NCBI GenBank assembly: GCA_026874595.1
Contig: CM049306.1
Coordinates: 62,192,019-62,256,018 of the forward strand
Origin: Sipunculus nudus
Taxonomy: Eukaryota; Annelida; Sipuncula; Golfingiida; Sipunculidae
Reading direction: 5' to 3'
DNA: 64,000 nt
Shown here piece after piece: positions 1 to 64,000 of this stretch. The position numbers were made by a program, and so were the translations under genes. The notes under the pieces were generated by a model, which saw only the letters and a list, made by a program, of their open reading frames with translations, was not told the origin of the DNA and ran no database searches. Every line of letters starts with the position of its first letter. The stretch's first letter is position 1.

Positions 1-714
1 ATCAAATTTTTAATTATTTTTCGTGGTCCATGCCACCCCATAGCTCTAAGGATATGGGTAACAGAGAACAAATTTCAGGTTTCAAAGGAGATATTTAGTG
101 GACCTCCCAGAAGATTCCAGGTCCAGAGGTTACGATTTGTGCCCTATTAACAGGGGAAAAGGGGGGGGGGGGGGTCCTAACTAGCCCCATCGCTCAGAGG
201 ATACAGGTATCAAGAAACCTAATTTCAGTAATTTCAGGTTAACAATGAGATTTTTCAAAAACATCCCTTGTTGTCAAGCAAGAAGATTCAAGGTCCAGGA
301 GTAACAATTTGTGCCCTGTTACAGATGACTGCTGCTTTGAAGGTCTCAAAAAGAGAAAAATTAGTAATAATTGGAAAAAAATACAGGTGGCACCACCAGT
401 CTGCAGGAACTGACGAAACAGTCCATGATGAATATGCATGCAAAGAATCATGGTGACCAATGCATGAGTTATTCAGATACTGGAGCTTTTGTGTCAATTT
501 TTGGATGATTCTGGGGGAACTTAACTTGAGAGCCTCATAGCATTGAGGATATGTGTAACAAGAGACCTAATTTCAGGTTTACAAGGAGTTTTTTCATGGA
601 CATCCCTGCATGTCAAATAATAAGATGCCAGGTCCAGCGGTTACGATTTGTGCCTGGTTAATGGACAGACGGACAGACTGACGGACGAGTGATCACGATA
701 GCTCAGATAACTTT
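1..714 (+). repeat. F1-type monomer array, partial
   Basis: About two copies of a roughly 335-bp monomer that also builds 15111-16974, 21301-23620 and 27419-28125. Recognisable phrases are 'ctgcaggaactga', 'ggatatgggtaacag' and 'ggttacgatttgtgccc'. The array ends in a degraded F1 3' end ('cgatagctcagataac') just before the next F1 start. There is no gene here. Confidence 0.75.
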
Positions 715-813
715 GCTAAACAAGGGACCCTTTGGTCACGGCGCTCCGATGTTATATACCATCACAAAATATAATTTGGAAATGAGGCACATGCTGGTTT
801 TGTGTAGTAATAT

Positions 814-877
814 TGTTACGGGGTGACATAATTGCGGACCGAACTGTCTCGCTAGTGAAGCTTTTGTGTAGTAATAT
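814..877 (+). repeat. 64-bp local tandem duplication
   Basis: The first 47 bases of the TRIM LTR plus the preceding 'ttttgtgtagtaatat' appear twice in a row with a 64-bp period. It looks like a duplication after insertion, since it includes both flank and LTR. Confidence 0.75.
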
Positions 878-1250
878 TGTTACGGGGTGACATAATTGCG
901 GACCGAACTGTCTCGCTAGTGAAGCTTGCTTTTCTAACGAAGCGGTTTGTACGCCGGACTTGTGCGCCACCGTTATGGGTTCAAATCCCGGATCGGCCCC
1001 TGAATAATTTGTCTCTGTAACAAAATTTGGGCCCGTCCAACATAACGGTAAACTTTCTGGCCCATGGAATAAGCTCACAAAAGTGTGACTCCTGGGATAA
1101 TTAGTCTTGTTCTGAAAGCAGAACGCTCTTAAGAGGGGGTGTGTTACGGGGTGACATAAAAGCGGACCGAACGGACTTGTGCGCCCCCAACATGGGTTCG
1201 AATCCGGGATCGGTCCAACGTTTTCCCCTCAGCAATTTGTCTACGTAACA
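878..1250 (+). mobile_element. Miniature LTR retroelement (TRIM-like) with tRNA-like LTRs
   Basis: Two direct repeats, 878-1022 and 1142-1250, both begin TGTTACGGGGTGACATAA and end GTAACA. The second lacks about 36-50 internal bases. The 119-bp interior begins, 4 bases after the left LTR, with a primer-binding-site-like TTGGGCCCGTCC and ends in the purine run AAGAGGGGG directly before the right LTR. There is no coding capacity. Each LTR carries a Pol III B-box-like motif (GGGTTCRAATCC at about 977 and 1194). A solo copy lies at 8667-8806. Known family behaviour: TRIMs are mobilised in trans by autonomous LTR elements. The shared ends with the neighbouring Gypsy LTR (TGTTAC and GTAACA) suggest a helper, but that is inference. 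A tRNA-derived SINE is the alternative; the LTR, purine tract, LTR layout argues against it. Confidence 0.7.
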
Positions 1251-1815
1251 ATTGTATTATGAGTTGTTGGTGTTAAGCTAATGTAAGATTTTGATATTAT
1301 CTTTGGAGACAGGGGAGAGGATTGACATCTTTATATTATTTACAAATGGAGTGCTATTGTCACATAGGTTTTGACTTAGCCATATAACTTTATTTACATT
1401 GCAGTAAAAGTATTTGAAAAAACTGTCCATTATCAGTCATGTTAATTATGCTTTTTACAAATGAGTTTAACAATTTCAGGTTATCCCTACCCATAAGTAG
1501 CACTAGCACATTTAATATAAGAGTTTAACTATTTATTAAAATCTAATAACAAATATTGTGCCAAATATAATTTTAATTAAAAATACATGTAATAACAATC
1601 ATATTAATTTTTATGGAGTACATATTAATATTTGTATTCAAATACATTTGCAAAGTATTCGCACCATGTCTGGTATTTATCATTTTCAGTTAAACAATGA
1701 TGTTGAGAATCAAGAATATACAAAATTAAAAAATGTAAATGATGATCAGAAGTACGTGTTTTCAGGCTTTTATTTATATTAAAAAAATAAAATTAATATA
1801 ATCACATTTGACTAC
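1251..1815 (+). repeat. F1 body, AT-rich, no gene
   Basis: Collinear with 43000-43595, including 'gtattatgagttgttg' and 'gagtttaactatttatt'. The short frame at 1558-1782 is AT-rich noise with no recognisable domain. Confidence 0.7.
1812..1815 (+). other. Target-site duplication of the Gypsy element (left)
   Basis: CTAC directly precedes the 5' LTR and CTAC directly follows the 3' LTR at 11175-11178. Uninterrupted F1 copies read ACTAATTTCACATC at the matching place (43593 and near 25532). Confidence 0.7.
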
Positions 1816-2010
1816 TGTTGCATGTGTCTGTTGACATTCTGATTCGTGTAAGGCAGGCCCTGGTTTATTGTGCGCAGGAGTATTGCATGTGTCAGTTAGG
1901 CAAGCATAGTCCTTTGCCATGGGAGACGCGCGAGCTGTGTGTTATTATCTCCGTAACAAAATTTATGCTCATCACGACTACGTGATCTGTTGTTTTTAGG
2001 TTCCGTATTA
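1816..2010 (+). repeat. 5' LTR of the Gypsy element, internally deleted
   Basis: It begins TGTTGCATGTG and matches the 3' LTR for about 120 bases to 'gacgcgcgagc', then jumps to the last 60 bases ('cacgactacgtgatctgttg'). About 660 bases, including the TATA region, are missing compared with the 3' LTR. The end is mutated (GTATTA where the 3' LTR has GTAACA). Confidence 0.85.
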
Positions 2011-2016
2011 TAAAAT

Positions 2017-2034
2017 TGCGGGTTTGTCCGGGAG
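2017..2034 (+). other. Primer-binding site candidate
   Basis: TGCGGGTTTGTCCGGGAG lies a few bases after the LTR end. By my count it agrees at 14 of 18 positions with the tRNA-Pro type primer site known from other LTR elements. The mismatches fit an old copy. The assignment to tRNA-Pro is tentative. Confidence 0.5.
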
Positions 2035-2172
2035 GCTTAAATAATAGTTCTGAAAATTTATTAGGCCTTGACATAGACACATTGTTTACAATACCTTGTT
2101 TACAAGATGACATATTGTTTACAATACATTGTTTACAAGAATTATTTTTTGTTATTGTTTTAACATCTTAAC

Positions 2173-3500
2173 ATGGCAGATTTCAAACCTGAGACATTTG
2201 TTGAAGATCCCGACCCTGATCAACTTGAACAATTGACAAATGATCAGTTTTTGCGTTTGGGACAACACTTAGAGCTAGGTGTTAAAAATGCTTTGAGAAA
2301 GCCTGATATCATTGCTAAAATCATGCAAGATCTAGTTAGCACAGGTTTAATAGAAGAGAGTGAAGTGGAAACATAAATAACGACAGCCTTGCTATGCAGT
2401 TAGAATGAAAAAAGTTAGAAATGCAACATGAACTAGCATTAAAACAATTAGAATTAGAAAAACAAATAGAAGAGAGGGAATTAGAAAAACAAAGAGAAGA
2501 GAGGGAAGAACATGGAAGGTTAGAAAGAGAAAGACTAGAAAAAGAAAAAGAAATTGAGTTTAAACGACTGTAGTTAGAAAAACTTAAACTAGATCATGGT
2601 CTACGTGCTGCCCCAACTCACAGTTTTGATTTTACTAAACACATTAGACTTGTCCCACCTTTTCAAGAAGGAGGTTGATAAATATTTTTACACTTTGAGA
2701 AGGTAGCTGAAAATTTAAAATGGCCTAAGGAAAATTGGACTATGCTATTACAAAGTGTATTGACTGGCAAAGCCAGAGAAATTTACACAGGGCTTTCAAT
2801 AGAAGCCGCTGCTGCCTATGACCAGGTTAAACGGTAAATCCTAAAAGGTTATGAGTTAGTTCCGGAGGCTTACCGCTAGAAATTCAGAAATTGAGAAAAG
2901 CGCAAAGAACAGACCTATGTAGAATTTGCTAGGACGAAAGATCAGTTGTTTGGTCGATGGTGATAAAAATGTAATGAAAGATAATGACAATTTGCGCCAT
3001 GTTGATTTTGCTTGAAGAATTTAAACGCTGCATTAACGCAGATGTTAAAACTTTTCTTAATGAGAAAAGTCCTGAAACACTTGACATTGCCGTCAATTAG
3101 CTGATGATTGTTCATTAACACATAAAATGTCCTTTACAGGGAAATCAAACCAGTCATTCTCAAAAAAGAATATAAATCAGTATGGTCAAAAGAAGTTTAA
3201 AGCCCAGTCACCTAGTACAAATAGTCCTGATAGTTCAACAAAGTCAAGGGCTACACCTCAGTCCACGTCCACTGTGTCTGAGTCCAAAAAAAGACCAGTC
3301 ATTTTCAAAGCAATTCTGTAATTACTGCAAAAAGGAAGATCATCTAATATCTTATTGCTGGAAACTTGCAAATAAACCAAAGAGCAAGCCTTCTGTTTTT
3401 GTATCAAAATCTATGCATAGCATAGTACAGGAGCCAAGCTCTTTTCATGTAAGCAAGGGATACAACTCCTTTCTTGACTCTAAAAAAAAAAGAGTTTGAC
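2173..3500 (+). pseudogene. gag: Gypsy gag (nucleocapsid polyprotein), broken
   Basis: Gag would package element RNA into cytoplasmic particles. The start ATG at 2173 opens a 67-codon frame (MADFKPETFVEDPDP...) typical of the N terminus of this Gypsy group. After a stop, the fragments continue as a Glu/Lys/Arg-rich coiled-coil stretch (about 2405-2590). A capsid-like part (about 2600-3100) contains 'KVAENLKWPKENWTMLLQS' and 'KGYELVPEAYR'. It ends in a CCHC zinc knuckle at 3317-3358 (C-x2-C-x4-H-x4-C). Several in-frame stops and at least one frame change lie between these parts, so no full product can be made. The region from about 3500 to 3900 is a linker of low complexity and uncertain role. 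Confidence 0.85.
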
Positions 3501-3904
3501 TCTACGGAGGCCAACGTGCAGTCTGACTCCAAAGAAGAATTCGTAGCTGGCGGGGTAAAAACCTCATTTGATTCCTGCGAGGAATTTAATAAAGCTAGGT
3601 CCTTTCAAGACCCTTGCGAGAGTATTTCAAATTAGGCCAGGTCCTCTTATGACAAACAGAAGTTTGTTTCTGCTGATGAAAATTCCTCATTTGACTGCCA
3701 TGAGGGGTTTGATTGTAATTAGGATGTAGATTCCTTTGTTACTCTGAAAAAGAGTTTATGACTGACACTGTCAGTGTCAGTTCTTTGTTCGATGAAATCG
3801 AGGTAGTAGATTCCTCTCCTGACTCCGAAATGGAGTTATTTGAACCATTCATACGTGATGGTTTTGCATCACTTTAAAGTGATTTTTTAGACTCTACCGC
3901 TATA

Positions 3905-4156
3905 AGAATTTTGAGGGACACTGGTTCAGGCCAAACGCTCATGTTAGCAAACACTTTGTCATTTTCTAATAGGTCTTTTACTGGTGCACATACACTTGTT
4001 AATGGTGTGTTTTCAGACAAGCACACTTCAGTTCCGCTTCACAGTGTACATTTAAAGTCAGATTTGATTTCTGGGAATATTACTGTTGGCATAACAACTA
4101 CTTTACCCTTTAAGGGCATTCAGTTGCTGCTAGGCAATGATGTTTCAGGTGAATAA
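3905..4156 (+). pseudogene. Gypsy aspartic protease
   Basis: A retropepsin-like segment that would cleave the polyprotein. The active-site triad appears as D-T-G-S at about 3917-3928, followed by hydrophobic strands. The C-terminal 'LLLGND' at about 4118-4141 is the usual second signature of this fold. The local frame is open from 3911 to 4156 and ends in a stop (TAA) just before the integrase region, so it is separated from what follows. Length of roughly 85 residues fits a retroelement protease monomer. The upstream junction with gag is broken by stops. Confidence 0.8.
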
Positions 4157-4171
4157 GTACAGCCTGTACCA

Positions 4172-5617
4172 ATGGTGACAGAAAAGCCGTCACTTGATCA
4201 GGACACTGAACCTGAAAATAAGGAAATTCCTTTTTTGTATCCCTCATGTGCTGTAACTAGATCTATGGCCAAGAAAAACACACATGAGGATAATGGTCCA
4301 GATAATAACACTCTAGGAGTCACTAGTGACTCGTCTAACGACTTGCCGGTACAGGATGCAGCATTTTCAAGGTCAGAACTTATCGCGGAACAGCATAAGG
4401 ACCCTGATATTTCATGTTTGTTTCCAAGGGCAGTTTCTAAAGATGAACTGTCACAGAACCAAGTTTGTTTCTATGTTAAAAATGGAGTGCTTAGGCGTTA
4501 ATGGCGATCAACTGATGAATGCACTGATGATGAGTAGGCCATCAAACATCAAATAGTAATGCCCAAAAGCTATCGCAATGAAATTCTGAGCATGGCACAT
4601 GAAGCTCCTTTGTCTGGCCATTTAGGTATAAAAACTTATCAGAAAGTAAGTACACATTTTTATTGGCCTAACCTCAGGACAGATGTTGTACAATATTGTA
4701 AATCATGCGATACATGCCAGATGACAGACAAGCCCAATCAGAATCCTCCTAAAACCCCACTTAGGCCTATTCCTGCATTCGAGGAACCATTTAGTAGGTT
4801 TATCGTTGAATGTGTTCGACTACAGCTCAAAACAAAATCTGGACATGAATACTTGCTGACAAATATGTGCGCATCTACCAGGTTCCCTGAGGTAATACCA
4901 TTGCGCAAAATTAATGCTAAAAGTATTGTCATGATCATTTTGACCAAAATCCGTCCAGTCTGACCAAGGGTCTAATTGTATGTCTGGCTTATTCCAGCAA
5001 GTTTTGCTTGAGCTAGGTATGAACCAGTACAACTCTTCGCTATACCACCTTAAAAGTCAGGGCGCCCTCGAGTGTTTTCACCAGACATTAAAAAAACATG
5101 ATTTGGACTTATTGTTATGACACACAGAAAGACTGGGATGAAGGAATCCACCTATTGCTGTTTTCTTACTAGTTTTCGGACACTCAGTTCGAGATCCATT
5201 AAAACTGCTTAAAGAAAAACTCTTGTGTGAAAATCCTGATTTTCTTAGTTTATTGCGTTATGTCTCAGACTTCGCACTAAACTACACAATGCTTGTGAGA
5301 TTGCAAAGTCTAATCTTAAATCTACACAAAGTAAAATGAAAACAAAGTATGACAAGCACACTGTAAGTAGGACGTTTGAGCCTGGTGAAAAGGTTCTTGC
5401 CTTACTACCCATCCCTGGCAGACCTCTGGAAGCTAGGTATTTTGGTCCTTACATTGTTGATAAGAAAGTCAGTGATTTAATTTACATACTATTAACACCA
5501 GATAGGCGTAAAAACAAACAACTGTGCCATGTTAACATGTTGAAACCATTTAATGACAAAAAAAGCACATCCGATGTTGTACATAATGTTACTGCTGTTA
5601 ATTTGTGTAAAAACTGA
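4172..5617 (+). pseudogene. Gypsy integrase, placed before reverse transcriptase
   Basis: Integrase would insert the cDNA into host DNA. A linker (4172-4501) precedes the HHCC zinc domain in the frame starting at 4559 (His14, His21, Cys47, Cys50 of that frame). The catalytic core follows, from 'FSRFIVEC' through 'LLTNMCASTRFPEVIPL' and 'DQGSN' near 4962 to a degraded third-acid region ('SQGALECFHQTLK'). The C-terminal part at 5336-5560 carries a GPY/F module ('RYFGPYIVD'). The first catalytic acid position reads Glu where the family normally has Asp. Frameshifts near 4955 and stops near 5118 and 5140 break the core. The position upstream of reverse transcriptase is the striking feature. Confidence 0.9.
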
Positions 5618-6660
5618 CCCTGACCCAGTTAAAGTAGATACTGATTGTAAGTGTGATGTAGACATTCAGTGTGGAAAAGTACCAATCAAAAACTCAGACA
5701 TGCTTATCGACCTGGATGCCAAACTGTCACACCTTACCGCACAACAACAACAAGACCTCAAGAACCTGCTGCAGAATTATGAACATTTGTTTAGTGATAT
5801 TTCAACGCGAACTAACATATTGTGCCATGACGTCGATGTTGGCGAGGCAAGCGCAGTCAAGCAGCATCCTTATAGACTGGATCCAGAAAAGCAAAAGTAT
5901 CTACAAGATGAGGTTCAAAATTTGCTGTACAATGATTTTATTGAACCTAGTAACAGTAACTAGAGTTCACCATGTATTCTTGGGCCAAAACCTGATGTAA
6001 GTTACTGTATGTGCACAGATTATCGAAAAATGAACTCTGCCACCAAGACTGACACGTTCCCGTTTCCGAGGATCAATGATTGTATTGATAGAGTCGGTAG
6101 CTCCAGATATGTCTCTATGTTCGACTTGCTAAAAGAATTCTGGAAAGTTCCGCTGACAGAACGAGCGAAAGAAGTGTCCGCATTTGTGACGCCGCAAGGA
6201 CTGTCTCAGTATAAAGTTATGCCGTTTGGCATGAAGAATTCGCCAGCCACGTTCCAGCGCCTTATCCATATAGTCGTCAAGGACATTCAGGGCTGCGACG
6301 CATATATTGATGACCTCGTCATGTACAGCGACACCCGGGAGAAACATCTGCAAATCCTTCACGACCTCTTCGAAAGGCTCAGCGAAGCATGTATAACCGT
6401 CAACTTAGTCAAATCTGAGTTTTGTCATGCACAAGTAACATTTTTGGGTCATATTGTAGACAGGGTCAAGTAAAACCTGTTGATGCTAAAATGCTATATC
6501 TGCATTTCCTAGACCAGAAAACAAGAATCAAATAATTGGTTTTCTTGGTATTGTTGGATACTACAGGAAGTTTTGTCCAGATTTTTCTGCTGTAGCTGAA
6601 CCTTTGACTAATTTGTGAAAGAACAAACAAAAGTTTGTATGGAATGTTCAGTGTGAAAAT
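5600..6660 (+). pseudogene. Gypsy reverse transcriptase
   Basis: The RT domain would copy element RNA into DNA. The frame at 5553-5963 carries the entry region ('QHPYRLDPEKQKYLQDEV'), ends in a stop after 'EPSNSN' and resumes at 6009 with 'CTDYRKMNSATKTDTFP'. The catalytic motifs are visible: 'SMFDLL' (first Asp), 'VMPFGMKNSPATFQ', and YIDD at about 6303-6314, followed by the thumb ('VTFLGHIV'). After a frame change at about 6470, 'IGFLGIVGYYRKFCPDFS' continues toward RNase H. Stops at about 5961 and 6616 and the frame change make it inactive. Confidence 0.93.
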
Positions 6661-6745
6661 GCAATTCAGAATTGGAAAGCAATTCTGCAAAGTTCACCAG
6701 TTTTAGCAGCTCCAGACTTTTCTGTACTTTTTAAGTTAGATCTAG
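6660..6745 (+). pseudogene. RNase H, 5' fragment
   Basis: After the RT thumb the frame reads 'SPVLAAPDFSVLFKLDLDL', the usual entry into a Gypsy RNase H domain. It breaks off at about 6745, where repeat DNA begins. The domain resumes at 9936. The piece with the first catalytic acids, probably several tens of residues, is missing at the break. Confidence 0.8.
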
Positions 6746-7427
6746 ATCTAGAAGATGGAAGGTTTGTGATGAAAAGTTTGGCTTGCGATGCATACACGCT
6801 CCTTTTAAAGACATGGGACCTTGACCTTTGACCTTTGGACACCAATATCGACAGGGTTCTTACTTTAGTTTTGAGCCATATATAAATTAAGTTTGAAAAC
6901 AATATGTCAAACTAAACTAGAGTTATCATTTGGAACCCATTTGTGAACAGATGGCCCCTGTGACCTTGACGTTGTGACCCCAAAATCATTTATGCTCTCC
7001 CCCTAATGGCAAGTCAGCTTAATGTGCAAGATGGAAAGTTTGGGATGAAAAGCTTATCTTAAAATTCAGCCATAATCTTTTTAAATAAGCGCGTCTTGTG
7101 ACCTGGACCTTTGACCTCATGACCCAAAAATCATACAGGTTCTTTCTATAGTGGGGGGGGGGGGGCATTTGTAAGTCGTGTTTGAAATCCATATGTCAAT
7201 CAAACCTGGAGTTATCCTCTGAAAAACAAATTTGTGCGGATAAACGAAAGGACAGACAGACAGACAGACGAACAGACAGACAGGGTGACTACTATAGGGC
7301 ATCCACTTGTGATCGATAAACACACCAGATTTTGGGACACTCGATGGAATCATAGCTGAGAAACTGACATGATTGTTGTCATTTTCATAGTTAAAAAAAA
7401 TAAAAAAAAAAATTCGTAAAAATAAGA
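6745..7427 (+). repeat. F1-type repeat of the GACCTTTGACC class (left part of composite insertion)
   Basis: Two monomers with 'ccttgacctttgacc' (near 6818 and 7096), a G-run at about 7151-7164 and a (GACA)n stretch at 7251-7282. An AT-rich F1 monomer end ('aattcgtaaaaata') closes it just before F4. There is no gene here. Confidence 0.65.
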
Positions 7428-8003
7428 AACAAAGCCAACAGGCCTTATGCGAACCTGTGCAAAGTTTGGGTATGTATGATTATTTTTTAAATTTAATACT
7501 GATCCTCTCATGTCCTGCACATCTACCTTAGTCATTATGATTTGGCCAAATGGACGTTTCGGACCTGCACGTTTCGGACTAGGACATCTTAAAACTAGGA
7601 TGTATCAGTCAGGATATTTCCGATGTTCCTTTTGCCAGGGAGGGATATTGGTACAGATGAACGGACAATTTGGCAGCATGGTATCGGAGAAGAATATTTT
7701 AATATGGATTTTTTAGCTTTTTCCCTATAAAATTTAAGAACAAGTTCTCCTTTAGTCCTGGTATTGAGTCCCACCTACTCATGCATTCTGGCAATGGAGG
7801 CTAAGCTTTCCCCCAGATCAAGGGAACCTAATGTGTCACATGTAACCTCACCTCTGGCTCTTACAGATTGAAACTTACCACTGGCTCTTACAAACTGAAA
7901 CATGACCTGTTGGCAAATTTGAAATGGTTGGCAGTCTGCCAAAGGTATTTATAGATAGAGAGCGTAACTTGACCTTTTGTAAAATCTGACACAGTTGGCA
8001 GGT

Positions 8004-8050
8004 TCTAGACGTCTAGACGGTGTGTAGACACATCGTCTAGACGTCTAGAC
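8004..8050. repeat. Palindromic fold-back in F4
   Basis: TCTAGACGTCTAGA (8004-8017) and GTCTAGACGTCTAGAC (8035-8050) are both perfect palindromes. They also pair with each other around a short loop. A shorter version lies at about 18200-18225 in another F4 copy. Confidence 0.85.
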
Positions 8051-8666
8051 TGTATCTGGACACCAGGCAGAGCCAGGTCATTTGCCATGGTGATGTCTGG
8101 ACTGAAATTGAGTGCACTGATTGACCTCTTGACTTGACATGTTGAAACTTGCCATGCGGCCAAATCTGTTTTCAAACACTGAAAGCCTTTTTCAATTGGC
8201 TACACTGCTTTTTTAAAGCTGCATTTACCCAATCGATTCTTATGAAACTAACAGAACTGCTATAGAACAATTCTTGTAAATGGTAAACCAATCTGCTTAA
8301 CAGTTTCTAAAAAAAAACAGTGTATAAGCTAGAAGAGTCTAAACTTACATTTTTGCTTGTAAAAAACAGATTAATGTAGGTGGCGCCACCAACACCTCAA
8401 TTTCAGATATGACTCATGTCACAAACATTGGCATAAAATTTGGTGATGACATCTCCAGCTGCTTCTAAGATTTTTAGTTTAGTATGTTTTTTTTGCACAG
8501 ATAACTGAGTTAAACCTCCTGTAACTCGGCCAAAAATCACCGAACCGGAGCCATTCAAACAAATTTGCGAGAGATTGTTCTAGGGATCATTTCTGTGAAA
8601 TATTGGACAATTTGGCTGGAAAGTTTCGGAGAAGAAGATTTTTATGTCTTTTTTAATTTTTCCTGT

Positions 8667-8806
8667 TGTTACGGGTTGACATAAAAGCGGACCGAACTGT
8701 CTCGCTATTGAAGCTTGCTTTGCTAGCGAAGCAGTTGGTACGCCAGACTTGTGCGCCACCAACATCGGTTCCAATGTTTTCCCTTGAGCAATTTGTCTTC
8801 ATCACA
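8667..8806 (+). mobile_element. Solo LTR of the TRIM-like element
   Basis: It begins TGTTACGGGTTGACATAA, matches the LTR at 878-1022 over its length and ends CATCACA. CTGT flanks it on both sides (8663-8666 and 8807-8810). Other F4 copies read straight through at this point ('ttttcccctataaaatcta' near 13050), giving an empty site. The B-box region is mutated here (GGTTCCAATG). Confidence 0.8.
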
Positions 8807-9580
8807 CTGTATAAAATCTAAGAAAAACACTGAATCAAAACCATTTGAACAAAAATGAATTATCAACATCTAAGGATTATTCATGTGTGAGATTAAAGAT
8901 TTGACCCAGTGGTTTTTGATAAGAACATTTGACTATATTCAGCTTCCCATAACTCGGCCAAAAGTCATTGAACAGGGACCATTTGAACAAACGTAAGGAA
9001 GCACTATCCTTGGAGCATTTCTCTGCAATATTAAACAATTTGGCTTTACGCTTTCGGAGAAGACTTTTTTTTTGTAGCCCTCTGTATGCTTCGGGCACCG
9101 TTGACCCCCGTACAAAAAGACCAATGCAGGTGGCGCCACCAATACCTCAATTTAAGATATGACTCAAGTGAGCAACATTAACATAAAATTTGATGATGAT
9201 AGCTCCAGCCGTTTCTCAGATTGTAATTTTAGCATGCGAATGACTAAGTTCAACTTCCTGTAACTCGGTCATTCGAACAAACTTGAAAGAGATTGTTCCA
9301 GAGAACATTTCTGTGAAATATTTAACACTTTGGCTGGACAGTTTCAGAGAAGAAGATTTTTAAAGGTTTTTAAGTTTTTTCTCTATAAAATCTAAATTAA
9401 TGCAGATCCCAATAATAAGCTCTAGGGCACCAAGTTTCACAATTGTCTAATTCTTACATATAATTTGGCGCTGCTAGCTCCGACGGTTTCTGACTTACAT
9501 CCATTGACGGCGAACAGCCAACCTTGGACGGCGGACGGACGACGCAGCGCCATCACATAAGCTCACAGGTTCGCTAAAAA

Positions 9581-9935
9581 TACAGGTGGCGCCACCACTT
9601 TTCGGGAACTGACAAAACTAATCATGGCAAATATTCAAGGCAAAATTCATGATAATCCATGCATTAATTATCAAAATATTGGAGGTTTTGTATCAAATTT
9701 ATGAGTATTCTTGGGGGTACTTACAAGCTCAATAGCTCGGAGGATATAGGTCGCAGTGACCTAATTTCAGGTATCCAAGGAGATTTTTTATGGACCTTCC
9801 TAGATATTAAGTTACAGGTTTCTAGGTTCAGCGGTTACGATTTGTGCCCTGCTAACGGATGACTGGACGGCCTGATGGCCAGACGCCCTGACGCCATACC
9901 TATACCTCAGATGGCTTACAGTCAGCTGAGCTAAA
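9581..9935 (+). repeat. F1 monomer and F1 3' end (right part of composite insertion)
   Basis: One 335-bp type monomer beginning with GGTGGCGCCACC, ending in the F1 3' terminus 'cagtcagctgagctaaaaa' at about 9912-9931. RNase H resumes immediately after it. Confidence 0.8.
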
Positions 9936-10200
9936 AACAACTCCAATATTGAAAAAGAATGTTTGGCTTTGATTTTGGCATTGCAACATTTTGAAATTTA
10001 TGTTACTTAATCACTCAAGCCTATCATTGTCTTCAGTGATCACAATCCCCTCACGTTCATGAACAAGTGGAAGTGTAAAAATCAAAGATTGCTGAGATGA
10101 AGTTTGTTTTTACAGGATTACATTCCTGAAATCAGACACATTAAAGGGATAGACAATGTACTTGCTGATTGCTTATCGTTTATGAAATGTTGTAAACGAG
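9936..10200 (+). pseudogene. RNase H, 3' fragment
   Basis: The frame after the insertion reads 'IEKECLALILALQHFEIYV', then 'VFSDHNPLTFMNKWK', 'NQRLLR' and 'IRHIKGIDNVLADCLS', which is the C-terminal half of a Gypsy RNase H including its conserved Glu, Asp and Asp-Asn motifs. In-frame stops lie after 'IYVT' and 'QRLLR'. No integrase follows: only about 110 non-coding bases separate it from the polypurine tract. This confirms that integrase is not in the usual downstream position. Confidence 0.9.
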
Positions 10201-10303
10201 ATGTTATGTAATGTTGTAAAAAATATGCTTTTGAAATGCTAAAAAAATTTGTAATTGTGATCGCAAAAAGAAAGTTTTTATAGAAAACTTTCTTTTTTCT
10301 CAC

Positions 10304-10315
10304 AGGAGGGGGGAG
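10304..10315 (+). other. Polypurine tract of the Gypsy element
   Basis: AGGAGGGGGGAG directly precedes the 3' LTR, where plus-strand DNA synthesis would be primed. Confidence 0.85.
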
Positions 10316-11174
10316 TGTTACATCTATCTGTTCACATTCTGATTCGTGTAAGGCAGGCCCTGGTTAATTGTGCGGAGTATTGCATGTGTCAGTTAGGCAA
10401 GCATAGTCCGTTGCCATGGGAGACGCGCGAGCCGGGCTAGCCCACATGTGGGGTCTGATGTGTAGAAACACAGCGTTCTTTGTTCTAGTTGTTTCAAGTT
10501 TGTTCCTGTAACGTGTGTATTGTGGAGTTAAACATTTCTAGATCTTTCGGATAAAAAGTTATAAATAGGGGCTGTGTTTAGAGCCGAGGGAGGGAGAGAA
10601 AATTCCAGCGGACATGGATAAGTGTGGGTCAGTTTGTGGACCCTTCCGATAATTGCAGAATTTATAGATATTCTTCGAAATTTGTAACAGATTTTATTCA
10701 GTCTTCAGTTTGCTTTTGGGATTATTGCCATAACTTCACTTTTGGATTACAACAGATTGATTTCGGGATTGAATTGGACTTTTATTCTCGGAGTAGATTT
10801 ACGTGAACTCGTCATCTGGATTATATGATTAAAGGACTTGTTGAACTGTGACAGTGGTGGTATCCAGAAAAGCCTAGGATCCGGACACTCTGGTACTGTA
10901 CACTTTATTTATTATACTGTGCAATTGTATTGATCTACTGTTATACTCCTGTTATACTATGTAACTGTATTGATAAAGTGTATTGTAACGTTCAGGTTGT
11001 TTTAAGAATAATTTATAATTATTTGTTAAAAAAACACTGACTTTTTTATTCATTCCACAAGACTTTCATGCTGCCTAGTGCAACAGAATCTGATTTTTAT
11101 TTATATACATATTTATATAACAAAATTTATGCTTGTCACGACTACGTGATCTGTTGTTTATAGGTTCTGTAACA
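10316..11174 (+). repeat. 3' LTR of the Gypsy element, full length (859 bp)
   Basis: It begins TGTTACATC and ends TTCTGTAACA, so the LTR has 6-bp inverted ends (TGTTAC and GTAACA). Both halves of the short 5' LTR align to it. It is followed by CTAC, the target duplication. The frame at 10624-10806 lies inside the LTR and is not a gene. Confidence 0.9.
10560..10567 (+). promoter_or_regulatory. TATA box in the LTR
   Basis: TATAAATA followed by a GC-richer stretch ('ggggctg', 'gagccgagggagg') suits the U3-R boundary of an LTR promoter. The same part is deleted from the 5' LTR. Confidence 0.5.
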
Positions 11175-11332
11175 CTACTTTCACATCAATCTACACACTA
11201 GACACAGTAAGAATCTAGATTAATATTATCAACTGCATCTTAGTCTATCTTTAATTTCCTTCATATCCCTAAGGATTAGTAATAAATAATATTATTTTTT
11301 TCTTATTATTAAAACTGAAATGAACAAGGCCT

Positions 11333-13238
11333 ACAGGCCTAATGCGAACCTGTGCATTGGGAAATACACCAGGTATAATGCTTCAATGCTGGACCATTAC
11401 TTCTCATGTATATGAACGATGCAAGTTCTAAACATTTTGAATAAGAAACAATTACACAAACATCACTGCTGAAATTCTGGCACAGGTGCACACAACATAA
11501 AAACGATTGTAGCTGGCACCACCAGTCTTATATACAACAAAGCTATCAGAGATATATACATATGCCCAATTTCAGACTGATATATCAAACCGCTTCTGAA
11601 AATAAGCAGGGACATTCACTGTGCAAAAGTCATTTTAGGTGGCGACACCTGTCTTGTGAACAAGAAAGCCATCAAAGACACATAGACAGGTCAAAATTTC
11701 AGGCCCATACATCAAACTTACCTTGAGTCTGATGCTTGGGGCTGACCAGGCTTAGGTAAAAAAGGCAGTTGCCCCGAGTGAACTGTGACAAATTTGCTGG
11801 CTCAGGCTACTGCACTGGGTGAACTCATGACCCGCAACTGGCTAGACTGAGGGAACTTCTGACCTGTACTTGGCTGCAATGAGTGAACTCTTGACCTGTT
11901 GCATAATCTGACACAGTTGGCAGTCTGCAAAAGCTATAATTAGATCCAGGCTGAACTTTGGTGCCAAATCTGATCAGTGGGCAGTCTGCCAAGGCTATGA
12001 ATAGAATGCAGCTACTGCACTGAGTGAACTCCTGACCCATACCTAGCTGCACTGAGTGAACTCTTGACCTGTTGCCTAATCTGATTCAGTTGGCAGTCTG
12101 CCAAAGCTATAAATAGATGCAGACTGACCTCTAGCCTGTTGCCATATCTGAAATAGTAGCCACACATTGCATAAGCTCATGCAGGGGCCCTGCCCTGAGG
12201 AGCATTACACCCATGAAGAGATCACATGGTGCCCATGAGGTGTTCACATGTCACCCATGAGGTGATCACATGCCTTTTGCTTGGCTGCACTGATAGAACT
12301 CTTGACCTATATCTGGCTGCACTGAATGAACTCTTGGTCCGTTGCCAAATCTGAAACAGCTGGCAGTTTCTCAACCTATTTCAAGATACAGACACAATCT
12401 TAGCCTGTTGGTAAATCTGTTTACACATACTGAAAGACTTTGCTTTTTTCTTCAAGCTGACGTATTAACAAAATCTGCAACTTCAAATATGAGTCATGCG
12501 ATCAACATTTGCACAATACTTGGTATTACTAACTTCTGTCTTTCTGAGATTACTATTTCAGTATGCTAACTTGGCCAAATGACTGTTCAAATTCGTGAAA
12601 CTCCACTAAAAAGTCATCAAATGCAAACCATTTGAACAAACTTGAGAGGGACTACCTTTGGGTTCATTTCATATTAAATAATTTGGCCAAATGGTTTCAG
12701 AGAAGAAGTTTTTTGTAGCCGTCAGAATGATACGGGCACTGATGACCCCCGTACAAAAAAGGCCGATGCAGGTAGCACCACCAATACCTCAATTTCAGAT
12801 ATGACTCATTTGACCATCATTGGCTTCAAATTTGGTGATGATAGCTACAGCCATTTCTGAGATTGTAATTTTAGTATGCTTTTTTGGACAGATGACTAAG
12901 TTCAACTTCCTGTAACTCCGCCAAAAACGCCGAACTTAAACCAATCGAACAAAATTTGAGAAAGATTGTTCCAGGAATCATTCCTGTGAAATATTGGACA
13001 ATTTGGCTAAACAGTTTCGGAGAAGAAGATTTTTAAAGCTTTTTTAGCTTTTCCCCTATAAAATCTATGAAAATGCAGTTAGCCAAAAAATAAGCAAAAT
13101 CACATAGAGTGTTTTAGATGACTAATTTTTAGCATAAAATTTCGTGATGCTAACTCTTGCCGTTTTCAAGATAGTATGGGTTAACGTACAGATGCCGGAC
13201 GACGCCACACCATCGCAGGTTCACAGGTTCGCTAAAAA
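11333..13238 (+). mobile_element. F4 element copy 2
   Basis: It starts AACAAGGCCTACAGGCCT, then GCGAACCTGTG, and ends TTCACAGGTTCGCTAAAAA. The flanks 'attattaaaactgaaa' and 'ccataggtgactgc' are contiguous in two other F1 copies (about 25640 and 43740), so the insertion is proven by paralogous empty sites. The interior consists of monomers with 'gagtgaactc', 'gcagtctgcc' and later 'ttcagagaagaag'. Confidence 0.85.
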
Positions 13239-14090
13239 TACCATAGGTGACTGCATGGTGTTATTTGGAATACATTTTCATCCATCCATACAAGATTCAT
13301 ACAAAATCAGTAAATGCAAGGAAATTTCCTGTTACTCATCAACTTTCAAATTCCTTTTCTATTATTTTTTCTTAAATTTGTAATTAAAAAACAAATATTT
13401 AATAATTTATTGTTAATTGCTATGTTGTTGGTAAAAAAAAACTATTAGATGAGTTGGGTTGGACACCTGGATCAACTGTGGCCAGCCATAAGCTGCCTGG
13501 CTGCCAAGTATATGCCCCACCTCAAGCATGCATTATTTGCCTGAAAGGTCAACAAACAAGTGACTGAAGAGGGGCTGGGTAGGGCCTTGGTCTGAAAGTC
13601 TCATAAAAACTTTAATAAAAGCTACAGTTTTTGGCCAATTTCTTTCAGCTTTCAAAACTAACAAGCTGAAATCCTTATGTGTGCATGATATGAAAATTAT
13701 ATCAGCAGTTGAAACAAACATGCCATGGTCAAAGTTGGCCAAATTAAAGGTATTGATTTTATAGTTATGCTAATAACTTTTAAAATTTGAAAAATTCAGA
13801 ACCATGGGTCACTGGGCTCAGCTGAAGTTGACCCTGTAGGTAAAAATCTAAAATAATATCAAATGGAGATAAAGTGTAAGAGGAAGAGGAAATTTAGGCC
13901 ATGGTTGGTTTATATGATTGGTTTGTATTGATGAGCAAGAAATTGTTGCAAATAATATTTTGTGACCTGACCATGTGTTTCCTTATGTTGAAACTGAAGC
14001 ATGTGAGCAGTCTGTGAACACATGATCTGTACTATTACCATGATCATTAGATGGCTTTTTGATTAACTGTTGACATTTAAGTAGTTTACA
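13239..14090 (+). repeat. F1 body, continuation of copy 1
   Basis: Collinear with 43755-44300 ('gatgagttgggttggacacc', 'cataagctgcct'). No gene is seen. Confidence 0.7.
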
Positions 14091-15110
14091 CATTTGTTCA
14101 ATTGAATCTATTTTTTGTATAATAGATATTATTAAATATATATGTATTTTTTTTTATTTTATGAAATGTATACAGTTGAGATATATAACTAATTAACAAC
14201 ATACATACAGGGCAAACAAAGCCTGATCTCCAATTCTGCTGAGGCAGGATTATTAAAGAACAAATGTGTGTATTAGATCCTTATTTTTTTATCACATCAA
14301 TTTTTCTTTATTATATGTTTATATTTCTATACATTTCCAATATAACATATATATCTGAATATAAAAGTTGATTCATAATTCTCAATGGTATCATCATAAG
14401 TCTCAATCTTGTCAGATAACACCACATCATGCATACAAATGTTTATTTATTTTTTACCACAAAAATATATCTTTTAAACCTGCAAAACAATAAATATTTA
14501 AAATAATACTTGATTTAGATTTAAATTTTTAAATTGCGTCTTTATTTATCCATAATGCGCTTCATATTTCATAAATTTAAGCATTCTGATGGGTTTAATT
14601 ATATTTGTTAAAATCATTTTTAAAGAATATTGATTTCTTTAAAAATCTTACATTAACACAACATGGCATCTTCTGGATTACACCTTGAATTACTTTTTCA
14701 ACTAAGGTTTTTGTATATTGGAGCGAAAACAGCATTACAATTAAGGAGATACAGTGAAAACAATAACAATTACTGCATAACACTTGGTAGGTTTGGTTTA
14801 CCGGGGTGGGGGGGGGGGAGGGGGGATTGGGGCGGTGATATGAGAATAACTGTACACCTGTCACAGCAGGGGATCTCCCCAGTGACTGTAACAAATCAGA
14901 AACCCTGGCATAGCTGACTTCTAGTGACCTGGAGTGATACCCTGCATCTGTAATCTGTAATCAAAGCAAATAACTACAATAGAGCCTCAAGAAAAAAAAA
15001 ATCAATAACGAGCATAATTTTCAAGCTTTTATTTTCCAATTTCAGATTTAAACAAATCAAATACTTATGTTTACATGCTGTGAAAATTAAATGAATGGTA
15101 CTTACAGTAA
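14091..15110. other. AT-rich single-copy-looking stretch with a G-rich tract
   Basis: No matching copy is seen elsewhere in the window. A G-rich tract lies at about 14803-14834. A weak exon-like piece on the minus strand near 14660-14715 is discussed under rejected items. Confidence 0.5.
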
Positions 15111-16974
15111 AACTAGTGGCCTATGGGCCATGACGCTCAGCTGAATTCAAGGAATGTTGAACAATGAGCAAAATGACTGCCAGAGTGCAGACAAATCATG
15201 AATTTTGTGAAGTGTCCTAAGAAATGGGTTTTTAGTGGGCTTTTGGAAATAGAAAGAAAAATGCGTAAAAATTTGAAAAAAAAAATACAGGTAGTGCCAC
15301 CAGTCTGCAGGAACTGATGAAACACTCCATTATCAATATATATCACAAGAATCATAGCTATCAAGGCATTAGTTATTCAGATACTGGAGCTTCTGTTTGT
15401 ATCAAATTTTTAATTATGCCAACAGAGACCTAATTTCATATTTCCAAGAAGACTTTTCATGGACCTCCCTAGAAGTCAAGTAAGAAGATTCTAGGTCAAG
15501 TGGTTACGATTTGTGCCCTGTTACAAGATGAGGCTTTATTTGAAAGTCTCAAAAAGAGAAAAAAATATGTAAAAATTGGAAAAATACATGTGGCGCGACC
15601 AGTCTGCAGGAACTGATGAAACAATCCATGATCAATATGCATGCAAAAAATCATGGCCATCAGTACATTAGGTATTCAGATACTGCAGCTTTTGTATCAC
15701 ATTTTTTAATTATTCTTAGGGGTACTTGCGAGAAGGGCTGAAAGGAGTACTCGAGTACTTGAGTCCGGGTAATACTTACCGAGTACTCGAGTCCAAGATT
15801 TGGACTCGAGTACTCTTGTATGTACATGCATATATGTATATTACTTCAAATTTTAGGACAGTCTGTGGGATTATTTATCCATTGTCGTAGCCTAGCGTAG
15901 GGCTCTAAACATATGCTATAGTCAAATTTATCGAGGTCTTGTTATGACATATATCTATTCCTTCGTTGCGATAAAGTTGAGCCGTCACTAAGTCAAATTT
16001 ATGCATATTTTGCATCGGTAAACAGATGTTCGTTTTATCTTCACAGCGTTGCCATGGTAACGAGTACTCGAGTCCGAAACGGGTAATGCCTAGCGGGTAC
16101 TCGAGTCCAAAATTTTGTACCTGTTTCAGCCCTACTTGCGAGCCCCATAGCTTGGAGGATATGGGTAACAGAGACCTAATTTCACATATCCACAGAGACT
16201 TTTTATGAACCTTCCTTGATGTCAAGTTAGAAGATTCCAGGTCTAGTTGTTACGATTTGTACCCTGTTAACAGATGAGGCTTTATTTGAAAGTCTCAAAA
16301 AGAGAAAAAATGCGTACAAATTAAAAAAAAAAATATGTGGCGCCACCGGTCTGCAGGAACTGATGAAACACTCAATGATCAAAATGCCTGCAAAGAATCA
16401 TGGTGATCAATGCATTAGTTATTCAGATACTGGAGCTTTTGTATCAAATTTTTAATTATTCTGAGGGGTACTCACTACAAAGGATATGGGTAACATAGAC
16501 CTAATTTCATGTTTTTCACAGAGAATTTTTATTGACCTCCCTTGATGTAAAGATAGAAGAATCCAGATCCAGCGGTTACGATTTGTGCCCTGTTAACAGA
16601 TGACAGCCCCTTTGATAGACTCAAAAATTCGTAAAAATTGGAAAAAATACAGGTGGTGCCACCAGTTTGCAGGTACTGATGGAACATCCCATGATCAATA
16701 TTCATGCAAAGTATCATGGTGATCAATGCAGTAGTTATTCAGATACTTGACCTTTTGTATCAAATTTTGCATTATTCGGGGGGGGGGGGGGGGGGGATAC
16801 TTCAGAGCCCCATAGCTCCATAGCTTGAAGGATATGGGTAACAGAGATGTAATTTCAGGTTTTCAAGGAGATTTTTCATGGACCTCCCTGGATATTATGA
16901 TTCCAGGTCCAGTGGTTACGATTTGTGCCCTGCTAACAGATGACAGTTTCATTGCAGGTCTGAAAAAAAGAGAA
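15111..16974 (+). mobile_element. F1 element, 5' part with monomer array
   Basis: The 5' end AACTAGTGGCCTATGGGCCA contains a near-palindrome, followed by GCTCAGCTGA. About four monomers of the 335-bp type follow. It is interrupted by a hAT miniature element (15733-16134) and then by F6 at 16975. A G-run lies at about 16779-16796. Confidence 0.75.
15733..16134. mobile_element. hAT-type miniature transposon (402 bp)
   Basis: Inverted ends AAGGGCTGAAA and TTTCAGCCCTA, with an exact 8-bp duplication CTTGCGAG at 15725-15732 and 16135-16142. The F1 monomer reads through without it ('ggggtacttgcgagcccc'). Subterminal repeats of 'actcgagt' occur near both ends. There is no transposase, so it is non-autonomous. 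TIRs beginning (C/T)AGGG with 8-bp duplications define the hAT superfamily. Confidence 0.9.
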
Positions 16975-17166
16975 AACTAGATGTGTCGGAACGACACGAA
17001 TGCCCCTGCCTGAGGCAAATAAGAAAAAATTGTTAAATTTTGTAAAATTTTCAGGTGTTGTATGGTCAAAAGTAGGTCAACAAGGGCAAAATGCAAACTC
17101 GATCTGTAAACAGGTCATTATCAAGCAACACACCAAAAAATCAGGCCAGTATCTGCAGGCACTGTG

Positions 17167-18886
17167 AACAAGGCCTACAGGCCTAATGCGAACCTGTGCA
17201 AAGTTGGGGAGTATGAATGGAGGTTTATTTTTAAAATTAAATATTGATCCTTTTAAGTCCTGCATATCTACCTTAGTCAATATGTTTTCAGCAAAATGGA
17301 CATTTCGGACCTGCAAGTTTCAGACCAGGACATTTTAAAACTAGAATATGGGTAGTCGACAAGCGACTATGTGTATCCGCAGAAATCAGAGTGGGACAGG
17401 TGAAGTGAGGCATGGATTAAAATGGTAAGGGGAATAGAGTGAGGTGTGTTGCATATTAGCATGGATGTCTGCAGCTTAAACGTGAATGTAGGTGGTGCCA
17501 CCTGTCAAAATCAAGAAAATTGTCCATGATGTATAAACCTGCAAAATTTCAGGTGGATAAGTCAAACCACTGCTGAGATATGAGTGATTTTATCCCAAGG
17601 CAGATGAACAGGGTTCATAAGTGGTTGCAGGTGGCGCTACAAGTTTTGCTAATGATGAAGACCTATGTGAGATCTATACACAAGCAAAGTTTTGGCCCAA
17701 TCGGTCAAACGGTTCCCAAGATATGAGCTTGGGTGTCTGCAGAGTAAACATGAATGTAGGTGGCGCCACCTGTCATAAAATCGAGAAAGCTGTCCATGAT
17801 GTACAAACCTGCAAAATTTCAGGTGGATAAGTCAAACCACTGCTGAGATATGAGTGATATTATCCAAAGGCAGATGAACAGATGGACGCTGTGCAAAAAT
17901 GGTTGCAGGTGGCGCCACCATTTTTAGTGTATGTTATAAAGCTATCAAAGGGCTACATTTATGCAAAATTATTAGCCTGATCGGTCAAATGATTCCCGAG
18001 ATATGCGGGCTTATGTGTGGAAACAGACGCACTAATGGACGCTGGGCAGCGAGGAAAGGTCAGAGGTCTACCAAAAATGAGGGCGCAGCAATTCACATGT
18101 GACATGATGATAAACCCGATTCGCTTAAAATGCAAACCAAGTTTTTTCAAACAGTTGAAAGATTTAGTTCCAATAATCTTGGAATTCTGCATCTAAACAT
18201 TGTGTCTAGACACATTGTCTAGACACCCCCCCCCCCCGAGCCAGGTCAGTTGCCATGGTGATGTCTGGACCCCACCTGTTTGTACTGAGTGACATCTTGA
18301 CTTGGCTGCTGAAACTCAGCATGTTGTCAAACCTGTTTTCAAATACAGAAAGCCTTTTTCAATTGGCTACAATGCTTTTTCAAAACTGTATTTACCCAAT
18401 CTATTCTTATAAAACTGGCAGAACCCTACCATAGAATAATTCTTGTAAAGTTTAAATCAATCAGCTTAACAGTTTCATCATAAATCAGTGTATAAGCTAG
18501 AAGAGTTTAAAATTACATTTCAACCTCCCGTAACTCGGCCAAAAATCTCCGAACTGGAACCATTCGAACAAACTTGAGAGATTGTTCCAGGGATCATTTC
18601 TGTGAAATATTGGACAATTTGGCTGGACAGTTTCAGAGAAGAAGATTTTTAAAGGTTTTTAAGCTTTTTCTCTATAAAATCTAAATTAATGCAGATACCC
18701 AATAATAAGCTCCAGGGCACCAAGTTTCACATGTGACTAATTCTTACATGTAATTTGGAGCTGCTGGCTCCAACGGTTTCTGACTTACAGCCCTGGACGG
18801 CGAAAAGCCAGCCCTGGATGGCGGATGGCTGACAACGGACGGACGACGCTGCCCCATCGCATAAGCTCACAGGTTCGCTAAAAAAA
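17167..18886 (+). mobile_element. F4 element copy 3, split by F3
   Basis: It starts AACAAGGCCTACAGGCCT, then GCGAACCTGTG, and ends CACAGGTTCGCTAAAAA at about 18886. An F3 copy begins inside it at 17339, right after 'ggacattttaa'; the uninterrupted F4 copy has 'ggacatcttaaaactagg' at 7583-7602. Confidence 0.75.
17339..18105 (+). mobile_element. F3 element copy 1, 3' truncated
   Basis: AACTAGAATATGGG with the hairpin AGTCGACAAGCGACT and 'gtatccgc' opens the element. Monomers with GGTGGCGCCACC follow. It ends after 'ttcacatgtgac' without the usual 3' hairpin. Confidence 0.7.
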
Positions 18887-19499
18887 GTCCATACATGTGC
18901 ATTTTTCATAAAAATTTCTGTCTTTCATGAAATTTTCTATGTTAAGGATCTGTCATATGGTCAAAAATAGGTCAACTGGGACAAAACGCGAACTCAATCT
19001 TTAAGTGGTCATTATGCGCCCACAGACCAAACATTAGGCCAGTATCTGTAAGCATGGCATTGCGAAACCAGAATATTAGCAAAAGCTGATAATCAGTTAT
19101 AAATTTAATTTGGAGAGGTATGTACCATGTTTCATAACAATCCACCAAATGCTTCCTGAGAAAAAAATCTTAAGTTTTTTTCTATACTAAGCTCTGTGAC
19201 CTTGAAAAGTAGGTCAAGATCATCCATCTTTCAACTTGACCAAGATTATGTAAATATAATGCAATAGCACTGAAGAAATGAAGTTCCTGTGTTGAATACC
19301 TTTGGAGATATCCAGCACAAAAGGCCAAAATTGAAAAATCCGATAAAAATTCATTAAAAAATCAGAAATTGTAGGTGGTGCCACCAAAATTGTGACCATC
19401 ATTCCAAATGATCATAGTAAGTTTTGTGAAAATCCACACAATGGTTCCTGAGATATAAGCTTCTGAGTGTTTTTGTATAATCAGCTCTAAAACAAAGGA

Positions 19500-19782
19500 A
19501 ACAAGGGGACTATGGGTCACGGCGCTCAGCTGTTATATATGATAAAAAAATATGATTTAGAAATGAGGCACATGCTGGTTTTATGTGGTAATAAAAATAA
19601 GCTGTATTATGAGTTGTTGTTGTTTAGCTTATGTATGATTTTGATAGTACCTTTGGAGACAGGAAAGAGGATTAATTTCATTTATTTTATTAACAAATGG
19701 AGTGCGATTGTCACACAGATTTTGACTTGGCCATATAACTTATAAGCAGAACATATAATATAAGAGTTTAACTATTTATTAA
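19500..19782 (+). mobile_element. F1 element, 5' fragment (host of the next nested element)
   Basis: AACAAGGGGACTATGGGTCA, then GCTCAGCTG; collinear with 42891-43175. It is interrupted at 'tttattaaaa' by a second F1. Its likely 3' part is 28126-28632 (ending 'agtcagctgagctaaaaat'), with internal sequence lost. Confidence 0.65.
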
Positions 19783-19963
19783 AACAAGTGACCCATGGGT
19801 CATGACGCTCAGCTGACTGGGAAGAGATTCACAAAAGGAAATTTTATCATCAGAATGGTAGATACCCATTCAACTTAAGCAATAAACAGATTAACCAACA
19901 GGCCAAGATTTAGTCTGTATTTATATATCTGAAAAATAGAAAAAAAATGTGTAAACTTTAAAA

Positions 19964-21300
19964 AACTAGAATACGGGAAGCCGACAAGTGTCTACGTGTA
20001 TCTGCCAAAATCAGAGTGAAGTGAGGCATGGATTGAGTGGCAAGGGGAAACAGAGTGAGGTATGTTGCATATTAGCATGGATGTCTGCAGCCTAAATGTG
20101 TATGTAGGTTGTGCAACCTACCACAAATCCAGAAAGCTGTCCAAGTTGTATACATATGCAAAATTTTAGGCAGAAAAGTCAAACCACTACATGGATATGA
20201 GTGATTTTAGCCCACGGCAGACAAACAGACAGACGCTGTGCAAAAATGGTTGCAGTTTTGTGTATGATAAAGACCTATGTGAGATCTAAACACAAGCACA
20301 ATTTTGGCCCAATCGGTCAAATGGTTCCTGAGATATTAGCTTGGATGTGTGCAGCGTTAACTAGAATGTAAGTGGCGCCACCTGTCATAAAATCAAGAAA
20401 GCTATCCAGGATGTATAAACCTGCAAAATTTTAGGCAGTTATGTCAAACCACTACAGAGAAATGAGTGATTTTAGGCCACGGCAGACCAACAGACAGACG
20501 CTGTGCAAAATGTGCAAAAATGGTTGCAGGTGGCCCCTCCAGTTTTGTGTATGATAAAGACCTATGTGAGATCTATACACATGCAAAATTTTGGCCCAAT
20601 CGTTCAAACGGTTCCCGAGATATGAGCTTGGATGTCTGCAGCATGAACTAGAATAAAGGTGGTGCCACCTGTCATAAAATCAAGAAAGCTATCCAGGATG
20701 TATAAAACTGCAAAATTTTAGGCAGATATGTCAAACCACTGCCAAGATATAAGTGACATTATTGCACAGCAGACAAACAGACAGACGCTGTGCAAAAATG
20801 GTTGCAGGTGGCGCCACCAGTTTAGCGTATGATAAAGAGCTATGTTAGATCTATATACATGCAAAATTTTGGCCCGATCGGTCAAACGGTTCCCGAAATA
20901 TGAGCTTGGATGTCATCAGCGTGAATGAGAATGTAGGTGGCGCCACCTGTCTGAAAATCACGAAAGCTTTCCAGGATGTATAAGCATGCCGAATTTCAGG
21001 TGAATTAGTCAATTCACTGCAGAGATATGAGTGATTTTAACCAAAGGCAGATGACCAGATGGACACTGTGCAAACATGGTTACAGGTGGTGCCACTATTT
21101 TTTGTGTATGTTATAGAGCTATCCAAGGGCTACATTAGTATAAATTTTATTTCCTGATCAGTCAAACGGTTCCCGAGATACGAGCTTATAAAGCTGATAA
21201 AATCAAGTCCCAGAGGAGCTCTCTGGAAACGAACGCGGCAACGGCGGAGGAACCCGGTCAAAAACATAGTATCCACAAAACTTCGTTTTTGCGGGTACAA
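19964..21300 (+). mobile_element. F3 element copy 2
   Basis: It starts AACTAGAATACGGGAAGCCG and ends in a diverged hairpin 'gtatccacaaaacttcgttt' followed by 'gcgggtacaa'. It carries five to six alternating half-monomers of about 130-160 bp, most joined through GGTGGCGCCACC or a close variant. Confidence 0.75.
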
Positions 21301-23620
21301 AAATACAGGTGGCTCCACCAGTCTGCAGAAACTAATAAAAACACTTACAAACTTAAATATCCATGCGAAGAATCATGGTGATCTCCCCATTAGTTGTTCA
21401 GATACTTCAGCTTTTGTATCAAATTGTCCATTATTCTGAGGGATACTTCGGAGTCCTATAGCTTGAAGGATATGGGTAACAGAGACCTAATTTTAAGTTT
21501 CCACAGGCACTTTTCATGGGCCTTCTTGCATGACAAGAATGAAGATTCTAGGTCCAGTTGTTGCGATTTGTACCCTGTTGACAGATAACCACATCTTTAA
21601 AGGTATCAAAAAAAGAGAAAAAAAAAATCGTAAAAATTTGAAAAAAATAGAGGTGGCGCACCCAGTCTGCAGAAACTGATGGAACAGGTCATGATCAATA
21701 TGTATGCCGAAAATCATGACCATCAGTGTTGTAGTTATTGAGATACTGCAGTTTTTGTATCAATTTTTCCATTATTCTGGGGAGTAATTTGGAGCCATAC
21801 AGCTTAAAGAATATGGGTAACAGAGTCCTAATTTCAGGTTTCCATGGAGACTTTTCATGGGTCTCCCTGTGTGTCAAGAATGAAGATTCTAGGTCCAGTT
21901 TTAATGATTTGTGCCCTGTTAACAGATGTTCATAACTTTAAAGGTCTCAAAAATAGAGAAAAAATTCGTAAAAAAACCCGAACAAATACAGGTGGTGCCA
22001 CCAGTCTGCAGAAACTGATGAAACACTCCATGATCAATATCCATGAAAACAATTATGGTGATCTCTGCATTAGTTGTTCAGATACTTCAGCTTTTGTATC
22101 AAATTTTCCATTATTCTGAGCTGTACTTTGGAGTGCCATAGCTCAAAGGATATGGGTAACAGAGACCTTATTTCAGGTGTCCATGGAGACTTATCATGGG
22201 TCTCCCTGTGTGTCAACAATGAAGATTCTAGGTCCAGTCCTTACGATTTGTACCCTGTTGACAGATAACTACATCCTGAAAGGTCTCGAAAATAGAGAAA
22301 AAAAAATTGTGAAAATTTGAAAAAATACAGGTGGCACCACCAGTCTGCAGGTACTGATGAAACACCTCTTGATCAATATGTATGCCAAAAATCATGACCA
22401 TCAGTGTTGTAGTTATTGAGATGTTGCAGTTTGTTTTTATCAAATTTTCCATTATTCTGGGGGGTTATTGGAAGCCCCCCATAGTTTAAAGGATATGGGT
22501 AACAGTGACCTTATTTCAGGTTTCCATGCAGACTTTTCATGGACCTCTCAGTGTGTCAAAAATGAAGATTCTAGGTCCAGTCTTTATGATTTGTGCCCTG
22601 TTAACAGCTGTTCACATTTTTAAATTCGTAAAAAATCGAAAAATTCAGGTGGCGCCACCAGTCTGCAGGAAGTGATGGAACATCTCATGATCAATACGTA
22701 TGCCAAAAATCATGACCATTAGTCAAGTAGTTAATGAGATATTGAAGTTTTTGTATGAAATTTTTTACTTTTCTGGGGGGTACTTTGGGGCCCCATAGCT
22801 CGAAGGATATAGGTAACAGAGATCTAATTTATGGTTTCCACGGAGACTTTTAATAGGTTTCTCAGTGTGTCGAGAATGAAGATTCTAGGTCAAGCGGTTA
22901 CGATTTGTGCCACGTTAACAGATGAAAGCATCTTTAAACGTCTCAAAAATAGAGGAAAAAATTGTAAAAAAATTGAAAAATACAGGTGGCGCCACCAGTC
23001 TGCAGGCACTTATGGTACATCTCATGATCAATATGTATGCCAAAAATCATGACCATCAGTGTTGTAGTTATTGAGATGTTGCAGTTTGTTTTTATCAAAT
23101 TTTCCATTATTCTCGGGGGTTATTGGGAGCCCCCCATAGCTCAAAGGATATGGGTAACAGTGACCTTATTTCAGGTTTCCATGCAGACTTTTTATGGACC
23201 TCTCAGTGTGTCAAGAATGAAGATTCTAGGTCCAGTCTTTATGATTTGTGCCCTGTTAACAGCTGTTCACATTTTTAAATTCGTAAAAAATCAAAAATTC
23301 AGGTGGCGCCACCAGTCTGCAGGAAGTGATGGAACATCTCATGATCAATACGTATGCCAAAAATCATGACTATCAGTCAAGTAGTTAATGAGATATTGAA
23401 GTTTTTGTATGAAATTTTTGACTTTTCTGGGGGGTACTTTGGGGCCCCATAGCTCGAAGGATATGGGTAACAGAGATCTAATTTATGGTTTCCACGGAGA
23501 CTTTTAATAGGTTTCTCAGTGTGTCGAGAATGAAGATTCTAGGTCCAGCGGTTACGATTTGTGCCATGTTAACAGATGACAGCATCTTTAAACGTCTCAA
23601 AAATAGAGGAAAAAATTGTA
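21301..23620 (+). repeat. Array of about seven 316-344 bp F1 monomers
   Basis: Cores 'ccagtctgca' start near 21316, 21662, 22001, 22339, 22658, 22994 and 23311. Alternate units are more alike than neighbours: the stretch near 22330-22960 closely resembles 23040-23600, suggesting duplication of a two-unit block. Confidence 0.8.
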
Positions 23621-26600
23621 AACAAGGGACCTATGGGTCACGACGCTCAGCTGTTATATATGATAAAAAAATATTATTTAGAAATGAGGCACATGCTGGT
23701 TTTGTGTGGTAATAAATATAAATATATAAATGAAATATAACTGATATGATTATTAAAATAATAGTAAAGAATATATTCATGAATGCATTCATGAATACTT
23801 TTTGAAAGTATTTGCACGAGTATTCATATATTTTCATTTTTACCTGAATTCCCATTCTTTATGCAAGAAATTTTATAATGGAGTACAAAATCATATTCGT
23901 ATTTAAATACAATTACAAAGTATTTGCACCATGTCTGGAATTTATTCAGTTTTCACCAAACAATGATGTTGAGAATCCAGAATATACCAAATTCACACAT
24001 TTAACTAGAACACGGGGAGTCGACAAGCGACTACGTGTTTCCGCCTAAATCAGAGTGGAACGGGTGAAGTGAGGCATGGATTAAGTGGCAAGGGGAAATA
24101 GAGTGAAGTGTTGCATATTAGCATGGATGTCTGCAGCCAAATTGTGTATGAAGGTTGCCCCCCCTACCACAAAATCCAGAAAGCCGTCCCAGTTGTATAC
24201 ATATGCAAAATTTAAGGCAGATAAGTCGAACCGCTACATGTATATGAGTGATTTTAGCCCGTGGCAGACAATCAGATGGACGCTGAGCAAAAATGGTTGC
24301 AGTTGACGGCACCAGTTTTGCGTATGATAAAGATCTATGTGAGAACTATAAACATGCAAAATTTTGGCTCAATCGGTCAAACGGTTCCCAAGATATGAGC
24401 TTGGATGTCTGCTGCATAAACTAGAATGCAGGTGGCTCCACCTGTCATAAAATCAACAGAGCTGTCGGGAATGTATAAACCTGCAAAATTTTAGGGTGAT
24501 ATGTCAAACCACTGCCGAGATATGAGTGATTTTATCACATGGCAGACAAACAGACAGGAGCTGTGCAAAAATGGCTGCAGGTGGCGCCACCAGTTTTGCG
24601 TATGTTATAAAGCTCTCCAAGGGCTACATTTGTGCAAATAAATTTTCCTGATCGGTCAAACAGTTCCCGAGATATGAGCTTGGATGTCTGCATCGTAAAC
24701 GTGAATGTAGGTGGCGCCACCTGTCATAAAATCAGAAGAGCTATCCAGGATGTATACGCATGCCGAATTTCAGGTGAATTAGTCAAGTCACTGCAGAGAT
24801 ATGAGTGATTTTAACCCAAGGCAGACAAACAGATGGACACTGTGCAAACATGGTTGCAGGTGGCGCCACCATTTTTTGTGTATGTTATAAAGCTCTCCAA
24901 GGGCTACATTTGTGCAAAAAAATTTTCCTGATCGGTCAAACGGTTCCCGAGATATGAGCTTGGATGTCTGCAGCGTAAACGTGAATGTAGGTGGCGCCAC
25001 CTGTCACAAAATCAGAAAAGCTATCCAGGATGTATATGCATGCCTAATTTCAGGTGAATTAGTCAAGTCACTGCAGAGATATGAGTGATTTTTACCCAAG
25101 GCAGATGAACAGATGGACACTGTGCAAACATGGTTGCAGGTGGCGCCACCATTTTTTGTGTATGTTATAAAGCTCTCCAAGGGCTACATTTGTGCAAAAA
25201 AATTTTCCTGATCCGTCAAACGGTTCCCGAGATATGTGGGTTTATGTGTGGAAACAGACGCACAAACGGACGCAGAGCGCAGAGGAAAGGTCAGAGGTCA
25301 AAACAAAATCGGGGTGCAGCAGTTCACATGTGACCCGAACATAATCCCGGGTTTCGTAAAATTCCGCCAAGCGGTTACGGAGGAGTTCTCCGGAAACCTA
25401 CGCGGCGGCGGCGTGCAGCTGAAAACATAGTATCCGCAAAACTCTGTTTTGGCGGATACAATTAATGATCATAAGTATCTGGTGTTATGGCTTTTATTTA
25501 TATTAAAAAATAACTAAAAAATTCATTTTGGACTAATTTCACATCAATGTACACACTAGACACTGCATCTTTGTCTAATTTCCTTCATATGATCCCTAAT
25601 GATTAGTAATGAATAATATGATTTACTTCTTTATCATTAAAATTGAACTGAAAAATGCCATAGGTGACTGCATGGTGTTATTTGGAATATGTGACATTCT
25701 ACCCATCGATACAAGATTCTTATATCATCAGTAACTGCAAGTTAATTTCCTGTTATTATAAACTAACAAATTCCTTTTCTATTTTTCTTTAATTTGTTAT
25801 TAAAAACCAATAAAAATTTATTAATTTATTGTTTTTTGTTATGTTCTTGGTTAAAACTACTAGATGAGTTGGGTTGGACACCTGGATCAACTGTGGCTGG
25901 CCATAAGCTGCCTGGATTCCATGTATGCCTCGCCTCAAGCGTGCATAATTTGATAAAAGGTCAACAAGGTCAACATACAGGTGACTCAAGAGGGGCTGGA
26001 GAGAGCCAAAGTCTGACAGGGTCTCATAAAAAACACAAATAAAAGCTACAATTTTTGGCCAATTTCTTTCAGCTTTTTTAAACTGAAAAGCTGAAATGCT
26101 TATGTGTGCATGATATGAAAATTATATCAACAGTGCTCACAGGAAACAAATGTGCCATGGTCACAGTTGGGCAAAATTTAAGGTACAAATTTTATATTTA
26201 TACTAAATAAAATTTGAAAAATTCAGAACTAATTTTGGGTATTCAATTGAATCTTGATTAAATAATGTTACATCCCTGACAAAAAAATCTCTAGCTTCAG
26301 CAATGCTCTTGTTAAGGGAGTAAATATATTTCTTGATTTTTTACAAAGTGCATTATGTTTGGGCCCATAACTTAAAACAATTACACAATACTGACATCAT
26401 TCTGGCATGTGCATAGAGAATGAAAAATATGTATATTATTTATGATTAAAGTCAGATCAGTGGTTTTGATATTAGGCAGTCTTGAAGTGTAACAATGGGT
26501 TTTTAATGGAAAAATGAAGTTTTTCATTAATATCTCTAATGTCCTAGTGACCAAATTCTTGGCATGGTAGGGCATTTTGGAGACATCTAACTGTATGCCG

Positions 26601-27418
26601 AATTTAAGGAACTTAGAGCTGAAGCTGGGGAGCTGAGCTCTTGCAAACTGCATAACACTAGCTTGATGTAAACAATATGTTACATGGTGCTTGAAAACTT
26701 GATTAAAATCTACAGTTTTTGATCAACTGGTTTCAAATTTTTGGTGTTAACAGTTGAAATGCTAACAAAAACAGGCTGTGAAAATTAAATCCACAGTACT
26801 TAAAGGAACAAAACGTGCCATGGTCAAAGTTGGGCAAAATTTAAGGTACCAATTTTTTATTTTTATTAATATTTTTAAAAAATTTAAAAGATTTTCATCT
26901 AATTTTGGGTATACAATTTAATTTTGATTAATTAAAGTTATATTACTGGAAAAAAGGTCCATAGCATTAACATTTTTTGTGTTAAGTGATCAAATATCTT
27001 TTCTGATTTTTTACAAAATGCATTATGTTTTGGCCCATAACTTTTTTAAATTAAATAATACAGACATAATTTCTGGCATGTACATAGGAACTATATAGAG
27101 GAATATTTATGGTAAATATGAGGTAAAACAGATGAGTGGTTTTGATATTAGGCAGTCCTGAAGTGTGAAAATAGGTTTTTAATAAAAAATTGAGGTTTTT
27201 CCTTAATTTCTCAAAGGAACGAAGTTGCAAACACCCAGTTTTCGGCTTGGTAGGAGATCTTGGGGACATCTAACATTATGCCGAATTTTGGATTCCTAGG
27301 TCTTACGGTTTCAAAACGTGCCACATCTACGGACGGACGGACGGACGGACAGACGGACGGACGACGGACAATGGACCACGACTATAGCTCAGATGACTTA
27401 TAGTCAGCTGAGCTAAAA
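23621..27418 (+). mobile_element. F1 element with F3 inserted
   Basis: It starts AACAAGGGACCTATGGGTCA and ends 'agtcagctgagctaaaa' in a terminal hairpin. The flanks 'aaaaattgta' and 'tcgaaaaatacaggtgg' rejoin an F1 monomer, so it is nested. The body matches 42891-45553 except for the F3 insertion at 24005-25460. An (ACGG)n tract lies at 27313-27361. Confidence 0.8.
24005..25460 (+). mobile_element. F3 element copy 3, complete, with paralogous empty site
   Basis: It begins CTAGAACACGGGGAGTCGAC and ends GGCGGATACA; TGTATCCGCC-type sequence near the start is complementary to the end. The F1 copy at 43491-43531 lacks it: 'cacatttaa' joins 'attatgatcataag' directly at 43517/43518. No duplication longer than one or two ambiguous bases is seen. 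The interior consists of alternating half-monomers. Confidence 0.9.
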
Positions 27419-28125
27419 AATCGAAAAATACAGGTGGCGCCACCAGTCTGCAGGAACTTATGGAACATCTCATGATCAATATGTATGCCAAAAATCATGA
27501 CCATCAGTGTTGTAGTTATTGAGATATTAAAGTTTTTGTATGAAATTTTTTACTATTCTGGGGGGTACTTTGGGGCCCCATAGCTCGAAGGATATGGGTA
27601 ACAGAGACCTAATTTCTGGTTTCCAAGGAGATTTTTCATGGACCTCTCAGTGTATCAAGAATTAAGATTCTAGGTCTAGGCTTTACGATTTGTGCCTTGT
27701 TAACAAATGTCCACATTTTTAAAAGTCTCAAAAATAGCAAAAAAAAATCGTTAAAAAATCGAAAAATACAGGTGGCGCCACCAGTCTGCAGGAACTGATG
27801 GAACATCTCATGATCAATATGTATGCCAAAAATCATGACCATCAGTGATGTAGTTAATGAGATATTGAAGTTTTTGTATGAAATTTTTAACTATTCTGGG
27901 GGGTTCTTTGGGGCCCCATAGCTCAAAGAATATGGGTAACAAAGACCTAATTTCTGGTTTTCCAGGAGATTTTTCATGGACCTCTCAAGTTACAAGTTTC
28001 TAGGTCCAGGGGTTACAATTTGTGCCTGGTTAACAGACAGACAGACGGACAGACAGACAGAAGGATATTGGACAAAGAGTGATCGCTATAGCTCAGCATG
28101 ACCGAAAGTCAGCCGAGCTAAAAAT
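27419..28125 (+). repeat. F1 monomers and 3' end, continuing the outer element
   Basis: Two 335-bp type monomers (cores at about 27434 and 27773), then a short (ACAG)n tract and the F1 3' hairpin. Confidence 0.75.
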
Positions 28126-28632
28126 TTACAAAATTCAGATCTTATTTTGGGTAAACAATTGAATCTTAATTAAACATAGTTATATACTTGGGAAAATACT
28201 CTAGTTTCAAAATTTTTCATGTTAAGTGAGAAAGTATTTTTCCTGATTTTTTACAAAGTCCATTTTGTTCGGGCCCATCACTTAAAGAAATTATACCTAA
28301 CAGACTTAATTTCTTGCATGTACATAGGAACTATATAGAGGAATATTTATGGTAAATATGAAGAAAAACAGATGAGTGGTTTCAGGCAGTCCTGAAGTGT
28401 GAAAATAGGTTTTTAATAAAAAAATGATGTTTTTTCCTAAATTTCTCAAAGGAACAAAGCCGCAAAGACCCAGTTTTTGGCTTGGTAGGAGATCTTGGGG
28501 ACATCTAACATTATGCCAAATTTTAGATTCCTAGGTCTTACGGTTTCAAAACGTGCCACATCTATGGACGGACAGACGACAGACAATGGACCACGACTAT
28601 ATCTCAGATGACTTATAGTCAGCTGAGCTAAA
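28126..28632 (+). repeat. F1 3' half
   Basis: Collinear with about 45000-45553 of the complete copy, ending 'agtcagctgagctaaaaat'. Confidence 0.7.
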
Positions 28633-28946
28633 AATATTAAAGAAGATATGTCTGAAATAATGTGTGCAATAGAAAATCAGCAATGGGCTGTGGATGCCAT
28701 ATTGGAATTCCAGCAGGTCTGGAGCCCTGGTATGTACCAATCATCCCTGTGAATTTGGGAGAGCTGACGTATGTTCTTGTTGAGGTCTGTAATTCAATAG
28801 GGCTGGAGCCCTTGTATGTACCAATCATCCCTGTGAATTTGGGAAAGCTGAAGTATGTTGTTGTTATCACCCGCGAAAGAAGGTGTCATTAACAGGACGG
28901 ACTGACACGGTGATCACTATAGGGCACCGCTTGGGCGGAGCCCTAA
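28633..28946 (+). repeat. 3' part of another element with a terminal hairpin
   Basis: The end AGGGCACCGCTTGGGCGG plus AGCCCT (28921-28944) folds into a stem with a TTG loop. An 81-bp stretch is partly duplicated upstream ('tatgtaccaatcatccctgt' at 28732 and 28813). No 5' end of this family was found. Confidence 0.55.
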
Positions 28947-30876
28947 TAATGTTATATCCCTGACAAAAAAATCTCTAGCCTCAGCAATTCTCATGTTTAA
29001 GGGTGTAAATATATTTTCTTTACAAAGTGCATAATGTTTAGGCCCATAACTTGATTATTAAAATGATTACGCAATACTGACATCATTTATGGCATGTGCA
29101 TAGTAAATGTATACACTAGCTTAATGTAAAAACAATACTTGACATGGTGATTGAAAACTTTAATAAAATCTAGTTTTTGATCAACTGGTTTCAATTTTTT
29201 TATGTACACAGATGAAGTGCTTATGAAACAAAGTGCCATGGTCATATTAGGACAAAATTTGAGATAATGATTTTATATTAATACTAATAACTAAAAAATT
29301 TTCATAATTCATATCTTATTTTTTCATTATGAAGTTGAATCTTGATTAAACTAGACATTTCTTGGCACCACAGGTGCCAGAGTATCCCCAGACATAGTAC
29401 GCCCCCTCCCCCCCGTTTAAGAATAGGCCCCCATTTTTAGCAGCATATACTGACACTTGGCAAGGAATTATTGTTTCTTCCATCTATCAATCCACAATCT
29501 TTTTGAAGATGTTGGTCCTGTGACCTTGTCCTTTGTCCTCAAAACCAATTGGGGTCTTGCTTTTTCAATGGAACATATATAAGTCAAGTTTGAACTCTAT
29601 ACATCAATAAAAGCAGGAATTATCATCCAGAAACTAATTTTTTGACACATAGCTCCTTTGGCCTTGACCTTTGACCCCAAAATTGATATGGATCATCCAC
29701 TATTGGCAAGTGAGCTATATATTCAAGATGGAAGACCTGGGATGAAAGTTTGGCTTAAAATGCATCCACAGTACCTTTTAAGATGCGAGTCCAGTGACCT
29801 TGACCTTTGACCCTAGAACCTATAGGCTTCTTACTTTAGTGGTGGGCCATACACAAGTCACGTCTGAAATCCATATGGCTATCAACAATGGAGATATCAT
29901 AAGAGGTGTGCGATTTTCACCAAATATGGACACATTAAAGGTCAAGGCCACTCTCATGGTAAAGGTCATGACCCAAATGTTAATAGACCTCATCCCATAA
30001 CCCATCTCTCTACATGTGCATAATATGAAAGAAATCTGTCCATTATTTTTTGGGGGTATTAAAAGTCGTAAAAACAAGAAAGGGATAATAGGTGGCGCCA
30101 CCAGTTTCCGGTATATCACAAGGCTATCCAAGATCTTTGGTCACCTTGATTTTTTGACCAGTCCATGCAAGCTTACTTGAGATATTTAAGAATTTGTGTT
30201 ATTTTCAGCAAAAAATGACCTATTTAAGGTCAAGGTCACTCTCCTAGCATAGGTCATGACCCCATTTTAAATAGGCTTTGTCCCCTTACCTATATCTATA
30301 CAAATGTAAAGTTTGAAAAAGATCAGTGAAATATTTTTTGAGTTATCCCGCTCACAAGGTTTTTCTGCGGCGGCGGTGGTGGGACCATCGTGAAACCATA
30401 GTATCCCCACTTTGTCTGGGGATACAATAAAGTTATATCCTTGAAAAAAGTCTCTAGCTTCAGAAAATTCTCATGTTAAGTGAGTTAATATATTTCCTGA
30501 TTTTTTACAAAGTGCATAACTTAACAAAATTACACAATGCTGATATAATTTCTTGTATGTATATTAAATATATGGAGGAATATGTTTATGAAATATGATC
30601 AAAAACAGATCATTGGTTTTTATATAAGGCAGCCTTGAAGTGTAACAGTGGTTTTTTTAAGGGAAAATTAAGGCTTTCCTAGATATCTCAAAGGAAGGAA
30701 GTCCTAGTGACCCAATTTTCAGTATGGAAGGAGATTTAGGGGACTTTGAACTGTATGCAAAATTTTGGATTTGATGGTCCAAAGGTTTCAAAACATGCCC
30801 TGTTAAAGGACAGACAGCCGGCTGGACAAAGGACCATGACTGTAGCTCAGATAATTTATTGTCAGCTGAGCTGAAA
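28947..30876 (+). mobile_element. F1 3' half interrupted by F5
   Basis: F1 body at 28947-29348 and 30428-30876, ending 'gtcagctgagctgaaa'. F5 sits between 'cttgatta' and 'taaagttatatcc'; other F1 copies read 'cttgattaaataatgtta' (44346) or 'cttgattaaatgaagtta' (34079) without a break. Confidence 0.75.
29349..30427 (+). mobile_element. F5 element, complete
   Basis: It starts AACTAGACATTTC, then the perfect hairpin TGGCACC-ACA-GGTGCCA, then GTATCCCCAGACA. It ends in hairpin GTATCCCC...GGGGATACAA containing TGTCTGGGGATAC, the exact reverse complement of the 5' motif. The interior has 'gaccttgacctttgacc' monomers and one GGTGGCGCCACC (about 30091). Confidence 0.85.
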
Positions 30877-31280
30877 CAATAGCAATAGAAATCAGTAAAT
30901 TTTATATTTGCAAAAAATTCACTAAATTCAGCAGAGCCCCATATTCCTTGGGTCTCTTGTCCTTGCAAAGAAACACCAAAGTACATGTTTGGGGGTTGTT
31001 ATATTTGAAACAACAAAACAGAATAAGACTTTTTTTTATAAAAAGACATTTAATGTTGACAATACATATTTAGTCACAATAAAAATACAGATTTTTCAGA
31101 CAGCAGTGTCATCTCATCCTTATTTCACATCTCTGTTCATAGCAATTTCTGGCTTTACGCAGTTCCACTGACAGGGGACTGTTATCGAAATTACTACACC
31201 AAGTGACACAGAGCCTGAAACAGTATGTGTGTAAACTATAGTCCATGAGTGAATGTCCAAGCCTTTTTCTTAAATGGATG
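30877..31280 (-). other. Region downstream of the SNRPG stop (likely 3' UTR)
   Basis: About 400 bases between the F1 end and the SNRPG stop codon. A TATAAA-type poly(A) signal variant on the minus strand near 31034-31040 is possible. A canonical AATAAA was not found outside F1. Confidence 0.4.
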
Positions 31281-31334
31281 TCAAGCTATTCTTTCAAATG
31301 ACTCCAGCAAAACAATGCTGTTTCCCCTCACCAC
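31281..31334 (-). CDS. SNRPG: snRNP Sm protein G, last coding exon
   Basis: Sm-G is one of seven Sm proteins that form the ring around the U-rich site of spliceosomal snRNAs. This exon encodes VVRGNSIVLLESFERIA and a TGA stop, matching the Sm2 motif (R-G-N/D-S-I/V) and short C-terminal tail of Sm-G. The acceptor is 'ttgtttcag' immediately before GTG. Joined to the exon at 34847-34971 (ending ...NIGMS) the reading phase is 0, and the protein length across the junction matches animal Sm-G residue for residue. The upstream intron is about 3.5 kb. LSm7 is the nearest relative, but the spacing and motif fit Sm-G better. Confidence 0.9.
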   Translation of the reverse strand: MVRGNSIVLLESFERIA

Positions 31335-31437
31335 CTGAAACAAATAAGGACTAGAATTAATACATCAAGATAATCACACATGTACAAACGTAATAATCAC
31401 AGCATAATTTAACATCTGTTTTGCTATGCATTACAGA

Positions 31438-31990
31438 TTGCATTACTATGTATTACTATTACCATTACCACATTTTATCTTCTATTACTATTACTATTAC
31501 TAGGGTATCTATTACTATTACTATTACTGATGGGAGGATTCTAGACCTTGCACAGCCATGAGTGCTATAAACTAGCACTACAATCACATGTTTAAATAAT
31601 ATTACAAGCACCTATATCATCCAGTTACCTACACAATTTTCTTATACTGTGTCTGTCATTTACAAGATGCCTAATGATACTGGAGATCTTAATTATTTCA
31701 GCTTCTTTAATTCTGTTTGTTTTATATTTTGAAACCTCAATGATCATTATTTGGGCGTTTAAGTCGAAATTATAAATTAATTGTATGAACTCTTGAATAC
31801 ATGTAATTTAAAAGCAACCCATTGTAAAGGCCCTGGCATATGTAAAATATTAATTTAAAATAATATATGCATTCTTGTACATTTTATATTATTTTCATAT
31901 ATATTTCACATAAATTTATTTAAAAGTGCATACTTACATTTTATATTATTTTCATATATATTTCACATAAATTTATTTAAAAGTGCATAC
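31438..31990. repeat. TATTAC microsatellite plus about 450 bp, duplicated at 63005-63565
   Basis: Both copies share 'gattctagaccttgc', 'gccatgagtg' and 'catgtttaaataat' in the same order and orientation. In this copy a 57-bp unit is tandemly doubled at 31878-31991. Confidence 0.85.
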
Positions 31991-33359
31991 TTCTTTTTAG
32001 ATTTAATCTTCTTTCTCATAGTAAATAAATAAAGATTTTCAGTGTAACTAACAACTGGAGAGGAATTATTCATGATTATTGCATATTATCATTTAGTATC
32101 AAATCTGACAATTCAGTCCTTTATGTATGTATCAGGAGAGGAATTTATGTAGGGCTATGTCCAGTTTCCCAATCCTTTTAAATATATCCAGTAAAAATAC
32201 TGTTTACATCAAGATTCTGGACAGAACCAAACTGGAGACAAAGTACCCCATCTTCCCAGGTGTATATATATATGTTCATTTTGGATGTGATGCCATGTTT
32301 TATTCCATCACATAGTACATCTTGAGAGTGAACAGAGAGGTGGTAAACTTTGCAATAATGGTAGCATGCATCACTTTTATTCTTCAGGCATGTCCTTCTT
32401 CATTGCAGCAAAACCAGCAAAGGATAATTTAGGAATATGGAGTGATTTAAACTAACATCAATTTTACAAAACAAATAAAATATTATTTAATCACTTTCAA
32501 AATAAATTTGGTATAAACAATCTTGTACTTTAAATTTTGTACACAACAGGATCTAATCATTTGATATCAAAATTTCAGATATTAAATGATAAAATATTAA
32601 CAGTTACTTATATTCTCATATTATATAATCAAATAATTTAATATCATGAAAAAAATAGTTCATTTAATTTTAAAAATATAAATTAACATAATTTTAGATA
32701 CAGAATGAAGGTCTGCAAATTGGTACTATGAAATAACAGACAAGTACTGAAGGAATAGTTTTAAAAGAATATGTATATAAATTAACTAGATAATACATGT
32801 GCCTGCAGTATGACTTTATCCAAGTGATTATAGTACTGGTATGAGTTTATAGCATCGTATAGGCTTCAATATGTTATGGGTGGTGAAAACACCATAAGCT
32901 TATCATGAACATTTTGGGTCTGCACTGTATCTGGTTCCATATTATATTTTTCTATAATGTGTGTTATTGCAATCAGTATGATTGAAATGCAAACTTGCTT
33001 GTGAAAACAAATCTAGGTACATTTCAAATATGCATAAGGATTGATGGATGTGAAATAAGATGTACATGTCCCAATAATTATACACTATTTATCTGCCTCT
33101 TAACATCAAACATGCCTCTGTTTATCCATGGTTTACTAATCAAAGGTCAGATTGTGCCAGTTAACTTATTTGGCTGTGACCTACTCTGTCCAGTACTCTT
33201 AAGTAATTAGCACCAGTGGTCACCAGCAATGTGGCAGCTGGCCCATGCTTGCCTCAACAATAGGTACTTTCTGGGCAATTACTGGACAAGAACTGAATCT
33301 GTTCAGCATTACTTGCTGATATGCTTCATGATCAAGGGGCTCACAGGAAGTATTAGAAA

Positions 33360-33505
33360 GTAATATGTATTACTCTATTACTTTGCCTTCTGTTTCTATT
33401 ACAATTACTATTTCAGCTCACATTTTTTATTCTATTACTATTACTATTACATGGAAAAAGCTGTAATAGTCTATTACTATTACTATTACTATTACTTATT
33501 ACTAT
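33360..33505. repeat. TATTAC microsatellite block
   Basis: Interrupted (TATTAC)n, similar to the start of the blocks at 31438 and 63005 but without their downstream sequence. Confidence 0.8.
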
Positions 33506-33691
33506 TACCCCATGTCTGCTTATCTGATGAACATCCACACTTTTATAGCAATACATCACTTTGTAGACACAATTAAATGTGCACTTTAATCATTGTAAAC
33601 CTGGAGGTAAAATACAAAATCTTCAATCTAGCATAGCCAAGAATAAAATAAAATACAGAAAATTATAACATTCATGTAGTTAATGCACCAT

Positions 33692-33713
33692 GGGGGGGGG
33701 GGGGGGGGGGGGG
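33692..33713 (+). repeat. Poly-G run (22 G)
   Basis: Uninterrupted G tract followed by a purine-rich, G-rich stretch. Run length is prone to sequencing error. Confidence 0.9.
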
Positions 33714-33822
33714 AGTGCAGGGCAGAGGGGAAGCCTGCTAGTAGAGGCCAAGCTGAGCCAAGGCAAGCTGCCTGGGGTGGGTTACAGAACGCAAGGGAAG
33801 GCTGTACTACTAGGTTGGCTAG

Positions 33823-34553
33823 ATGTAAACAACACCTGACATGGTGTATGAAAAGTTAATGTAAGCTACTCTTTTCCATCAATTCCTTTGAAATTTCAGA
33901 TTTTAACAGATTAAATCCTTATGTAAATATGCTGTGAAAATTAAATCAACAGTGCTTACAGGGAAAAACGTGCCATTGCCAAAGTGGGACAAAATTTAAG
34001 GTATTGATTTTTTAATTTATGCTAATATCTTGATAAATTTGCAAAATTAAGATCAAATTTTGGATAAACAATTGAATCTTGATTAAATGAAGTTATATTC
34101 CTGAAACAAAGTTTCTAGCGTCAGCAATTCTCAAGTTAGGTGAGTAAATATATTTCCTGATTTTTTAAAAATTGCATTATATTTGGGCCCATAACTTCAA
34201 AATAATACCCAATACTGACCTAATTTTTGGTATGTTCATAGAAAATGTATGGAAGAATTTGAATACTAAATATTATCAAAAACAGATCAGTGGTTTTGAT
34301 ATTAGGCAGCCTTGAGGTGTAACAATGGCTTTTTTTATGGAAAACAGAGGGTTTTCCTTAATATCTCAAAGGAATGAAGTCCTAATGACCCAATTTACAA
34401 TATGGTGGGAGATCTGGGGGACATCTAATGGTAGGCAAAATTTTGGATTCATAGGTCCAACAGTTTCAAAACGTGCCCTGTGAACAGACGGCCGGCCAGA
34501 CGGACAAAGGACCACGACTTTAGCTCAGATGACTTATAATCAGCTCAGCTAAA
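33823..34553 (+). repeat. F1 3' half
   Basis: Collinear with the second half of 42891-45553 ('gatgtaaacaac', 'cataacttc', 'ggcagcct'), ending 'aatcagctcagctaaaaa'. The 5' part is missing. Confidence 0.75.
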
Positions 34554-34846
34554 AACCCAGGTATTTTTACATCAGCAGGAAATACAGCATTTCTACAAAT
34601 CACTTACCCACCTTAAAAACATTTAGAACAAAGCCCTGGTAGTGTTCAATGGTATTTAGATCTATTCCCTTAAAAAGAATGACTGACCATCCAACTGCTG
34701 GTGACTAAATGAACATATCTGAATTATGGTTTATTCTCTCCATAACGAACTACTTCCAGTTCTCCTTTATTACGATGGAGTCAGGGGTAAACAGCATTGT
34801 ACTTTTCTTGTGAGTGTGTTGAACAGTAAGGACCAGATATACTTAC

Positions 34847-34971
34847 AGACATCCCAATGTTCAATTTTTCTCCATTCTTGGCTTCCTCCACACCTTCATC
34901 AATCACCAAATTCATGAATGGGTCAAAACCTCGCAAGACCCCCGTCACAACACGGCCACCATTCAGTCTCA
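34847..34971 (-). CDS. SNRPG: snRNP Sm protein G, central exon (Sm fold)
   Basis: This 125-nt exon completes the Leu codon from the previous exon (T+TG), then encodes '[16 protein letters not shown]', '[13 protein letters not shown]' and '...NIGMS'. This is the Sm1 motif with the [11 protein letters not shown] signature that is characteristic of Sm-G and separates it from other Sm proteins. The acceptor is 'gttttcacag', the donor is 'gtaagtat', and exon phases agree on both sides. The product would act in U1, U2, U4 and U5 snRNPs, assembled in the cytoplasm and imported to the nucleus. Substitutions from vertebrate Sm-G are conservative, so the exon looks functional and not like a retrocopy. 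Confidence 0.94.
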
Positions 34972-35741
34972 CTGTGAAAACAAAAATTTAAAGTAACAGC
35001 AATGATTAAACATTCCAGTTTTAAATAATCAAAACTCCATATATATTATTATTTATCTAGCCGAGTTGCTCTCCATTACGTAAAAGTAAACAATCACTGG
35101 CAAATGTTAAATTACCATTACTTCTTTTAATACAACAAGCCTTAACTCAATTTACTGTTTAATTAATGTACAAATTAAAGAACTGTACATGCACAGAAAC
35201 ATCAACATTTCCCTTTCAATCTAAGTTGCAACATAAGTTGTGACTACAAAATGATACATGTATCTTGATAAATTACAGGGAAGTACTCAGAATAATCTGA
35301 GTGTTGAGCAGGAGTCTGTGACACAGAGTCATGGCACTGGATGAAGGCTCCCAAGGACAATTTTTATAATTCAATTGTGTTCAATGTGATTTCCTGACAT
35401 CTGAAGCAAACTTATTAAAGTCCAGACCTGCTGACAGTAATGGGAACACTGAAGGCCAAACACACTGTTAAAACAGGAACATACAGCTCAGCAAATGAGA
35501 CAGTCATGTTACTGCACCCAAAACTGCTCAAAAGAAGTCTGGTCAAAGTGAAATTAAACAGAACATATGTCGCTTAATACTGGACAAAATGATCACAAAT
35601 TACTTCATAATGGAAATAAACAGTACAATCAAATGCTCTGTGGCAATATGGACACCATCATGTGTGAGCCTTCAAATACATTCAGATCATGATCCCCTTC
35701 ACCAATGTCGGACAATCAAATACCACTTGGCACACCAAAGA

Positions 35742-37494
35742 AACTAGATGACCTGAGGTCACGCGCTTGCCGGAAATGATGTCAAGTTAGTCAGATGAAC
35801 GAGCAGTGTCAAAGTGAAAGAAAATAATCCATAGTTTGTGAAGAAAGAACCAATATTAACAAAGTTCCAAAGAAAATAAGATTTTGATATATTTTGATCA
35901 CCTTGACCTTGACCTTTGACTTATTTGAATAATAAACATAGGACTTACAGATATCATCACGATATATGACAAGTGTAATTTACAAAACGATTCCTGCAAA
36001 ACTGTGGCCAGTAGAATGCTACATGTGAGACGCAAGAACCAGGAAGCAGGCGAAATTGAGGACAACTGACAAACAGACAAACATACTGACAAACTGACCC
36101 AAGATTGAGAACAGATGACTTAATCATGTTATGAAGAAACCTCAGAGGAAGACAATAAGCTATAGTTTATGTAAATGAGGTTTATAGTTTTGGAGATATG
36201 GCCAAAAAATGATATGTTGTGCAAGTTTGAGTGCACCGCCCCCTAGCGGCCAATTCTGGAAAAAAAAAAATAGGCTTCGAGATATTAGTGTAAGACATAA
36301 GATGTAATAGTTTTAAAAAGATTCTTTCAAAACTGTGGCCTGTAGAATGCTATATGTGAGACGCAAGAACCGGCAAGCGAGCGAATTTGAGGAGAACTGA
36401 GAAACAGACGGACACACTGACAAAGTGACTCAAGATTGAGACCAAATGAAAACACCAGGTTTTTGGAAAGACCCAGAGGAAGAAAATAAGCTATAGTTTA
36501 TGTAAATGAGGTTTATAGTTTTAGAGATATGGCCAAAAAATGATATGTTGTGCAAGTTTGAGTGCACCGCCCCCTAGCGGCCAATTCTGGAAAATGAAAA
36601 ATCAGTTTCGAGATATTAGTGTAAGACATAAGATGTAATAGTTTTAAAAAGATTCTTTCAAAACTGTGGCCTGTAGAATGCTATATGTGAGACGCAAGAA
36701 CCGGCAAGCAAGTGGATTTGAGGACAACTGAGAAACAGACGGACACACTGACAAAGTGACTCAAGATTGAGTCGAAATGACTCCACCAGGATTTTGAAAA
36801 GACTCAGAGGAAGAAAATAAGCTATGGTTTATGTAATTGAGGCTTATAATTTTGGAGATATTGCCAAAACATGATATGTTGGAGAGGTTTGCACCCAGCG
36901 CCCCCTAGGGGCCAAATTCAAAAAATGAAAAATTGATTTCGAGATTATAGTGTAGGACTTACAATATGTCAGTTTCAAAAAGATTCCTGCAAAACTGTGG
37001 CCTCCAGGGCAAGATTACTGAAATCTCGAAATATCTCGTTTGACGAGATATTGTACGAGATATCGCGAGACTTTTAATAAAATCTTGCAGTACTTGTTAA
37101 ATGCTACCTGATGCAAAAAACTAGACCTCTCTAGCTTTAAAACTGACAAAGTTAGAAAAATATGACCCCTTATTTCAGAATATCATGACTTTTTCCCAAA
37201 AATTCGTAACCATGGTTACGGCAAATTTGAGTCAGCTACACACCAGATGACTGGCCTTGGAATGAAGTTTAAAATGAGCTATGTTTCAAGAAGATAAGAC
37301 TATAAGTGACAAAGATATGAAGAAAAAACCGTTTTAAGAAGTTTTGATGACCTTGACCTTGACCTTTGACCTGTATTGCCCAAAAACAATAGGCCCCGAG
37401 GACTTTTGCTTGTCTACTAGCTGTATAAGTTTCAAAGCAATTGCTGGAAAATTGTGGCCTGTACAGAGTACACAGACAGACAGACAGACAGACA
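35742..37494 (+). mobile_element. F2 element copy a, lacking the 3' hairpin
   Basis: It starts AACTAGATGACCTGAGGTCA (palindrome TGACCTGAGGTCA), then GCTTGCCGGAAAT. Three monomers of about 330 bp follow, with 'cgccccctagcggcc', 'ttcgagatatta' and 'gagacgcaagaacc'. It runs through a (CAGA)n tract directly into the next F2 start. Confidence 0.8.
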
Positions 37495-39958
37495 AACTAG
37501 ATGACCTGAGGTCACGCGCTTGCCGGAAATGATGTAAAGTTAGTCAGATGAACGAGCAGTGTCAAAGTGAAAGAAAATAATCCATAGATTGTGAAGAAAG
37601 AACGAATATTAACAAAGTTCTAAAGAAAATAAGATTTTGATATATTTTGATCACCTTGACCTTGACCTTTGACTTATTTGAATAATAAACAAAGGACTTC
37701 CAGATATCATTACGATATATGAAAAGTGTAATTTACAAAACGATTCCTGCAAAACTGTGGCCAGTAGAATGCTACATGTGAGACGCAAGAACCAGGAAGC
37801 AGGCGAAATTGAGGACAACTGACAAACAGACAAACATACTGACCCAAGATTGAGAACAGATGACTTGATCATGTTATGAAGAAACCTAAGAGGAAGATAA
37901 TAATCTATAGTTTATGTAAATGAGGTTAATAGTTTTGGAGATATGGGCAAAAAATGATATGTAGTGCAAGTTTGAGTGCACCGCCCCCTAGAGGCCAATT
38001 CTGGAAAATGAAAAATTGGTTTCGAGATATTAGTGTAAGACATAAGATGTAATAGTTTTAAAAGGATTCTTTCAAAACTGTGGCCTGTAGAATGCTTTAT
38101 GTGAGACGCAAGAACCGGCAAGCAAGCGAATTTGAGAACAACTGAGAAACAGACGGACATACAGACAAAGTGACTCAAGATTGAGACCAAATGAATACAC
38201 CAGGTTTTTGGAAAGACCCAGAGGAAGAAAATAAGCTATAGTTTATGTAAATGATTTTTATAGTTTTGGAGATATGGCCAAAAAATGATATGTTGTGCAA
38301 GTTTGAGTGCACCGCCCCCTAGCGGCCAATTCTGGACAATGAAAAATCGGTTTCGAGATAATAGTGTAAGACATAAGATGTAATAGTTTTAAAAGGATTC
38401 TTTCAAAACTGTGTCTTGTAGAATGCTATATGTGAGACGCAAGAACCGGCAAGCAAGCGGATTTGAGGACAACTGAGAAACAGACGGACACACAGACAAA
38501 GTGACTCAAGATTGAGACCAAATGAATACACCAGGTTTTTTGAAAGACCCAGAGGAAGAAAATAAGCTATAGTTTATGTAAATTAGGTTTATAGTTTTGG
38601 AGATATGGCCAAAAAATGATATGTTGTGCAAGTTTGAGTGCACCGCCCCCTAGCGGCCAATTCTGGAAAATGAAAAATCCGTTTCGAGATAATAGTGTAA
38701 GACATAAGATGTAATAGTTTGAAAAGGATTCTTTCAAAACTGTGTCCTGTAGAACGCTATATGTGAGACGCAAGAACCGGCAAGCAAGCGGATTTGAGGA
38801 CAACTGAGAAACAGACGGACACACTGACAAAGTGACTCAAGATTGAGTCGAAATGACTACTCCAGGATTCAGAAAGACTCAGAGGATGAAAATAAGCTAT
38901 AGTTTATGTAATTGAGGCTCACAGTTTTGGAGATATTGCCAAAACATGATATGTTGGAGAGGTTTGTACCCAGCGCCCCCTAGCGGCCGAATTAAAAAAA
39001 TGAAAAATTGATTTCGAGATAATAGTGTAGGACTTAAGATATGTCAGTTTCAAAAAGATTCCTGCAAAACTGTAACCTCCAGGGCAAGATTACTGAAATC
39101 TCGAAATATCTGGTTTGACGAGATATTGTACGAGATATCGCGAGAATTTTAATAAAATCTTGCAGTACTTGTTAAATGCTACCTGATGCAAAAAACTAGA
39201 CCTCTCTAGCTTTAAAACTGACAAAGTTAGAAAAATAAGACCCCTTATTTCAGAATATCATGACTTTTTCCCAAAAATTTGTAACCATGGTTACGGCAAA
39301 TTTGAGTCAGCTACACACCAGATGACTGGCCTTGGAATGACGTTTAAAATGAGCTATGTTTGAAGAAGATACCACTAACAGTTACAAAGATATGAAGAAA
39401 AAACCGTTTTGAGAAGTTTTGATGACCTTGACCTTGACCTTGGACCTATGTCGCCCAATAACAATAGGCCTCCAGGACTTTCCCTTGTCTATCAGCTGTG
39501 TAAGTTTAAAAGAAATTGCTGCAAAATTGTAGCCTGTAGAGAGTACACAGACAGACAGACAAACAAACAAACAGACAAACAGACATCCGCGACTGACCAA
39601 CCTGCTTGCAGAAATCGAAGATTTCCGGCAAGCAACAAACAGACATCCGCGACTGACCAACCTGCTTGCAGAAATCGAAGATTTCCGGCAAGCAACAAAC
39701 AGACATCCGCGACCGACCAACCTGCTTGCAGAAATCGAAGATTTCCGGCAAGCAACAAACAAACAGACAAACAGACATCCGCGACTGACCAACCTGCTTG
39801 CAGAAATCGATGATTTCCGGCAAGCAACAAACAGACAAACAGACATCCGCGACTGACCAACCTGCTTGCAGAAATCGAAGATTTCCGGCAAGCAATAAAC
39901 AGACAGTTGCGACTGGCCAACCTGCCTGCAGAAATGGAAGATTTCCGGCAACCAATTA
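37495..39958 (+). mobile_element. F2 element copy b with tandem 3' ends
   Basis: The start is the same as copy a. About four monomers follow, then a conserved 3' domain ('gtaaccatggttac', 'gatgaccttgacc', 'aacaataggcct', 'aaaattgtagcctg') and the terminal hairpin array at 39585-39958. The terminal ATTTCCGGCAAGC is the reverse complement of the 5' GCTTGCCGGAAAT. Confidence 0.85.
39585..39958 (+). repeat. 60-bp tandem repeats of the F2 3' hairpin (about six copies)
   Basis: Each unit has 'catccgcgactgacc', 'aacctgcttgcag', then the hairpin GAAATCGAAGATTTCC and 'ggcaagca'. Spacing is 60, 60, 76, 63 and 62 bases. The last unit is diverged ('gaaatggaag', 'ggcaacca'). Confidence 0.9.
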
Positions 39959-41520
39959 AAAAAAAAACGGTTCGGGTCCTTTCCTGAAGGACTCACCGAC
40001 TGAAACTTTGGACAGCAATCACCTGCATGCGCACAGATGCGCAGGCACGCGTTTTAGGTCTGACCAGGTCTGACCAGGTCTGAGGGCACACTGGAATGGT
40101 GACATTCCTATGGCCCTGAGAAAATGGTCAGCCCGTCCGGTATATTTATTCACAAGTTTTTACCAGGAAATGGCCGTGGTCCCCGCTACGCCAATTAATT
40201 CATCCCGTCGGCTGCGGGCCTGAATTGGCATTTGGCCCGATGGACCCTACACAAAACGAGCAAACTGCGCTGATTGTCGCTCATACCTACACGAGTCTTT
40301 GTCTTACTAAAACGCGTGTCATCGTGCATTCCTGCATGACTCTGTGCATTCAGGTTTCCCTCCGTTTATAAAGTTTATATGGACATACTGACAAAGTGAC
40401 ACAAGACCGAGACCAGATGACTTAACCAGGTTATGGAGAAGACTCAGACGAAGAACATAAGCTATGGTTTATGTAATTGAGTCTTTGGGTTTTAGAGATA
40501 TGGCCAATATGATGATATGTGTGTGAGGGTCATGTGCAGCGCCCCCTAGCGGCCAATTCTGGAAAATGAAAAATCGGTTTCGAGATATTAGTGTAAGACA
40601 TAAGATGTAATAGTTTTAAAAGGATTCTTTCAAAACTGTGTCCTGTAGAATGCTATATGTGAGACGCAAGAACCGGCAAGCAAGCGGATTTGAGGACAAC
40701 TGAGAAACAGACGGACACACAGACAAAGTGACACAAGATTGAGACCAGATGACTAAACGAGTTCATGAAGAAGACTTAGAGGAAAAAAATACAATATAGT
40801 TTTTGTAATTGAGGCTTATAATTTTGGAGATATTGCCAAAACATGATATGTTGGAGAGGTTTGCACCCAGCGCCCCCTAGCGGCCGAATTAAAAAAATGA
40901 AAAATTGATTTCGAGATAATAGTGTAGGACTTAAGATATGCCAGTTTCAAAAAGATTCCTGCAAAACTGTGGCCTCCAGGGCAAGATTACTGAAATCTCG
41001 AAATATCTCGTTTGACGAGATATTATACGAGATATTGCGAGACTCTTAATAGAATCTTGTAGTACTAGGTGAATGCTACCTGAAGCAAAAAACTAGACCT
41101 CTGTAGCTTTAAAACTGACAAATTTAGAAAAATATCAGCACTTTTCCCCAAAAATGCGTTACCATGGTTACCGCAAATTGTGTCAGCTACACACCAGAAA
41201 ACAGGCCTTGGAATGACGATTAAAATGAGCTACTGTTGAAGTAGATACGACCAATATTAACACAGATATGAACAAAAAACCGTTTTGTATACTTTTGATG
41301 ACCTTGACCTTGACATTTGACCTATAATGCCCAAAAACAATAGGCCTCCAGGACTTTTGCTTGTCTACCAGCTGTATAAGTTTGAAAGCAATTGCTGGAA
41401 AATTGTGGCCTGTAGAGAGTACACAGACAGACAGACAAACAAACAAACAAACAGACAAACAGACATCCGCGACTGACCAACCTGCTTGCAGAAATCGAAG
41501 ATTTCCGGCAAGCAACAAAC
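39850..41520 (+). repeat. 1,671-bp block duplicated at 47021-48691 (first copy)
   Basis: Every stretch compared between the two copies is identical, with a constant offset of 7,171. The block includes an F2 3' hairpin pair, a GC-richer segment (39960-40375), two F2 monomers and the F2 3' domain. Confidence 0.85.
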
Positions 41521-41688
41521 AGACATCCGCGACCGACCAACCTGCTTGCAGAAATCGAAGATTTCCGGCAAGCAACAAACAAACAGACAAACAGACATCC
41601 GCGACTGACCAACCTGCTTGCAGAAATCGATGATTTCCGGCAAGCAACAAACAGACAAACAGACATCCGCGACTGACCTAGCCATGAC
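41467..41688 (+). repeat. F2 3' hairpin array (three copies plus a fragment)
   Basis: Hairpins near 41491, 41551 and 41627. The fourth unit breaks off at 'cgcgactgacc', where the gene-like island starts. Confidence 0.85.
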
Positions 41689-41890
41689 AACATGACACTC
41701 AGGCTTTCGGAAAAAAAACTGATAGGGCCTGGAGTCATGATGGCAGTCACAACAGAACGCCCATTCTAAGGGTCGGATCAAAATATTTGCTGTCTGGTAT
41801 TATTTGGCATTACAGGCTTATATAGTCGTATTATATGTGCTAAATATCAAAGAAAAAATGTTGTTACACAAAAATAATTACAATTATTAC

Positions 41891-41957
41891 CTCCTTTCAT
41901 CGCTATTGCACCGATTAACGTGAAGCGGTACTTCTCATTCAAAACTAAATGTGTCAT
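41891..41957 (-). CDS. Candidate first coding exon (unknown, possibly alternative SNRPG start)
   Basis: An ATG in good context (gccgATG-like: 'gcgccatga') opens 22 codons, MTHLVLNEKYRFTLIGAIAM then K-G, followed by one base and a donor-like GGAG|GTAATA. No family is recognised. The one-base overhang is the same phase as needed by the Sm-G exon at 34847-34971, so splicing to it would keep frame. That match has about a one-in-three chance of arising by accident. Upstream minus-strand sequence carries 'ggcttccgacttcc' words as in housekeeping promoters. The exon could equally be a captured or dead fragment. Confidence 0.3.
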
Positions 41958-42384
41958 GGCGCGGTCGTGTATGTAAACTTGGAAGTCGGAAGCCGGAAGC
42001 CGGAAACCAACGAAAGCAGTTTAAAGCATATACAAAATGCTAACGTTTCAATACCGTTTTGTTTTTCCCCGATAGAATAAGATCTTTTTTTATCATTTTG
42101 TGAAGAATAATAGTTATCCATAGTTTAATCTGAACGTTATGGAAGATTTTGTGCTCGGAAGCCATCTCGGAAGTCAGTCAGAAGTGCTTGGATGTTATCC
42201 AATGTGTATAACTCGGAAGTCACAGAGACGCACTGTGCCCAAAATGCAGTTTCATTATAATTATAGTTACATGCATATATTAAAATTGCTTATGCATGAT
42301 TCTGCTTTTAATGTGTGTATAATGCAATACATGATACATAATTGGAAAACTATAAGTTCTTATTTTTTTTTTTAATTTAATATA

Positions 42385-42388
<4 letters not shown>

Positions 42389-42437
<49 letters not shown>
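42389..42437. repeat. (TA)n microsatellite
   Basis: Almost uninterrupted TA dinucleotides inside the island. Confidence 0.9.
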
Positions 42438-42439
<2 letters not shown>

Positions 42440-42890
42440 TCGGTGTTATTATCGAGTAAAGTGTGATAACGGAAATACTTCCTCTCTCATTATACTAGTA
42501 TATATTTGGATGCTCTCTCAGTGGAGTAAATCACCAATTTATGAATTGGAAAGTAATAAATATAATAATGAAATTGCTAGGGAATAAAAAAAAAGTAATC
42601 TGGAAAAGAAATGAAAATTAAGAGATATTACGTCTGAACGGGCTTGCGCCCCCTATGGATGCACCACTGAATAATAAATATGGTATGATTAACCCATGTA
42701 CGGCATTAAAAATACAGTTATAAATTACGATGTCATTCAAAATAAAATATATTGTAATATATTTTCCATACGTTGAACAAATATGAAAATTAAATATATC
42801 CCAGAAGATCATCGCTGGAACAAACATGCATGTATCATATGCAAAACGAAATGTCTTTCAATATGTTAGAGTTCAACGATATTTAAAAAA

Positions 42891-45553
42891 AACAAGGGAC
42901 CTATGGGTCACGGCGCTCAGCTGTTATATATGATAAAAAAATATGATTTAGAAATGAGGCACATGCTGGTTTTGTGTGGTAATAAGTATAAGCTGTATTA
43001 TGAGTTGTTGTTGTTAAGCTTATGTATGATTTTGATAGTACCTTTGGAGACAGAGAAGAGAATTGATTTCATTTATTTTATTAACAAATGGAGTACTATT
43101 GTCACACAGATTTTGACTTGGCCATATAACTTATAAGCAGAACATATAATATAAGAGTTTAACTATTTATTAAAAAAATTACAAATATTGTCCCAGATAT
43201 AATTTTTATTTAAAATAATAAGAGAATCGTATGATTTTTAAAATGAAATATAACTGATATGATTATTAAAATAATATTAAAGAATATATTCATGAATGCA
43301 TTCATGAATACATTTGGAAAGTATTTGCACTGGTATTCATATACTTTCATTTTTTCCTGAATTCCCATTCTTTATGCAAGAAATTTTATAATGGAGTACA
43401 TATTCATATTCGTATTTAAATACAATTGCAAAGTATTCCCACCATGTCTGGTATTTATTCAGTTTTCACCAAACAATGGTGTTGAGAATCCAGAATGTAC
43501 AAAATTCACACATTTAAATTATGATCATAAGTACCTGGTTTTATGGCTTTTATTTATATTAAAAAAAAAATAAATGTGATATATTTATTTGGGACTAATT
43601 TCACATCAATGTACACACTAGACACAGTAGGAATCTAGATTAATATTATCAACTGCATCTTTGTCTATCATTAATTTCCTTCATATGATCCCTAATGATT
43701 AGTAATGAATAATATGATTTATTTTTTTATTATTAAAATTGAACTGAAAAATGCCATAGGTGACTGCATGGTGTTATTTGGAATACGTGACATTCTATCT
43801 ATCAATACAAGATTCTTATATCATCAGTAACTGCAAGTTATTTCCCTATTAATATAAACTAACAAATTCCTTTTCTATTTTTCTTTAATTTGTTATTAAA
43901 AACCAATAAAAATTGATTAATTTATTGTTATGTTGTTGGTTAAAACTACTTGATGAGTTGGGTTGGACACCTGGATCAACTGTGGCTGGCCATAAGCTGC
44001 CTTGCTGCCCCGGTATCTGCCTCACCTCAAGCGTGCATAATTTGCTGAAAGTTCAACAAGGTCAACATACAGGTGACTCAAGAGTGGCTGGAGAGAGCCA
44101 AGGTCTGACATGGTCTCATAAAAACATTAATAAAAGCTACAATTTTTTGCCAATTTCTTTCAGCTTTCTAAACTAAAAAGCTGAAATCCATGTGTGTGCA
44201 TGATATGAAAATTATATAAACAGAGCTCACATTAAACAAAAGTGAAATGGTCAAAGTTGGGCAAAATTTAAGGTACTAATTTTATATTTATACTAATAAC
44301 TTATAAAATTTTAAAAATTCAGAACTAATTTTGGGTATTCAATTGAATCTTGATTAAATAATGTTACATCCCTGACAAAAAATCTCTAGCTTCAGCAAGC
44401 CCCTTGTTAAGGGAGTAAATGTATTTCTTGATTTTTTACAAAGTGCATATTGTTTGGGCCCATAACTTAAAAGAATTACGCAATACTGACATCATTTCTG
44501 GCATGTGCACAGAGAATGTATTGAAAAACATGTATATTATATATGATTAAAGTCAGATCAGTGGTTTTGATATTAGGCAGTATTGAAGTGTAATAATGGG
44601 TTTTTAATTGAAAAATGAAGTTTTTCATTAATATCTCAAAGGTATTAAGTCCTAGTGACCAAATTCTTGGCATGGTAGGGAATTTTAGAGACATCTAATT
44701 GTATGCCAGATTTTAGGAACTGAGAGCTTAAGCTGGGGAGCTGAGCTCTTGCAAACTGCATAACACTAGCCTGATGTAAACAATATGTTACATGGTGCTT
44801 GAAAACTTGAATAAAATCTACAGTTTTTGATCAACTGGTTTCAAATTTTTGGTGTTAACAGACAAAATGCTAACAAAAACATGCTGAGAAAATTAAATCC
44901 ACAGTACTTACAGGAAAAAAACGTGCCATGGTCAAAGTTAGGCAAAATTTAAGGTACCAATTTTTTGTTTTTGCTAATATTTTAAAAAATTTAAAAGATT
45001 TTGATCTAATTTTGGGTATACAATTTAATTTTGATTAATTAAAGTTATATTACTTGAAAAAAAGTCCATAGCTTTAACAAGTTTTGTGTTAAGTGATCAA
45101 ATATCTTTCCTGATTTTTTACAAAATGCATTATGTTCTGGCCCATAACTTTCTTAAATTATATAATACAGACATAATTTCAGGCATGTACATAGGAACTA
45201 TATAGAGGAATATTTATGGTAAATATGAGGAAAAACAGATGAGTGGTTTTGATATTAGGCAGCCCTAAAGTGTGAAAATAGGTTTTTAATAAAAAATTGA
45301 GGTTTTTCCTTAATTTCTCAAAGGAACAAAGTCGCAAAGACCCAGTTTTCGGCTTGGTAGGAGATCTTGGGGACAGCTAACATTATGCCAAATTTTGGAT
45401 TCCTAAGTCTTACGGTTTCAAAACGTGCCACATCTACGGACGGACGGACGGACGGACGGACGGACTGACGGACGGACGGACGGACAGACGGACGGACGAC
45501 GGACAATGGACCACGACTATAGCTCAGATGACTTATAGTCAGCTGAGCTAAAA
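42891..45553 (+). mobile_element. F1 element, complete reference copy (about 2.66 kb)
   Basis: It starts AACAAGGGACCTATGGGTCA, then GCTCAGCTG. It ends in the hairpin AGCTCAGATGACT-TAT-AGTCAGCTGAGCT and AAAA. It has no insertion, so it serves as the empty-site reference for F1 copies at 719 and 23621. An (ACGG)n tract lies at 45437-45496. No domain-bearing frame is present, so it is non-autonomous. Confidence 0.85.
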
Positions 45554-46862
45554 ATGTTACATTTATATCTTAGAAAAGGAATACAACATTCCAGATAATA
45601 TATATCATGTATTATTATAAAATTTGATCGATTTACGAATTTAAGCAAATATTTTTTAAAAACTAAAATTAATTCTTTTTCAAGTTTTTGACTCTTTCTT
45701 TCAAACTTTATCAATCTCGATATTTATATTTTATTAATTTCACTCCTGATGTTTCAACATCACATTTCAACTTCAAATATATGGATATTTATTAATATAT
45801 TAAAGTATGTTTGCAACTGATTGCATGATAAGGGCATATAACCAGAATGTGCTCCCTTCAACTTCATATAACTGTACGATTACAAGGATCTCGATAAGAA
45901 ATTACAATTTTGTTTATATAATATATATATATAAATGCAACCGGACCATGAAATGTAAAATAATATTTGGCATAAAAAGTATTACATAATAGATAAGAGT
46001 CTAAGAGATTCATAATCCTGATGAATTTTTTTTGGTCAATGGAAGAGGAAAATGTTTTCAATTTATACATAAAAAAAAATAAAATATTTTGTTCGAAACA
46101 ACTTGTAAAGACGGTTTTTTGGTTCTGTCAAATTTTCTGTTTAAGTCTCTATGATATTATCAGGGTGATTTTTAAAGGGGCACATGTATAAAATATTATC
46201 AAAACCTTTATTTTTTTTATGTTTCCATCAACATAAAATGCGGTAACAGCGTAAAATATTGATGAGTTAAAATAATCTTGTTTTACAAAATGGAATAAAA
46301 TATCAATATAATATATTATTAAAAAAACAGCATCATGAATGTTACAAAACAGATTGAATTTATTAAAAATACATGATACTGAAGAAACTGAAAATGCTTG
46401 ACACGTTTGCTGACGATATGATGACCAGTGCATATGCCATTACTGGCTTCCGAGTTTTACACATTTGGACCATATCTTGGCATTTCCGAGCAAAAAATAG
46501 TCATTAACTTCGGATGAATCACTTTGATTATTTAACATGATGATAGAAAAGACCTTATTCTATCCATAAAAATAAAAAGATTCTTTCCATTGATAAAGTA
46601 GCATTTTAATTATGCTTCGATCATTGCTTTAAAAAAAGTCCTTGCTTCCGACTTCGGACTTCCGAGTTTTACACATAGCCGTTTGGAAATCCCCTACCGG
46701 AAGTTATGATTCTCCCGCTGACAGACGTGGAGACGAGTTTTTCGAGTAAAACCAGCCTCGGAATTAAAAACTGCTGCACGTTTACACGTAAGTCAACCGT
46801 GGATGTAATAATTATTATTTTCCCCAACAGGATAACGTCAATTTTTGTCTTAACTCAGGAAA
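45554..46862. other. AT-rich island sequence and possible promoter
   Basis: No gene is recognised at 45554-46640. At 46690-46787 a GC-richer stretch with CCGGAAGT could be a promoter with a 5' leader. A very short putative intron (46788-46830, 'gtaagt' to 'ccccaacag') precedes the ATG at 46863. Confidence 0.4.
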
Positions 46863-47027
46863 ATGACAGTTCGAGAAGTGGATGAAAATGTAAAAGTAGT
46901 GTCAGAAATGGCGTGCACATCTGCACATACTAGAAATGATGCGAACCCAATAGCTTGTACTGTCACCCCATCGTCTTCAGTTCATCTTAAATCGACGTTT
47001 GGGGTGACAAGCTGTCGCTACGACTGA
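46863..47027 (+). CDS. Short open frame cut off by F2 repeat, unknown
   Basis: The ATG begins MTVREVDENVKVVSEM and runs 54 codons to a TGA that lies inside F2 repeat sequence, so the natural C terminus is probably lost or supplied by an unseen downstream exon. Codon use looks protein-like, with no low-complexity bias. No family is recognised. The leader carries a possible 43-bp intron and ETS-like words. It may be the 5' end of a host gene captured or truncated by the repeat. Confidence 0.3.
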   Translation: MTVREVDENVKVVSEMACTSAHTRNDANPIACTVTPSSSVHLKSTFGVTSCRYD

Positions 47028-48691
47028 CCAACCTGCTTGCAGAAATCGAAGATTTCCGGCAAGCAATAAACAGACAGTTGCGACTGGCCAACCTGCCTGC
47101 AGAAATGGAAGATTTCCGGCAACCAATTAAAAAAAAAACGGTTCGGGTCCTTTCCTGAAGGACTCACCGACTGAAACTTTGGACAGCAATCACCTGCATG
47201 CGCACAGATGCGCAGGCACGCGTTTTAGGTCTGACCAGGTCTGACCAGGTCTGAGGGCACACTGGAATGGTGACATTCCTATGGCCCTGAGAAAATGGTC
47301 AGCCCGTCCGGTATATTTATTCACAAGTTTTTACCAGGAAATGGCCGTGGTCCCCGCTACGCCAATTAATTCATCCCGTCGGCTGCGGGCCTGAATTGGC
47401 ATTTGGCCCGATGGACCCTACACAAAACGAGCAAACTGCGCTGATTGTCGCTCATACCTACACGAGTCTTTGTCTTACTAAAACGCGTGTCATCGTGCAT
47501 TCCTGCATGACTCTGTGCATTCAGGTTTCCCTCCGTTTATAAAGTTTATATGGACATACTGACAAAGTGACACAAGACCGAGACCAGATGACTTAACCAG
47601 GTTATGGAGAAGACTCAGACGAAGAACATAAGCTATGGTTTATGTAATTGAGTCTTTGGGTTTTAGAGATATGGCCAATATGATGATATGTGTGTGAGGG
47701 TCATGTGCAGCGCCCCCTAGCGGCCAATTCTGGAAAATGAAAAATCGGTTTCGAGATATTAGTGTAAGACATAAGATGTAATAGTTTTAAAAGGATTCTT
47801 TCAAAACTGTGTCCTGTAGAATGCTATATGTGAGACGCAAGAACCGGCAAGCAAGCGGATTTGAGGACAACTGAGAAACAGACGGACACACAGACAAAGT
47901 GACACAAGATTGAGACCAGATGACTAAACGAGTTCATGAAGAAGACTTAGAGGAAAAAAATACAATATAGTTTTTGTAATTGAGGCTTATAATTTTGGAG
48001 ATATTGCCAAAACATGATATGTTGGAGAGGTTTGCACCCAGCGCCCCCTAGCGGCCGAATTAAAAAAATGAAAAATTGATTTCGAGATAATAGTGTAGGA
48101 CTTAAGATATGCCAGTTTCAAAAAGATTCCTGCAAAACTGTGGCCTCCAGGGCAAGATTACTGAAATCTCGAAATATCTCGTTTGACGAGATATTATACG
48201 AGATATTGCGAGACTCTTAATAGAATCTTGTAGTACTAGGTGAATGCTACCTGAAGCAAAAAACTAGACCTCTGTAGCTTTAAAACTGACAAATTTAGAA
48301 AAATATCAGCACTTTTCCCCAAAAATGCGTTACCATGGTTACCGCAAATTGTGTCAGCTACACACCAGAAAACAGGCCTTGGAATGACGATTAAAATGAG
48401 CTACTGTTGAAGTAGATACGACCAATATTAACACAGATATGAACAAAAAACCGTTTTGTATACTTTTGATGACCTTGACCTTGACATTTGACCTATAATG
48501 CCCAAAAACAATAGGCCTCCAGGACTTTTGCTTGTCTACCAGCTGTATAAGTTTGAAAGCAATTGCTGGAAAATTGTGGCCTGTAGAGAGTACACAGACA
48601 GACAGACAAACAAACAAACAAACAGACAAACAGACATCCGCGACTGACCAACCTGCTTGCAGAAATCGAAGATTTCCGGCAAGCAACAAAC
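47021..48691 (+). repeat. 1,671-bp duplicated block, second copy
   Basis: Same as 39850-41520. It ends exactly at the F2 3' terminus 'ggcaagcaacaaac', and another F2 5' end (AACTAGACGACC) begins there. Confidence 0.85.
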
Positions 48692-49498
48692 TAGACGACC
48701 ATAGGTCGAGAGCTTGCCGGACTTAAATGACAAACAAATGGAGAAACAGGACAAACTGACGGTTTTCTATCAATTGAATGACTTTTAAAGCGATTGCTGG
48801 AACGTTTGGCCTGTTGAACGACATATATCACACAAAAGAACATGAAATCAAACATAGCTCAAAACAGACAAATATACTGACACACCTGAGAAAACAGACT
48901 ACAAGTGAAGGTAGAGTTTATAATGTCGGAGATATGGCCAAAAAATGATATGGTATGGAGGCTCTACCGCAGCATCCCCTAGCGGCCATATCCCAAAAAT
49001 TAAAAAAATTCTTTTGAGATATTATTGTAAGAAATGTTCCAAAATGTATATATTATTGTAAGAGATGTTCCAATTCCAAAAGGATTCCTTCAAAACTGTG
49101 GCCTGAAGATTGCTAACTGTAAGACGCAAGATCCAGCAATCAGGCGAAAATGAGGATCACTTACAAACAGACAGACATACTGAAAAACTGTGGCCTGAAG
49201 ATTGCTAACTGTAAGACGCAAGATCCAGCAAGCAGGTGAAATAGAGGATCACTGACAAACAGACAGACATACTGAAAAAGTGACACAAGAATAAGACCAG
49301 ATGACTAACTCAGATTATGTAGAAGATTCAAAGGAAGACAAAAAGTCATAGTGTTTGTAATTGAAGTTTATAGTTTTGTAGATATGGCAAAGAAATATAT
49401 ATAGGGGAGAGGCGAGTGCAACGCCCCCTATTGGCAATATCCAGAAAATGAATAATCTGTTTCGAGATATTACTGTAAGATGTTAGATGTAATAGTTT

Positions 49499-50744
49499 AA
49501 CAAGTGACCCATGGGTCATGACGCTCAGCTGCCAAGCATGACCTGCCACATCATGGGCTGAGATTCACAACTTCCAGTCACATTTTGAAGAACCAATTTG
49601 CCAATATGTTGAAATTTTCTACGACAACAGAAATATACATCACTTATGTCTGGTTAAAACACAGTGACTATATGGTCTTAGGAAAAATGAATGATTGTTA
49701 AGCTATCAGTAACTATTCCCATAGCTTGCTTGATACCTGACAGTCTCAAAAGAAACACCACAAAGGGCAAATATAAGATCAAAATATATAGCAAAAATCA
49801 AGGAAATCCATGCAAGAATTATTGAGAAACGGGTGCTTATAAACATGAAGTTTGAATCAAATTGAGTGACGCATAGATGTGGCATATGTGAAAGACTGAA
49901 GGTTTGGGTTGAATAGTTTCACTTGCAAAATGTTCACAACCATTTAGAATAATTAAGTAATGTGTCCTTGACCTTTGACCTTTTGAACTCGACATCGACA
50001 GGCTTCTTCCCCTATTGGTAGGTTAGCCATATATGACAAATGGAAGGTATAGATTGAAAAGTTTCCTGAAAATGACTCCACAAAAAAAGTGGGTGCAGTG
50101 AACTTCACCTTTGACCTCAAATTCAACAGGTCTGTTCCCCCCCTGTTGGCAGAGAAGCGATATCAGTGCTGGGAAGTTTGGAATGAAATGTCTAGCTTGA
50201 AATGTTTTCACAAACTTTTAAAAAAATTGGATCCTGTGACCCTGATCTTTGATCTTGTGACCTAAAAATCTATAGGATTCTTCTCCCTCTTAGTAGGTGA
50301 AATATATGTAAAAGTTCAAAGAATTGGGATGAAAGATTTGGCTTTAAATGCATCCACAGGCATTAAATAAAGGGACTACTGTGACCTTGACCTTTGACCT
50401 GTTGACTTCAAAATAATTATGGTTCTTCCCCTGTTGGTAGATGAGCTGTATGTGAAAGATGGAAGGTTTTGGATGAAAATTTTAGCTAAAAGAATTATTT
50501 CTGGGGGGTGCATACACTCCCTGTAACTTCGAGAATATAGGTCAGTGACCTAATTTTAGGTTTGCAAGGAGATCATTTGAGAACCTCTAAGACTACATAG
50601 GGTTCATGACCCTAGCCCGTACAGTTACGATTTGTGCCCTGCTAACAGACGGACGGCCGGTCAGCAGGATAAACAGATGGAAGGACGACGGACAAAGACC
50701 CATCGCTATAGCCAGGCATGAGTGAAAGTCAGCTGAGCTAAAAA
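49499..50744 (+). mobile_element. F1 element of the GACCTTTGACC class, complete (1.25 kb)
   Basis: It starts AACAAGTGACCCATGGGTCA, then GCTCAGCTG, and ends 'agtcagctgagctaaaa'. The interior has four 'ccttgacctttgacc'-type monomers and one piece of the 335-bp monomer ('gttacgatttgtgccctgc'). It is inserted in an F2 monomer. Confidence 0.85.
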
Positions 50745-51479
50745 TGATCCTTGCAAAACGGTGGCCTGTAGAATGCTATCAGTGAGACTCAAGAACCAAA
50801 AAGCCGGCGAATTTGAGGACAACTGACAAACAAACAGACAAACTTACAAAGGGACACAAGATGGAGACAAGATGACTTAATCAGGTTATGGAGAAGACTC
50901 AGAGGAAGAAAATAAGCTATAGTTTATGTAATTGAGGCTAATAATTTTGGAGATATGGCCAAATAATGATATACTGGATATGTTCGACTGCAGCGCCCTC
51001 TGGTGGACATCCTGAAATCGACAAATGCATTTCGTGATATTAGTGTATGACATAAGATGTAATAGTTTCAAAAGGATTCGTCCACATATCTGACTTGTTG
51101 ATTGCTATATCTAAAGTGCAAAAACTAGCAAGCAGGCGAATATGAGGATAAATGACAAACAGACAGACATACTGACAAAGTGACACTAGATGGAGCCAGG
51201 TGACTTGACCATGTTTTGAAGAAGACCAAGAGAAAGAAAATAAGCTATAGTTTGTGTAATATAGGTTTACTCTTACGGAAATATGTTCAAAAACTGATTT
51301 TTTTGGAAGGGTCAAGTGCAGCGCCCCCTAGCAACCATATCGGGAAAATGAAAAATAATTTTTGAGATATTAGTATAATACATTAGATGAAGGAACAAAC
51401 ATACACGGGTGACCAACATGCTTTCGAAAATCGAAGATTTCCGGCAAGTAATACAATGAATAAAGTCTGGACTGTGCCT

Positions 51480-51595
51480 CCAACATGTATGATAATAGAT
51501 AGGGCCCGGAAAGGCCGACAAGCACCGCTGCACACGCCGGCTGCCCACCGTAAGGACCCTGTCGCCACTAGCGGCAATTGCACGTGTCTTCGTGG
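51480..51595. repeat. GC-rich module, also at 53806-53935
   Basis: 'actgtgcctccaacatgta' opens both copies and 'gcacgtgtcttcgtgg' closes them. It is clearly GC-richer than its surroundings. Function is not recognised, and the frames inside it are not conserved as protein. Confidence 0.6.
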
Positions 51596-51597
51596 TA

Positions 51598-52460
51598 TGT
51601 ATCAGTTTCAAAAGGATGCCTGCATATCTGTGGCCTATAGGGCATGTCACCGTGAAATCACGAAATCTCATTCGACGAGAAACGGTGCGAGATTTTGCAA
51701 GATTTTTGGTTGGATCACCGAGAACTCACCAAGGGCTACAAGGTGCAAAAATTTTGACCCTTCTAGCATAAAAACTGACAGAGTTGGAAGCTGAAAACTG
51801 CATATTTTCAAAATTCAAAGGTTTTACCCCAAAAATAGAGAAATCTGGCAATAGCGCACTTTGGCACCCATGCGCAAAAATAAGCCCATGGACCCTAGTT
51901 TAAGGTGCTGTGATGGAAATGGCCCAATGTTTAATAGTTCTGGAGGTATAGCACCTAAACAAACTTTCATGTTTTTTCATCTGCAACGCCCCCTGGCGGC
52001 CATTTCCAAAATCTGAAAAACCCGTTTCGAGATATTCTTATGTTACATAAAATATCTCAGAATCAGTAAAATTGCTGCAAATTTGAAAAATATCACGAAA
52101 TTCCATGATTTCTCCCCAAAACTGCGTAACCATGGTAACAGCGAAATGAGGCAATTTTGCAGTGTTGGAAGTGGCCATGCAGTGGCAAATAAAACGGGCT
52201 ACAGATTAGGTGCCGACGGCTATTTTTGACGAAGGTATGAAGAAAAAACCGTTTTTGAGCTTTTTGGTGACCCTGACCTTGACCCTTGACCGATCATGAC
52301 CAAAAACAATAGGCTCCGAGAAGAACCGATTATACACTCTATCGATAAGTTTCAGGACGATTGGTGCAAAATTGTGGCCTGTAGAGCGGGGACATACAGA
52401 CAAACAAACAAACGGAACTGATCAACATACTTGTCGAAATCTCTGATTCCGGCAAGCAAT
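51598..52460 (+). repeat. Tandem duplication, unit 1 (copy at 52872-53734)
   Basis: About 863 bases repeat at a constant offset of 1,274 with only a few substitutions (for example 51660/52934 and 52214/53488). Confidence 0.85.
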
Positions 52461-52871
52461 AAACTATAACGCGACAGAAATGGCAAACCGGCCCGCAAAG
52501 AGTGCCTGTGGTCACTTATTTTATACGGCGAACGCTATAATTTTTGCAGTCACGGGAAAGCGTGTCTGTCTTTCATACTAAAACGCGTGCATGCATGCGT
52601 GATGGCATGTGTATTTCTGCATGCGGGTTTTAAATTTTACAAAGTTGCTAAAATTTGTGGGGACCGTGTATGATTAAACAAAAGAGGTCATGGGCAGAAA
52701 GGCCCTGAAACGCCAATTCATATGGTGTACAGTTTATGTACCTAAAATGTGTAGTTTTGGAGATATGGTTAAACAATGATAGTAGGTACGGGGTTGCAGT
52801 GCAGCGCCCCCTAGCGGTAATTTTCCAAAAACTGAACAATTGCTTTCGAGATATTAGTGTATGACGTAACA

Positions 52872-53734
52872 TGTATCAGTTTCAAAAGGATGCCTGCATA
52901 TCTGTGGCCTATAGGGCATGTCACCGTGAAATCGCGAAATCTCATTCGACGAGAAACGGTGCGAGATTTTGCAAGATTTTTGGTTGGATCACCGAGAACT
53001 CACCAAGGGCTACAAGGTGCAAAAATTTTGACCCTTCTCGCATAAAAACTGACAGAGTTGGAAGCTGAAAACTGCATATTTTCAAAATTCAAAGGTTTTA
53101 CCCCAAAAATAGAGAAATCTGGCAATAGCGCACTTTGGCACCCATGCGCAAAAATAAGCCCATGGACCCTAGTTTAAGGTGCTGTGATGGAAATGGCCCA
53201 ATGTTTAATAGTTCTGGAGGTATAGCACCTAAACAAACTTTCATGTTTTTTCATCTGCAACGCCCCCTGGCGGCCATTTCCAAAATCTGAAAAACCCGTT
53301 TCGAGATATTCTTATGTTACATAAAATATCTCAGAATCAGTAAAATTGCTGCAAATTTGAAAAATATCACGAAATTCCATGATTTCTCCCCAAAACTGCG
53401 TAACCATGGTAACAGCGAAATGAGGCAATTTTGCAGTGTTGGAAGTGGCCATGCAGTGGCAAATAAAACGGGCTACAGATTAGGTGCCTACGGCTATTTT
53501 TGACGAAGGTATGAAGAAAAAACCGTTTTTGAGCTTTTTGGTGACCCTGACCTTGACCCTTGACCGATCATGACCAAAAACAATAGGCTCCGAGAAGAAC
53601 CGATTATACACTCTATCGATAAGTTTCAGGACGATTGGTGCAAAATTGTGGCCTGTAGAGCGGGGACATACAGACAAACAAACAAACGGAACTGATCAAC
53701 ATACTTGTCGAAATCTCTGATTCCGGCAAGCAAC
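52872..53734 (+). repeat. Tandem duplication, unit 2
   Basis: Near-identical to 51598-52460. The spacer 52461-52871 contains a GC-richer segment related to 39960-40375 ('actaaaacgcgtg'). Confidence 0.85.
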
Positions 53735-53798
53735 AAACAGACATCCGCGACTGACCAACCTGCTTGCAGAAATCGAAGATTTCCGGCAAGCAATAAAG

Positions 53799-54975
53799 TT
53801 GTGACTGTGCCTCCAACATGTACGATAATAGATGGGGCCCGGAGAGGCCGTCACGGACCGCTGCACACGCCGGCCGCCCACCGTAAGGACCCTGCCGCCA
53901 CTTGCGGCGACGGCACGTGTCTTCGTGGTTTGGCGTAAAACGGCGCGAGATTTGACGAGACTAACAATGTAACCCCTGAATGTGACCGCGAGTGTCAGCC
54001 GCTATGCAGCGCTGCAAACCATGTGTCTGTAGCGTCAAAAATGACAGAATTATAGGCATTTCTTTGAATGGTCACGTGTTCTCGTTTCACGAGAAACGGT
54101 GCGGGATATGACGAGACTTGCGATTGAACGGCTTAGAACTAGAGGGATGCTGTCTAACGCCAAAAACCAGACCTTTCTATCGCAAATATCAACAGAGATA
54201 GAAGCTGGAAAACTCCGCATTTTCAGATTGTCAAGTTTTACCCCAAAATTCGGTAACCATGGTAACGGCAGCACAAAGCTACATGTGCGAAGGGATAAGC
54301 CAATGTTCCTAGTTTCAGATACGACAAAAAAAAAATGGTGTCACGTTTAATATTTTTTGAGATATTGCAGAAAAATGATATGTTACAGTGTTTCATGTAC
54401 CACGCCCCCTGGTGGCTATTTCCAAAAAATGAAAAATTGGTTTCGAGATATTTCTAAATAACACAAAATATGTCATTTTCAAAGTCATAGTTTAAAAAAT
54501 GCGACCTGTAAGCCATATTTAATGAAATCTCGAAAATTCTCGTTTGACGAGAAATGGTGCGAGATTTTACGAGACTTTCACTTGTATGATAAAAAGCTTA
54601 TTTAGTACTATCTGATGCAAAAAACTAGAACTCTCTAGCTTTAAAAATGACAAAGTAAGAAAAATTAGGCCTTTTATTTTCGAAAATCATGAGTTTTCCC
54701 CAAAAATGTGTAACCATAGAAACAGCAGATTTCAGCAACATATATATCAGAAGAAAGGCCTTGGAATGCCGATTAAAATGAGCCATGTTTGAAGTGGCTA
54801 TGACAAATAGTAATGGAGATATGAATAAAAGAGCACTTTAGGAACTTTTGATGACCTTGACCTTGACCTTTGACCTATATTGCCCAAAAACAATAGGCCT
54901 CCAGGACTTTTCCTTGTCTACCATCTGTGTAAGTTTAAAAGCAATTGCTGCAAAATTGTGGCCTGTAGAGAGTAC

Positions 54976-55010
<35 letters not shown>

Positions 55011-55070
55011 AACAGACATCCGCGACTGACCAACCTGCTTGCAGAAATCGAAGATTTCCGGCAAGCAACA
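53799..55070 (+). repeat. F2 body and 3' end
   Basis: It begins with the GC-rich module, followed by two or more diverged F2 monomers, the 3' domain with 'gatgaccttgacc' and one terminal hairpin at about 55042-55066. Confidence 0.7.
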
Positions 55071-56556
55071 AACTAGATGACCTGAGGTCACGCGCTTGCC
55101 GGAAATGATGTTAAGTTAGTCAGATGAACGAGCAGTGTCAAAGTGAAAGAAAATAATCCATAGTTTGTGAAGAAAAAACCAAAATTAACAAAGTTCTAAA
55201 GAAAATAAGATTTTGATATATTTTTTATCACCTTGACCTTGACCTTTGACTTATTTGAATAATAAACATAGGACTTCCAGATATCATCACGATATATGAC
55301 AAGTGTAATTTACAAAACGATTCCTGCAAAACTGTGGCCAGTAGAATGCTACATGTGAGACGCTAGAACCAGGAAGCAGGCGAAATTGAGGAAAACTGAC
55401 AAACAGACAAACATACTGACAAACTGACCCAAGATTGAGAACAGATGACTTAATCATATTATGAAGAAACCTCAGAGGAAGACAATAAGCTATAGTTTTT
55501 GTAAATGAGGTTAATAGTTTGGAGATATGGGCAAAAAATGATATGTTGTGCAAGTTTGAGTGCACCGCCCCCTAGAAGCCAATTCTGGAAAATGAAAAAT
55601 CGGTTTCTAGATATTAGTGTAGGACATAAGATGTAATAGTTTTAAAACGATTCTTTCAAAACTGTGGCCTGTAGAATGCTATATGTGAGACGCAAGAACC
55701 GGCAAGCAAGCGGATTTGAGGACAACTGAGAAACAGACGGATACACAGACAAAGTGAGACAAGATTGAGACCAGATGACTAAACTAGTTCACGAAGAAGT
55801 CTTAGGGGAAAAAAATAAACTATAGTTTTTGTAATTGAGGCTTATAATTTTGGAGATATTGCCAAAACATGATATGTTGGAGAGGTTTGCACCCAGCGCC
55901 CCCTAGCGGCCGAATTCAAAAAATGAAAAATTGATTTCGAGATAATAGTGTAGGACTTATGATATGTCAGTTTCAAAAATATTCCTGCAAAACTGTGGCC
56001 TCCAGGGCAAGATTACTGAAATCGCGAAATATCTCGTTTGACGAGATATTATACCAGATATTGCGAGACTCTTAATAGAATCTTGCAGTACTTGTTAAAT
56101 GCTACCTGATGCAAAAAACTAGACCTCTCTAGCTGTAAAACTGCCAAAGTTAGAAAAATAAGGCCCCTTATTTTCGAATATCATGACTTTTTCCCAAAAA
56201 TTCGTAACCATGGTTACGGCGCATTTGAGTCAGGTACACACCAGATGACAGGCCTTGGAATGACGATTAAAATGAGCTATGTTTGAAGAAGATACGACTA
56301 ATAGTGACAAAGATATGAAGAAAAAAACGTTTTGAGAAGTTTTGATGACCTTGACCTTGACCTTTGACCTGTATTGCCCAAAAACAATAGGCCTCGAGGA
56401 CTTTTGCTTGTCTATCAGCTGTATAAGTTTAAAGAGAATTGATGCAAAATTGTGGCCTGTAGAGAGTACACAGACAGACAAACAGACAAACAAACAGACA
56501 TCCGCGACTGACCAACCTGCTTGCCGAAATCGAAGATTTCCGGCAAGCAACAAACA
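55071..56556 (+). mobile_element. F2 element copy, complete
   Basis: It starts AACTAGATGACCTGAGGTCA, has two full monomers and the 3' domain, and ends with hairpin 'gaaatcgaagatttccggca' and 'agcaacaaac' (about 56526-56556). Confidence 0.85.
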
Positions 56557-58111
56557 AACTAGATGACCAGAGGTCACGCGCTTGCCGGAAATGACGTTAA
56601 GTTAGTAAGATAAACGATCAATGTCAAAGTGAAAGAAAATAATCCCTAGTTTGTAAAGATAGGATCAATATTAACAAAGTTCTGAAGAAAAAAAATGTTG
56701 ATATGTTTCCATCACCTTGACCTTTGACTTATTTGAATAATAAACATAGGGCTTCCAGATATCATTACGAAATATGACAAGTGTAAGTTACAAAGCGATT
56801 CTTGCAAAATTGTGGCCAGTAGAATACTACATGTGAGACGCAAGAACCAGGAAGCAGGTGAAATTGAGGACAACTGACAAACAGACAAACATACTGACAA
56901 ACTGACCAAAGATTGAGACCAGTTGACTTAATCATGTGATGGAGAAACCTCAGAGAAAGATAATAAGCTATAGTTTATGTAAATTAGGTTTATAGTTTTG
57001 GAGATATGGGCAAAAAATGATATGTTGTGGAAGTTTGAGTGCACCGCCCCCTAGCGGCCATATCTGGAAAATGAAAAATTAGTTTCGAGATATTAGTGTA
57101 AGACATAAAATGTAATAGTTTTAAAAGGATTCTTTGAAACTGGGACCTGTAGAATGCTATATGTAAGACGCAAGAACCGGCAAGCAAGCAAGCGAATTTG
57201 AGGACAACTGAGAAACAGACGGACACACTGACAAAGTGACTCAAGATTGAGTCGAAATGACTACACCAGGATTTAGAAAAGACTCAGAGGATGAAAATAA
57301 GCTATAGTTTATGTAATTGAGGCTCACAGTTTTGGAGATATGGCCAAAACATGATATGTTGGGGAGGTTTGTATACAGCGCCACCTAGCGGCTGCATTCA
57401 AAAAATGGAAAAACTATTTCGAGATAATAGTGTAGGACTTACGATATGTCAGTTTCAAAAAGATTCCTGCAAAACTGTGACCTCCAGGGCACGATTACTG
57501 AAATGTCGAAATATCTCGTTTGACGAGATATTATACGAGACATCGCAAGAATTTTAATAAAATCGTGCAGTACTTATTAAATGCTACCTGATGCAAAAAA
57601 CTAGACCTCTCTAGCTTTAAAAATGACAAAGTTAGAAAAAAAAGAGCCCAGATTTTCGAATATCATGACTTTTTCCCAAAAATTCGTAACCATGGTTACG
57701 GCCAATTTGAAGCTGCTACACACCAGAAGAAAGGCCTTGGAATGACGATTAAAATGAGCTATGTTTGAAGTAGATACGACTAATAGTAACAAAGATATGA
57801 AGAAAAAACCGTTTTGTATACTTTTGATGACCTTGACCTTGACCTTTGACCTATATTGACCAAAAACAATAGGCTTCCTGGAATTTTGATTCTTGACCAG
57901 CTTTGTCAGATGGAAAGCTATTGCTGCAAAATTGTGGCCTGTAGAGAGTCCACAGACAAACAAACAAACAAACAAACCAACAAACAGACATACGCAACTG
58001 ACCAACCAACTTGCCGAAATCGAAGATTTCCGGCAAGCAACAAACAGACAAACAGACATCCGCGACTGACCAACCTGCTTGCAGAAATCGAAGATCTCCG
58101 GCAAGCAATAA
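56557..58111 (+). mobile_element. F2 element copy, complete, two terminal hairpins
   Basis: It starts AACTAGATGACCAGAGGTCA. Its monomers carry 'cgccccctagcggcc' (57047) and a variant (57377). The 3' hairpins lie at about 58016-58040 and 58083-58108. Confidence 0.85.
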
Positions 58112-58112
58112 T

Positions 58113-59322
58113 GCACATGACACCCAAGTGTCGACAAGCGACTACGTGTATCCGCCAAAATCGGAGAGGGACAGGTGAAGCGAGGCACTGATTGAGTGGC
58201 AAGGGGAAATAGAGTGAGGTGTGTTGCATATTAGCATGGATGTCTGCAGCCAAAATGTGTATGTTCGTGGTGCCACATGCCATAAAAATCAAGAAAGCTA
58301 TCCAAGTTGTATAGATATGCAAAATTTTAGGCAGATAAGTCAAACCATAGCTTGTATATGAGTGATTTTATCCCAAAGAAGCCAAACAGAAAAACCCTGT
58401 GCAAAAATGGTCGCAGGTGGCGCCACCAATTTTGTATATGATAAAGAGCTATGGGAGATCTACACACATGCAAACTTTCAAGGGGGGGGGGGGGGGGGGG
58501 GGGAATATGTCAAACCACTCCTGAGATATAAGCATGGATGTCTGCAGTGTACACATAAATGGAGTTGGCTCCACCTGCCACAAAATCCAGAAAGCTATCC
58601 AAGATATATAAACATGCAAAATTTTAGGCAATTAAGTCAAACCACTGCCGAGATAGGAGTGATTTTATCCCATTGCAGACAAACAGGTGGACTCCGTGCA
58701 AAAAAAAGTTGCAGGTGGCGCCACCAGTTTTGTGCATGATAAAGACCTATGTGAGATCTATACACTTGCAAAATTTCAGGAGGATATGTCAAACCAGTCC
58801 TGAGATATAAGCCTGGATGTCTGCAGCCTGAATGTGAATGTAGGTATAGCCACCTGTCATAAATTCAAGAAAGCTATCCAGATGTATACACACACAAAAA
58901 TTTCAGTTGGATAAGTCCAACCACTGCAGAGATATGAGTAATTTTATCCCAAGGCAGACGAACAGATGGACGCTGTGCAAAAATGGTTGCAGGTGGGGCC
59001 ACCATTGTTTGTGTATGTTATAAAATAAATAAAGCTATCAAAGGGCTACATTTGTACAAAATGTTTAGCCTGATTGGTCAAATAAGTCAGAAGATATGTG
59101 GGTTAATGTGTCAAAACAGACACACAGATGGTCACACTAGGGAAAGAAAGGTCAGTGGTCAACGCAAATTATTTTGGCACCAGTTCACATGTGACCCAAT
59201 AACAGTGAAAAGTTTCAGAATAATCTGTCCAGTAGTCTCAGAGTTCTATTCCAGAAACAAACGCTGCAGTGGAAACGGTTCAAAAAACATAGTATCCGCG
59301 AAACTTTGTTTTGGCGGATACA
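58113..59322 (+). mobile_element. F3 element copy 4
   Basis: Diverged 5' end with 'gtcgacaagcgactac' and TGTATCCGCC. It ends GTATCCGCGAAACTTTGTTT, then GGCGGATACA. A G-run lies at about 58481-58503. Confidence 0.75.
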
Positions 59323-59614
59323 ATGATTAAGTTGAAATAAACTAAATACAGTGTTTTGTGAAAAGGTACCCCCAATTAAATATTCATTTAAGTACCAATT
59401 GTTGTCTTTTTAATGGCAGAGTAAATGAATCACCCTATATCAGTTAGGGGTCACAATTAGTAGTACATGTGAAAACCTTCAGCCATATGTATACACATTT
59501 TTTAAAGGTGATAAACATTTTCTGAATAGACACAGAACGTTGTGACCCAGAGAATGAGCACACAGAACACAGAGAATGAGCACACCCCTGAGTTATAAGC
59601 AGAAAGGCATCAGA
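59323..59614. other. Intron sequence between two F3 copies
   Basis: No gene and no copy elsewhere in the window. A short direct repeat 'cagagaatgagcacac' occurs twice near 59550-59587. Confidence 0.6.
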
Positions 59615-60504
59615 AACTAGAATACGACAAGCGACTACGTGTATCTGCCAAAATCAGAGTAGGACGGGTGAAGTGAGGCATGGATTGATTGGCAAGGGGA
59701 AATAAAGTTACATGCGTTACATATTAGAATGGATGTCTGCCACGTAAACATGATTGTAGGTGGTGCAACCTGTTATTTGAATGAGAAACTATCCAAGATG
59801 CACATGCACAATTTCAGGTGGAGAAGTCAAACCACTGCAGAGATATGAGTGATTTTATCCCACAGCAGACAATCAGATGGACGCTGTGCAAAAGTGGCTG
59901 CAGGTGGCGCCACCATTTTTGTGTATGTTATAAAGCTATCAAAGGGCTACATTTGTGTAAAATTTTTTTCCTGATTGGTCAAACGGTTCCCGAGATATGA
60001 GCATGGATGTCTGCAGCGTGAACATGAATGTAGGTGGCGCCACCTGTCATAAAATCAAAAAAGCTATCTAAGATGTATACGCATGCCCAAGTTCAGGTGA
60101 ATTAGTCAAACCACTGCAGAGTTATGAGTGATTTTAACCCAAGGCAGATGAACAGAAGGACACTGTGCAAACATGGTTGCAGGTGGCGCCACCTTTTTTT
60201 GTGTATGTTATAAAGCTATCCCAGGGCTACATTTGTGTAAAAATTTTTTTCCTGATCGGTAAAACGGTTCCCGAGATATGTGGGTTTATATGCGGAAACA
60301 GATGCACAAACGGACGCTGGGCAGAGAGGAAAGGTCAGAGGTCAAGGCCAATTGGTTAGGCACCAGTTCACATGTGACCTGATAATTGGTGTAAGTTTTG
60401 GAAAAATCCATCCAGTAGTCTCAGAGGAGTTCTCCGGAAACGAACAGGGCGGCGGAACCCATTCAAAAACATAGTATCTGCAAAACTTTGTTTTGGGGGA
60501 TACA
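59615..60504 (+). mobile_element. F3 element copy 5
   Basis: AACTAGAATACGACAAGCGA opens it. It ends 'gtatctgcaaaactttgttt' and 'gggggatacaa'. Half-monomers are joined through GGTGGCGCCACC. It lies only about 130 bases downstream of the 23-nt SNRPG exon in gene orientation. Confidence 0.8.
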
Positions 60505-60638
60505 AATATTTCAAAGCAATTACATTTTTCAAGGAAAATCTTCAAACATTTACTATGTGATGAATCATGAGTGATTAACAATGATTAGTAAGGAAAGAGC
60601 ATCACTATCCAGAGAATCATTTAAAAATTCATACTCAC

Positions 60639-60661
60639 AGGACAGCCTCTTGTCCATGTAT
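60639..60661 (-). CDS. SNRPG: snRNP Sm protein G, 23-nt exon
   Basis: The exon ATACATGGACAAGAGGCTGT plus CCT is framed by acceptor 'gttttacag' and donor 'gtgagtatg'. Read with two bases from a missing upstream exon it encodes (K)YMDKRLS, and its last T joins TG of the exon at 34971 to make Leu. The resulting YMDKRLSLRLNGG matches the N-terminal helix and first strand of animal Sm-G (F/Y-M-D-K-K/R-L-S-L-K/R-L-N-G-G). Being only 23 nt it would be missed by most gene finders. The sequence directly upstream does not continue the Sm-G N terminus, so a further exon encoding the start is required and was not found up to 64000. Confidence 0.88.
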
Positions 60662-60739
60662 CTGTAAAACAAGACAAAATGTGTAAACAATATCTTATGA
60701 ATCTTACGGTATTTCACTACACACAGATATACAACAGAC

Positions 60740-61447
60740 CAGGGGTGCCAAATTCCTATGTCCTACTCGTCCTACACAGGAGATTAGGAACATGGACAAG
60801 ACATTTTCTACCACTTACTTGTCAATGGACAAGTAAAAAAAAGATGAAAAATAGTATTTATTGAAAACTATGTAATGAATAAATTTGTGAGTGTATCTCT
60901 GACTAAAAACATTGATTTTTAAACTGCCAGCAGAATGCCATTGTGCTGTGATCAATGTGACCTGCTTGTTCAGTGTTGATAAACACAAGAGGCCGAGACT
61001 GTTTGCTGTTGGTAGACCAGTTCCTGTTTACTTAATAGTCGCTATCATTACTTCACTGTCCAAGACTTGAAGTGAAGACAAAATCAGAAGCAAGGGAACA
61101 AGTCTATGCTGGCATCAACTTTGGCTATCATCAGTGACATTCCAATTCACCCCCATGTCACACACAGTTTTTATGGCAAATTTAGACCATATAGAGGGTA
61201 ATGCTTCTGAAGCATCTGAAGCAGCAATGTTAATGAGGTCTTAAAGCTGACAATATACTCAGCAAATTAAACATAATAAAGGGTCAAATTAAACAGGCAT
61301 ATTGATTTTTAATTATTGTCATTAATAACTTTGAATTAACAGTTGTTTTACTTGGAAAAGTTGGACATAGCTGCGGACAACCAACTTTTTACATTCATGA
61401 TGCTTGTCCATGGACAAGCAAAGAATTTTCATATTTCAACACCCCTG
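60740..61447. mobile_element. hAT-type miniature transposon (708 bp)
   Basis: The ends are CAGGGGTGCCAAA and TTTCAACACCCCTG. The flanks CAACAGAC (60732-60739) and AAACAGAC (61448-61455) agree in 7 of 8 bases as an aged 8-bp target duplication. Subterminal palindromes around 'ttgtccatggacaa' lie near both ends. No transposase is present. Confidence 0.8.
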
Positions 61448-61587
61448 AAACAGACAATATCAAAGTGGCAGTTTTCATGAACCAGGAAGATGGCATACTG
61501 GTAATATTCAGTTTCTACCATATATATTGGTTGTACGTTAATAATTTAAAACAAACAGCTTTAAAAACCAAAACTCTGCCTCCTTGA

Positions 61588-62737
61588 CAGGGTTGGCAGT
61601 TTTATCCACAGTCGGTTTAATCCACTGGATAAATCCCGATCGGATAAAACAGGTTTTATCCGAAGTATTGGTGTATACTGTCTGTGAAGTAGACATTTTA
61701 TATTAAATTTAGCTTTCCATGGTAAAAAAATACAGTTCTTGTAAGTCACATTTATGTCTAGTTAACTGAATTATTATGTTACCATATATTTATACATAAA
61801 ACTCTTTGTCACAGGTAGTCATAACATGATTTAAATCATAATTTTGAAACTTGAAATTATTGCTCTTCTATAGCAAGGTCAGTTAGAGTATTACTTATTA
61901 AATCATTATAACCAATTTTGTACATTCCTCTATTAAAAAGCTAAACAACTGCAATTAACAAATGTTTAGTTAAACCCCACAATCAGTGGTACTATAGAAT
62001 ATCATATATTCACAGATAAGCATTTATTCTTATATCTGAGAGAGTTGTACATAATCCAGCATAAATGACTTAAGATATATACAGTGACATCAGTCACTAT
62101 GTCAATAATTTTGTGGGGGTGACCTTTCTAGACGCAAATGATAAAATACTTGAAAAGCTATCTTGTCCAAGTAGGTTTCTCTGAATGTGGGGTCATAGTG
62201 TGATTCCTGGACTCTTTTGCCTCTGGGAAGGCATGTTTGTGAAACACAAGCAGCATCAGTGTAATACCATTTGACAACCATCTAGTCATGAATACCTGAG
62301 AGGAGATACCTCCACTGGATAAGCCTCACCTGTGACTGAGTAAATATGTGATGGCTGATCAATGATGATGCTATACAGATGATACATCCTATTTAGAAAA
62401 TGACTACCAGCCAGATAGTAACATAGAAGACAAAGGGACAATCTGGTGTGTTGAGCATAAGCTAATAGTGGATGTTGACAACAATGAAACATGAATCTGG
62501 AGGAAATTGCCAATTGGATATAAAACTTATATATTATTATTATATTAATAAACCTTCTGAACTTATTCTGAACCAGATTATCATTTATGTTAATTTAATT
62601 AAATTTTACAAGGTGATTCTTAGTTTAATCCAGTTTAATCCTGTATAATCTGGATAAAACTGGATTAAACTGGATAAAACCCAGTTTTATCCACTGTCCT
62701 GGATTAAACAAGTTTTATCCGGATAAAACCAACCCTG
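61588..62737. mobile_element. hAT-type miniature transposon (1,150 bp)
   Basis: The ends are CAGGGTTGGCAGTTTTATCC and GGATAAAACCAACCCTG (inverted apart from a CAG insertion), with an exact 8-bp duplication CTCCTTGA at 61580-61587 and 62738-62745. Many GGATAAAAC / GTTTTATCC and GGATTAAAC words cluster near both ends, as expected for transposase-binding repeats. No transposase frame is recognised. Confidence 0.92.
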
Positions 62738-62745
62738 CTCCTTGA

Positions 62746-63004
62746 CTGAAATATTATCACCTGCTGAATATATATAAAAAATTATTCATATATAGAATCT
62801 ATATAAGACATCATTATCAATGCAGTATTGACATTATAGCATAATTATATGAAGCTTATGTTAAAAGACACCTGTCTGATTAAGAGACGTGCATTTAAAT
62901 CATTTAGAAAATCTTATCATGGTTTTATATCTGCTCCAGTAATACTAATAGTGTAATATGTTACTCTACTTTGTGGTTGTTATAGTCCAGACATGGGGTC
63001 TATT
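62746..63004. other. AT-rich intergenic or intronic sequence
   Basis: No gene, no repeat copy and no Sm-G first exon seen here. Confidence 0.5.
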
Positions 63005-63565
63005 ACAGTTGTTCTATTACTATTACTATTACTTTCAATTTCTACTATTACTATTACTATTACCACATTTTATCTTCTATTACTATTACTATTACTATTA
63101 CTATTACTGGGGTATCTATTACTATTACTATTACTATTACTTAAACTGATGGGGAGGATTCTAGACCTTGCGCAGCCATGAGTGTTATAAACTAGCACTA
63201 CAATCACATGTTTAAATAATATAACAAGCACTTATATCATCCAGTTACGTACACAATTTTCTTATACTGTGTCTGTCATTCACAAGAAGCCTAAAGATAC
63301 TGGAGACCTTAATTATTTCAGCTTCTTTAATTCTGTTATTTTTTTAAATCTTGAAACCTTAATGATCATTATTGAGGCTTTCAAGTTAAAATTATAAGAT
63401 AATTGTATGAACTCTTGAATACATGTAATTTAAGAGCAACCTATTGTAAAGGCCCTGGCACATGTAAAATATTGATGTATAATTATATGCATACTTGTAC
63501 ATTTTATGTTATTTTCATTTATATTTCACATAAGTTAATTTTATAGTACATACTTCCGTTTAGAT
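63005..63565. repeat. TATTAC microsatellite plus about 430 bp (second copy of 31438-31990)
   Basis: Same order and orientation as 31438-31990, with a longer (TATTAC)n at about 63009-63142. The frames here are poly-Tyr and poly-Leu translations of the microsatellite. Confidence 0.85.
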
Positions 63566-64000
63566 TTTTGCTTGCCGGAAATCTTCGATTTCGGCAAGCA
63601 TGTTCGTCAGTTGCGTATGTTTTGTTGCTTTGTTTGTCACGACTCTCCAGGCCACACTTTTGCATCAATCAACTTGAAACTTACAGGCTTGATTGACAAA
63701 CCAATTTCTAGGTGCCCTATTGTTTTTGGTCAACATTGCTCCAAGGTCAAGGGTCAAGGTCACGACAGGTATAGTTAACGGTTTTTGCACTATAACTTCG
63801 CCATAAATAGGCTTATCCACTTCTGCAATAGCTCATTTTTTTTTTCATCACCTGGCCTTTCTTTTGACATGTAGCTTACTTAAATTTGCCGTTACCATGG
63901 TTACATTTTTTGGGCAAAAATCATGGAAATTGGAAATAACACGACCATTTTTTGTAACTTTGTCAATTTTTAAGCTACAGACGTCTGGTTTTGGTCATTA
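63566..64000 (-). mobile_element. F2 element on the minus strand, 3' end (runs past the window)
   Basis: It starts (in plus view) with the F2 terminal hairpin 'cttgccggaaatc', 'ttcgatttcggcaag', followed by the reverse complement of the F2 3' domain ('ccaaggtcaagggtcaagg' at 63691-63760, 'gttaccatggttac' at about 63892). It is the only F2 copy in this orientation. Confidence 0.85.

Follow-up and report, generated by a model that had tools for sequence, protein, structure and literature searches.

Here we report that six repeat families of Sipunculus nudus (F1 to F6) are rolling-circle, non-autonomous Helentrons (HINEs; Helitron2 class), and that, within the surveyed region, elements of unrelated families share a strand over distances of tens to hundreds of kilobases. 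This common orientation, which the original prediction for this stretch does not mention, is the most surprising feature of the data. We are highly confident of a joint reading that combines HINEs with matched Rep/helicase (RepHel) partners, blocks of common strand, and single-stranded DNA exposed at replication forks as the presumed simplest cause of those blocks.

The families were examined in a 64,000-nt stretch of assembly GCA_026874595.1 (CM049306.1, 62,192,019-62,256,018), referred to here as the window, which was searched with one consensus start per family at up to 25% mismatch, with 20 shuffles as the null. Family starts were found 22 times on the plus strand (F1 five, F2 five, F3 three, F4 one, F5 seven, F6 one) and never on the minus strand or in the shuffles. 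Twenty of the 22 have AAC(T/A)AG at the start itself or no more than 20 bases ahead of it, the exceptions being F2 at 58127 and F3 at 7428, which bears out the shared AAC(T/A)AG-first plan of the original prediction. Family ends number 35, of which 34 are on the plus strand and one on the minus strand (63568-63601), where shuffles gave 0.15-0.20 matches to the end tags of F2, F3 and F4; the short F2 end tag also matches the minus strand at three more places, each the SIR of an F2 start. These start and end counts follow the direction of that prediction, whose plan runs on the plus strand, whereas the strands of individual elements given below follow the published 5'-SIR convention and are therefore minus. 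A blind scan of the window for AACWAG followed by a hairpin of at least 5 bp matched at 18 of 61 sites on the plus strand versus 3 of 28 on the minus strand, three of the 18 being a GGTGGCGCCACC-like satellite.

All six hairpins and five SIR motifs that had been described are present, with at most one mismatch, and tandem arrays lie between termini, as the claimed minisatellites implied. F1 has 18 ends versus 5 starts in the window, many of the ends sitting in arrays, and its palindrome varies without loss of base pairing, reading TGACCTGAGGTCA or CGACCATAGGTCG within the window and CAACCTGAGGTTG in one autonomous copy. No second end of F6 was found in the 64 kb, and tRNA and Rfam scans of the window each returned zero matches.

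The polarity first assigned to these elements, with the AAC(T/A)AG-hairpin as the 5' end, is the wrong way round: it is the 3' terminus. No convincing AACWAG ends were found upstream of RepHel genes because the F5 and F6 AACWAG ends lie downstream of them, and from this position the reversed polarity was recognised. F1 to F5 carry SIRs at both ends, the 5' one being terminal, and a palindrome lies close to the 3' end in all six families. A 5' hairpin formed by the SIR was seen by eye in F1, F2, F4 and F5 and was not seen in F3.

All but one of the features that follow lie on the minus strand. F2 is represented by an element with the SIR TGTATCCGCC (24003..25460, from its AACTAG start at 24003 to its SIR-hairpin end at 25460), a terminus comprising AACTAG, hairpin and SIR (17339..17381), a diverged terminus (19977..20006), a start lacking AACTAG with the next F2 end (58127..59322), and a further start with the next F2 end (59620..60504). 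For F3 (SIR GCGAACCTGTG) there are a diverged start with the next F3 end (7428..9580) and two other starts with theirs (11323..13238 and 17167..18884). The F4 element, with the SIR GTATCCCCAGACA, occupies 29349..30431, and its start tag has 73 exact copies genome-wide. F5 contributes four 3' termini, at 719..751 (diverged, 7 mismatches), 15111..15143 (a TGGCC variant), 19500..19532 and 19783..19815 (exact consensus), a terminus probably paired, by order, with the next F5 end (23621..27419), and starts followed by the next F5 end at 42891..45554 and 49499..50744. The F6 3' terminus, GTGTCG-GAA-CGACAC (16975..17008), is the same as that beside RepHel loci L034 and L036. F1 has a terminus at 35742..35773 and starts followed by the next F1 end at 37495..39635 (331-bp repeats, with more F1 ends up to 39955), 48689..51451 (palindrome CGACC-ATA-GGTCG), 55071..56550 (head-to-tail with the F1 at 56557) and 56557..58040; its end at 63568..63601, on the plus strand, is the one end of opposite orientation.

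Comparison of an F2 copy (L044) with its empty counterpart (L043), the one site examined, places the insertion at TT with no target duplication, the feature that would have pointed to another class; because both edges carry TT, the exact position is ambiguous by two bases. In 19 further 3' ends, the nucleotide flanking AAC on the outside is most often A (12), followed by T (4), G (2) and C (1). Ends, this empty site and the partner proteins together support the Helentron-type class originally proposed. That the families are instead canonical Helitrons (Helitron1), with A-T insertion and a CTRR 3' end, we regard as extremely improbable. Rep and helicase domains are common to both, the F2 empty site allows a second reading, AACAGTAA^TTAATGTTA, giving a 3' end of CTAG that fits CTRR, and F1, F4 and F6 likewise end CTAG(TT). 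However, F3 and F5 end CTTG(TT), 5'-TC is absent from the 5' termini of F1 to F5, and the Helitron1 reading is disfavoured because SIRs are found at both ends and an endonuclease domain in the F5 and F6 partners.

Returning to the Helentron assignment, the ends pair within family, as had been proposed: an F3 start is followed by an F3 end within 6 kb in 37 of 98 cases (shifted null mean 3.7, maximum 10), versus 14 of 302 for F5, F5v, F6 and F2 starts. SIR/hairpin pairs correspond to RepHel clades: clade A to F1, clades B and D to F5, and a third clade to F6. Proteins of clade A, of B/D and of the F6 clade are about 30% identical between these three. The lock-and-key idea stands insofar as distinct ends go with distinct Rep/helicase clades, while its strict form is too strong: the B and D proteins, 65% identical, have one F5 SIR in common. 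Two different F5-type 3' ends, separated by 45 bp, occur at locus L030, and L029 is 85% like B over 67 residues yet has a degenerate D-like 3' end.

A search for autonomous elements with the same ends, as the prediction had suggested, recovered Rep-PIF1-endonuclease genes for the F5, F6 and F1 ends. Pfam matches were to Helitron_like_N (1.7e-27 and 7.4e-28), PIF1 (1.2e-20 and 5.2e-23) and Exo_endo_phos or Exo_endo_phos_2, the last above cut-off in L030, L036 and L042 and below it in L017; the clade A endonuclease is seen in the relative L042. An F5- or F6-type 3' terminus lies downstream of the gene, in coding direction, in 12 of 25 RepHel regions, ten of them F5-type (B_C17, L030, L031, L038, L040; D_C7, L028; L032, L033, L035) and two F6-type (L034, L036), about 0.2 to 1.1 kb past the coding end; counted by place in these regions, 16 such termini share the gene's direction and 2 oppose it (L029, L035). 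The F5 5' hairpin is found 6.3-6.6 kb upstream of the gene in all three B copies covered that far. Similarity among B copies continues upstream past this presumed 5' end for 325 bp or more, so the boundary may belong to a composite. Clade A copy C8 has F1 ends on both sides, and its gene is inverted relative to the F1 termini. L041, with no recognisable coding sequence beside its F3 end, is tentatively the autonomous F3 partner, and no partner for F2 or F4 was recognised among the 25 RepHel regions.

Orientation was surveyed over the first 12 Mb of contig C1, where 65 of 66 family ends between 0.06 and 1.17 Mb are on the plus strand. One listing (33,424 copies) gives plus-strand places only, is probably forward-only, and was used for plus copies alone. 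A hidden Markov model reached a log-likelihood of -145.4 versus -223.9 without structure (best of 30 shuffles -221.0), and the strand of an end was predicted from the other tags for F5 in 64 of 81 cases, F5v in 80 of 100, F3 in 56 of 66, F6 in 24 of 28 and F2 in 32 of 39; of the 100 listed F1 places, 9 fall inside the region used. Among ends lying over 20 kb from those of every other family, few confident predictions are available (F5 4/4, F5v 8/9, F3 2/2, F6 1/1, F2 2/5). Between 3.2 and 12.03 Mb, 164 of 234 pairs of unrelated families 50-200 kb apart agree, F5-F5v pairs left out (rotation null mean 0.50, maximum 0.671, with 0 of 5000 reaching the observed value); counting F5 and F5v, which share a SIR, as separate families gives 226 of 348.

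The signal is weak in 3.2-7.5 Mb alone at 50-100 kb (24/49, or 19/34 without F5-F5v), and rotation tests of single family pairs are weaker, the observed value being reached in 1 of 77 for F5-F3, 8 of 67 for F3-F2 and 16 of 54 for F5-F2. For F2 with itself, 1334 of 5000 shuffles reached the observed agreement, and F2 shows no agreement beyond 100 kb (75/155 at 100-200 kb); F1-F1 pairs at 100-200 kb are on the same strand in 4 of 9.

One explanation for the blocks is nesting, in which new copies insert beside or within existing ones and keep their direction; we consider this a possibility, if an unlikely one. It is consistent with the head-to-tail F1 arrays, whose starts lie 3 to 7 bases after ends, with agreement between unrelated families being highest below 20 kb (89/93), with the 11 of 20 flanks that match other sequence examined, and with the weak agreement seen when isolated ends, those lacking a listed neighbour within 30 kb, are compared with other families 30-200 kb away (27/40, and 16/27 beyond 3.2 Mb). 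Yet different families agree at 100-200 kb (F5-F3 80/104, F5v-F3 86/104, F3-F6 41/51), and the agreement at 50-200 kb beyond 3.2 Mb extends farther than any single element. Large segmental duplications, multiplying a few insertions in one direction, are very improbable: the strongest block does lie at a contig end, but among the flanks of 20 copies in the 65/66 block just 5 of 190 pairs share any sequence, the longest good match being 95 bp at 90%. Host transcription might set orientation through selection within genes or insertion into transcribed single strands, and an abstract states that other transposable elements are biased towards antisense in human introns (PMC3517506); we think this improbable, as a 65/66 block over 1.1 Mb would presumably need nearly all transcription to run one way.

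No abundant, high-copy non-Helentron control was recognised in the sequence examined. Two small, underpowered control repeats, Ty3/gypsy (1,291 copies) and a tRNA-like tag that is probably a SINE (928 copies), were on the same strand in 17 of 39 pairs combined at 30-400 kb on C1 after thinning to one place per 30 kb (SINE 8/22, gypsy 9/17), and matched the strand voted by local Helentrons in 3 of 4 and 0 of 1 cases, respectively for SINE and gypsy. Among all 100 listed gypsy places, 2 of 5 pairs agreed at 2-20 kb, 9 of 11 at 20-100 kb and 1 of 7 at 100-200 kb. Across the genome, RepHel genes do not cluster by strand (13 of 26 pairs at 20-200 kb; 130 of 143 matches were typed, with one piece counted per place), in a set that includes fragments and clades of differing gene polarity.

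Our observations are consistent with a model in which the element 5' terminus, a SIR able to fold into a hairpin in F1, F2, F4 and F5, would be nicked by the Rep-helicase-endonuclease of autonomous copies with the same ends. By analogy with published Helitrons, one strand may then be displaced, halting at the hairpin of the 3' side (inverted SIR, short palindrome, CT(A/T)GT), and would enter a TT dinucleotide without target duplication. We propose, as a plausible idea with somewhat less than an even chance of being right, that Helentron transposition here is coupled to host replication, the moving strand joining TT sites that forks leave single-stranded on one template strand. The proposal is neutral as to which template strand this would be, no TTAGGG repeat being present in the 300 and 208 bases examined at the ends of C1. 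Fork direction would then set element orientation, as for bacterial IS200/IS605. The proposal bears on how eukaryotic rolling-circle elements choose their target strand. If it is true, tens of thousands of insertions, drawn from several families, would preserve a fossil record of germline fork direction resolved by strand, and HINE orientation would be a sequence-only proxy for that direction elsewhere; overlaying Helitron annotations on fork-direction maps would provide a test in any species with both. The end pairs and RepHel clades also form a natural panel for studying which protein recognises which terminus.

Element anatomy of this kind is already published (PMC3627910, PMC4067079, PMC7492417), and it is the orientation that is unexpected; searches of the open-licence PMC literature, as far as its excerpts extend, turned up no description of orientation blocks in Helitrons. 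In the portions of the Helitron2 description available (Bao and Jurka 2013, PMC3627910), asymmetric terminal inverted repeats with compensatory changes resemble those seen here, the 5' repeat lying 0-2 bp from the end as part of a 5' hairpin and the 3' repeat about 20-30 bp from the end upstream of a hairpin, and the RepHel gene is inverted in some elements. Unlike our elements, the Helitron2 examples insert after TTTT, and Helitron2 is described without an endonuclease in passages of PMC4067079. Excerpts of that paper (Thomas et al. 2014) portray Helentrons, HINEs and DINE-1 with the same SubTIRs, 3' palindrome, tandem repeats, TT preference, unmodified target and Rep/Helicase/Endonuclease partner, one partner with its gene in minus orientation, and with more than one family in a genome, every family having distinct subterminal repeats (mite HINE-Mo-1 to 7); we found no anatomical difference, and orientation blocks are not mentioned in those excerpts. 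The oyster likewise has several families, with eleven Cg_HINE elements carrying satellite-like arrays, a microsatellite, TT preference and no duplication; in the excerpted text both orientations are noted and, unlike here, no spatial pattern is reported (PMC7492417). IS200/IS605 and Tn7, as excerpted in PMC5371812, are bacterial, and experiments show that their orientation records replication direction; our elements are eukaryotic, and a similar record is proposed for them by analogy.

Every one of the 22 family starts in the window (C1:62192019-62256018; source genome of 1.43 Gb in 153 contigs) lies on the + strand. The motifs named in the original prediction are present there, and AAC(T/A)AG, its proposed common opening of the non-autonomous Helentron families F1 to F6, occurs in 20 of these 22 starts. 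At 62707-62760, AACAAG is followed by a GTTTTATC-CG-GATAAAAC hairpin, possibly, judging by sequence, a seventh family start, for which one candidate partner motif, with one mismatch allowed, gave no convincing partner. The motif contexts at 39.9-41.6 kb reappear at 47.1-48.7 kb, each shifted by the same 7,171 bases, which suggests that F1 array sequence was duplicated locally. Genome-wide, zero-mismatch tag matches numbered 8,731 (F5), 5,799 (F5v, the F5 variant with the common subterminal inverted repeat), 4,218 (F3), 3,540 (F2), 1,874 (F6), 409 (F1) and 73 (F4), in sum 24,644 for seven tags; backwards control tags gave 0 matches for every tag.

For each tag, positions are available for no more than the first 100 places listed, and pairing was scored on these as an end within 6 kb downstream of a start on the same strand, against a shifted null. 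Among the matches listed, 37 of 98 F3 starts were followed by an F3 end at 1.2-5.3 kb (null mean 3.7, max 10); an F3 end lay upstream in 6 and downstream on the opposite strand in 0. Starts of F5, F5v, F6 and F2 were followed by an F3 end in 14/302 listed cases. Listed F5v starts preceded an F5 end in 20/31 (null 8.2, max 17) and F3 starts in 5/18 (null 4.8), while F5-F5 pairing, 8 of 14 among matches listed (null 4.0), falls within the null’s maximum, also 8.

The predicted polarity has to be reversed: the “5' end” is the 3' terminus, as its reverse complement sits downstream of the Rep-PIF1 helicase-endonuclease (RepHel) genes of autonomous elements. Our sample comprised five regions and the 3' sides of 20 more, picked among 143 Helitron_like_N matches; the proteins combine Helitron_like_N, PIF1 and Exo_endo_phos-type endonuclease domains. 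Downstream of the gene we found the F5-type terminus TCAGCTGAGC-ATCA-TGACCCATGGGTCA-CTTGTT, or a near-identical one (regions B_C17, L030, L031, L038, L040), its GCCG (D_C7, L028) and TGGCC (L032, L033, L035) variants, and the F6-type terminus GGGGGCATTC-GTGTCG-TTC-CGACAC-AT-CTAGTT (L034, L036). Counted by place, F5/F6 termini ran along the gene direction in 16 cases and opposite in 2, but these represent few lineages and not independent witnesses, given the likeness of L034 and L036 (98%, protein), L028 and D_C7 (99%, upstream DNA) and the B copies (about 96-99%, upstream DNA). Protein identity is 31% between clades A and B and 65% between B and D; the F6 endonuclease is about 30% identical to A and B alike. 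No autonomous partner of F2 or F4 was recognised among the 25 RepHel regions, that of F3 is tentative, and the autonomous F5 copies have a presumed 5' boundary. In L030, at about 1685-1765 of the reverse complement, two unlike F5-type 3' ends follow one another in tandem at a distance of 45 bp. The palindrome of the first is broken, and the arrangement is suggestive of read-through into a second terminator.

C8, a copy of clade A, has an F1-type start (AACTAG, CAACCT-G-AGGTTG, CGCTTGCCGG) 7.8 kb upstream of a 2,250-aa frame; 6.3 kb downstream of the frame stands an F1 end, and no further F1 start separates the two. The element spans about 21 kb, and its gene runs along the polarity used in the original prediction, so that F1 is inverted; in copy C11, F1 ends were detected downstream only. 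Inverted RepHel genes are already recorded (PMC3627910, PMC4067079).

The sibling B elements L043 and L044 differ by an additional F2 copy in L044 alone (empty, AACAGTAATTAATGTTA; filled, AACAGTAAT[TGTATCCGCC...TTCTAGT]TAATGTTA), inserted without target duplication (one copy in filled versus empty site); because TT stands at both edges, the cut may shift one base either way. One nested F2 element recurs upstream of the gene in L043, L045, L046 and L017/L018, all B-family; transposition has probably carried this F2 copy along.

Other repeats accompany these families. Ty3/gypsy-like pieces at window 4538-6470 (integrase zinc-binding and C-terminal domains, reverse transcriptase) have integrase ahead of reverse transcriptase, and their RT tag has about 1,291 genome matches (≤3 mismatches). 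Two perfect 64-bp repeats at 798-1100 adjoin a tRNA-like B-box (GGGTTCAAATCCCGGATCGGC), probably a SINE from its sequence, with 928 genome copies (≤1 mismatch). The final 208 bases at the right end of C1 include what resembles, by eye, the beginning of a histone H2B gene; telomere repeats were absent from both C1 end pieces examined.

Ends of unrelated families tend to share one strand over long stretches of C1, a long-range claim that rests on one contig start (323 listed ends pooled, 0-12.03 Mb). A two-state model reached a log-likelihood of -145.4 (fidelity 0.98, length constant 100 kb) versus -223.9; the best of 30 shuffles gave -221.0. Among matches listed, same-strand pairs at 100-200 kb were 80/104 (F5-F3), 86/104 (F5v-F3), 34/43 (F5-F6), 37/47 (F5v-F6), 41/51 (F3-F6) and 102/147 (F5-F5v), those involving F2 being 33/70, 24/50, 46/81 and 17/30. 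Agreement between listed ends of unrelated families at 50-200 kb was strongest in the first 3.2 Mb (205/228); beyond it, 164/234 agreed, a level reached in 0/5000 rotations (mean 0.50, sd 0.046, max 0.671). Where the nearest end of another family was over 20 kb away, confident strand predictions held in 17 of 21 listed cases in total. In another region of C1, listed F1 ends lay on + in 9/10 at 64.75-65.47 Mb and on - in 14/14 at 65.95-67.64 Mb, but F1-F1 pairs at 100-200 kb agreed in 4/9. In small samples, control repeats shared a strand in 8/22 (SINE) and 9/17 (gypsy) cases.

Nesting accounts for part of the short-range agreement, and its share could be larger, because isolated ends (nearest other listed end >30 kb) agreed in 27/40 cases and in 16/27 beyond 3.2 Mb. 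When the flanks of 20 copies from the first block were compared, 5 of 190 pairs had sequence in common, and 11 of the 20 flanks match other examined sequence. When unrelated families agree in strand at 50-200 kb, the determining property is more likely one of the place than of the donor. Such a property might be fork direction, which would suit both the size of the blocks and the way HUH nucleases act on single strands. In bacteria, orientation of IS200/IS605 by fork direction is established (PMC5371812). Helraiser departs from a simple model of that kind, requiring double-stranded donors and circles (PMC5876387), but this requirement bears on the donor and not on the target.
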